Part shown: piece after piece, positions 1 through 37,722 of the stretch
Layout: every line of letters begins with the position of its first letter
Position numbering within the stretch: the stretch's first letter is position 1
Source: Bacteroidia bacterium
GTDB taxonomy: Bacteria > Bacteroidota > Bacteroidia > Cytophagales > Cyclobacteriaceae
Length of the DNA: 37,722 nt
Assembly (NCBI GenBank): GCA_030426345.1
Contig: JAUHYU010000049.1
Span: forward strand, 1-37,722
Direction: 5' to 3'
Notes under the pieces: model-generated
The model's input: only the letters and a program-made list of their open reading frames with translations
Database searches by the model: none
Told to the model about the DNA's origin: nothing
Made by a program: the position numbers and the translations under genes

Positions 1-1862
1 CTATTATCATGGATTTGGGACATTCTATTGGGGGAACGTGGGATACGGACATTTCGAAAATTACCATTGTAAACGATTCATTGGTGACGGGCATTAAGCA
101 AGGGCTTGGTGTTAACGTGTATTTTGCAGCCCAATTCAGCAAACCATTCAAATACTATGGCACCTTCGATGCAGGATATTATACTCCGGAATCAGGGGCA
201 AGTTTATTCCCATATAAAAATGAGGAAAAAGGGGAGAAAATTGGAGCCTTTCTAGTTTATGAAACAGAAGAAGGAGAGCAAGTAACAATCAAAGTTGGGA
301 TATCTTATGTTTCAATAGAAGGTGCTCAGAAAAATATCGAAGCTGAGGCAAATCATTGGGACTTTGATTTAATAAAGGATCAAGCCCGTAAAAAGTGGAG
401 CGAAGAATTGACCAGAATACAGGTGGAAGGGCCTTCAGAAGATAAAAAACAGATTTTTTATACTTCAGTTTATCATAGTCTGCTGGCCCAGCAAATCTCG
501 GATGACGTGGATGGACAATATTTTGGAATGGATGGCAAAGTTCGTACCATGGAAAATGGGGACTTTTACCCATCATTTTCATGTTGGGATACCTATAGGA
601 CGGAGCACCCGTTAATGACCATCATTGCTCCTGAGCATGTCAATGATATGGTGCGCTCTATTGTCGCTAAAACGAAAGCTTTTGGCTGGCTTCCCGCACA
701 ACACTTCCGCAATGAATATCGCGAGAGCATGGTGGGAGATCATTTGATACCCATCATAGTAGATGCTTACATGAAGGGTTATCGTGATTATGATGTGAAA
801 TACATATACGAAGCCATGAAGACCAAAGCCCTTGAGTTGCCACCATCGTCTTTGCCAGAATCGATGGGAAGGTCTGGATTGGAAGATTATATAAAACTGG
901 GCTATACACCTTATGACAAGGTAACAGAAGCCATCCCGAATACCATGGAACTTGCGTATGATGATTGGTGTATTGCGCAAATGGCTAAAGAAATGGGCAA
1001 GCAAAAGGATTATGAATTGTTCATGAAGAGGGCCGAAAACTATAAAGTTATTTTTGATAAGCAGACGCAATTTTTCAGGCCGAAAAAATCAGACGGCTCT
1101 TGGCTTCCAGAACTGGGCGATAACAAACAAGAGATTGTAAAGAATGGAGAGCATTCTTATTATAAATATTTTGATCCATTGTTAGTGGGGAGAAGGCCAG
1201 CTAGGCACTACACTGAATCTAACGCCTGGCAATATTTATGGTCTGTACAGCATGATCCACATGGGTTGATTGACCTTTTGGGAGGAAACAATGATTTCTC
1301 TGATCGTCTTGATGAGTTTTTCACGATGACACCAACTATCAGTTTGCCAAAATATGTAGGTGTAGTTGGAACTATTGGTCAGTATGTTCATGGCAATCAG
1401 CCATCTCATCATGTCGCATATTTATACAATTATGCTCAAAAACCATGGAAGACGCAGGAAATGTCACGGTATGTAATGGAACAACTTTATCGTTCAGGCC
1501 CTGGCGGCATTTGTGGAAATGAAGACATGGGCTCTCTCTCATCTTGGTATGTGTTGAGTGCGATGGGGATTTATCCTGTTACGCCGGGAAATACAGAATA
1601 TGCGATTGGTTCTCCTATGTTTGATGAAGTTGCGATTGATCTTGGTGGAAATAAAAGTTTTAAAATCACGGCATCAAACAATTCTAAGAAGAATATCTAT
1701 ATCCAATCTGCGGAGCTGAACGGCAAGAAAATAAACCGCTCGTGGATAGATCATGGGGAAATCATGAAAGGTGGCACATTGCATTTTGTAATGGGATCCG
1801 AACCAAATAAAAAGTGGGCAAGCGCAAAAGATTCTGTACCATATTCTGTGAGTAAGAACTAA
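1..1862 (+). CDS. GH92 exo-alpha-mannosidase, 5' end outside window
   Basis: C-terminal part of a glycoside hydrolase family 92 enzyme. GH92 enzymes are calcium-dependent inverting exo-alpha-mannosidases, usually exported, that trim alpha-mannosides. The frame is open from base 3. The first in-frame ATG (base 9) is unlikely to be the start, because this protein begins at a point matching about residue 163 of the full-length paralogue at 11161-13404, so about 160 residues are missing upstream. Counting from base 9, the segment HYTESNAWQY carries the expected catalytic acid (E403), and the GNED segment (E505, D506) is the conserved acidic motif near the C-terminus. Two usually invariant stretches differ. 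HGNQPSHH has Q464 where the paralogue has Glu, and GNEDMGSLSSWYV has Ser where the paralogue has Gln. This suggests a different subsite specificity. The next gene starts 8 bases after the stop, so the two are probably cotranscribed. Confidence 0.93.
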   Translation, partial: IIMDLGHSIGGTWDTDISKITIVNDSLVTGIKQGLGVNVYFAAQFSKPFKYYGTFDAGYYTPESGASLFPYKNEEKGEKIGAFLVYETEEGEQVTIKVGISYVSIEGAQKNIEAEANHWDFDLIKDQARKKWSEELTRIQVEGPSEDKKQIFYTSVYHSLLAQQISDDVDGQYFGMDGKVRTMENGDFYPSFSCWDTYRTEHPLMTIIAPEHVNDMVRSIVAKTKAFGWLPAQHFRNEYRESMVGDHLIPIIVDAYMKGYRDYDVKYIYEAMKTKALELPPSSLPESMGRSGLEDYIKLGYTPYDKVTEAIPNTMELAYDDWCIAQMAKEMGKQKDYELFMKRAENYKVIFDKQTQFFRPKKSDGSWLPELGDNKQEIVKNGEHSYYKYFDPLLVGRRPARHYTESNAWQYLWSVQHDPHGLIDLLGGNNDFSDRLDEFFTMTPTISLPKYVGVVGTIGQYVHGNQPSHHVAYLYNYAQKPWKTQEMSRYVMEQLYRSGPGGICGNEDMGSLSSWYVLSAMGIYPVTPGNTEYAIGSPMFDEVAIDLGGNKSFKITASNNSKKNIYIQSAELNGKKINRSWIDHGEIMKGGTLHFVMGSEPNKKWASAKDSVPYSVSKN

Positions 1863-1870
1863 ATTAACAC

Positions 1871-3052
1871 GTGAAAAAGCCCTGTATTGTACTTCTTATA
1901 CTTCTATCAGGTTCATTGATTGGGACGGCTCAAAAAGCCTTTAAAATCCATGAATCCTTTATATTCCCGTTTCAGTCGGAACATGTGCATGGCAGCAGTT
2001 TGGTGCTGTTGCCCAATGGGGATAAGTTGGCTGCTTGGTTTCAAGGAAGTGGGGAGCGCAAGTCGGATGACGTACGGATCATGGGGGCTAGGTTGAAAAA
2101 AGGAGCGAAATCATGGACTGCTCCTTTTCTAATGGCAGATACCAAAGGTTTGCCGGATTGCAACCCCGTGTTGTTTATGAATCAAACCAACAAACTTTTT
2201 TTGGTATGGATTGCTGTGCAGGCCAACCGTTGGGAAAATTCAATTTTGATTTTTAAAACATCTGAAGATTATAATACCGACGGTGCTCCAGTTTGGAAAT
2301 GGCAGGATAATATTTTGCTAAAACCTGATGATACTTTTGCAGAGGAGGTAAAAAATAAGTTTAAAGATTTGCCACCAAACCATGCCGGATGGGCAGAATA
2401 TGCCCCTTCTTATGATAATATGATCATAGAAGCCAGCAAAGACCCACTAAAGCGGAGCATTGGCTGGATGACGCGCATCAAGCCATTGGTCATGGAAAAT
2501 GGAAGGATTTTGCTGCCGCTGTATTCCGATGGGTTGAATATGTCGCTCGTGGCGATTTCCGATGATGATGGTACAACTTGGGAACCAAGTCTACCGATAG
2601 TTGGGCGAGGATCGATTCAGCCGGCATTGGCCCAAAAGGAAAATGGGGATATCGTTGCGCTGATGAGGGACAGTGGCGATGCACCAAGCCGGGTTCACAA
2701 AAGTGTTTCTAAAGATTATGGAAAATCATGGAGTGCAACAGCAAAAACTGATATCCCTAATACAGCAAGTGTGGAATTGCTGAAGTTAAACGATGGAAAA
2801 TTCGCCTTTTTTGGTAATGATATTGTCGATGGTAGGTACCGCCTCAGCTTATTTATTTCTGAAGACGAAGGAGAAACCTGGAAGTGGAACGTCCAGATAG
2901 AAGACGATGAAACTAAAACAGGCAGCTTTTCCTACCCCAGCATGAACCAGGATGCCAAGGGCCTACTACACTTGACATACTCCTACAGTCTTGGAAAGGG
3001 TAAAAAATCCATCAAATATGTAGTGGTGGATACTAAAAGGATCATAAAATAA
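1871..3052 (+). CDS. Secreted BNR/Asp-box beta-propeller (sialidase-like) protein
   Basis: A 393-residue protein with an N-terminal signal peptide (hydrophobic residues 5-20, ending at TAQ). The GTG start is supported because the signal peptide begins exactly there, 8 bases after the upstream GH92 stop. Three Asp boxes of the S-x-D-x-G-x-x-W type lie at residues 230-237, 280-287 and 330-337, evenly spaced as in a six-bladed propeller. The family is generally annotated as sialidase or neuraminidase-like (BNR_2). However, the fold is shared with other glycoside hydrolases and some polysaccharide lyases, so sialic acid should not be assumed as the substrate. The coupling to GH92 suggests it removes a cap or side chain from a mannose-containing glycan. 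An antisense copy of the over-represented CATGGATTTT word overlaps codons just after the signal peptide. Confidence 0.85.
   Translation: MKKPCIVLLILLSGSLIGTAQKAFKIHESFIFPFQSEHVHGSSLVLLPNGDKLAAWFQGSGERKSDDVRIMGARLKKGAKSWTAPFLMADTKGLPDCNPVLFMNQTNKLFLVWIAVQANRWENSILIFKTSEDYNTDGAPVWKWQDNILLKPDDTFAEEVKNKFKDLPPNHAGWAEYAPSYDNMIIEASKDPLKRSIGWMTRIKPLVMENGRILLPLYSDGLNMSLVAISDDDGTTWEPSLPIVGRGSIQPALAQKENGDIVALMRDSGDAPSRVHKSVSKDYGKSWSATAKTDIPNTASVELLKLNDGKFAFFGNDIVDGRYRLSLFISEDEGETWKWNVQIEDDETKTGSFSYPSMNQDAKGLLHLTYSYSLGKGKKSIKYVVVDTKRIIK
1932..1954 (-). repeat. Copy of TTCATGGATTTTnnnGGCTTTTT word (inside CDS)
   Basis: On the minus strand this reads TTCATGGATTTTAAAGGC followed by TTTTT. It differs by one base from the copy at 17319-17341 and by one from that at 36518-36540. 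It lies in the coding sequence of the BNR protein at codons 21-29. Confidence 0.6.
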
Positions 3053-3083
3053 ATAATATCCGTGATTGGAATCCCCAACTCAC

Positions 3084-4256
3084 CTATCGTAAGTTGGCAA
3101 GCATGAATTTTTTCACATTACCACCCATTATGGCCTCGATTTCATTTTTGGTAAATCCTTGATGGATCATTTCTTCTACCAACACAGGTAATCCGGTTAC
3201 ATCAAAAGGGGCAGTCATGCTACCGTCATAATCTGATCCCAGAGCGATACACTGTACTCCGGCAATAGACTTGATATATTTCATTGCATCAACTATTCCT
3301 TTGGTCAGCGGAGCTTTCACAGCGCCTTTGAAGTAAGCGACGCCAATCAGGCCTCCAGTTGCTGCGATCTTTAGAACATGTTCATCTGATAAATTTCTGG
3401 GGCTGTCATTCGTCCCTTTCACACCAGTATGGGAAACAATAACCGGGGATTGTGTTTGAGCTAATATATCGTCAATCATTTGTGGCGAAGTATGCGCTAA
3501 ATCTATAATGATGCCCAATTGATTCATTCGGTCAATCACCTGACTGCCAAAATCCGTAAGTCCTTCCTTAGAAATTCCATGTGCTGATCCACCAAGTTCA
3601 TTGTCAAAAAAATGGGTTGGTCCAAGCATCCTCACGCCTTCATCATACAACTTGTCCAAGTTGTTGATTTCTCCTTCTAGGCAATGGGCACCTTCAATTC
3701 CCAGAAACCCACCCACAACCTTTTTGTTGGTTTTACGTCGGTTCAGAAGTGTTTTAAAATCACCTTTGGATGCTACAGCGACAAAATCATCATTATAATC
3801 CTTTGCAAATCCATGAAGTTTTCGACTTTGATATACTGCTCTTTCGTATAAACTAAACCAATTGGATATTGGCCTCGCCTGAAAAAAATTAAGCATCGTG
3901 ATGTTGTCGAAACCATCACCACTATTTTTTGAGAAGTTCTGCCCTGATGGCGATTTGGTAACAATCGTAAATGCTTGCAAAGCCATATTTGCTTCTTGCA
4001 TTCTAGGAAAATCCACATGTCCCAATTCATTTCTTTTAGTCAAATCACGACTCCAAAGTAAAGCGTCACAGTGCAGGTCAGCGATGAAATCCAGAGAATT
4101 ATATAGATCTTGAGCCTGCTTGGAAACCTTATAAGGAGGAGGGGTTATCGTCACATTGTGCTCACGGTCCAGCATGTCGGGAACTACTGAAACACAAATT
4201 GCATAAATTACAATGAGAGCTACCGAATTAGCAATTAACCATTTGATTGCGTTCAT
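3084..4256 (-). CDS. Membrane dipeptidase, peptidase family M19
   Basis: A 390-residue zinc dipeptidase of the renal/membrane dipeptidase family, which hydrolyses dipeptides and tolerates D-residues at the C-terminal position. The expected metal ligands are visible: H62 and D64 in DLHCD, E188 in GIEGAH, H255 in DLAHTS and H276 in VSHTG. The later GSDYDG segment is also typical. One hydrophobic segment (about residues 7-25) should anchor it facing the periplasm. It is the last gene of the minus-strand cluster, 9 bases after the BNR gene stop, and converges on the 1871-3052 gene with a 31-base gap. M19 enzymes are common near Bacteroidota sugar clusters. A role in turnover of peptides from glycoproteins or peptidoglycan is possible but not shown. 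Confidence 0.92.
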   Translation of the reverse strand: MNAIKWLIANSVALIVIYAICVSVVPDMLDREHNVTITPPPYKVSKQAQDLYNSLDFIADLHCDALLWSRDLTKRNELGHVDFPRMQEANMALQAFTIVTKSPSGQNFSKNSGDGFDNITMLNFFQARPISNWFSLYERAVYQSRKLHGFAKDYNDDFVAVASKGDFKTLLNRRKTNKKVVGGFLGIEGAHCLEGEINNLDKLYDEGVRMLGPTHFFDNELGGSAHGISKEGLTDFGSQVIDRMNQLGIIIDLAHTSPQMIDDILAQTQSPVIVSHTGVKGTNDSPRNLSDEHVLKIAATGGLIGVAYFKGAVKAPLTKGIVDAMKYIKSIAGVQCIALGSDYDGSMTAPFDVTGLPVLVEEMIHQGFTKNEIEAIMGGNVKKFMLANLR

Positions 4257-4265
4257 ATTAGGTAA

Positions 4266-5426
4266 TTATTCTACTCCGCCTTGGCTAACAACCTTTCTTT
4301 GATTGAACACCTCAATGATTTTCTCGTCATATCGGTCGGAGAAGATATCCTCTTCGGTAAAATTAGTAGTTAGAATATTCTGACTTCCGGTTCTGTCAAA
4401 ATCATAAATAATATGGATGCTGCCATCACTCGTTTGTTGCCCGTCCGGATAGGAGACTCTGGATCGTTGATCCAGTAAAAGCCCTTTTGACCATGAATGG
4501 CCATCATCTTTCGAAATAAAAGCCATCAAATTGGAACGTCCTGTTCTCACTTCAATGGGGCCATGCTTAACCAACAGCAGGTTGCCAGATGCCAATTTAC
4601 TTAAAAAAATCCTCGCACTTGGATGTTCTATTTTAGAAGGAACTAAGTCACTCCAGGATTTGCCTCTGTCTTTGGAAGTACTTTCCCCTATTCCGTAATT
4701 AGTTCGAACGAGCATCCACAACGATCCATCTTTTCTTTCTACAATCATTTGTTCGTCATAGCTTCTTACATCCTTTGGCACATTTACGGCTCCGTGCTCT
4801 TTCCAGGATTTTCCTTTATTGGTTGACACGATAACTTTGGCACTATAATCAGTTAATCGCCATGTCGAGGCTGGCAAGACCCATTCCCCTGTCGAAAGAA
4901 CCAATGGTTTGCACATCATCACGCCATCAGTCAATCTTTTGGGTTTGGACCATTTAGGATTTTCATTGTCCGGATCTTTTGTTGTCATAGCCCAAACACC
5001 TGCTACAGTCCCGTTATGCTTTATTGCTTGAGCCCAAAATACCCAAAGGTTTCCATCCGGTGCCATCCAAACTTCGGGGTCATAAGCCCTCACAGGTCCA
5101 GCAGCATCTGGGTCAACGACAAGAATTTCTTTCCATGTATCTCCCTGATCTCCCGATGTGGCTACTACGACATAGTTGTTGTTGTCTTCATCTGGGGTGA
5201 TTCCCGTATACCAGACTGCCCAGATTCTTCCTTCATTGCTTATGGCTATACTTGGGATTCCAGTAAATTTCCGGTCTTTCTTGGAATATCCATCTGAGCT
5301 TCCCTCTACTTGAATAATTTTGGGGGGCTCTAAAAATGCTTTGTTGTCTTGAGCTGAGGAGGTATTACTTAAAAAGCTTATACATACAAATATGAAGAGT
5401 AGTGATACTGAATTTTTGATTTTCAT
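4266..5426 (-). CDS. Secreted BNR/Asp-box beta-propeller (sialidase-like) protein
   Basis: A 386-residue protein with a signal peptide (hydrophobic residues 8-20, cleavage near SSAQ). Asp boxes are seen at residues 91-98 (SGDQGDTW), 201-208 (STNKGKSW), 251-258 (SKDRGKSW) and 305-312 (SKDDGHSW), as in six-bladed sialidase-type propellers. The motif RSYDEQMIVERKDGSLWMLV is typical of the large BNR_2 group, whose members are mostly uncharacterised. It is not a close copy of the 1871-3052 protein. It lies between a HAD phosphatase (127 bases upstream) and the M19 dipeptidase (9 bases downstream) in a sulfatase-containing cluster. A role as an exo-acting glycosidase or lyase on a sulfated glycan is plausible. 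True sialidase activity is unproven. Confidence 0.85.
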   Translation of the reverse strand: MKIKNSVSLLFIFVCISFLSNTSSAQDNKAFLEPPKIIQVEGSSDGYSKKDRKFTGIPSIAISNEGRIWAVWYTGITPDEDNNNYVVVATSGDQGDTWKEILVVDPDAAGPVRAYDPEVWMAPDGNLWVFWAQAIKHNGTVAGVWAMTTKDPDNENPKWSKPKRLTDGVMMCKPLVLSTGEWVLPASTWRLTDYSAKVIVSTNKGKSWKEHGAVNVPKDVRSYDEQMIVERKDGSLWMLVRTNYGIGESTSKDRGKSWSDLVPSKIEHPSARIFLSKLASGNLLLVKHGPIEVRTGRSNLMAFISKDDGHSWSKGLLLDQRSRVSYPDGQQTSDGSIHIIYDFDRTGSQNILTTNFTEEDIFSDRYDEKIIEVFNQRKVVSQGGVE

Positions 5427-5553
5427 GGAATATAATGATTGATATTTAAGATGAGTTTTAAATTTACAAAGTAATAATCGTGATTGAAATTTTAAGACAA
5501 TTCAAAGTTAAATTTAGAACGATTCAAATCTATTATGGCTTTCCTTCATAGGT

Positions 5554-6195
5554 TTAGTTTTCAGTCCACTCGTCATTATAATCTGATATGACTCGAAGAG
5601 CCGAACTTAAATCATGGTTCGCATTGAATTCATGCCTAAATGCCACAATATCACACCCCGCTCTTTTTGCTGCAATTAAACCCACTTCCGAATCCTCAAA
5701 AACCAAAACCTCTGAACTCGGTAAATCTAATTTCTTTAGAGCCAGTAAATAAGCTTCCGGATCGGGTTTGTGCTTTGTTACATTTTCATTGGTGATGACA
5801 CAATCAAAAAAAGATTTTAATTCCAACTGAGTAAGCACCTGGTCAACCATCCAATCAGACGCTGAACTGACGACTCCAATCTTTTTCCCTCTTTCCTTAA
5901 GAACTGACAAAAACTCAAAAACATATGGATTAGGTTTTAATTCATGAAAAAGCAGTTCTTGATAGGCCTTTTTAAATACAGAATTAAACTTGTCAAAATC
6001 AGGCACAATCTGAGATTTCGTAAAAAAATAATCAGTTACCTGTTCCCAACTTTCACCCATCACTGCCTTGTAAGTTTTTACTTCTACCATCCCTCCAAAA
6101 TGACTACATGCTTTCACAAGAGCCTGCCCCTTTAGCTTTTCTGAAGCTACAAGAGTTCCATCCATGTCGAACAAATATGCCGAATAGTTCTTCAT
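5554..6195 (-). CDS. HAD-superfamily (subfamily IA) sugar-phosphatase/phosphoglucomutase-like hydrolase
   Basis: A 213-residue cytoplasmic HAD hydrolase with all four motifs. Motif I is DMDGT (nucleophile D10, acid/base D12), motif II includes S110, motif III is K143 in KHKPDP, and motif IV is E167/D168 in VFEDSEVG. The helical cap between residues about 15 and 85 puts it in the beta-phosphoglucomutase / 2-deoxyglucose-6-phosphatase-like group. It probably acts on a small phosphorylated sugar, but the family is too broad to name the substrate. It lies 70 bases after the stop of the first sulfatase-family gene upstream, in the same orientation, so it is likely part of the sulfatase operon and would process a released monosaccharide after phosphorylation. 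Confidence 0.88.
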   Translation of the reverse strand: MKNYSAYLFDMDGTLVASEKLKGQALVKACSHFGGMVEVKTYKAVMGESWEQVTDYFFTKSQIVPDFDKFNSVFKKAYQELLFHELKPNPYVFEFLSVLKERGKKIGVVSSASDWMVDQVLTQLELKSFFDCVITNENVTKHKPDPEAYLLALKKLDLPSSEVLVFEDSEVGLIAAKRAGCDIVAFRHEFNANHDLSSALRVISDYNDEWTEN

Positions 6196-6265
6196 TCTTT
6201 TTTATCCAATTGTTTATGGAAAATGCCCTCTTTTTATATTCCAGAGCCTTTTACTGAAGACTAAA

Positions 6266-7669
6266 CTAATCTTCCTTCTTTATATAATCAGGATTTAATG
6301 TGTGGCGAATGGTTTTGGAATCATCCAGCCATATTTCAATTTTATTAGAAAGCTCTTCAACCTTTTTTGGCATTTTTTCTGATAGATCGTTCTCTTCACC
6401 AATATCTTCATCAAGGTTGTAAAGCTCCACTTTCTCAGGGTCATAAAATTTGATGAGTTTGTATGCCCCTGATCTAACGGCCACTCCCGGAATTTTTGCC
6501 TGAGGACTATAATGAGGGTAATACCAAAATAGATCTTGTGAACTAATTTCCTGACTAAAATCAGGAACTAACGATCGCCCGTCAATAGGATCATCAATTT
6601 TCACATTTGATCCAGAGATATCGACAATAGTAGAAAAGATATCCTGCGAAATCGTTGGATTTTCTGATATTGAGCCATCTTTTATATGTCCAGGCCATCG
6701 CACGATAAATGGAACTCGGATTCCTCCTTCGTAGAGATAGCCTTTGCCTGCTCTGAAAGGGCTATTGTCAGATGTCCCAGCTACAGCCCCATTGTCAGAA
6801 GCAAAAATGACTACTGTATTTTTATCTAGGCCGAGCTCTTCGATTTTAGCTAATAATCGACCAATATTAGTGTCAACACTCTCAACCATTGCTGCATATA
6901 CCGGATCTATTTTAGTGTCTTTCAATATCATTTTATATTTATCAATCAGAGGCGCAGGAGCTTCAAGCGGAGTGTGAACAGCATAGTGAGATAGGTAAAT
7001 AAGAAATGGTCTATCCTTGTTATCCTCCATAAAATGAATTGCCTCGTCCGTTAATCGGTCCGTAAGGTATTCTCCATCCTGACCACCACTTAAAGTCGGG
7101 ATGGAGGGGTTCCAATCTTTATCTGATTTGTATGGATAAAAATGGCTTGGGGGGCTACCATGTGTCCATCCACCAATGTTGATGTCAAATCCCTGATCCG
7201 TTGGGAAATAACCTTCATGGCCTACGTGCCATTTTCCAATACTGATAGATTTATACCCAAGAGGTTTGAGAACTTCAGGGATCAATATCTCTTCATGAGG
7301 CAGATACATCAAATCATCGGGAGGGATTATTCTCCCATGCTCAGGGTAACGGTGCTTTCCAATGGCGGTGATGTGACCTGTAAATCTAACTCTGGCGGTA
7401 CTTTTTCCCGTGAGCAATGCTGCTCGCGACGGGGAACAGACCGGAGCGGCAGAATATGCATTTGTCCATCGCATGCCTTCATCTGCGAGCTGGTCTATAT
7501 TGGGCGTTTCAATATACTGTTGTCCATAACAGCCCAAATCTTGTGATCCGAGATCATCAATTAATATGATGAGAAAATTAGGCTTTTGAACCACCTTACT
7601 GGTGCATCCTATAGCCAACAGACACAATACTGTAATAGCGATTTTTGTTTTTAACAACCCGAAATTCAT
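6266..7669 (-). CDS. Lipoprotein sulfatase (S1 family, CSPSR active site)
   Basis: A 467-residue arylsulfatase-fold enzyme that hydrolyses sulfate esters on carbohydrates. The N-terminus ends in the lipobox LAIGC, so C22 is lipidated and the enzyme should be attached to an outer or periplasmic membrane face. The active site reads CSPSR with C78, which must be converted to formylglycine by a maturase not present in this window. Metal-binding residues include D38/D39 in LIDDLG and the SDNG motif in the central part, plus GKWHVG. The sequence resembles the carbohydrate sulfatases of the S1_16-like type, but subfamily assignment needs SulfAtlas. It lies 40 bases after the second sulfatase gene, so the pair is very likely cotranscribed. 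Confidence 0.95.
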   Translation of the reverse strand: MNFGLLKTKIAITVLCLLAIGCTSKVVQKPNFLIILIDDLGSQDLGCYGQQYIETPNIDQLADEGMRWTNAYSAAPVCSPSRAALLTGKSTARVRFTGHITAIGKHRYPEHGRIIPPDDLMYLPHEEILIPEVLKPLGYKSISIGKWHVGHEGYFPTDQGFDINIGGWTHGSPPSHFYPYKSDKDWNPSIPTLSGGQDGEYLTDRLTDEAIHFMEDNKDRPFLIYLSHYAVHTPLEAPAPLIDKYKMILKDTKIDPVYAAMVESVDTNIGRLLAKIEELGLDKNTVVIFASDNGAVAGTSDNSPFRAGKGYLYEGGIRVPFIVRWPGHIKDGSISENPTISQDIFSTIVDISGSNVKIDDPIDGRSLVPDFSQEISSQDLFWYYPHYSPQAKIPGVAVRSGAYKLIKFYDPEKVELYNLDEDIGEENDLSEKMPKKVEELSNKIEIWLDDSKTIRHTLNPDYIKKED

Positions 7670-7709
7670 ATTCTATGCATTTTTTTCATTCTTAAGTTTG
7701 ACTAGCTGT

Positions 7710-9188
7710 TTACAGATTGTCGGAGGCTTTCGATAACAAGGGATCGTTAATCTCTCTCATTTTATCAAAGAGCTTTTTGGTTAATTTTTCTCTATTCATA
7801 ATCACATCAGGTGAATTTGAACTGTAAAGATTGTTATGTTCTTTGGGGTCATTTTTTAAATCATAAAACTCATGAAGTTTATTGCCAGAAAAATCCATGA
7901 CAACTTTCCATTCTCTTGTTCTATAAGTTCTCAAATCAATATATTCAGCATAAAGATCATTGTTCCACTCTATATTTTCTTCTCCCAAAAGTGGTAAGAA
8001 ACTTTCTCCTCGATAAATAACATTATCAATTGTTTTATTCAATCTAGCCATGTCGAGAAGCGTTGGAAAGAAATCCGGAAAAGATACCGTTTCATCTATT
8101 CTGGTGTTTTCATCTATTACTCCCGGCCACCTAATAATACAAGGCACACGAATGCTATTGTCATAAAGATTGGGCCTCGCATTACCATACACTCCAGATG
8201 GGTCTTGGCCATTTTTTGTAAGCCACCGACCATTTCCTTTATGCCATAATCCATTGTGTCCGAGATTGTATCCATGGTCTGAGGTAAATATTACAATTGT
8301 ATTGTCAACGAGATTGAGTTCTTCCAATAGTTCCATTAATCTTCCCATATTCCTATCAAGACTATGTACACTGGAATAATATTCTCTGGCCATTCTCACC
8401 GTTAGAGGCACATCAAGATTAGGGAAATTGGGTTCAGGTAATACGATGTCTGAATTTTCCCATCGCTTCAAATCTACGTCTTTCATGGGTAGCCATGATC
8501 GCCCCTTATATGTAGGTTCCATTCCTTTGGGAAAATCAGTATTTGCATGTGGCGCCCAAAAATGGAGAGACATGAGCAGTGGTTTTTTGGTTTTCAATGG
8601 ATTGAATTCCTTGATATAGCTCATTGCATAACCTACCAATAGATCAGGAGTATAGGCACCTTCTGCAACTTCCCACTTTCCCTCTACCTGAATTCTGGGT
8701 GACATGGAACGCAATCCACCATGTGGAAATCCTGTGAAGCGATCATATCCTCTTTGCGTTGGTAGATATTCTGATGAGTTCTCACCAAGATGCCATTTCC
8801 CAACCATAACCGTAGAATATCCTGCATCTTGAAAGATTTCCGGAAAAAATTTCAGGGACAAATCCACACCAGTTGAATCACCTTCCGGGATGAAGTCTGT
8901 CACACCTGTTTCGCTAGCATATCGGCCTGTCATTAAAGAAGCACGAGCAGGACTGCAGACTGCACTTGAAGCAAAGCAGTTGTTGAATACTGCTCCTGAT
9001 CTCCCAATTTTATCGAGTTCTGGTGTGAATGTATTGGGATCATTATTGATACTCAATGTCCATGGCCCCATGTCATCTGCCACGACAAATATTATGTTAG
9101 GACGAACCGTGTCGTCCGTCTTCTGTGCTCGATCAGAACAACTTACAAAGAGGATATTGAGAATGATAAAAAGAAGTAGATTATACAT
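7710..9188 (-). CDS. Lipoprotein sulfatase (S1 family, CSPAR active site)
   Basis: A 492-residue S1 sulfatase, first gene of the minus-strand sulfatase-HAD-BNR-dipeptidase cluster. The lipobox LFVSC gives lipidated C17. C78 in CSPAR is the formylglycine precursor. VADDMG (D38/D39), GKWHLG and TSDHGYNLG are the usual metal and substrate motifs. It is clearly different from the 6266-7669 sulfatase, so the two probably remove sulfate from different positions or sugars. The upstream non-coding stretch is 357 bases and contains a terminator for fdhA, so this gene should have its own promoter. Confidence 0.95.
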   Translation of the reverse strand: MYNLLLFIILNILFVSCSDRAQKTDDTVRPNIIFVVADDMGPWTLSINNDPNTFTPELDKIGRSGAVFNNCFASSAVCSPARASLMTGRYASETGVTDFIPEGDSTGVDLSLKFFPEIFQDAGYSTVMVGKWHLGENSSEYLPTQRGYDRFTGFPHGGLRSMSPRIQVEGKWEVAEGAYTPDLLVGYAMSYIKEFNPLKTKKPLLMSLHFWAPHANTDFPKGMEPTYKGRSWLPMKDVDLKRWENSDIVLPEPNFPNLDVPLTVRMAREYYSSVHSLDRNMGRLMELLEELNLVDNTIVIFTSDHGYNLGHNGLWHKGNGRWLTKNGQDPSGVYGNARPNLYDNSIRVPCIIRWPGVIDENTRIDETVSFPDFFPTLLDMARLNKTIDNVIYRGESFLPLLGEENIEWNNDLYAEYIDLRTYRTREWKVVMDFSGNKLHEFYDLKNDPKEHNNLYSSNSPDVIMNREKLTKKLFDKMREINDPLLSKASDNL

Positions 9189-9545
9189 TTTTATCTCAGC
9201 TGAATTTAATTACAAATCCCGTGAATTTATAAAATTTTAATTTGTTTAAGGAACCATTTACTTTTTGCAGGTAACGAAAGCTACATAATTAAAAGATGGA
9301 ATTAGTATCAAAAGATAGTAGGGGACTCTTGGTGGCATGTCATTTTGTTATACGGGGAAACCATATTTCTAATATAGTATTGATAATACTCTTAAAGCGT
9401 ATAATAGGCCATGACTTCAGCAATTATTAAGATATAGTTGCTTGCATTTTTTGATGCTTTTAGAAAACAAAAGGGAGACTATTGAAATCTCCTTTTTGTT
9501 CTTGAACAGTGTTGTGAAAGTTCTATTACTTCCTAAATAGATCGG
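9189..9545. other. Non-coding gap upstream of sulfatase cluster
   Basis: No credible gene was found in these 357 bases. The stretch must hold the promoter of the minus-strand sulfatase cluster, but I found no convincing TTG / TAnnTTTG pair on that strand. A perfect 6-base palindrome with a 3-base centre (AGTATTGATAATACT, 9376-9390) is a possible operator. The fdhA terminator lies at 9466-9500. Confidence 0.5.
9466..9500 (-). terminator. Intrinsic terminator after fdhA
   Basis: Two 13-base arms (9466-9478 and 9488-9500) pair with a single G-T wobble around a 9-base loop. On the minus strand the hairpin is followed by a T-rich run. It sits 45 bases beyond the fdhA stop and separates that gene from the sulfatase cluster. 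Confidence 0.8.
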
Positions 9546-10736
9546 CTAAGCCGGTACCATTCCATGTGGATCTATCACGTATTTTTTAGCCGCGCCCTTG
9601 TCAAAATCCATATAACCTTTGGGCCCTTCATCCAAGTTGATTACTTGAACATTTACCGCATCTGCTATTTTTATTTTGTCATAGAGAATCGCTTGCATCA
9701 AATCGCGGTTATACTTCATAACTGGGCACTGGCCTGTCATGAAGTGATGGGACTTCGCCCAGCCTAATCCAATGCGAATGCTTAAGTTGCCAACCTTAGC
9801 GTTTTCATCGATGCCTCCTGGGTCACCTGTCACATACAAGCCGGGGATACCAATCCCCCCTCCAGCTCGGGTCACTTCCATAGCCGCATTCAGTACAGTT
9901 GCTGGTTCTTCGGTGCCACTATCATGTCCATGACCTTTGGCTTCAAATCCCACACAATCCACAGTGCAGTCAACTTCTGGAACTCCAACTATTGCTTCTA
10001 TCTGCTCCGCCAATGTCGCATCTTTTCTTAAATCGACTGTTTCGCAACCAAAACTTTTGGCTTGTTCAAGTCTCTCTGGAATCATATCTCCTACAATGAC
10101 CACTGCTGCACCCAATAAATGACAGGAAGCCGCACATGCTAATCCGACTGGCCCTGCTCCTGCTACATAGACTATTGCTCCAGGTTTTACACCCGCAGTT
10201 ACTGCACCATGATATCCTGTCGGTAAAATATCAGACAACAAGGTCAAGTCACGTATTTTTTCCATGGCTTGGTCTTTATTAGGAAATTTCAAAAGATTAA
10301 AATCTGCATAGGGAACCATTACATATTCTGCCTGGCCTCCGATCCAACCGCCCATGTCAACATAGCCATATGCCGATCCAGGACGGGCTTCGTTCACATT
10401 TAAACAAATACCTGTTTGCTGTTCTTTGCAATTTCTACAGCGACCACATGCGATATTAAAAGGCACGGAGACAAGATCACCTACTTCCAAATATTCCACA
10501 TCTCTACCTTTTTCAAGCACTACACCTGTAATTTCGTGTCCCAAGATGAGCCCTTCAGGTGCGGTGGTTCGCCCACGGACCATGTGCTGGTCGCTACCAC
10601 ATATATTAGTTGATACAATTTTAAGAATAACACCATGATGGCATTTTCTGTCTCCGAGTGCAAGTTCGGGAAAGGCAATTTTTTGTACTTCTACTACACC
10701 TGGTTTGATGTAGGCAAGTCCTCTGTTTGAAGCCAT
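9546..10736 (-). CDS. fdhA: Glutathione-independent formaldehyde dehydrogenase (zinc MDR family)
   Basis: A 396-residue cytosolic medium-chain dehydrogenase that oxidises formaldehyde with NAD+ without glutathione. The length and residue numbering agree with the Pseudomonas putida enzyme. Catalytic zinc ligands are C46 (NICGSD), H67 (GHE) and D169, and structural zinc ligands are C97, C100, C103 and C111. The Rossmann motif is VAGAGPVG. It is a single-gene unit on the minus strand, closed by the terminator at 9466-9500 and divergent from the GH92 gene at 11161 across 424 bases. Its place among mannosidases and sulfatases suggests formaldehyde from demethylation of methylated sugars, as is known for 6-O-methylgalactose use in marine Bacteroidota. 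However, no cytochrome P450 demethylase lies in the window. Oxidation of another alcohol or aldehyde is the alternative. Confidence 0.93.
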   Translation of the reverse strand: MASNRGLAYIKPGVVEVQKIAFPELALGDRKCHHGVILKIVSTNICGSDQHMVRGRTTAPEGLILGHEITGVVLEKGRDVEYLEVGDLVSVPFNIACGRCRNCKEQQTGICLNVNEARPGSAYGYVDMGGWIGGQAEYVMVPYADFNLLKFPNKDQAMEKIRDLTLLSDILPTGYHGAVTAGVKPGAIVYVAGAGPVGLACAASCHLLGAAVVIVGDMIPERLEQAKSFGCETVDLRKDATLAEQIEAIVGVPEVDCTVDCVGFEAKGHGHDSGTEEPATVLNAAMEVTRAGGGIGIPGLYVTGDPGGIDENAKVGNLSIRIGLGWAKSHHFMTGQCPVMKYNRDLMQAILYDKIKIADAVNVQVINLDEGPKGYMDFDKGAAKKYVIDPHGMVPA

Positions 10737-11160
10737 AATTTTGGGTTTAATATTAGGTGGAAAATAGTTTAATTCTTAAATGAATTCCGGAATAGGCAAA
10801 TGTCCATTTCGCATGTCTTATCCAATATTCTTGCACTTAAATCAAAAAGCACTTCAGATAAATTGGAAATCGTTTTCCCACTGTACAACAATTCAAATAC
10901 TATCCAGCTTAAATTGTTTGTGATTTTACGCAGATCATTGCCTTGCTTTTGAAAAATTAGTGAAAAAACGGCAGATTAAAAATCAAAACCATCATTCTTT
11001 GCTGACAAATTGGTGTCGATTAAAATTATTCTATATAAAGATTGCTAGTAGAATGCGTAACCTGTAGCAAAGTGTTAATATACGTTTGGAAAAATGACAG
11101 TCCAAAATTCAGTTTCACAGAATAATTGATCAATTTTGAACTTCAATAACGAGCCGAGCT
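10737..11160. other. Divergent intergenic region between fdhA and GH92
   Basis: No gene was seen in these 424 AT-rich bases. The region must carry divergent promoters. On the plus strand TACGTTTG at 11081-11088 fits the Bacteroidota -7 element TAnnTTTG and lies 72 bases before the GH92 start, but a clear TTG at -33 is absent. No -7 match was found for the fdhA direction. Confidence 0.5.
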
Positions 11161-13404
11161 ATGATACGCTTTATCTTACTTTCTTTGATCGTCTTTTGCA
11201 TTTCATGTACTCAAAAAGAGCCTGAAATCCGTGAAAATAAAGTTCAGGTTTTAGACTATGTAGACCCGTTTATCGGTACAGGTTTTCATGGGCATACCTT
11301 TCCCGGAGCGGTCGTCCCTCATGGACGGGTGCAGTTGAGTCCAGATACGCACTTGCTTGGTTGGGATGCCAGCAGTGGGTATCATTATGACGACTCTACA
11401 CTCTATGGATTTAGCCATACACATCTGAGCGGAACAGGGATCGGCGATCTTGGGGATGTTTTATTTTTGCCTTTTACAGGGGATATTCCAGAAGAAAAAC
11501 CTGTTGGTACTTTCTCACACACTACAGAGAAAGCCTTGCCGGGGTATTACAAAGTGGTCGTAAATCCATGGAATGTGACAGCCGAACTTACCACAACGCA
11601 GAGAACTGGATGGCATAAGTATGCCTTTCCTGAAAATGCCCATGCGAAATTGATGGTCGATCTCAGCCATATTTTGCAAGCCAACTGGGGACATAAAGTG
11701 ATTGAAGGAGAAATTAAAGTTGTGGATGAATATACAATAGAAGGATATCGCCTGACAAGTGGATGGGCAGCATTTGACCCGATTTATTTCAAATGCAAAT
11801 TTACCCAACCTATCTCAGCGTATGAGATCATTGTGGATGGTGAAAAAGTATCAGAAAACCATGGAAAGGGAACGAATATTGTTTTGTATGTGTCGTTTGA
11901 AACAGACAATAATTCAGTTGAAGCGAAGGTTTCACTTTCTTCTGTTGATGCTGCGGGTGCTAATTTGAACATGCAAGAACTATCTAATTTCCATGCTTTT
12001 GAAGACGTTGTGATGGCTGCCAGGGATATTTGGGAAAAGGAACTTTCTGCCATTACGATTGAATCTAATGATCAAAGTGTAAAGAAAAATTTCTATACGG
12101 CATTGTACCACACTAAGATTGCTCCTATGATTTTCAATGATCTGGATGGCCGATATCTTGGTTTAGATCAAAAAATCCATGAATCTGAAGTAGGGAAAAA
12201 CTATACAGTTTATTCTCTGTGGGATGTTTTTCGAAGTTGGTATCCGCTGATGACGATCATAGAACCCGAACGTGCCGGAGAATGGGCCATGGATTTATAC
12301 CAACATTATCTCGTAGGTGGATTGCTGCCTAAGTGGCCTTTGAATGGAAATTATACCGGAACCATGGTGGGCTATCCGGCGGTGGCGATTTTGGCAGATG
12401 CCTATCAGAAAGGCCTTCTGGATTCCATACCCAATGATATCCTGCAAGCCGCCGTGACGAGCTCTACCTGGCAGAAGGATTTTTATGAAAAGCACAAAGG
12501 GACGAGAGCCGCAAGCATGATGCCAAAACATATTTTTTATAAAGAGAAACTGGGTTTTGTGCCGATAGACGAAGTTAGTGAATCTGTTTCTTATGGATTA
12601 GAGATGGCTTATTATGATTGGTGCGTGGCGCAGATTGCCAAAATTGCGAATGATCAGCAAACAGTTGATTCCTATGCAGAAAAAGGGAAAGCCTATGAAA
12701 CTTATTTCGATTCGGAAATAAAATTTATGCGTGGCAAAAATAGCGATGGCACATGGGATGAAAACTTCAATCCACGGTTTTCAGACCATGAAAGAAGTGA
12801 GTTTGTAGAAGGAAATTCCTACCAATGGACGCCTTTTGTACCGCATGATCCTGATGGCTTGGCAGAGCTGATGGGAGGAAAGGAAGCTTTGGGCGTTTGG
12901 CTCGATACGCTGTTTACGACATCGCCTGAACTTGCAGGGGAAAATGCTTCAGGGGATATCACTGGGCTGATTGGCCAATATGCTCATGGCAACGAGCCGA
13001 GCCATCATGTGCCGTATTTATATAAATACACCGATCGTCCGTGGCGAACAGAAGAAGTGGTTGATACGATTTTATATCATTTTTATAAGCCGGAACCTGC
13101 AGGTATTATTGGCAATGAAGATTGTGGACAGATGTCGGCTTGGTACGTGCTCAATGCCATTGGAATATATCAATTGGCTCCCGGGAATACGGAATTTCTC
13201 ATTGGGCGACCTGTGGTGGATCATGCCAAAATAAAAGTGGATAATGGTTGGTTTGAAATTGAGGTGATCAACAATTCCAGGGAAAATAAGTATGTGCAGG
13301 AAGTGAAACTCAACGGCGAGGTGCTGGACGAACAGCGTTTTGACTATTCAGATATTAGGGCTGGGAAAAAGCTTGAAATTTCCATGGGGAGTATGCATAA
13401 ATAG
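11161..13404 (+). CDS. GH92 exo-alpha-mannosidase, lipoprotein, full length
   Basis: A complete 747-residue GH92 enzyme. The signal sequence ends in a lipobox (FCISC), so C16 is lipidated. The N-terminal beta-sandwich starts at YVDPFIGTG and contains the conserved PGAVVPHGRVQLSPD stretch. The C-terminal (alpha/alpha)6 catalytic domain has E550 in FVEGN (expected general acid), H609-E612 in HGNEPSHH, and E653/D654 in GNEDCGQMSAWYV. All key family positions match, unlike the partial paralogue at 1-1862. GH92 enzymes remove terminal alpha-mannose using calcium and an inverting mechanism. Two GH92 copies near sulfatases suggest a mannan or a high-mannose N-glycan as target. The next gene starts 170 bases downstream behind its own possible promoter. 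Confidence 0.96.
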   Translation: MIRFILLSLIVFCISCTQKEPEIRENKVQVLDYVDPFIGTGFHGHTFPGAVVPHGRVQLSPDTHLLGWDASSGYHYDDSTLYGFSHTHLSGTGIGDLGDVLFLPFTGDIPEEKPVGTFSHTTEKALPGYYKVVVNPWNVTAELTTTQRTGWHKYAFPENAHAKLMVDLSHILQANWGHKVIEGEIKVVDEYTIEGYRLTSGWAAFDPIYFKCKFTQPISAYEIIVDGEKVSENHGKGTNIVLYVSFETDNNSVEAKVSLSSVDAAGANLNMQELSNFHAFEDVVMAARDIWEKELSAITIESNDQSVKKNFYTALYHTKIAPMIFNDLDGRYLGLDQKIHESEVGKNYTVYSLWDVFRSWYPLMTIIEPERAGEWAMDLYQHYLVGGLLPKWPLNGNYTGTMVGYPAVAILADAYQKGLLDSIPNDILQAAVTSSTWQKDFYEKHKGTRAASMMPKHIFYKEKLGFVPIDEVSESVSYGLEMAYYDWCVAQIAKIANDQQTVDSYAEKGKAYETYFDSEIKFMRGKNSDGTWDENFNPRFSDHERSEFVEGNSYQWTPFVPHDPDGLAELMGGKEALGVWLDTLFTTSPELAGENASGDITGLIGQYAHGNEPSHHVPYLYKYTDRPWRTEEVVDTILYHFYKPEPAGIIGNEDCGQMSAWYVLNAIGIYQLAPGNTEFLIGRPVVDHAKIKVDNGWFEIEVINNSRENKYVQEVKLNGEVLDEQRFDYSDIRAGKKLEISMGSMHK

Positions 13405-13483
13405 ATCATGGATTTGGAAGTGTTTTTATACATGATTTTCATTTATCCCCTGTATTGAGATCAACGGTGACGCATTTATGCTG

Positions 13484-13501
13484 ATTGGAAAATGTTCCAA
13501 T
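13484..13501. promoter_or_regulatory. Perfect palindrome, possible operator
   Basis: ATTGGAA-AATG-TTCCAAT is a perfect 7-base inverted repeat. It lies 13 bases upstream of the proposed -33 box of the 13575 gene, the right place for an activator or repressor site. No T run follows, so it is not a terminator. Confidence 0.4.
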
Positions 13502-13514
13502 ATGCTTTGCATGG

Positions 13515-13545
13515 TTGGGCATATCTGTATTAATTATTAGTTTAG
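13515..13545 (+). promoter_or_regulatory. Candidate Bacteroidota promoter for 13575-15630
   Basis: TTG at 13515-13517, a 20-base spacer, then TAGTTTAG at 13538-13545, which matches TAnnTTTG except at one base. The start codon follows 29 bases later. Confidence 0.4.
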
Positions 13546-13574
13546 GCTGAATTTTGAGAAACAAATAATAAACA

Positions 13575-14627
13575 ATGAAACTATTGAAGTTATTGGCAGC
13601 AATATCCATGGGGATAATGCCCTTTATTTCCATGAATTTGAAGGCTCAACCAAAGGATGAAACGGTAGAAATTAAGAAAATTTGGGATAAGGCTGGCCAC
13701 AATGCATTTACGGATATTACCTTTTTCAGGGGTAAATTCTATGTCGTATTTCGTGAAGGGGAGGGACATATACCCAATGAAGACAATACAGGAAACGGAA
13801 AAATTAGAATACTGTCATCCTCCGATGCTGAGTTTTGGGAATCTGCTGGTCTAATAGAATTGGAAGGTATTGATCTCAGAGACCCTAAAATATCAGTAAC
13901 GCCAAAAAAACGGCTGATGATTTTATATGGTGGTTCTGAATACGACCATCGCAACTTAAAAGGATATACTCCCTATGTGTCATTTTCAGATGCTAGCGGT
14001 AAAAAGTTTTCAGATCCTGAGCCTGTAGAGTTGGATGAAAGGATCAAAACTGGAAATGATTGGCTATGGCGCGTCACATGGTATGACAAAGTCGGATATG
14101 GTGTCGTGTACCAATCAGGTATAGAGAATGGTAGGAAAAAGGACTTTAAAGCTTTTTTAGTAAAGACTACCAAGGGTGGTGAGTATGAATTGGTTACGGA
14201 GCTGGAAGTGGATGGTGATCCTACTGAAGCAACAATAGGTTTTTTGAGCGGAGCCGAAATGTTGATCGTGATCCGTAGAGATAGTGGTGATCAATTGGGA
14301 ATGATTGGCACAAGCAAGGCCCCTTATACAGATTGGTCTTGGGAAAAGATGGAATATAAACTTGGTGGCCCAAATTTTCAGGTGATTCCCATCAACAAAG
14401 TTTTAATAGGAACCAGAGCCTTTGATGATGATGGCCCTTACACCGCTTTATTGCTTGGCAAGAAAGGTGAGAAATTCAAGGAGGTGATGCGTTTCCCAAG
14501 TGGAGGAGATACGAGCTATCCCGGCATGTATTCGATCTCTGGATATGTTTGGTTTACATATTACTCCAGTCATGAAGGAAAAGCTGCGATTTATTATACC
14601 AGAATCCCACTTTCAAAGCTAAAATAA
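13575..14627 (+). CDS. Secreted sialidase-like beta-propeller protein, function unknown
   Basis: A 350-residue protein with a signal peptide (residues 1-25, ending NLKAQ). After it come regularly repeated strand patterns of about 50 residues, such as ITFFRGKFYVVFREG, DPKISVTPKKRLMILYGG and YPGMYSISGYVWFTYYSS. These are typical of five- or six-bladed propellers related to the BNR/GH43 folds. Canonical Asp boxes are degenerate. I recognise the general type, seen in Bacteroidota sugar clusters, but cannot name a reaction. A dehydrogenase of the Gfo/Idh/MocA family starts 16 bases after the stop, so the two are very likely coexpressed. It could be a glycosidase or lyase whose product the dehydrogenase handles. 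Confidence 0.8.
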   Translation: MKLLKLLAAISMGIMPFISMNLKAQPKDETVEIKKIWDKAGHNAFTDITFFRGKFYVVFREGEGHIPNEDNTGNGKIRILSSSDAEFWESAGLIELEGIDLRDPKISVTPKKRLMILYGGSEYDHRNLKGYTPYVSFSDASGKKFSDPEPVELDERIKTGNDWLWRVTWYDKVGYGVVYQSGIENGRKKDFKAFLVKTTKGGEYELVTELEVDGDPTEATIGFLSGAEMLIVIRRDSGDQLGMIGTSKAPYTDWSWEKMEYKLGGPNFQVIPINKVLIGTRAFDDDGPYTALLLGKKGEKFKEVMRFPSGGDTSYPGMYSISGYVWFTYYSSHEGKAAIYYTRIPLSKLK

Positions 14628-14643
14628 ACTATTCTATCCAAAT

Positions 14644-15630
14644 ATGTTTACACAGATTTCAGGAAATGTAAAATGGGGCATTATCGGTTGTGGTGATGTA
14701 ACGGAGGTAAAAAGCGGCCCGGCTTTTCAGAAAGTAGATAACTCTGAACTCGTGGCTGTAATGCGGCGCAATGGCGAGAAAGCTGCCGACTATGCTAAAA
14801 GACATGGCGTGCCAAAATGGTATGACGATGCCGATAAGCTGATCAATGATCCTGAGATCAATGCGATCTATGTGGCCACACCACCTAGTTCGCACGCAGA
14901 ATATGCCATAAAATCCATGAAAGCAGGCAAGCCCGTTTATGTTGAAAAACCGATGGCCATGAATGCCGCCGAATGCCAACAGATAGTAGATGTGAGTAAA
15001 GAAACTGGGGTTCCACTATTTGTGGCTTACTATCGAAGAACCTTACCGCTATTTGTAAAGCTGAAGGAACTCATGGATATGGAGGCCATTGGTGATGTGA
15101 AAACCATTAACATTACATTACACGCTCCTGCCAAGCCGGAAGAGTTGGATGGCTCTGGAGGATGGCGGATTGACCCAGCTATTTCGGGTGGAGGACATTT
15201 TCACGATCTTGCTGCACACCAGCTGGACTATCTGGAATATGCTTTTGGGCCAATAAAGACCATCAAAGGATTGAGTAATAATCAGGTTGGCTTGTATGCG
15301 CCCGCTGATGTAGTTACTGCAGCTTTTCAATTTGATTCTGGAGTTATGGGTTCTGGGTCCTGGTGCTTTACCGTTCCGGAAAAGCAAGCTATGGACGTCA
15401 CCGAGATTGTAGGTTCGAAAGGCAGGATATCATTTTCATTTTTTAGCAATCAGGTATTGCATGTTGAGACGGAAACCATGGTAGAGAATTTTGAAATTCC
15501 CAACCCAGCACACGTGCACCAGCCTTTGGTAGATTTGGTGGTGAAAGACTTGCGAGGCGAGGGAACATGCCCTAGCACTGGGGAAACCGGATTGCGAGCT
15601 ACCTTGCTTATGGATGAGGTGGTGGGTTGA
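14644..15630 (+). CDS. Gfo/Idh/MocA-family NAD(P)-dependent sugar dehydrogenase
   Basis: A 328-residue oxidoreductase. The N-terminal Rossmann fold has the motif GIIGCGDV (residues 12-19) and the family EKP motif at 101-103, where the lysine is catalytic. The C-terminal sheet domain contains GGGHFHDLAAHQLDYLEY, with the His used in substrate turnover in this family. There is no signal peptide, so it is cytoplasmic. Members oxidise or reduce sugars, inositols or sugar acids, and the substrate cannot be read from sequence. It follows the secreted propeller gene by 16 bases. The downstream 136 bases hold a REP-like relic rather than another metabolic gene, so this ends the sugar block. Confidence 0.93.
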   Translation: MFTQISGNVKWGIIGCGDVTEVKSGPAFQKVDNSELVAVMRRNGEKAADYAKRHGVPKWYDDADKLINDPEINAIYVATPPSSHAEYAIKSMKAGKPVYVEKPMAMNAAECQQIVDVSKETGVPLFVAYYRRTLPLFVKLKELMDMEAIGDVKTINITLHAPAKPEELDGSGGWRIDPAISGGGHFHDLAAHQLDYLEYAFGPIKTIKGLSNNQVGLYAPADVVTAAFQFDSGVMGSGSWCFTVPEKQAMDVTEIVGSKGRISFSFFSNQVLHVETETMVENFEIPNPAHVHQPLVDLVVKDLRGEGTCPSTGETGLRATLLMDEVVG

Positions 15631-15660
15631 TAAAAACCTTAATATGGCACATGAGGATCA

Positions 15661-15743
15661 TCATTGCGAACGGAGTTTTGGAGAAATGAGGCAATTTTGT
15701 TGAATTTTGGTAGATAAAAAGAGATCACTACGTTCCTCGCGAA
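15661..15743. repeat. Degenerate REP/BIME-like palindromic element
   Basis: The left part (CATTGCGAACGGAG, then GGCAAT) and the right part (GAGATCACTACGTTCCTCGCG) resemble the two arms of the common interspersed palindrome of the type ATTGCGAacGAAGtGaaGCAATCT. Pairing is imperfect and the arms are interrupted, so it looks like a decayed copy. It marks the border between the sugar genes and the following patch. Confidence 0.45.
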
Positions 15744-15766
15744 GAAGATAATTAATAGAATTGTCA

Positions 15767-16231
15767 ATGGATACAATTACAATAGAAAGAAATCAGCGAA
15801 TTAAAATGTTCTTTAATGAATATTACTTTGGGGTGCCGATTTGGATGATGATATTCAGACTTATTGGTGGGCCATTTATATGCTTTATTGGATTGACCAT
15901 GTACTCAAACGCTTCTGAACGATTTGGAATTGCTTATGGAGGATTTGCGATTGCTTTTTCAATTTATTATACCTTAATACCTTTTTTGTGGGTATTGATC
16001 AAGTGGAAATACTATAAGACAATTAAATTTCAAATTGAAGCTACATCAGACAAGCTAATTCTTAAAGAAGACGAAAGCGAATCACTAACTGAATACTCAA
16101 AATTTGAGAAAATATTAAAGCGTAAGAATTACTTCGCTCTTAGAATTCAAAAGGGTTTGAAAATCTATGTGCCGATTGCACAATTATCTCAACGAACTGT
16201 GGAAATTCTAACTGAAAAGATGAAAAAATAA
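15767..16231 (+). CDS. YcxB-like two-helix membrane protein
   Basis: A 154-residue protein with two hydrophobic segments (roughly residues 26-46 and 56-80). A soluble C-terminal domain follows in which SLTEYSKFEKILKRKNYFAL and the following KIYVPIAQL fit the YcxB-like C-terminal domain pattern (a compact sheet domain ending in a proline-containing strand). The reading frame is open to a TTG at 15761, but the ATG at 15767 two codons later is the more likely start. Function in this family is unknown. No obvious partner was seen; it stands between a REP-like element and a rhodanese gene. Confidence 0.65.
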   Translation: MDTITIERNQRIKMFFNEYYFGVPIWMMIFRLIGGPFICFIGLTMYSNASERFGIAYGGFAIAFSIYYTLIPFLWVLIKWKYYKTIKFQIEATSDKLILKEDESESLTEYSKFEKILKRKNYFALRIQKGLKIYVPIAQLSQRTVEILTEKMKK

Positions 16232-16232
16232 T

Positions 16233-16264
16233 GCCTGCAAAAGCAGCGAACGAAGGCTATTTTT
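16233..16264 (+). terminator. Possible weak terminator after YcxB-like gene
   Basis: Short stem GCCT/AGGC (16233-16236 with 16254-16257), with an alternative inner stem CTGC-AAAA-GCAG, followed by TATTTTTTA. Weak pairing. Confidence 0.3.
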
Positions 16265-16339
16265 TAGTTTATGTTACTTTTAAGAGGTAGAAGGTTATCC
16301 AGCAATTATACATTTGAACTTTACATTTAAAATTATCTC

Positions 16340-16651
16340 ATGGGCATATTATCACTTTTTGGAATTAAGAGTAGGGAAGAATTGGTAAGGGAAGCATTAG
16401 CAGAAGATGCTGTGGTCGTGGATGTGCGCTCTCCTCAGGAATTCAAAGATGGCCACATTACAAGTGCGATCAACATTCCGTTGCCGCAGATTGAGGCTAG
16501 GGTTTCTACTTTAAAGAAGAAAAACAAAACTATTATCACTTGCTGCAAGTCAGGGGCCAGGGCCGGAAAAGCCAAAAAGATACTGGAAGCAAATGGATTG
16601 AAATGCGTGAACGCAGGCTCTTGGGGCAAACTGAACTATTGGATGCATTAG
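16340..16651 (+). CDS. Single-domain rhodanese-like sulfurtransferase
   Basis: A 103-residue cytosolic protein made of one rhodanese domain. VVVDVRSPQEFKDGHI is the usual opening (residues 25-40), and the active-site loop CKSGAR starts at C69, the predicted persulfide carrier. A second Cys (C68) stands directly before it. The protein should carry or transfer sulfane sulfur, but no physiological partner is evident from the neighbours. It starts 108 bases after the YcxB-like gene and converges with the pentapeptide-repeat gene over 21 bases. Confidence 0.9.
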   Translation: MGILSLFGIKSREELVREALAEDAVVVDVRSPQEFKDGHITSAINIPLPQIEARVSTLKKKNKTIITCCKSGARAGKAKKILEANGLKCVNAGSWGKLNYWMH

Positions 16652-16672
16652 TACATTGAGTTGGTGATTGGC

Positions 16673-17260
16673 TCACTCAATTTCGATATCCAAAGGAGCC
16701 AAAAATGATAGTACTTCGGGCATGGAAAATAGGGTCTTTTTGACCTTATTTTTTGTCGGGTCGATGGCATAGCCTTTGGCCTGACGGAAATCTGCTTTTT
16801 GCATGTTGCAATTTTCAAACAGTGTCCCTTGCAAATCGCACATAGAAAAATCAGCCGCTAGCAAGCTCGCTTCATAAAAATCACAATCCTTGAGAACACT
16901 AGCGCTAAATGACATCTCATCCAGTTTAAGTCCCGAAAAATTACACATCAGCAAGTTGCAGTTTTCGAGTTTCATGGAAAAAAGAAGCTTTTTGCATATA
17001 GAAAAATCCATCCCGACCAGCTTGCAATCTGTAAACAGCACTTCCCCCATTTTGCTTTGGTGCAAGTTAGAGTTGCTGATGTTGCAATTATGAAATGAGC
17101 AATTGTCAAAAGATACATTGCGCAGATTGCAGTCCGTAAATTCACAATCCTTGAAATCGCAATCTTCAAAATTCATGCTGGACAGATCAGCACCTACCAA
17201 CTGTATTTTTTGAAATGTGTGGCTATCCCAGTCTTTTTTACTCAATATTTCCATGTGCAT
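16673..17260 (-). CDS. Pentapeptide-repeat protein (Qnr-like fold)
   Basis: A 195-residue right-handed quadrilateral beta-helix. Repeats of the A/C-D/N-F/L-x-x type run from about residue 25 to 160 (for example MNFEDCDFKDCEFTDCNLRN), with many Cys and Phe at core positions. The C-terminal stretch ending SFLAPLDIEIE resembles the Qnr/McbG group, which mimics B-DNA and protects DNA gyrase. Outside clinical plasmids most such chromosomal proteins have unknown roles, so resistance should not be assumed. Two in-frame ATG codons (17260 and 17254) could both serve as start. It is alone on its strand here. Confidence 0.88.
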   Translation of the reverse strand: MHMEILSKKDWDSHTFQKIQLVGADLSSMNFEDCDFKDCEFTDCNLRNVSFDNCSFHNCNISNSNLHQSKMGEVLFTDCKLVGMDFSICKKLLFSMKLENCNLLMCNFSGLKLDEMSFSASVLKDCDFYEASLLAADFSMCDLQGTLFENCNMQKADFRQAKGYAIDPTKNKVKKTLFSMPEVLSFLAPLDIEIE

Positions 17261-17318
17261 GAAATGCCTGTGTTTTTAAAATTCCAATGTAATATGAAAA
17301 ACCCATCTGCGCCATTCT

Positions 17319-17341
17319 TTCATGGATTTTAGAGGCTTTTT
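17319..17341 (+). repeat. Intergenic copy of TTCATGGATTTTnnnGGCTTTTT word
   Basis: TTCATGGATTTTAGAGGC followed by a T run, between the divergent pentapeptide and glucosaminidase genes. It matches the minus-strand copy at 1932-1954 with one mismatch over 23 bases. Confidence 0.6.
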
Positions 17342-17440
17342 TATGTGAAAACCCGGGCTTTGGTTGGATGGAGTTGCAGCGATATTGATTTTTCTTCCTA
17401 TCAAATATTTCTATATTGAGCATATTATTTTCGAATATTT

Positions 17441-18289
17441 ATGATGAGAAAATATTTGTATGGTGCTTGGTTTTGGGCTTCGATTAGCTTTTTTGTGATA
17501 GTTGTTGTGGTGCTACTGCTTAGTAAAAAAGTGGATAGAACTAGTCTGGATATTGATTATGTAACAGTAGAAAAGGAATCGGATATTCGGCCTGTGACAG
17601 ATAGTCTCGTAGTTCCGGTATTGTACAACAATGTGCAGTTGCTCCACTCACTGCCCATCGAAAAGCGCAAGAAAAAATTTGTTGATTTGATGTTGCCTGC
17701 CATTCTAATCTACCGAAACCAACTAAAGCATAAGAAGGAAAAGGTGGGGATTTTACAAAATAATGCTCGCATGGCCGTTGCCTGGACATCCGAAGATAGC
17801 TTGTTCATGGATTCAACATACATTTTGTACAAGACGGATAGCATCAATGAGTTGATCAAAAGGATGCATCCACCACCTGTGAGCCTGGTGATCGCACAAG
17901 CTGCTCTAGAAAGTGGGTGGGGCAGTTCCCGATTCTTCAAAGAGGCAAATAACGTTTTTGGTATTTGGTCATTTAGTTCAGACGACGAGCGCATAGTGGC
18001 TAACCAAAATAGGGAGGGAAAGTCTATATACTTAAAAAAATATGCAAATCTACTCGGTTCTGTCGAAGATTATCATCTTTTGTTGGCCAAGTCAAGCGCT
18101 TATGATGATTTTCGGGATTGCTTGCAAAGGGGTAATAATGTGTTCGAGTTGATTTGGTATTTGCGAAAATATTCTGAACGCAGGGATCATTATGTCGTGA
18201 TGCTTCGGAATGTAATTGTGGCAAATAATTTGGTCAAATACGATAAATATCAGTTAGATTCTGATTATTTCATCTATCCAGAAGATTAG
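17441..18289 (+). CDS. Bax-like glucosaminidase (peptidoglycan hydrolase)
   Basis: A 282-residue membrane-anchored protein. One N-terminal transmembrane helix (about residues 10-28) is followed by a linker and a glucosaminidase (GH73/Bax-type) domain at about 140-270. E157 in AALESGWGSSRF is the expected catalytic acid, followed by ANNVFGIWS, a hallmark of this family. It should cleave the N-acetylglucosamine-containing glycan backbone of peptidoglycan from the periplasmic side, in growth or remodelling. The ATG at 17441 is followed directly by another at 17444. No operon partner is evident; the next gene begins 162 bases later. Confidence 0.9.
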   Translation: MMRKYLYGAWFWASISFFVIVVVVLLLSKKVDRTSLDIDYVTVEKESDIRPVTDSLVVPVLYNNVQLLHSLPIEKRKKKFVDLMLPAILIYRNQLKHKKEKVGILQNNARMAVAWTSEDSLFMDSTYILYKTDSINELIKRMHPPPVSLVIAQAALESGWGSSRFFKEANNVFGIWSFSSDDERIVANQNREGKSIYLKKYANLLGSVEDYHLLLAKSSAYDDFRDCLQRGNNVFELIWYLRKYSERRDHYVVMLRNVIVANNLVKYDKYQLDSDYFIYPED

Positions 18290-18303
18290 AAAAGTTTGTT
18301 GTT

Positions 18304-18326
18304 TCCATGGATTTTAGATGGTTTTG
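18304..18326 (+). repeat. Intergenic copy of CATGGATTTT word
   Basis: TCCATGGATTTTAGATGG followed by TTTTG, 15 bases after the glucosaminidase stop. The second half has a 4-base rather than 3-base gap before GG. Confidence 0.5.
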
Positions 18327-18451
18327 TTCGCAACTTGACTTAGAATGGGCAAGAGGGAGTGTTGTAATCTAATGGAAAAATGCTGGAGGACATGTTATAT
18401 TCAAATGAATAAAATATGTATATTTATCAGTGACAACCTATCTATGAAAAT

Positions 18452-19759
18452 ATGGAATCTACTGAAACAGCAAAAAAAATATGCTTTGTAATTTCGCCGA
18501 TTGGTGAGGCAGGATCTGAAATCAGGAAAAACGCCGATGAATTACTAGACTACATTATCAAGCCGGCACTGAAGCAATACGACTTCATTGTAAAAAGGGC
18601 AGATGATGGAGTTGGGTCTAATGTCATTACTGAGGAGATTATTGAACTGGTGATAAATGCTGATCTTTGCATCATTGACCTTACGGGAGGTAATTCAAAT
18701 GTTTTTTACGAATGTGGCATGAGACATGCAGTAAAGAAACCATTTATCCAGATGATCCGCGCCAAAGAAAAACTACCATTCGATTTACATGCCATTCGAA
18801 CTATCCATTATGATTTGACAACTCTGCAATCCGGACAGAACACTATCAACCAGATTCAATTGTTTGTCGAAAACTTGAAGCAAAATGATTACAAGACTAA
18901 AGGAAGTGGGTTTTCTTTGGGCAATATCTCCGATACGCTGGAAAGGATAGAGAAAAAAATTGAAGCAATTTCTGCTTCAGGAAGGCCTATTGCCAGATTG
19001 GACAAAAATTACGATTCAGGTTTAGACCCTCTGGAAAAGCTCAAAATAGAAGCAGACCCCATGGAAGGGTTGAAAAAGGCACTGGAAACCGGAGATCTGA
19101 AATTGGCAGACATGAGCTTGCAAATTCTATACAATAACAGTGTCAACCCCGAAGAATATGTCAACTGGGCTATTGTTTTTGCTTCACTTGGTGATAGGAT
19201 TGCTTATGATATTCTCAAAAAAATAATCACCAACAATGATTTTGACATCACCAATGCAAAGGATTTTGAAAAATATATCGGTAATTTCTACAATGCTTTC
19301 AATAAGTTTAAAGAATATGAAATAGGATATAATTACATCATTCCAAAGCTGTCAAAATACATTAATGACAATGATGTATCAAGTGATACAAAATTCCGAT
19401 CTTATGAAACAATGGCACTTTTTGCTTCCGGGGTTGGTAAGAGCGATGAGGCTGTCAGCTTTGCCGAAAATGCATTGGTAATATTCCCGAAAGATGAAAA
19501 GGTATTGGGAGACCTTTTGGTGTACTATGAGAAACTGGAAAAATTTGACAAGGCCGTCGAAGTTTCTAAGAAAATAATCGATATCAATCAGTATAATTTT
19601 GATAGTTACCTCACTTTTGAAAATGTTATTGTCAATTATTTCAGAGCTGGAAAAGCAGATGAAGGGGAGACATTACTTGATATTTATAAAACAAAATTTC
19701 CAACCACCTATAATACCTTTTTACCGATTTTAGAAAAATACCGATCCAAGGCATCTTAA
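18452..19759 (+). CDS. Deoxyribosyltransferase/TIR-like domain fused to TPR repeats
   Basis: A 435-residue soluble protein. Residues 9-140 form a Rossmann-like domain starting CFVISPIGEAGSEIRKNADE, with DLTGGNSNVFYECGMRHA at 76-93. E87 in NVFYECG is in the position of the catalytic Glu of nucleoside 2-deoxyribosyltransferase-like and TIR-like enzymes, which cleave N-glycosidic bonds of nucleotides or NAD. After a linker, residues about 205-430 are helical repeats resembling TPRs (for example SFAENALVIFPKDEKVLGDLL). Domain plus repeat architecture is typical of stress or immune sensors, where repeats sense and the N-domain acts. No second defence gene flanks it. Function is inferred; a signalling role without catalysis is possible. 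Confidence 0.75.
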   Translation: MESTETAKKICFVISPIGEAGSEIRKNADELLDYIIKPALKQYDFIVKRADDGVGSNVITEEIIELVINADLCIIDLTGGNSNVFYECGMRHAVKKPFIQMIRAKEKLPFDLHAIRTIHYDLTTLQSGQNTINQIQLFVENLKQNDYKTKGSGFSLGNISDTLERIEKKIEAISASGRPIARLDKNYDSGLDPLEKLKIEADPMEGLKKALETGDLKLADMSLQILYNNSVNPEEYVNWAIVFASLGDRIAYDILKKIITNNDFDITNAKDFEKYIGNFYNAFNKFKEYEIGYNYIIPKLSKYINDNDVSSDTKFRSYETMALFASGVGKSDEAVSFAENALVIFPKDEKVLGDLLVYYEKLEKFDKAVEVSKKIIDINQYNFDSYLTFENVIVNYFRAGKADEGETLLDIYKTKFPTTYNTFLPILEKYRSKAS

Positions 19760-19973
19760 AAATAGGGGTGTGGGTAATAATCTTCTTTTTTGTAATAGCT
19801 GATTCAAAATCTATTGATAAGCGCAAGAGATGAGAAGCATTGAATTCTTGAACGGAGTTCTCCTAGCCAAACGAAATCCTTCCATTAAGAATTAGGATTG
19901 TTCCATAGCCTGATTTATGATTTTTGAGTATGTATAGGCGTAGCTCCAACGCAAACATTAAAAGCTAATTTCA

Positions 19974-22199
19974 ATGAAAAAAGTTATCCATAGCTTAGTT
20001 TTAGTCTTGTCCATTTTTTTGATTTCGTGCTCAGAGCCTTTACAGGAAAAAGTGGCAACTACCCAGCCTGTTTATGAGGATAAGCCATACTTGCAAGACC
20101 TAAGTATTAAATATTACAAACCGGAAGGTGTAGAATTATCCGCAGCTTTTGTGGATCGCAATGGCGTGATTCAAGTGATGTCCGACAAAGGCATCATGCG
20201 CACCCATGACGGTCAGTTTCTTTACCCCGGTGAACTGGTGTTAGATAAAACCTATCGCCCGCTCACCGATATGAATATTGCTGCTATAGATGTCTTGGAA
20301 AACCAATTTGTTTATCTTGATGATGAAGCCGTGCTCAGCAATGCTTGGGCGGGCAAGTTGCTTATTCATCATAATTTACCTAAGGCCAGTCTCATGGCAT
20401 CAGGCAAAGACTTTGAATTTCTGATAAGTGATGGAAAATCCATGGAATTTCTCTCTGATAATACGGTAGCATGGACAGGAGATATGAAGGATGATCAAGT
20501 ACTTGCCATTAAATATGATGAGAATATTTTTTGGGTGCTTGGAGAAAGTTCGCTCAGTACATTTGACCCGGTTAATAAAATAATTTCTAAAAAGGTAAAT
20601 GGAGCAGGGTTTACTTCTTTTGCAATTCATGATAACAAAGTGGTTATCGGCTCCTCAACTGGATATATTGAAGTAAATAAGAACACAGGAAAGCAAATTG
20701 GAGATTTGCATGCCAGACTGCCTTGGACTGAAATCACAGCAGTTGAAAATATTGATGGAGTCCTTTGGTTTGGAAGTACCAAAGGAGCTTTTATGCTCAG
20801 AGACGATGGGAAATTTAACTACTATTATGGAGAGCGATGGCTTCCAGGAAACATAGTTAAACACATTTCAAAAGGCGAGGATAATTCAGTTTTGATTCTT
20901 ACAGATGCAGGTCTAGGTGAGATCGTATTTAAGGAAATGACTTTGCATGATAAAGCCATGTACTACGAAAAGCAAGTGCGTGATCGCCACATCAGGCTAG
21001 GGTTCAACGCCACTTTGGTAAATATGGAAAAAGGAAATTTTGATACTGGTCGACTTAGTGATTCGGATAATGATGGGTTATGGACTACAATGTATCTGGC
21101 AGGAGAGATTTTTAGGTATAACGTTACGCAATCGGAAGATGCCTTGGAGAACTGCCGAGAATCCCTCGATGCTTTGGAAAGGTTATATAGCATCAATCCT
21201 GTCCCGGGTTTTCCTTCACGCTCTTTTGAGCGAGAAGGCTACATCGAAAGGCTACACGATCCAGATCGTTGGCAGCATTCGGATGAGTCAGGGTGGGATT
21301 GGAAATCTACAACAAGTAGTGATGAGGCCATTGGGCATATTTTTGCCTTTGGAGTAATGGCGGAATTGATGGATGGTGATTTTAGGAGCCGAGCAATTAC
21401 GCTCATCGACACTTTAATGAGCCATGTCGTTAGCAATGACATGTACATGGTTGATTATGATGGAAAACCTACTACTTGGGGAAGGTGGAATCCGGAGTAC
21501 GTAAATGCAAGGCCAAAAATGGTTGGCGATCGCAAGATCAACGCTTCTAATATTGTTGCGATGCTTCAGACAGCTTACCATTTCACCAAAAAAGAAAAGT
21601 ATAAAGACAAGGCTTTTGAACTAATGAATGAGCATGGATATCTCGAAAACCTTATGAGACCCATGGATCAAATTGGTCCCGCACCAGAAGATGCAGATGA
21701 TTGGAGTAAAATGCTATCTGGAAGTTGGAACCATTCAGATGACGAAATGTACTTTGTCGGATATTGGGGATTGTACAAATATGCATTTAATGATTCGCTA
21801 AAAGCAATGTACAAAGATGCCATTATTGATCACTGGGAGCTTGAACGCCCTGAAAAGGAAGGAGCATGGAACATCATTACCGCACTTACCGGTACGCCGG
21901 AGTTTGATTTAGACGAAGCAGTTTGGTACCTTCAAGAACACCCAATGGATCTGATAGAGTGGGACATAATGAACAGTCATCGCAAGGATATTGAGTTTTT
22001 AGGACCTAATTTTAGGAATCAAACGATAGCCGAAGTTTTGCCTCCTGACGAACGTCCGGTGCAGCGTCATAATGCCAATATGTTTCGATTAGATCGCAAG
22101 TCTGGAAATGGCACTTCTGAATATAGTGCCGGCGATATATGGCTTTTGCCATATTGGATGGGTCGCTATCTCGGGGTAATCAGTGAACCCACAAAATGA
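19974..22199 (+). CDS. Lipoprotein: beta-propeller plus six-hairpin-like helical barrel, putative carbohydrate-active enzyme
   Basis: A 741-residue lipoprotein (lipobox LISC, C19). Residues about 45-330 show repeated short strand motifs of the kind found in two-component-regulator or ligand-binding propellers (GVLWFGSTKGAFML). Residues about 340-735 are mostly helical with an (alpha/alpha)-barrel look. Notable acidic and aromatic clusters are DSDNDGLWTTMY (363-374), DESGWDWKSTTSSDEA (437-452) and the YWMGRYLG end. I recognise no named glycosidase family. This may be an uncharacterised glycosidase or lyase that uses the propeller for binding or scaffolding. It is the first gene of a four-gene run to 27943, and a perfect hairpin follows it. 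Confidence 0.75.
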   Translation: MKKVIHSLVLVLSIFLISCSEPLQEKVATTQPVYEDKPYLQDLSIKYYKPEGVELSAAFVDRNGVIQVMSDKGIMRTHDGQFLYPGELVLDKTYRPLTDMNIAAIDVLENQFVYLDDEAVLSNAWAGKLLIHHNLPKASLMASGKDFEFLISDGKSMEFLSDNTVAWTGDMKDDQVLAIKYDENIFWVLGESSLSTFDPVNKIISKKVNGAGFTSFAIHDNKVVIGSSTGYIEVNKNTGKQIGDLHARLPWTEITAVENIDGVLWFGSTKGAFMLRDDGKFNYYYGERWLPGNIVKHISKGEDNSVLILTDAGLGEIVFKEMTLHDKAMYYEKQVRDRHIRLGFNATLVNMEKGNFDTGRLSDSDNDGLWTTMYLAGEIFRYNVTQSEDALENCRESLDALERLYSINPVPGFPSRSFEREGYIERLHDPDRWQHSDESGWDWKSTTSSDEAIGHIFAFGVMAELMDGDFRSRAITLIDTLMSHVVSNDMYMVDYDGKPTTWGRWNPEYVNARPKMVGDRKINASNIVAMLQTAYHFTKKEKYKDKAFELMNEHGYLENLMRPMDQIGPAPEDADDWSKMLSGSWNHSDDEMYFVGYWGLYKYAFNDSLKAMYKDAIIDHWELERPEKEGAWNIITALTGTPEFDLDEAVWYLQEHPMDLIEWDIMNSHRKDIEFLGPNFRNQTIAEVLPPDERPVQRHNANMFRLDRKSGNGTSEYSAGDIWLLPYWMGRYLGVISEPTK

Positions 22200-22222
22200 A
22201 AATTTTTATAAACTAGACAATG

Positions 22223-22261
22223 ATATAAGTTCCATTTTGAGATTTGAAATGGAACTTATAT
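22223..22261 (+). terminator. Perfect 15-bp hairpin between propeller-barrel and DUF3748 genes
   Basis: ATATAAGTTCCATTT (22223-22237) and AAATGGAACTTATAT (22247-22261) pair perfectly around a 9-base loop, followed by TTATATTTA. It begins 24 bases after the stop of the 19974 gene and ends 12 bases before the ATG at 22274. That leaves no room for a promoter, so it may act as an attenuator or mRNA-processing and stability element inside the operon rather than a simple terminator. Confidence 0.75.
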
Positions 22262-22273
22262 TTATATTTAAAA

Positions 22274-23650
22274 ATGAATAACAAAATCCTACATCCGAAG
22301 CTTTTTTCATGTTTAACAATTTTATCCATTATGGTATCGTGCTCTTCTGAACAATATGTAAATGAAACGCAAATCACCCATGATTTGTCCTACAATCACG
22401 ATTTAGATAATAATGATAATTTCTCACCTGATGACGAATGGCTGGTCTACGATATCCGGACAGAAGAGGGCGGAATCGGTGCCAGCTCCAAAATAGAGAA
22501 GGTCAATGTGAAGACAGGTGAAAAGGTGGTTTTATATGAACTGAAACAAAATCAACTGTATGGTCCGGGAGTCGGTGCCGTAAGCTATAGTCACAAGGAG
22601 AATAAAGTGGTCTTTATCCATGGATTGCTTAATATAACTGCTGAAAATCCATATGAGCAGTGGCATAGAACAGGAGTGATCATTGATGATGTCAATCCCG
22701 GTATGCCGATTTTCATGGATGCAAGGGATATTTCCTTCCCATTTACACCCGGAGCTTTGCGTGGAGGAACGCACCGTCACGAATGGAGTGGTGATGGACA
22801 ATGGATTGGCTATACCTACAATGATGCCATATTGAAACATCTGGAAGATTCGACTGGGGAAGTCCACAACCTACGAACCATTGGTGTCTCAAAAAGCAAT
22901 CATCCTGTAGCGGTAGAAAATGATCCTACTGGAGAGAGTTTCTCTGGAGAGTGGTTTAGCGCATTGGTCGTGCAAGTGGTGGCGAATCCAATACCGGGAA
23001 GTGATGAGATTAGCAGAGCGGCTGGTGATAGCTGGGTCGGTACGTCTGGGTATAAAAAGCCTGATGGATCCATGCAGCGTGCGCGTGGGTTTATAGGAAC
23101 GGTAAAAAATAAAAAAGGAGAAGATGTAGATGAGGTGTTTATCGTAGACATTCCTGAAGATATCACGATTCCCGGTGAGGAAGGCCCTCTAGAGGGAACA
23201 AAAACTGCCATGCCTTTTAGGCCGAAAGGTGCGAGCCAGAGGCGACTTACATTTACTGCTGATACAGAAAACCCCGGATGTGTAGGGATTGTTCGGAGCA
23301 GTTCAGATGGAAGTCTTTTGGTTTTTTCCGCAAAGGACATTCATGGAATTTTACAGCTTTTTACCATTTCTCCTAACGGTGGGGCGACGACTCAGATCAC
23401 CTCACATCCTACGGATATGAAAAGTAGCGCGCGCTGGCGTCCAGATGGCACGAAGTTGTGCTATGTTTGGGATAATAGCCTTATGACTGTTGATCTGAAT
23501 GGCACAGAACCAGTCAGATTAACTTCGCGAACTGACGACTCACCTTCGGATCCTGTTTGGTCGCATGATGGCAAAACGATCGCCTACAACAGACCAGTGG
23601 CAGATGATGCAGGAAATCAATCAAAGCAAATATTTATTCTACATCCATAA
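22274..23650 (+). CDS. DUF3748 lipoprotein (YidR-like, TolB-type propeller)
   Basis: A 458-residue lipoprotein (lipobox MVSC) of the DUF3748 family, to which E. coli YidR belongs. Conserved segments seen are NFSPDDEWLVYDIR, VVFIHG, DARDISFPFTPGALRGGTHRHEWSGDG, GSDEISRAAGDSWVG, EVFIVDIPED and QLFTISPNGGATTQITSHP. The last resembles TolB/WD40-type propeller blades with the SPDG-like turn. The frame is open to a TTG at 22244, but that lies inside the hairpin, so the ATG at 22274 is the true start and directly precedes the lipoprotein signal. Function of the family is unknown. Here it is the second of four secreted genes in a row, 17 bases before the next, suggesting a role in glycan processing. 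Confidence 0.9.
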   Translation: MNNKILHPKLFSCLTILSIMVSCSSEQYVNETQITHDLSYNHDLDNNDNFSPDDEWLVYDIRTEEGGIGASSKIEKVNVKTGEKVVLYELKQNQLYGPGVGAVSYSHKENKVVFIHGLLNITAENPYEQWHRTGVIIDDVNPGMPIFMDARDISFPFTPGALRGGTHRHEWSGDGQWIGYTYNDAILKHLEDSTGEVHNLRTIGVSKSNHPVAVENDPTGESFSGEWFSALVVQVVANPIPGSDEISRAAGDSWVGTSGYKKPDGSMQRARGFIGTVKNKKGEDVDEVFIVDIPEDITIPGEEGPLEGTKTAMPFRPKGASQRRLTFTADTENPGCVGIVRSSSDGSLLVFSAKDIHGILQLFTISPNGGATTQITSHPTDMKSSARWRPDGTKLCYVWDNSLMTVDLNGTEPVRLTSRTDDSPSDPVWSHDGKTIAYNRPVADDAGNQSKQIFILHP

Positions 23651-23667
23651 TTATAGAATCCAATTAC

Positions 23668-26091
23668 ATGATGAAGCCAAGCCTAATTTTTATTTTATTT
23701 CTATTGATTAATGCATTCAAAATCCATGGAGCTCCCATGGAAAATGAAATGCTTCAAATATCTGATGCGACCATTTATGTAGATAAAGAGCACAGAAAAG
23801 ATCTTGTAAAAGTAGTACAAGTACTTCAGGAAGAAGTGCAAAAACGCAGTGGGATTTTGTGGGATACGAGCAAAAAACTTGATAAGGGTGATAAGTGGCA
23901 AGTCGTCATTGTCCTAGAAAAATATTTACCTGATAACTTGCAAAAGGAATTGGACCAACTGGACAATATCGAAACTGAAGGATATCAATTGTCAGTAATT
24001 CCTAATGAAAAAAAAATAATCGTATATTCTGTCGGAAGAAGAGGCGCGCTTTTTGGGGTTGGGAAATTGCTCAGGAAAATGGAAATTAGGAAAGGTGAAA
24101 TATCTGTCCCTAAGGATATGAAATTAGCTAGTTCGCCAGAATATTCTATCCGTGGCCATCAATTGGGCTACCGCCCAAAAACCAATTCTTACGATGCTTG
24201 GACAGTGGCTCAATATGACCTGTACATCCGTGAACTGGCAATATTCGGAGCAAACAGTATTGAGATTATGCCGCCTGATACTGACGATGATGAGACTAGC
24301 ATACATATGAAACTTCCTGCAATCGACATGATCAAGGAGCAGTCGCGAATTTGTGATGACTATGATTTGGACGTATGGATGTGGTACCCAAACCTTGGCG
24401 AGGATTACACAGATCCAGAATTTGCAAAAAAGGAATTGGCAGATCGAGAACTGGTTTTCTCAACAGTTCAAAGGTTGGACCATTTGTTCGTGCCTGGCGG
24501 GGATCCAGGTGATGTGGAGCCTGATGTGCTATTTACCTGGATGGATAAAGTAGCCGTTTTGCTAAATAAATACCATCCTGATGCTAAGATTTGGATTTCT
24601 CCTCAGGTATTTCGCCCTACTAAAGAGTGGTTGGATAAATTCTATAATCACATCAATGAAAAGCCTGAATGGCTAGGAGGCGTGGTTTTTGGGCCATGGA
24701 TAAAAACCCCTTTAGACGAGATGCGCAAGATTGTGGATAGCGATATTCCTATCCGCAGGTATCCCGATATAACACATAGTTTGAGCTCTCAATATGCGAT
24801 TCCTCGATGGGATTTAGCACAGGCGATTACACTTGGTAGGGAATGTATCAACCCAAGACCAACCGATGAAAAAATGATTCACAATACATTAGATCAATAT
24901 GCCGATGGAAGCCTTAGTTACTCCGAAGGAACTAATGATGACTTGAATAAATTCGTATGGAGCGATCAGGATTGGAATCCAGAAATCGAAGTTATAGAAA
25001 CGTTGCGTGAATATGCACGTTTTTTCATAAGTCCGGATTTTGAGGAAGATTTGGCTCAGGGATTTATGGCTGAGGAAAGGAATGTGCAGGGACCTTTGTT
25101 GATAAACGAGCATGTTCAGGAAAACCTCCTGCAATGGCGGCAGATAGAGCAGAGGGCAACTCCGGAAATGAAAAATAATTTCAGATTTCAGATGGGTTTA
25201 ATACGTGCCTATTTTGATGCATACGTACAAAAGCGATTGGTTTATGAAACTCTGCTGGAACAACAGGCAAAAGAGCAATTGGGAAATTATAAGAAAACCA
25301 GTGTAGATGCATCAATTGCCGCTTGTAAAAAAACATTGGCAAAAGCCTGGGAAGAGCGTATTGATCAGCAATATAAAGTTCGATGTGATGAATTGGCCGA
25401 TGATCTCTTCGCCAGTATTGGTGCGCAATTGACCATCGAAAAACATGGTGCCATGGGAGGTAGGGGTAATTTTATTGATAATATCGACAACCCACTCAAT
25501 GATGTAGCATGGATTTATTCCACTTTAGCAAAAGCAGAGAAAGCAGCTACGGAAAAGGTAAAAGTTACTCTTATTGAAGAAGTCTTACAGAGGAACAATC
25601 CCGGCCCTGGAGGATTTTACGATAACTTTGGTAATCCTGCAAGTTGGAGTAAAGTACAGTTTAACTATGATTTGGACAAAGACCCAGGCAATTTGAGAAC
25701 GCCACGAGTGAGTTTTGGTGTAGGTTTGAAAGACAAGGAATGGGTACATGAAATCACTGCTAAGGGGTTCGAAGGAGAAGCAGCTCCGGTATCTTGGATG
25801 AATCAAGTGACCGCCTTTTACGATCAGCCTTTGAGCATAAAGTATGATAACCTCAATCCAGATGAAAAATACAAAATCAAAGTGGCTTATACGGGTCGAT
25901 TCCGTTCGAGGATGAAAATGATGGCAGATGGTGCTCAAATCCATGATTTCATTAAAACAGGAGTCCAGCCAATTTATGAATTTTCAATTCCGCAAGAGAT
26001 TTCCAAAGATGGCAGTGTGACTTTTACATGGACTTGTGGCGAGGCTGAAAGAGGTGCTCAGGTTTCTGAAATTTGGATTATAAAAGAGTAG
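23668..26091 (+). CDS. Secreted GH20/GH67-like TIM-barrel protein, putative glycoside hydrolase
   Basis: An 807-residue exported protein (signal peptide to about residue 22). Residues about 30-155 look like the alpha/beta domain preceding the barrel in GH20, GH67 and GH84 (IETEGYQLSVIPNEKKIIVY, then GRRGALFGVGKLLRKM). Residues about 165-450 have a (beta/alpha)8 pattern (SIRGHQLGYRPK; ELAIFGANSIEIMPPDTDDDE; DLDVWMWYPN; FVPGGDPGDVEPD; IWISPQVF; GVVFGPW). Acidic candidates are D204-E209 and D279/D282/E284. A helical domain follows (about 460-620), then a C-terminal beta domain (about 680-805). I cannot assign a known family. Hexosaminidase or glucuronidase-like activity is a guess. It ends 7 bases before the next gene. 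Confidence 0.8.
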   Translation: MMKPSLIFILFLLINAFKIHGAPMENEMLQISDATIYVDKEHRKDLVKVVQVLQEEVQKRSGILWDTSKKLDKGDKWQVVIVLEKYLPDNLQKELDQLDNIETEGYQLSVIPNEKKIIVYSVGRRGALFGVGKLLRKMEIRKGEISVPKDMKLASSPEYSIRGHQLGYRPKTNSYDAWTVAQYDLYIRELAIFGANSIEIMPPDTDDDETSIHMKLPAIDMIKEQSRICDDYDLDVWMWYPNLGEDYTDPEFAKKELADRELVFSTVQRLDHLFVPGGDPGDVEPDVLFTWMDKVAVLLNKYHPDAKIWISPQVFRPTKEWLDKFYNHINEKPEWLGGVVFGPWIKTPLDEMRKIVDSDIPIRRYPDITHSLSSQYAIPRWDLAQAITLGRECINPRPTDEKMIHNTLDQYADGSLSYSEGTNDDLNKFVWSDQDWNPEIEVIETLREYARFFISPDFEEDLAQGFMAEERNVQGPLLINEHVQENLLQWRQIEQRATPEMKNNFRFQMGLIRAYFDAYVQKRLVYETLLEQQAKEQLGNYKKTSVDASIAACKKTLAKAWEERIDQQYKVRCDELADDLFASIGAQLTIEKHGAMGGRGNFIDNIDNPLNDVAWIYSTLAKAEKAATEKVKVTLIEEVLQRNNPGPGGFYDNFGNPASWSKVQFNYDLDKDPGNLRTPRVSFGVGLKDKEWVHEITAKGFEGEAAPVSWMNQVTAFYDQPLSIKYDNLNPDEKYKIKVAYTGRFRSRMKMMADGAQIHDFIKTGVQPIYEFSIPQEISKDGSVTFTWTCGEAERGAQVSEIWIIKE

Positions 26092-26098
26092 GTGACTT

Positions 26099-27943
26099 AT
26101 GAAAATCTTCCATGTGTTTGTTTTTGTGTATGCGTTTGTGAGTTTTGACTTGTTTGCGCAGACAGGATCTGTCAACGAACCGGTGCGTTATATAGGCGGA
26201 GTCACTATTGATCCAAATGTGCATGAGGGCCGTTTGCGATATGCGATTGGAACAGAAAGCAGACAGACAATTCGGGTAAACCGGACTCATCCTGAGTTGG
26301 CAGAAGGCTATGGATGGACTTACAATCATGCTTCTAACTTAGCTTATTGGAATGGGGAATTTTATCAGCAATATCTCAGCAATCCTGTAGATGAACATAT
26401 TCCACCGGGACATACACTCCTTACGACATCCAAAGATGGTCGAAAGTGGGAAAAACCCATGGTTATTTTTCCACACTATATTCCTCCCAAAGGAGTGAAA
26501 ATTCCCGAAGGGTCAACTGGGTATATGATGCACCAACGAATGGGGTTTTATGTTTCTTCTGATAATCGACTACTCACGGTAGCCTTTTACGGACATTCTG
26601 AAGATCCTTTCATGGCTGGGGGAATTGGTCGTGTGGTTAGGGAGATTTATAAGGATGGCAGTATGGGGCCTATATATTTCATTCGGTACACCAGCCATGC
26701 CGATTGGAATGCTAACAATACCAGTTTTCCATTTTATACCGAATCAAAAGATGAAGGATTTGTAAAAATATGCAATGAGCTTTTAAACAATAAACTTATT
26801 ACACTCCAGTGGTGGGATGAGGATCGTGGGCTAGATGGGTTTTATTCTATTAAAGATGCGAGAGAGGCCATTTCCTATTATCATCGTAATGATGGCAATG
26901 TTATAGCGCTTTGGAAGCGGTCGGCAACTGCGCTTTCAGAAGATGGAGGTGTGACATTTTCTGAACCGGTAAAATCACCAACTTTAATTATGGCAGGCGG
27001 TAAAAATTGGGGTCAAAAAACTGAAGATGGTCGATATGCCATGGTGTACAATCCTATAGAAATGGACGAACATCGATATCCGCTTACGGTGATCTCAAGT
27101 GACGATGGTATTATATTCGATGATATGCTTCTAGTGCAGGGCGAAGTGCCTCCAAGAAGATTTTTTGGGAGGTGGAAAGATTATGGCCCGTGTTATGTGC
27201 GTGGCATTGTAGAGGGAAATGGTGATGCTCCTGGTGATGACATGTGGCTTTCATATAGTATGAACAAAGAAGATATTTGGGTGAGTCGAGTACCAACTCC
27301 AATCCGCTATGCGGTAAATGATGATGTAGAGGATGACTTTGAAAACATGAAAGTGGGAGAGGGGATTGTCGATTGGAACACCTATAGCCCAAAATGGGCA
27401 CCAGTGGATATTATTGAGGAAAACAATAATATTTGTGTTCAGCTAAAAGACAAAGATCCGTATGATTATGCCCGGGCGATTCGAGTCTTTGAGGAGGGTA
27501 CTCAGGTTGAATTAGAATTTAAAATTAATGTTCAACAATTATCGGAAGAGCCTTTTGACGTAGATGTTGTGGATAGATATGGGAATCGCCCTGTTCGAAT
27601 AAGTATTGATGCTCATGGAAAAATCATGGCTTTTGATGGGAGTGAGGCAAAGGTTTTGGCTTCAGCCAAAGAGAATGAATGGATTGATTTTAAAATCCAA
27701 ATCGATGCAACACCTTATGGGAAATACTCACTTTGGGTAAATGACGAAAAGTTAGCTTCTGATTTTCAATTGGCAGAAGCTGTGAAATCGGTTGAGCGAA
27801 TTTCTTTCCGAACAGGAGCATATAGAGATCTTCCCAATCGTAAATCAAATAATGAAGCAATACATCCACCACTTCCCGGTGCAGATGAGCCATCAAAAGA
27901 AGCGATTTATTACATAGATGATTTTAAAGCTAGTCATTTGTAG
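26099..27943 (+). CDS. Secreted beta-propeller plus C-terminal lectin-like domain protein
   Basis: A 614-residue exported protein (signal peptide to about residue 21, LFAQ). Residues about 25-400 form a five- or six-bladed propeller similar to sialidase and GH43-type folds, with an Asp-box-like TSKDGRKWEKP, degenerate SEDGGVTFSEP and SSDDGIIFDDM, and the conserved-looking WKDYGPCYVRGIVEGNGD. Residues about 409-614 (from VEDDFENMKVGEG to YYIDDFKAS) look like a concanavalin-type domain of the DUF1080/LamG kind, commonly a carbohydrate-binding or inserted module. It is the last gene of the four-gene run, with a 7-base gap from the TIM-barrel gene, so the two should work on the same substrate. 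The reaction is unknown. Confidence 0.78.
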   Translation: MKIFHVFVFVYAFVSFDLFAQTGSVNEPVRYIGGVTIDPNVHEGRLRYAIGTESRQTIRVNRTHPELAEGYGWTYNHASNLAYWNGEFYQQYLSNPVDEHIPPGHTLLTTSKDGRKWEKPMVIFPHYIPPKGVKIPEGSTGYMMHQRMGFYVSSDNRLLTVAFYGHSEDPFMAGGIGRVVREIYKDGSMGPIYFIRYTSHADWNANNTSFPFYTESKDEGFVKICNELLNNKLITLQWWDEDRGLDGFYSIKDAREAISYYHRNDGNVIALWKRSATALSEDGGVTFSEPVKSPTLIMAGGKNWGQKTEDGRYAMVYNPIEMDEHRYPLTVISSDDGIIFDDMLLVQGEVPPRRFFGRWKDYGPCYVRGIVEGNGDAPGDDMWLSYSMNKEDIWVSRVPTPIRYAVNDDVEDDFENMKVGEGIVDWNTYSPKWAPVDIIEENNNICVQLKDKDPYDYARAIRVFEEGTQVELEFKINVQQLSEEPFDVDVVDRYGNRPVRISIDAHGKIMAFDGSEAKVLASAKENEWIDFKIQIDATPYGKYSLWVNDEKLASDFQLAEAVKSVERISFRTGAYRDLPNRKSNNEAIHPPLPGADEPSKEAIYYIDDFKASHL

Positions 27944-28055
27944 ATAAGAGGTCTGTAAAAACCGATCTTGCACATTCTAAATTTCTGAGACGGTTATTAT
28001 TTCATTAACTATTCGTCCTTTTATTTGGCTATAAATAAGTTGACTGTTGCGTCCT

Positions 28056-29798
28056 ATGTCCATATTTAAGAAGTTATATTTTTTTAACCAAGATATACTA
28101 CCAAAATATAGTAACGAGCAAAAGCGGGTTCAAAGGTTGGAAATCATTAACCATTTCTTGGTTATAGCCCTACTTGTATTTTTCATATATGATATTGTGT
28201 TAGCCGTTTTGAAATATCAAGCGTTTACGTTTGAAAAATTTCCGGTTCTTATATTTTGGTTGCTTAGCCTGCTTTCCTTTTACCTGACCAAAAAAGGTAA
28301 ATACCTTCCTGCAAAGCTTATTGTTATATTTACCCCGCTTTTGTTTATCTCTGTTTATTCGCTTACCGGATATGTAATAGGAGAGCACTTTTTGTGGCAG
28401 CCAATTATGGTCTTGGGTATGTCCATTATCCCTTTTTTGATTTTGGATGTACAAAAGGAAAGAGTTTGGTTATTGATTGCTTTCCTTTCTTTCTTAATAT
28501 ATATTATTTTTCATGATAAACTCTTGTTGTATGGATCCGAAGAGGCATTTATTCCCGTGTTTGATAAATTAAATACTACTCCTCTTATTTATAGCATGGT
28601 AAGAATTATCGTGTTTTTTTTCCTGACTTCCATTATTTATTATTCTGTTAGGCTCAATGACAATCAACAATTGCTTAATGAAATGATTAATAGATCGCTA
28701 ATTAAAACTAGCAGCTATCTGGAGACGGTAAATTCTGAATTAGAAGCACATAGGAATGCAACGAATAATTCTGCATCACTGCTGATAATGGATGACCATC
28801 GAGATATTATTTCTGTCAACGATAGTTTTCTTTCTGTATCGGGTTTTACGATTGAAGAATTGAAAGGAATTAACTTACTGAAATTGAGTGCTGAATACAA
28901 CGATGAAAACATCTCAAATTCCATAGAAGAGGTCTTGGATACTGGAGAGGTTTGGAGGGGTGAATTGAAGATCAAGAAAAAAAACAATGAATTTTTTTGG
29001 ATGCAAGTTGCGATTTCCCCAATCAAAGATTCCGAAAAAAAGCAAAAGGGTTTTCTCTCTATCATGTTTGATATTTCCAGATTGAAAGACGATGAGGAAC
29101 GGCTTGAAAAATTGAATTTTGAGAAGGACAGGATTTTGTATGCTGTAGCTCATGATTTGAAAAACCCGTTGCTGAATTTCAAATCTCTGCTCGGTATGCT
29201 AAAATCAGGGGCATTAAGTGATAAGGATGAAGAAGAAGTTTTTCGTTTGATGACTAGGGATTGTGAACACGCTACCAATTTGATTGAAGAATTGCTGGAA
29301 ATTGGAAGGTTTGAAGATGAAGGTTTTATTCTTCAGAAGGCCCCTTCAGACTTGAATGCTTTTTTGGAAAAATCACTGAGCCAATTCAAGGAGATTGCTG
29401 ACAAAAAGAATATCTCGCTAACCAAGACTTGGGAAAACAACCTAAAACCTATCAAAATCCATGAAAAGGAATTTGACCATGTTGTTTACAACCTAATAAG
29501 TAATGCTATTAAATTTACACCTGCCGGTGGTGAAATTGAAGTTAAGACGAAAATCGTATCAGACGATAAAGTATCTATAGAAGTGTCCGACACAGGAATC
29601 GGAATATCACAAAAATTGCTACCGATTATTTTTGATAAATTTTCCAAAGCCGGAAGGATGGGGATAGAAGGGGAAAAATCCACAGGTTTGGGTATGTGGA
29701 TCGTAAAGCATATAGTGCAACTACATGACGGCGAGATAGCTGTAAGAAGCCAAGTAGACAAAGGCACAACATTCACCATCTTGTTGCCGATAGCTTAG
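28056..29798 (+). CDS. Membrane PAS sensor histidine kinase
   Basis: A 580-residue kinase. Five or six transmembrane helices (about residues 30-195) are followed by a PAS domain (about 235-340; ISVNDSFLSVSGFTIEELKG), a HisKA dimerisation domain with phospho-acceptor H366 (YAVAHDLKNPL), and a HATPase_c domain. The latter has N box NLISNAIKFTP, G1 DTGIGI and G2 STGLGMWIVKHI. The frame is open to a TTG at 28047, but the ATG at 28056 is preferred. No response regulator lies beside it, so it is an orphan kinase in this window. Its place right after the secreted glycan operon suggests, but does not prove, a role in sensing. Confidence 0.92.
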   Translation: MSIFKKLYFFNQDILPKYSNEQKRVQRLEIINHFLVIALLVFFIYDIVLAVLKYQAFTFEKFPVLIFWLLSLLSFYLTKKGKYLPAKLIVIFTPLLFISVYSLTGYVIGEHFLWQPIMVLGMSIIPFLILDVQKERVWLLIAFLSFLIYIIFHDKLLLYGSEEAFIPVFDKLNTTPLIYSMVRIIVFFFLTSIIYYSVRLNDNQQLLNEMINRSLIKTSSYLETVNSELEAHRNATNNSASLLIMDDHRDIISVNDSFLSVSGFTIEELKGINLLKLSAEYNDENISNSIEEVLDTGEVWRGELKIKKKNNEFFWMQVAISPIKDSEKKQKGFLSIMFDISRLKDDEERLEKLNFEKDRILYAVAHDLKNPLLNFKSLLGMLKSGALSDKDEEEVFRLMTRDCEHATNLIEELLEIGRFEDEGFILQKAPSDLNAFLEKSLSQFKEIADKKNISLTKTWENNLKPIKIHEKEFDHVVYNLISNAIKFTPAGGEIEVKTKIVSDDKVSIEVSDTGIGISQKLLPIIFDKFSKAGRMGIEGEKSTGLGMWIVKHIVQLHDGEIAVRSQVDKGTTFTILLPIA

Positions 29799-29813
29799 GG
29801 TGACTGGCATAAG

Positions 29814-29840
29814 TGTTCTCATGAAGAACAAAGCTTTTTT
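29814..29840 (+). terminator. Intrinsic terminator after PAS histidine kinase
   Basis: Stem TGTTCT / AGAACA (29814-29819 and 29825-29830), loop CATGA, then AAGC and a run of six T. It lies 16 bases after the kinase stop. Confidence 0.6.
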
Positions 29841-29903
29841 CAAAACTGTCTATGGGATATTTCGAAAGAAAGCTCATGGAAATTAGAAGGTTTTTGATGA
29901 GTT

Positions 29904-31667
29904 TTATCCCGTTTGCTTAGGAAGTCTCACCTCGAATTTAGAACCGGTACCCAATTCACTGTGAAGTGCGATTTTCCCATTCAATCGTTCCACAGCACGT
30001 TTTAAGATATAGAGTCCCAAGCCGGTGCCGGCAATACTATCACTTGCCCGATAAAACATATCGAATATTTTTGTCTGATATTTAGGTTCAATTCCCATGC
30101 CGTTGTCTGATGTATTTATAACAACAATTCCTTCTTCTTCGCTAATGCAAATTTTCACGTATGGGTTTTCGGCCTCTTCTCTCCAGTACTTAATACTGTT
30201 TTCAATTAAATTTTGCAAAATGGTATTTATGACAGGCCATTCAGAATGGAATTTAATGTTTGGGTCAATATTTTTAATGAAGGAGATTTTATCAAAATTT
30301 TCAAAGTGGCTGTAAGACCCAATGCAATCGTCCACAATCAGATTAAAATTAATGATTTGCCTTTCAATCTTTTGGTGGTTCATCCTAGTAAGGTTGATAA
30401 GCTCCATCACTATTTTGCTGATGCGATCAATTTGCTTTTTGTACATGCTGAAATAATTCAGCGAAACTTCATCTTTGATATCAACGGCTATCAGGTTGTT
30501 CAGCCCTTCCAATGAATTTATGGGGCCTTTCAGATCATGGGATACACGATAGAAAAACGAATCCAACTCAATATTTTTTTGCTCAATAATCTCTGTTTTT
30601 TCCCTCTGAGACTTCGCTTCCTGTTCTAGGGCATCTACCCGGGAAATGGCCTCATAGCTCTTGATTACATTTATGGTATGGGTATAAATTATGGATTCTT
30701 TTGTTTGAATATGCTTTTCCAGATACTTAAGCGCATCCTCCATCATTCCCTTTTTCTTGGCTATTTGATATAGGTTGTAGTACACTTTGTATTGGACGGC
30801 AATGATATTAATTTCCGTGGCGATGTCCAGAGCCATAATAAGAGCTGATCGCGCATTTTCTAAGTCATTCATTAGAAAGTAAAGCACCCCCAATTTATTG
30901 TATGTCATGCAGAGCCCAACTTTATCGCCCATTTCCTCATGTATTTCCTTTGATTTGAGGTAATCCATCTCTGCTTTTTCATATTCACCAGTTTTGGCAT
31001 ATACTTTCCCTCTTCCGTAGAGCGCAAAGCCCAACCCTCGCACATCATCGGTCAATCTTTTAAGTCGAATGCTTTTTTCTATCATGGCCATGGCTTCTTT
31101 GACCTTGCCCTGATTGATGTATATCCCAGAAAGAGGATTATAAGCATTCGATTCTAAGTCCACTTTTCCAATGCTAATAGCGATTTTTATACATTCCTCA
31201 TACGCATGTATAGCACTATCCGCATCACTCAAAAATTCGTAAATAGTTCCAATAGATTTAAGTACACGGGCTTCTTTAGTATAATCTTCATGTTGACGAT
31301 AGATCATTTTGCAGTCAAGTAAAAGAAGAAGGCCCTCATGAAACCTGTTCGATTTATAATAGATAGAAGCGATGTTGAACTTGGCATTAGCAATGCCAAG
31401 TTGGTCCTGATGTTTTTCAAAATAAACCAACGCTTCATTCGATAGTTTTATGGATTCCTCATACCTACATCGGATCATATAAAAAAAAGCCTGCGCGTTT
31501 ATTGCCTTGGCATACAGATTTTCATCTTCATTTTTGGCGAGGGAAATTGCTTCATCGGCCAATTCAATACTTTGGGAGAGATCATTTGTTCTAATCAGAT
31601 ACGCTTTGCTTAGGATACCCTCTACTTTTTGGGCAATAGATGAAGTTGGGCTATTTGATAAATTCAT
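29904..31667 (-). CDS. Soluble TPR-repeat sensor histidine kinase
   Basis: A 587-residue protein without a signal peptide or transmembrane helix. Residues about 8-320 are tandem TPR repeats (for example YEKAEMDYLKSKEIHEEMGD). A coiled-coil linker follows (about 340-372), then a HisKA domain with H377 (YRVSHDLKGPINSLEGL) and a HATPase_c domain (NLIENSIKYWRE; TSDNGMGIEP; GTGLGLYILKRAVE). TPRs replace the usual sensory membrane domain, so the kinase probably senses a protein partner or an internal signal. This architecture is common in Cytophagales and Flavobacteria. There is no adjacent response regulator. It is convergent with the PAS kinase and divergent from the DUF1549/DUF1553 gene. Confidence 0.92.
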   Translation of the reverse strand: MNLSNSPTSSIAQKVEGILSKAYLIRTNDLSQSIELADEAISLAKNEDENLYAKAINAQAFFYMIRCRYEESIKLSNEALVYFEKHQDQLGIANAKFNIASIYYKSNRFHEGLLLLLDCKMIYRQHEDYTKEARVLKSIGTIYEFLSDADSAIHAYEECIKIAISIGKVDLESNAYNPLSGIYINQGKVKEAMAMIEKSIRLKRLTDDVRGLGFALYGRGKVYAKTGEYEKAEMDYLKSKEIHEEMGDKVGLCMTYNKLGVLYFLMNDLENARSALIMALDIATEINIIAVQYKVYYNLYQIAKKKGMMEDALKYLEKHIQTKESIIYTHTINVIKSYEAISRVDALEQEAKSQREKTEIIEQKNIELDSFFYRVSHDLKGPINSLEGLNNLIAVDIKDEVSLNYFSMYKKQIDRISKIVMELINLTRMNHQKIERQIINFNLIVDDCIGSYSHFENFDKISFIKNIDPNIKFHSEWPVINTILQNLIENSIKYWREEAENPYVKICISEEEGIVVINTSDNGMGIEPKYQTKIFDMFYRASDSIAGTGLGLYILKRAVERLNGKIALHSELGTGSKFEVRLPKQTG

Positions 31668-31829
31668 GCAAAAAATGTATTCAAACCAAAAATAAAAATA
31701 CCATAAAAAACCAATAGTTATCTAATACTAAATGAATGAATCACATTTTCGAGGAATGTTGGTATGGATAAAACATGTCTTTGCCAAATATATCTATTGC
31801 AACCATGAGACTAAACTCTAAAAAGTAAA

Positions 31830-31858
31830 TTGGTAAAACAGAAAAATGTATAAATTTG
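31830..31858 (+). promoter_or_regulatory. Bacteroidota promoter for the 31881 gene
   Basis: TTG at 31830-31832, an 18-base spacer, and a perfect -7 element TAAATTTG (TAnnTTTG) at 31851-31858. The start codon is 22 bases downstream. This is the best promoter match in the window. Confidence 0.65.
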
Positions 31859-31880
31859 TTAATCCCCAAAAATAGAAGAC

Positions 31881-34800
31881 ATGGTTTTACGGATGTTTAA
31901 GAAGATATGGTTGCCGGCATTTACGATGATAATTGCGGGATGTAGCATCGAACTTCCGCAAGATGTCTCAGATGCATATCAGGACTTACCCGATGAGGTT
32001 AGTTTTAATATGGATGTGAAGCCAATCATTTCTGATAAATGCTACCACTGCCATGGACCTGATGTAAATACCAGAGGAGCAGAATTACGATTGGATGAAA
32101 AGGACGGGTTGTACTCCAAATCCGCCAATGGTAATTTTCCCTTTGTCCCAAAAAACTTAAACAAAAGTGAAGCCATCAATCGCATACTCAGCGATGATCC
32201 CGAATATATGATGCCACCTCCTAAATCCAACAGGGAACTTAGCAATACAGAAAAGGCGGCTTTGGTCAAGTGGGTAGAGCAAGGTGCCAAATGGAACAAA
32301 CACTGGTCATTTGTGCCATTGGCAGAAACAGAAATTCCGGAAGTAGATACCGATTGGGCCAAAGGTAATGAAATAGACCCTTTTATTTATAAAAAGCTAC
32401 AGCAAGTCGGTCTTTCACCTTCTGTACAGGCTGAGAAAAAATTGCTATTGCGCAGGGTAACTATGGATTTAACAGGCTTACCACCGACTCTGGAGGAGTT
32501 AAATGCATATATAAATGACAATTCTCCAGAAGCTTATGAAAAGGTAGTAGACAGATTGCTCAGTTCGAAAAGCTATGCCGAGCGCATGACCCTTGAATGG
32601 CTCGACCTTGCCAGATATGCCGATTCCCATGGGTTTCATTCAGACGGCCTGCGGGAAATGTGGCCTTGGCGCGATTGGGTGATCAATGCGTTTGACAATA
32701 ATATGCCTTACGACGAATTCGTGTCTGAGCAGTTGGCGGGGGATCTTATGCCAAATGCTTCCAAAGATAAAATTGTTGCCACTGCATTTAACAGAAACCA
32801 TCCGATGACTGCCGAAGGCGGGGCGATAGAAGAGGAGTTTCAGGCCGAGTATGTTTTTGATCGCACCAATACCTTTGGTACGGCTTTTTTAGGGCTTACC
32901 ATAGAATGTGCCAGGTGCCATGACCATAAGTTTGACCCAATTTCCCAAAAGGAATACTACTCGCTCACTTCTTTTTTCAACAACATAAAGGAACTGGGAA
33001 TGACAGGTGACGACGGAGACTATGGACCTTTGGTGCTTTTAAGCGATTCGGCGACGGATGAAAAAATTAAGGCTTTGGATGAGCAAATAAATGTATTGGA
33101 AAAGTCTCGTGAACTTGATGTAGCCTCTATCAATCAAATCACTGATTTTATTCATAAAAAGGGAGCAAAACCCATGACACCAATTCTCTATCATCCTTTT
33201 GACAAAACCGCGAAGGACAAAGATTCGGAATATGTGGATGGTCGTAGAAAAACAACCCTTTCGGGTGAAGTGAATTTTGTGGAAGGCATTTCTGGATTAG
33301 CTCCAAAATTTGACCATCAAGATGATGCAATTCAAATCAATGATTTTGGAAAATTTGAAAGTACAGATCAGTTTTCCATTTCACTTTGGGCCAACCCCGA
33401 ATCTCTATCAGACAAAACCAGCATCTTCATTGGCAATGCACACCAGAAAAACACCATGTTTCGGGGCTGGGATTTCTATATCGACTCGGTCGGTCACATT
33501 GCGGCAAGGTTGATCAGTGCTTTACCAAATAATTATATCCATGTGAGAACAGAGGAGAAAATTCCTGTGGGAGAATGGACGCACCTGATCTTGACCTATG
33601 ACGGTTCAGCCAAGGCCAAAGGTATCCAGTTTTATATGAATGGAAAACCATGCGAGGAACAAGTAGTATACGATCGGTTGTATAAGTCAATAATGCCCGT
33701 AAATATGGCACGAACCTTAGAAAACAGAGGGTTGAGGATGGGCAAGAGTTATCGCGCGTTTACAGGAGATAATGGGATATTTAAAGGTGTAATGGATGAA
33801 TTGGCTGTCTATGATATTTCCATTCCTGAGAATCAAATCCAATCTGTTTATTCCCAATCTTCGCAGGGCAAGAAACCTATTGTTTATGACATAGAAAATG
33901 TAAAACAGAAAAGCACTTTTACAGCACTAGCAGCACTTAGAAAAGAACGCCTCAACATGGTAGATACCATTCGGGAGTTGATGGTAATGGAAGAATTGGC
34001 CGAACCAAAACCTGCATTTATTTTGAATCGAGGAGTGTATGATCAACCATTGGAACAAGTTGAAGTTGGAACACCGGAAAAAGTCATGGATTTTTCAGGC
34101 AATTTGGCTCCTAATAGGTATGGTCTGAGCCAATGGCTTTTTGATGAGCGCAACCCACTCACTGCAAGGGTAGCAGTCAACAGATATTGGTACATGATTT
34201 TTGGAAGGGGGCTCGTTAGCACGGTAAATGATTTTGGAAATCAGGGAGCACTTCCTTCCCACCCAGAACTATTGGATTGGCTGGCGAAAAATTTCATGGA
34301 TTCCGGATGGAATGTGAAGGCATTGATGCGTCTGATGGTTACAAGCAATACATACAAGCAGTCTTCAATACCAAACGAGGAAAATCTTAAAAAGGATCCT
34401 GAAAACAAATGGCTAGCACGTGGGCCGAGCTATCGCTGGCAGGCGGAATTCATCCGCGACAATGCTTTGGCAGCGAGTGATTTGCTCAACAAATCCATCG
34501 GTGGAGAAAGTTCAAAACCCTACCAGCCTGATGGACTTTGGATTGAGCTGGGAAATTTTTCTCACTTTTTGCTGCATTACGAACGGGATGAGGATTGGAG
34601 GCAATATCGTCGAAGTATGTATACCTTTATCAGGCGGACGTCGCCACCGCCATACATGACAATCTTTGATGCTCCAAACCGCGAGGTTTGTACTGTCAAG
34701 CGAGAGAGTACAAATACACCACTTCAGGCTTTGGTATTACTTAACGACCCACAATTTGTGGAAGCATCTAGAGCACTGGCTTGGAGGTTGAAAAAGGAGG

Positions 34801-35063
34801 CCGGAGAAAAATTACAAGATCAAATCCAGCTTGGGTTTCAGCTTGTTTTGACACGTGATCCTTCCAATGAGGAATTGGATATCATGGAAGATCTATATGA
34901 TTCAGAACTTGCGGCCTTTAAATCTGTTATATCATCCGCTGGGGAATTTCTTGAGGTAGGAGATTTTACCATTAAGGAAAATTATGCATTGCCGGAACTC
35001 GCTGCTTTGACAGTAGTTTCCAATACTTTATTCAATATGGATGAAGCTTATATGAAAAGATAA
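31881..35063 (+). CDS. Haem-binding lipoprotein: cytochrome c-like, DUF1549, LamG, DUF1553
   Basis: A 1060-residue lipoprotein (lipobox IIAGC). Order: a PSCyt1-type cytochrome domain with C54-x-x-C57-H58 (CYHCH) binding haem c; DUF1549 (about 150-400), where ECARCHDHKFDP adds a second CxxCH at C343-H347; an inserted LamG-like lectin domain (about 433-657); and DUF1553 (about 713-1020). The architecture is best known from Planctomycetes and also occurs in marine Bacteroidota near sulfatases and glycosidases. Reaction unknown; haem sites suggest electron transfer or oxidation at the cell surface, and the LamG domain suggests carbohydrate contact. A perfect promoter lies upstream, and the DUF1501 gene starts 11 bases after the stop. 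A short upstream extension of the signal (second ATG at 31893) is possible. Confidence 0.93.
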   Translation: MVLRMFKKIWLPAFTMIIAGCSIELPQDVSDAYQDLPDEVSFNMDVKPIISDKCYHCHGPDVNTRGAELRLDEKDGLYSKSANGNFPFVPKNLNKSEAINRILSDDPEYMMPPPKSNRELSNTEKAALVKWVEQGAKWNKHWSFVPLAETEIPEVDTDWAKGNEIDPFIYKKLQQVGLSPSVQAEKKLLLRRVTMDLTGLPPTLEELNAYINDNSPEAYEKVVDRLLSSKSYAERMTLEWLDLARYADSHGFHSDGLREMWPWRDWVINAFDNNMPYDEFVSEQLAGDLMPNASKDKIVATAFNRNHPMTAEGGAIEEEFQAEYVFDRTNTFGTAFLGLTIECARCHDHKFDPISQKEYYSLTSFFNNIKELGMTGDDGDYGPLVLLSDSATDEKIKALDEQINVLEKSRELDVASINQITDFIHKKGAKPMTPILYHPFDKTAKDKDSEYVDGRRKTTLSGEVNFVEGISGLAPKFDHQDDAIQINDFGKFESTDQFSISLWANPESLSDKTSIFIGNAHQKNTMFRGWDFYIDSVGHIAARLISALPNNYIHVRTEEKIPVGEWTHLILTYDGSAKAKGIQFYMNGKPCEEQVVYDRLYKSIMPVNMARTLENRGLRMGKSYRAFTGDNGIFKGVMDELAVYDISIPENQIQSVYSQSSQGKKPIVYDIENVKQKSTFTALAALRKERLNMVDTIRELMVMEELAEPKPAFILNRGVYDQPLEQVEVGTPEKVMDFSGNLAPNRYGLSQWLFDERNPLTARVAVNRYWYMIFGRGLVSTVNDFGNQGALPSHPELLDWLAKNFMDSGWNVKALMRLMVTSNTYKQSSIPNEENLKKDPENKWLARGPSYRWQAEFIRDNALAASDLLNKSIGGESSKPYQPDGLWIELGNFSHFLLHYERDEDWRQYRRSMYTFIRRTSPPPYMTIFDAPNREVCTVKRESTNTPLQALVLLNDPQFVEASRALAWRLKKEAGEKLQDQIQLGFQLVLTRDPSNEELDIMEDLYDSELAAFKSVISSAGEFLEVGDFTIKENYALPELAALTVVSNTLFNMDEAYMKR

Positions 35064-35074
35064 ACACTAATGAT

Positions 35075-36514
35075 ATGTGTGATCATTATAACAAAAATTA
35101 TAGCAGACGGGATTTCCTCCAACGGACATCTTTGGGGCTTGGAGCCTTGGCTCTAGGTTCTTTAATAGATCCAGCTGGACTTCAGGCCGCTGCCATGGAT
35201 CAAGGCCACATCTTAGGAAAACCGCACTTTGCGCCCAAGGCGAAACGTGTCATTTATCTATTTCAAAGTGGCGGGCCTTCTCAAATGGATTTGTTTGATT
35301 ACAAACCGCTATTGAATAAAATGAATGGGGAGGAGCTACCAGCGAGTGTACGTCAAGGGCAGCGACTTACCGGAATGACAGCCGGACAAACTTCATTTCC
35401 ATTGGCAGGGTCTATCTTTGATTTTAAACAGCATGGAAATTCCGGGGCTTGGGTCAGCGATTTAATGCCGCATACTTCCAAGATTGTGGACGATCTTTGT
35501 TTTGTACGATCCATGTACACAGATGCTATCAACCATGATCCTGCAGTCACATTCATACAAACAGGAAGCCAATTTCCCGGCAGACCTTCCATCGGTTCAT
35601 GGGTGAGTTACGGCTTAGGAAGTGACAATGAAAACTTGCCTAACTTTGTAGTGTTGGTGACTAAAGATAAACGGGGGCAGCCATTGTACAGTAGATTGTG
35701 GGGAAATGGTTTTCTACCTTCAGAGCATCAAGGGGTGCAATTTCGCGCGGGGGCCAACCCTGTACTCTATCTTTCCAATCCTCCGGGAGTCAGCTCAGAT
35801 AGCCGAAGAAATCAACTGGATCATTTAAACAGTTTGCAGGAATTAAAACACGGAGAATTTGGCGATCCGGAGATTCTGGCGCGCATGTCGCAATACGAGA
35901 TGGCATTTCGGATGCAAACTTCCGTGCCCGAAATAATGGACACCGAGGGCGAACCAGAACACATTTATGAAATGTATGGCGAAGACAGTAAAAAGCCCGG
36001 TACATACTCTGCGAATTGTCTGCTAGCAAGGAGGCTCATAGAAAAAGATGTGAAATTCGTGCAACTCTACCACCAAGGCTGGGATCACCATGGCAGCTTG
36101 CCAAGTAGCATTCGCAGACAATGCAAAGAAACTGATCAGCCCACCACTGCGCTCATCATGGACTTGAAGCAAAGAGGCTTGCTGGAAGATACACTTGTGA
36201 TTTGGGGAGGTGAATTTGGCAGAACCAATTATTCGCAGGGCACGTTATCTGAAACCAATTATGGTCGCGACCATCACCCAAAGTGCTTTACGGTGTTTAT
36301 GGCTGGGGCAGGAGTAAAAAAGGGAATGACCTTTGGGGCTACTGATGAATTCGGTTACAACATCATAGAAAATGGGGTCCATGTCCATGACTTTCAGGCC
36401 ACGATTTTGCACCTGATGGGGGTAGATCATGAAAAATTGATTTATAAATACCAGGGTAGGAGATTCAGACTGACTGATGTGCATGGCCATGTCGTTAAAG
36501 ATATTCTCGCATAG
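35075..36514 (+). CDS. DUF1501 protein with Tat signal
   Basis: A 479-residue protein of the DUF1501 family, related to the alkaline phosphatase/sulfatase-like fold. The N-terminus has the twin-arginine motif SRRDFL followed by a hydrophobic stretch, so it should be exported folded, implying a cofactor or metal. Conserved pieces include FQSGGPSQMDLFDYKP, WDHHGSLP and WGGEFGRTNYSQG with GRDHHPKCF, which contain the His/Asp residues likely to bind metal. DUF1501 is almost always paired with DUF1549/DUF1553 proteins, as here (11-base gap), so the two probably form one functional unit. The activity is not established. Confidence 0.93.
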   Translation: MCDHYNKNYSRRDFLQRTSLGLGALALGSLIDPAGLQAAAMDQGHILGKPHFAPKAKRVIYLFQSGGPSQMDLFDYKPLLNKMNGEELPASVRQGQRLTGMTAGQTSFPLAGSIFDFKQHGNSGAWVSDLMPHTSKIVDDLCFVRSMYTDAINHDPAVTFIQTGSQFPGRPSIGSWVSYGLGSDNENLPNFVVLVTKDKRGQPLYSRLWGNGFLPSEHQGVQFRAGANPVLYLSNPPGVSSDSRRNQLDHLNSLQELKHGEFGDPEILARMSQYEMAFRMQTSVPEIMDTEGEPEHIYEMYGEDSKKPGTYSANCLLARRLIEKDVKFVQLYHQGWDHHGSLPSSIRRQCKETDQPTTALIMDLKQRGLLEDTLVIWGGEFGRTNYSQGTLSETNYGRDHHPKCFTVFMAGAGVKKGMTFGATDEFGYNIIENGVHVHDFQATILHLMGVDHEKLIYKYQGRRFRLTDVHGHVVKDILA

Positions 36515-36517
36515 TAA

Positions 36518-36540
36518 TTCATGGATTTTAAGGGCTTTTT
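36518..36540 (+). repeat. Intergenic copy of TTCATGGATTTTnnnGGCTTTTT word
   Basis: TTCATGGATTTTAAGGGC followed by a T run, starting 4 bases after the DUF1501 stop. It could also help termination: AAGGGC (36530-36535) can pair with GCCCTT at 36563-36568 across a long loop, but that hairpin is weak. Confidence 0.6.
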
Positions 36541-36672
36541 TTGTGGCTTGAAAATGCATTTGGCCCTTGAGCATGTATTGACCAATGAAACATTATGATA
36601 ACTATCCCAAATAACATAATTTACGATTTCGTTTAATCAATTACATATCTCTTTATTATAAAACCTTTAGTT

Positions 36673-37245
36673 ATGGATAGGAGAGAATCAATGAAGAGGG
36701 TTGCACTTTTGATGGGAGGGACTATTTCTGCCACGACTTTGACTTTCGTCATGAACAGCTGCAACACCCCGCCAAAAGAAACGGTTGAGGGCCTGTTTTC
36801 GTCAGATGAGCAATCTCTGATCAGTGAGTTGGCAGAAACCATTATTCCCAAAACCGACACTCCGGGAGCAAAGGAGGCGCAGGTTCCAGAGTTTATTTCG
36901 ATGATGATTGAGGAGTGTTATCCGGAAGATTTTCAACAGGATTTCAAAAATGGTCTCATCGGCCTGAATAAACAGTGTCAAGAGCAATTTAAAAAACCAT
37001 TTGCACAATTGAACGAAGATCAGAGAAGCGAAATTCTTACTGCTGTTGAAGCTGACGCTTTCGATCCCGATGGTAAGTCGGCAGATGGAATACCACACTA
37101 TTACCGGACTTATAAGGAATTGGCTATGCTTGGTTTTTTCACTTCTGAGACCGGCGCGTCTGATTCCTTAGAATATTTGGCCATTCCCGGTCGCTATGAT
37201 GGTTGTGTAGATATGGATCCAAATCAAAAGACTTGGGCGACCTAG
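36673..37245 (+). CDS. Gluconate 2-dehydrogenase subunit 3-like protein
   Basis: A 190-residue protein of the gluconate 2-dehydrogenase gamma-subunit family. The N-terminus begins MDRRESMKR, a partial twin-arginine motif, followed by a hydrophobic segment and a Cys (VMNSC), so it may be Tat-exported and lipid-anchored. The body has the family pattern: FSSDEQSLISELAETIIPKTDTPGAKEA near residues 40-70 and a C-terminal YYRTYKELAMLGFFTSE...GRYDGC motif. In known complexes this small subunit accompanies a flavin-containing GMC subunit, which is the next gene 57 bases downstream. Together they should oxidise a sugar or sugar acid in the periplasm. Confidence 0.93.
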   Translation: MDRRESMKRVALLMGGTISATTLTFVMNSCNTPPKETVEGLFSSDEQSLISELAETIIPKTDTPGAKEAQVPEFISMMIEECYPEDFQQDFKNGLIGLNKQCQEQFKKPFAQLNEDQRSEILTAVEADAFDPDGKSADGIPHYYRTYKELAMLGFFTSETGASDSLEYLAIPGRYDGCVDMDPNQKTWAT

Positions 37246-37302
37246 AGTTTTTACTAACTTCAAAATCATATCAAATTCCATGAAAAACTAGATTTCAAAA
37301 TT

Positions 37303-37722
37303 ATGTATTTATATAATAAAGGAGCAAAAGACAATACCTACGACGCCATCGTGATCGGTTCTGGGATCAGTGGTGGATGGGCCGCCAAGGAACTGACAGA
37401 GAAAGGTTTGAAAACCCTCGTGCTGGAAAGGGGAAGAAATATTGAGCATGTTAAAGATTATGACACTGCCATGACTCCTCCTTGGGGCTTTAAGCACCGT
37501 GGCAGGAAAACTATGGAAATGAAGCGTACCCATCCGGTACAAAGCCGCGATTATCCATACAGTGAACACAACCCATCTTTTTGGGTCAATGACCTGGATT
37601 GTCCCTATACAGAAAAAAAGCGGTTTGACTGGTACAGGGGATTTCACGTTGGTGGAAAGTCGCTCATGTGGGGACGCCAAAGTTACCGATGGAGTGATCT
37701 CGATTTTGAGGCGAACCTGAAA
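37303..37722 (+). CDS. GMC-family FAD sugar dehydrogenase, 3' end outside window
   Basis: First 140 codons of a GMC oxidoreductase. The start ATG at 37303 leads into YDAIVIGSGISGGWAAKELT, the FAD-binding Rossmann motif GxGxxG, followed by LVLERGR with the acidic ribose-binding Glu. Further on, FHVGGKSLMWGRQSYRWSDLDF is the GMC signature region that contacts FAD. There is no signal peptide, so export would be by piggy-backing on the Tat-exported partner encoded just upstream, as in known gluconate/sorbitol dehydrogenases. Related Bacteroidota proteins are proposed glucoside-3-dehydrogenase type enzymes, but the substrate cannot be read here. The reading frame is open to the end of the window. 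Confidence 0.93.
   Translation, partial: MYLYNKGAKDNTYDAIVIGSGISGGWAAKELTEKGLKTLVLERGRNIEHVKDYDTAMTPPWGFKHRGRKTMEMKRTHPVQSRDYPYSEHNPSFWVNDLDCPYTEKKRFDWYRGFHVGGKSLMWGRQSYRWSDLDFEANLK

Follow-up and report, generated by a model that had tools for sequence, protein, structure and literature searches.

A candidate DNA uptake sequence of high copy number in one Bacteroidota genome

To our knowledge, DNA uptake sequences are so far known only in the Neisseriaceae and the Pasteurellaceae. Both families use type IV pili, and the pilin receptors of these systems are ComP and, by prediction, ComN/PpdA. As far as the available sections of the cited reports describe it, the USS of the Pasteurellaceae (AAGTGCGGT core) is a core with flanking AT tracts, of which H. 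influenzae holds 1,465 core copies (PMC7811141). Its spread is apparently random and it is commoner in one orientation within genes (PMC2346458), and the H. influenzae type occurs in terminators (PMC13020248). The DUS of the Neisseriaceae (ATGCCGTCTGAA) is a self word at the scale of a thousand copies (PMC2346458), found in terminators (PMC13020248), divided into dialects between species (PMC5031613) and received by a type IV pilin, the minor pilin ComP (PMC12616744). In the Bacteroidota, the competence of Riemerella was found to involve ComEC, DprA, ComF, a helix-hairpin-helix (HHH) protein and further components that differ from the known machinery (PMC8459023, in its available portion). R. 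columbina prefers its own DNA, but the accessible text of that report gives no clear uptake word for Riemerella; the highest-ranking k-mers listed there are strings rich in A or T, whose function was left open by the authors (PMC7965970). In the open-licence literature without preprints, searched by titles and the starts of abstracts, no report of an uptake word in Bacteroidota appeared among the matches listed, and none of the matches listed for the motif's letter strings was by its title a paper on this subject.

The stretch of DNA analysed here, 37,722 nt in full (the window), belongs to a 5.12-Mb genome (G000) that its relatives, a few records titled as other phyla aside, place in the Cytophagales and so in the same phylum as Riemerella. 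A preliminary description of the window had pointed to 11 copies of a 10-base word, CATGGATTTT, on both strands, and all of them were recovered, seven on the minus and four on the plus strand, as follows.

1932-1954 (core 1943-1952), minus strand: full extended copy TTCATGGATTTTAAAGGCTTTTT, in the ORF 1871-3052 (plus strand), near its 5' end
7879-7901 (core 7890-7899), minus strand: core with a partial second block (TCTGGCAAT), in the sulfatase ORF 7710-9188 (minus strand)
12172-12181, minus strand: core without the GGC block, in the GH92 ORF 11161-13404
14899-14921 (core 14910-14919), minus strand: core with a shifted, partial second block (ATGGCATATT), in the Gfo/Idh/MocA ORF 14644-15630
17319-17341 (core 17321-17330), plus strand: full extended copy TTCATGGATTTTAGAGGCTTTTT, between ORFs
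18304-18326 (core 18306-18315), plus strand: near-full copy TCCATGGATTTTAGATGGTTTTG, intergenic, the core 16 bases past the ORF end at 18289
20435-20444, minus strand: core without the GGC block, in the ORF 19974-22199; substitutions and no indel in the aligned congeners G083 and G131
23719-23728, minus strand: core without the GGC block, in the ORF 23668-26091
29443-29465 (core 29454-29463), minus strand: core with second block GATAGGTTTTAGG, in the histidine-kinase ORF 28047-29798; substitutions only in the aligned congeners G083, G131 and G150
34083-34105 (core 34085-34094), plus strand: core with a partial second block (TCAGGCAATT), in the PSCyt/DUF1553 ORF 31881-35063
36518-36540 (core 36520-36529), plus strand: full extended copy TTCATGGATTTTAAGGGCTTTTT, intergenic, the core 5 bases past the DUF1501 ORF end at 36514

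The number expected by chance had been put too low, at about 0.1 rather than the computed 0.42, but 11 copies still lie far above it, and the largest count in 100 dinucleotide shuffles of the window was 3. Likewise, the shorter CATGGATT, described as occurring about 20 times, has 21 copies in the window, while its expectation is 3.57 and not 1-2. A GG lies 2-4 bases downstream of the core in 8 of the 11 copies, as had been described. The copies are both genic and intergenic (eight inside ORFs, three between them), and their host genes are indeed unrelated as far as Pfam identifies them, namely BNR/sialidase-like, sulfatase, GH92, Gfo/Idh/MocA oxidoreductase, histidine kinase and PSCyt/DUF1553; two of the eight ORFs carrying the core gave no Pfam family match.

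Genome-wide, 1,474 copies of CATGGATTTT were counted, versus 14 of the reversed word, so that a count near expectation and a confinement to the window, the two outcomes that would have spoken against a signature word, are both excluded. The natural background is higher than the reversed word suggests, because in 147 other genomes of the family the word itself is present 7-168 times; the highest of these counts is about nine-fold below that of G000. Markov expectations were computed on a 1.358-Mb sample (27% of the genome), in which 430 copies are found against 20.2 (order 3), 41.6 (order 4) and 73.3 (order 5) expected; many of its contigs were taken because they had been named in earlier listings, and its density of 317/Mb therefore exceeds the 288/Mb of the whole genome. 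The copy number is of the same order as that of the USS core in H. influenzae and like that of the DUS. G000 is about 2.8 times larger than the H. influenzae genome, by the generally known size of the latter, which makes the motif density lower, and the USS is an unrelated word in a different phylum.

A longer signal, TTCATGGATTTTnnnGGCTTTTT, has this word as its core and carries A/T tracts spaced one helical turn apart; this extended form has 280 copies in G000. The A/T maxima lie at +5 to +9 (set by the core), +16 to +20 and +27 to +31, with a weaker one at +38 to +40 between genes, and conservation fades past the phased tracts, beyond which there is no common flank. A weight matrix applied to the held-out half of the sample gave 711 matches/Mb versus 14/Mb for the reversed matrix. 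Some one-mismatch forms are in excess in the 1.358-Mb sample, for example 81 versus 19.5, and others are not. A core with flanking AT tracts is also the build of the USS, whereas we know of no helically phased A/T tracts in the DUS as described.

Over the whole genome, 762 copies lie on the plus and 712 on the minus strand. The contigs are unordered, so polarity was assessed within stretches, where no strand bias was seen (chi2 36.0, 39 df, p 0.61). In simulations, an imbalance as small as that observed arose in 0.1% of cases under a 65:35 bias, in 0/2000 under 75:25 and in 2.9% under 60:40, and the motif skew per stretch followed the gene-orientation skew weakly and without significance (rho -0.27, p 0.09). 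These values bear on a Chi-type recombination or repair signal, a possibility raised in the preliminary description, in which a nuclease-helicase reads the word in the cell and breaks nearby are repaired better. Such a signal would also predict an over-represented word in and between genes, an origin by point substitution and variation among lineages. Chi sites are polar, with a leading-strand bias, and short, and are not known to have phased A/T tracts or inverted pairs. The within-contig strand use of the present motif fits 50:50, with the 65:35 and 75:25 biases disfavoured and 60:40 less clearly so, and the motif has more than 20 bases, phased A/T tracts and inverted pairs; the Chi-like reading is weakened accordingly and appears unlikely.

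As in the USS, the spread of the copies is random, with exponential gaps (KS p 0.997, CV 1.00) and a Poisson-like variance/mean of 1.07 across 125 10-kb bins, and at least one copy occurs in 39 of 40 stretches, the empty one being 1.7 kb long. Gaps longer than 10 kb are in slight excess (6 versus 2.5 expected). Copy number, examined for depletion in foreign DNA, showed no correlation with GC content over 263 5-kb windows. As side observations, two low-GC gaps contain glycosyltransferase genes and genes of secreted proteins with a Por secretion tail, which is only suggestive, and nine viral contigs carry one extended copy each.

With ORFs of at least 300 bases as proxies for genes instead of an annotation, the density is 1.43/kb between ORFs versus 0.19/kb within them. 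Inside ORFs there are 69 sense copies, against 10.0 (codon-phase Markov-3) or 14.6 (order 4) expected, and 157 antisense copies, against 9.1 or 19.8 by the same models; all six frame and orientation classes show an excess. The preponderance of antisense copies resembles the commoner orientation of the USS within genes, while the bias towards gene ends, compared with USS hosts, is weak (sense p 0.05, antisense p 0.57).

Twenty-six overlapping inverted pairs of the motif were found in the 1.358-Mb sample, comprising 52 of the 430 copies. Their mean folding energy is -18.4 kcal/mol versus -5.0 for random intergenic 44-mers, and 18 of the 26 reach -15 kcal/mol or lower, as strong terminator-like hairpins do, versus 4.6% of the random 44-mers. 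Folding energy is less telling than arm length, since any palindrome of 16 bases forms a hairpin on its own; perfect arms of 16-28 bases are present in 17 of the 26. The nearest stop codon lies within 100 bases for 18 pairs. From their hairpin folding, the pairs are predicted to be transcription terminators, a likeness to both the H. influenzae-type USS and the DUS.

The strong form is confined to G000. The extended form has 0-4 copies in six congeners, none in 389 further genomes of the order and one copy each in 2 of 394 other genomes of the phylum, a set that overlaps the 389. The word TTCATGGATTTT occurs 494 times in G000 versus 46, 40, 29, 25, 20 and 9 times in the six congeners. Weaker traces were sought in congener samples of 25-222 kb, with G151 left out and with three motif-chosen contigs of G150 excluded from the A/T-phasing and matrix, softened-matrix and linked-T-tract tests. 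In each of the five congener samples, the softened matrix had more matches than any of 12 column-permuted controls. A phased T tract accompanies CATGGAT more often than it does control positions in G150 (16/87 versus 22/435, p 9.7e-5) and in G083 (13/68 versus 8/340, p 1.8e-6); no such linkage was seen in G131 (1/33), in the very small samples of G148 (1/12) and G149 (0/7), or across 78 loci from more distant, mostly Bacteroidota genomes (7/217 versus 28/1085). Judged by their sequences, G150 and G083 appear to carry a weaker form of the signal, which may be comparable with the dialects of the DUS. A second dialect in G083, based on the word CTTTCGGATT, seemingly enriched in locus L043, was dropped because nine of its ten core copies lie in one local repeat. 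Separately, AAAAAGCACT occurs in G083 9 times versus 1.24 and may reflect a different second block. Loci of about 20 kb were also screened for words particular to each of them; with single words scoring up to 19 at 5 copies among the best 40 rows, this screen has too little power to establish that such words are missing from other Bacteroidota.

In another reading, an abundant protein that organises the chromosome or acts as a regulator binds the motif, which selection at the level of the chromosome has spread through the genome. Copies are indeed dense between genes, and the phased A/T tracts would suit a bending or minor-groove binder. However, the spacing is Poisson-like with no polar pattern, the excess inside genes extends to all frames, and the palindromic operator form is a minority of the copies (52/430). 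Furthermore, G148 and G150 group together in a one-protein tree, yet hold 9 and 46 copies of TTCATGGATTTT, respectively. The nucleoid-organising role suggested in the preliminary description has no specific support, because the copies follow a Poisson-like spread, and the reading as a whole is unlikely. It is very unlikely that the motif owes its copy number to a DNA methyltransferase, in the manner of the iterated word HIP1 of cyanobacteria: HIP1 and the alternate HIPs are likewise strongly over-represented, lineage-specific words, but they are presented in the available part of the report as short palindromes tied to methyltransferases (PMC4390886), whereas the G000 signal is asymmetric, bipartite and longer than 20 bases, with few copies in palindromic pairs.

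Sister genomes were compared at the 14 genic sites that could be aligned. All 18 congener alignments, 57-72% identical and not all certainly orthologous, run without a gap through the core, which is intact in one of them; core identity is 0.58 versus 0.62 for the flanks. Insertion is thereby contradicted for the tested genic copies, while one of three intergenic alignments has gaps near the core, which leaves room for insertion of intergenic copies. The 26 inverted pairs and their 18 strong hairpins would suit a small repeat, mobile or of the terminator kind, that multiplied through insertion or duplication, but such an origin is highly improbable in view of the gapless genic alignments, the 378 of 430 copies outside overlapping pairs and the lack of a common flank past the phased tracts.

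Among the genes for competence, ComEC is present in G000 (contig C26), as in 28 of 29 genomes, and DprA (contig C119), as in 7 of 7; being so widespread, they discriminate little. HHH proteins were found as well, so that G000 and Riemerella share ComEC, DprA and HHH proteins. PF00437, the PilB/PilT/GspE ATPase family, reached 19.1 bits in this 98.65% complete genome, below the cut-off of 24.9, in a search shown to work by scores of 416-418 bits in 3 of 29 genomes. This sets G000 apart from the USS hosts and from the DUS system with its pilin ComP. The putative receptor is probably something other than a type IV pilin. DUF5689 (PF18942), part of a protein essential for Riemerella transformation, was ruled out as a lead to the receptor, since none of 7 genomes of the genus has it.

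The likeness to uptake sequences first noticed in the window is thus well supported by the genome-wide enrichment, the absence of polarity, the terminator-like inverted pairs, the phased A/T tracts and the absence of insertion at alignable genic sites. Copy number, strand balance and spread, and ComEC and DprA also agree with it, and the gapless genic alignments together with some near-match excess point to accumulation by point substitution in place; the type IV pilus ATPase is the feature that fell below the cut-off. CATGGATTTT is probably the core of a DNA-uptake-sequence-like self tag, and an independently evolved uptake signal in Bacteroidota is the best reading of these sequence data, uptake itself being putative.

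A mechanism is proposed that presumes natural competence, a receptor at the cell surface, termination activity, and a driving force in the form of biased uptake. The receptor would bind DNA bearing TTCATGGATTTT and a second T tract one helical turn on, and fragments so bound would cross the outer membrane more often, pass ComEC as single strands, be protected by DprA and then recombine. With uptake so biased, better-matching alleles would be copied back into the population more often, and matches would accumulate by point substitution wherever the sequence tolerates them, most densely between genes, and in every frame within them, whatever the orientation and with random spacing. Where inverted pairs overlap downstream of genes, they may then have been co-opted as two-way transcription terminators. 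The chances seem evenly balanced that this is a third independent origin of self-recognising uptake, the first in Bacteroidota and with a receptor other than a type IV pilin, in which the core and T tract are weak in two congeners and the GGC block was added as the signal strengthened in one lineage.

Transformation in Bacteroidota can rely on machinery that differs from the known kind (PMC8459023, as far as its available text goes). If the proposed reading is true, the motif would be the bait for a surface receptor by which Bacteroidota select DNA. Finding this anatomy in a further phylum would point to uptake drive as something that arises time and again and leads to one design of core, phased A/T tracts and terminator pairs, and the gradient within the genus would allow the growth or loss of such a signal to be followed.

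The core word CATGGATTTT, studied as a candidate tag resembling a DNA uptake sequence, occurs 11 times in the window, at every site listed in the preliminary description, against 0.42 expected from dinucleotide shuffles; CATGGATT occurs 21 times against 3.57 expected, and a k-mer scan returned TCATGGATTT and its extensions as the top 10- to 12-mers. As had also been claimed, the copies are both genic and intergenic (8 inside ORFs, 3 between them), and their host genes, as far as identified, are unrelated. The genome-wide count proposed there was carried out on the source genome G000 (5.12 Mb in 182 contigs, 98.65% complete), of which the window makes up the entire contig 32, and bore out a signature word, with 762 copies on the plus strand and 712 on the minus strand against 9 and 5 for the reversed word. 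A 1.358-Mb sample of this genome, made up of stretches, holds 430 cores, whereas Markov models of order 3, 4 and 5 predict 20.2, 41.6 and 73.3. In 147 further family members, counts peaked at 168 and 104, in two genomes from the same genus, and the remainder ranged from 7 to 98; the core word therefore has a higher natural background than the word read in reverse. The extended form CATGGATTTTNNNGGCTTTT was counted 280 times in G000 versus 0-4 times in six congeners, was absent from all 389 other genomes of the order, and was found once each in two of 394 other genomes of the phylum, the order and phylum sets overlapping. For one window protein, the closest named relatives, 72-73% identical, come from genomes of uncultured Bacteroidetes and Cytophagales.

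Two other gene groups of the window were observed. Two GH92 glycosidase genes (9-1862 and 11161-13404) and the sulfatase gene that separates them (7710-9188) are perhaps a glycan-degradation island. At 31881-36514, a PSCyt1/PSCyt2/PSD1 (DUF1549/DUF1553) gene adjoins a DUF1501 gene, and these have many diverged matches elsewhere in G000 at about 65-83% DNA identity, several of them on contig 152.

Copy density is 7.7-fold higher between ORFs (1.43/kb) than within them (0.19/kb). Their spacing in the 1.358-Mb sample is exponential, and counts in 10-kb bins are Poisson-like. The main rival explanation is a signal for intracellular recombination, but the polarity expected of such a signal was searched for and not found: no strand bias within stretches was detected in this sample, and in simulations a bias of at least 65:35 was disfavored (P 0.001), one of 60:40 less so (P 0.03). 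Inside ORFs, 69 sense copies were found against 10.0 expected from a codon-phase Markov model of order 3 and 14.6 at order 4, and 157 antisense copies against 9.1 and 19.8. Since the excess over this model occurs in both orientations and in all three phases, the pressure acts on DNA and not on protein. One orientation in genes is favored by uptake sequences as well, as stated in passages of PMC2346458. The same passages report a gene-end bias for Pasteurellaceae uptake sequences, whereas in G000 such bias is weak.

Alignment of copies gave the consensus TTCATGGATTTTnnnGGCTTTTT, with A/T maxima at +5..9 (fixed by the core itself), +16..20 and +27..31 and a weak one at +38..40, which recur every 10-11 bases and so lie along a single helix face. 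Genic copies share the maxima at +16..20 and +27..31, and the GGC block occurs there too, not just in terminator stems. A weight matrix built from half of the stretches found 711 sites/Mb in the other half versus 14 for the reversed matrix, and at the same score a matrix from all copies found 790 sites in the 1.358-Mb sample. In 26 inverted pairs the copies overlap at a CATG center (AAAATCCATGGATTTT), with 46 of the 52 halves lying between ORFs and the nearest stop codon at most 100 bases away for 18 pairs. Seventeen pairs have perfect arms of 16-28 bases, and most end in T runs. Their mean folding energy is -18.4 kcal/mol versus -5.0 kcal/mol for random intergenic stretches, a difference due in part to the selection of a 16-base palindrome. 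Terminators contain uptake sequences in both uptake-sequence families, according to an excerpt of PMC13020248.

Copies were aligned with congener DNA in 21 cases, 18 genic (14 sites) and 3 intergenic, at 57-72% identity over the alignment length and with orthology not certain for all. None of the 18 genic alignments has a gap in the core; in two, a single base is gapped elsewhere within the 30 displayed columns. One alignment preserves the core intact, and identity in the core (0.58) does not exceed that of the flanks (0.62). One of the three intergenic alignments contains gaps. As the simplest reading, the genic copies tested would have arisen in the G000 lineage by substitution rather than insertion.

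In G000, at least four T at +16..20 follow CATGGAT in 429 of 1,051 cases, versus 4.2% at control positions. This linked tract was also seen in the congeners G150 (16/87, control 22/435) and G083 (13/68, control 8/340), but not in G131 (1/33), G148 (1/12) or G149 (0/7), and it was absent from 78 loci taken from less closely related genomes, most of them titled as Bacteroidota (7/217, control 28/1,085). With ATGGATTT as the core the link became weaker in G083 (p 0.013) and stronger in G150 (p 4e-8); with the shorter CATGGA the distant set reached p 0.027 too. The GGC block showed no enrichment in G150 or G083. In each of the five congener samples, a softened matrix gave more hits than any of 12 column-permuted controls, and 77 distant loci scanned with a matrix yielded 30 versus 24 per Mb.

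Softened-matrix matches in congener samples versus the largest control
G150: 304 versus 156
G083: 294 versus 153
G131: 145 versus 110
G149: 40 versus 22
G148: 36 versus 34

G148 and G150 form one group in an unrooted one-protein tree of six genomes (support 100/97), yet TTCATGGATTTT has 46 copies in G150 versus 9 in G148, whose sample spans only 41 kb; the strength of the signal therefore seems to change fast. Further words and repeats were observed in the congeners G083 and G131. AAAAAGCACT is over-represented in G083 (stretches L023-L032 and L150-L152; 9 versus 1.24), CACTTTT replaces GGCTTTT in some motif copies there, possibly as a dialect, and at 8879-9948 of stretch L043 of this genome some 1 kb holds a cluster of inverted repeats, a local family based on CTTTCGGATTTGCnATCCGAAAG. 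The G131 sample (L033-L042) has an excess of CGGAGCAAATTC and ACCGGTTTCAT, perhaps as a further interspersed repeat.

In its anatomy, the motif matches uptake sequences in most of the points tested, and above all the uptake signal sequence (USS) of Pasteurellaceae. Compared with USS and the DNA uptake sequence (DUS) of Neisseriaceae, however, the G000 signal differs in word, phylum and likely machinery. We place it as an uptake-sequence-like candidate outside both families, since a search for the pilus feature came back negative: PF00437, the pilus/secretion ATPase family, gave no match over the cut-off in G000, whereas three of 29 genomes had matches of 416-418 bits.

ComEC is present in 28 of the 29 genomes searched, including G000, and DprA in all seven of the genus. 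Directly after comEC, on contig 26 of G000 (L164, 3887-14464), lies a 10.6-kb stretch of 34.7% GC with no motif match, encoding Por secretion tail and PA14/cohesin-like proteins. According to PMC8459023, Riemerella transformation requires ComEC, DprA, ComF and RecA and four further proteins unlike known machinery, one with an HHH domain; DUF5689, part of one of these four, is missing from the genus of G000. G000 encodes HHH_3 proteins, including one whose 290-residue frame gives three matches. An excerpt of PMC7965970 states that R. columbina shows a preference for DNA of its own. Taken together with the Riemerella comparison, these findings on the machinery make a transformation route free of type IV pili plausible for the phylum Bacteroidota, such a route being hypothetical in the genus of G000.
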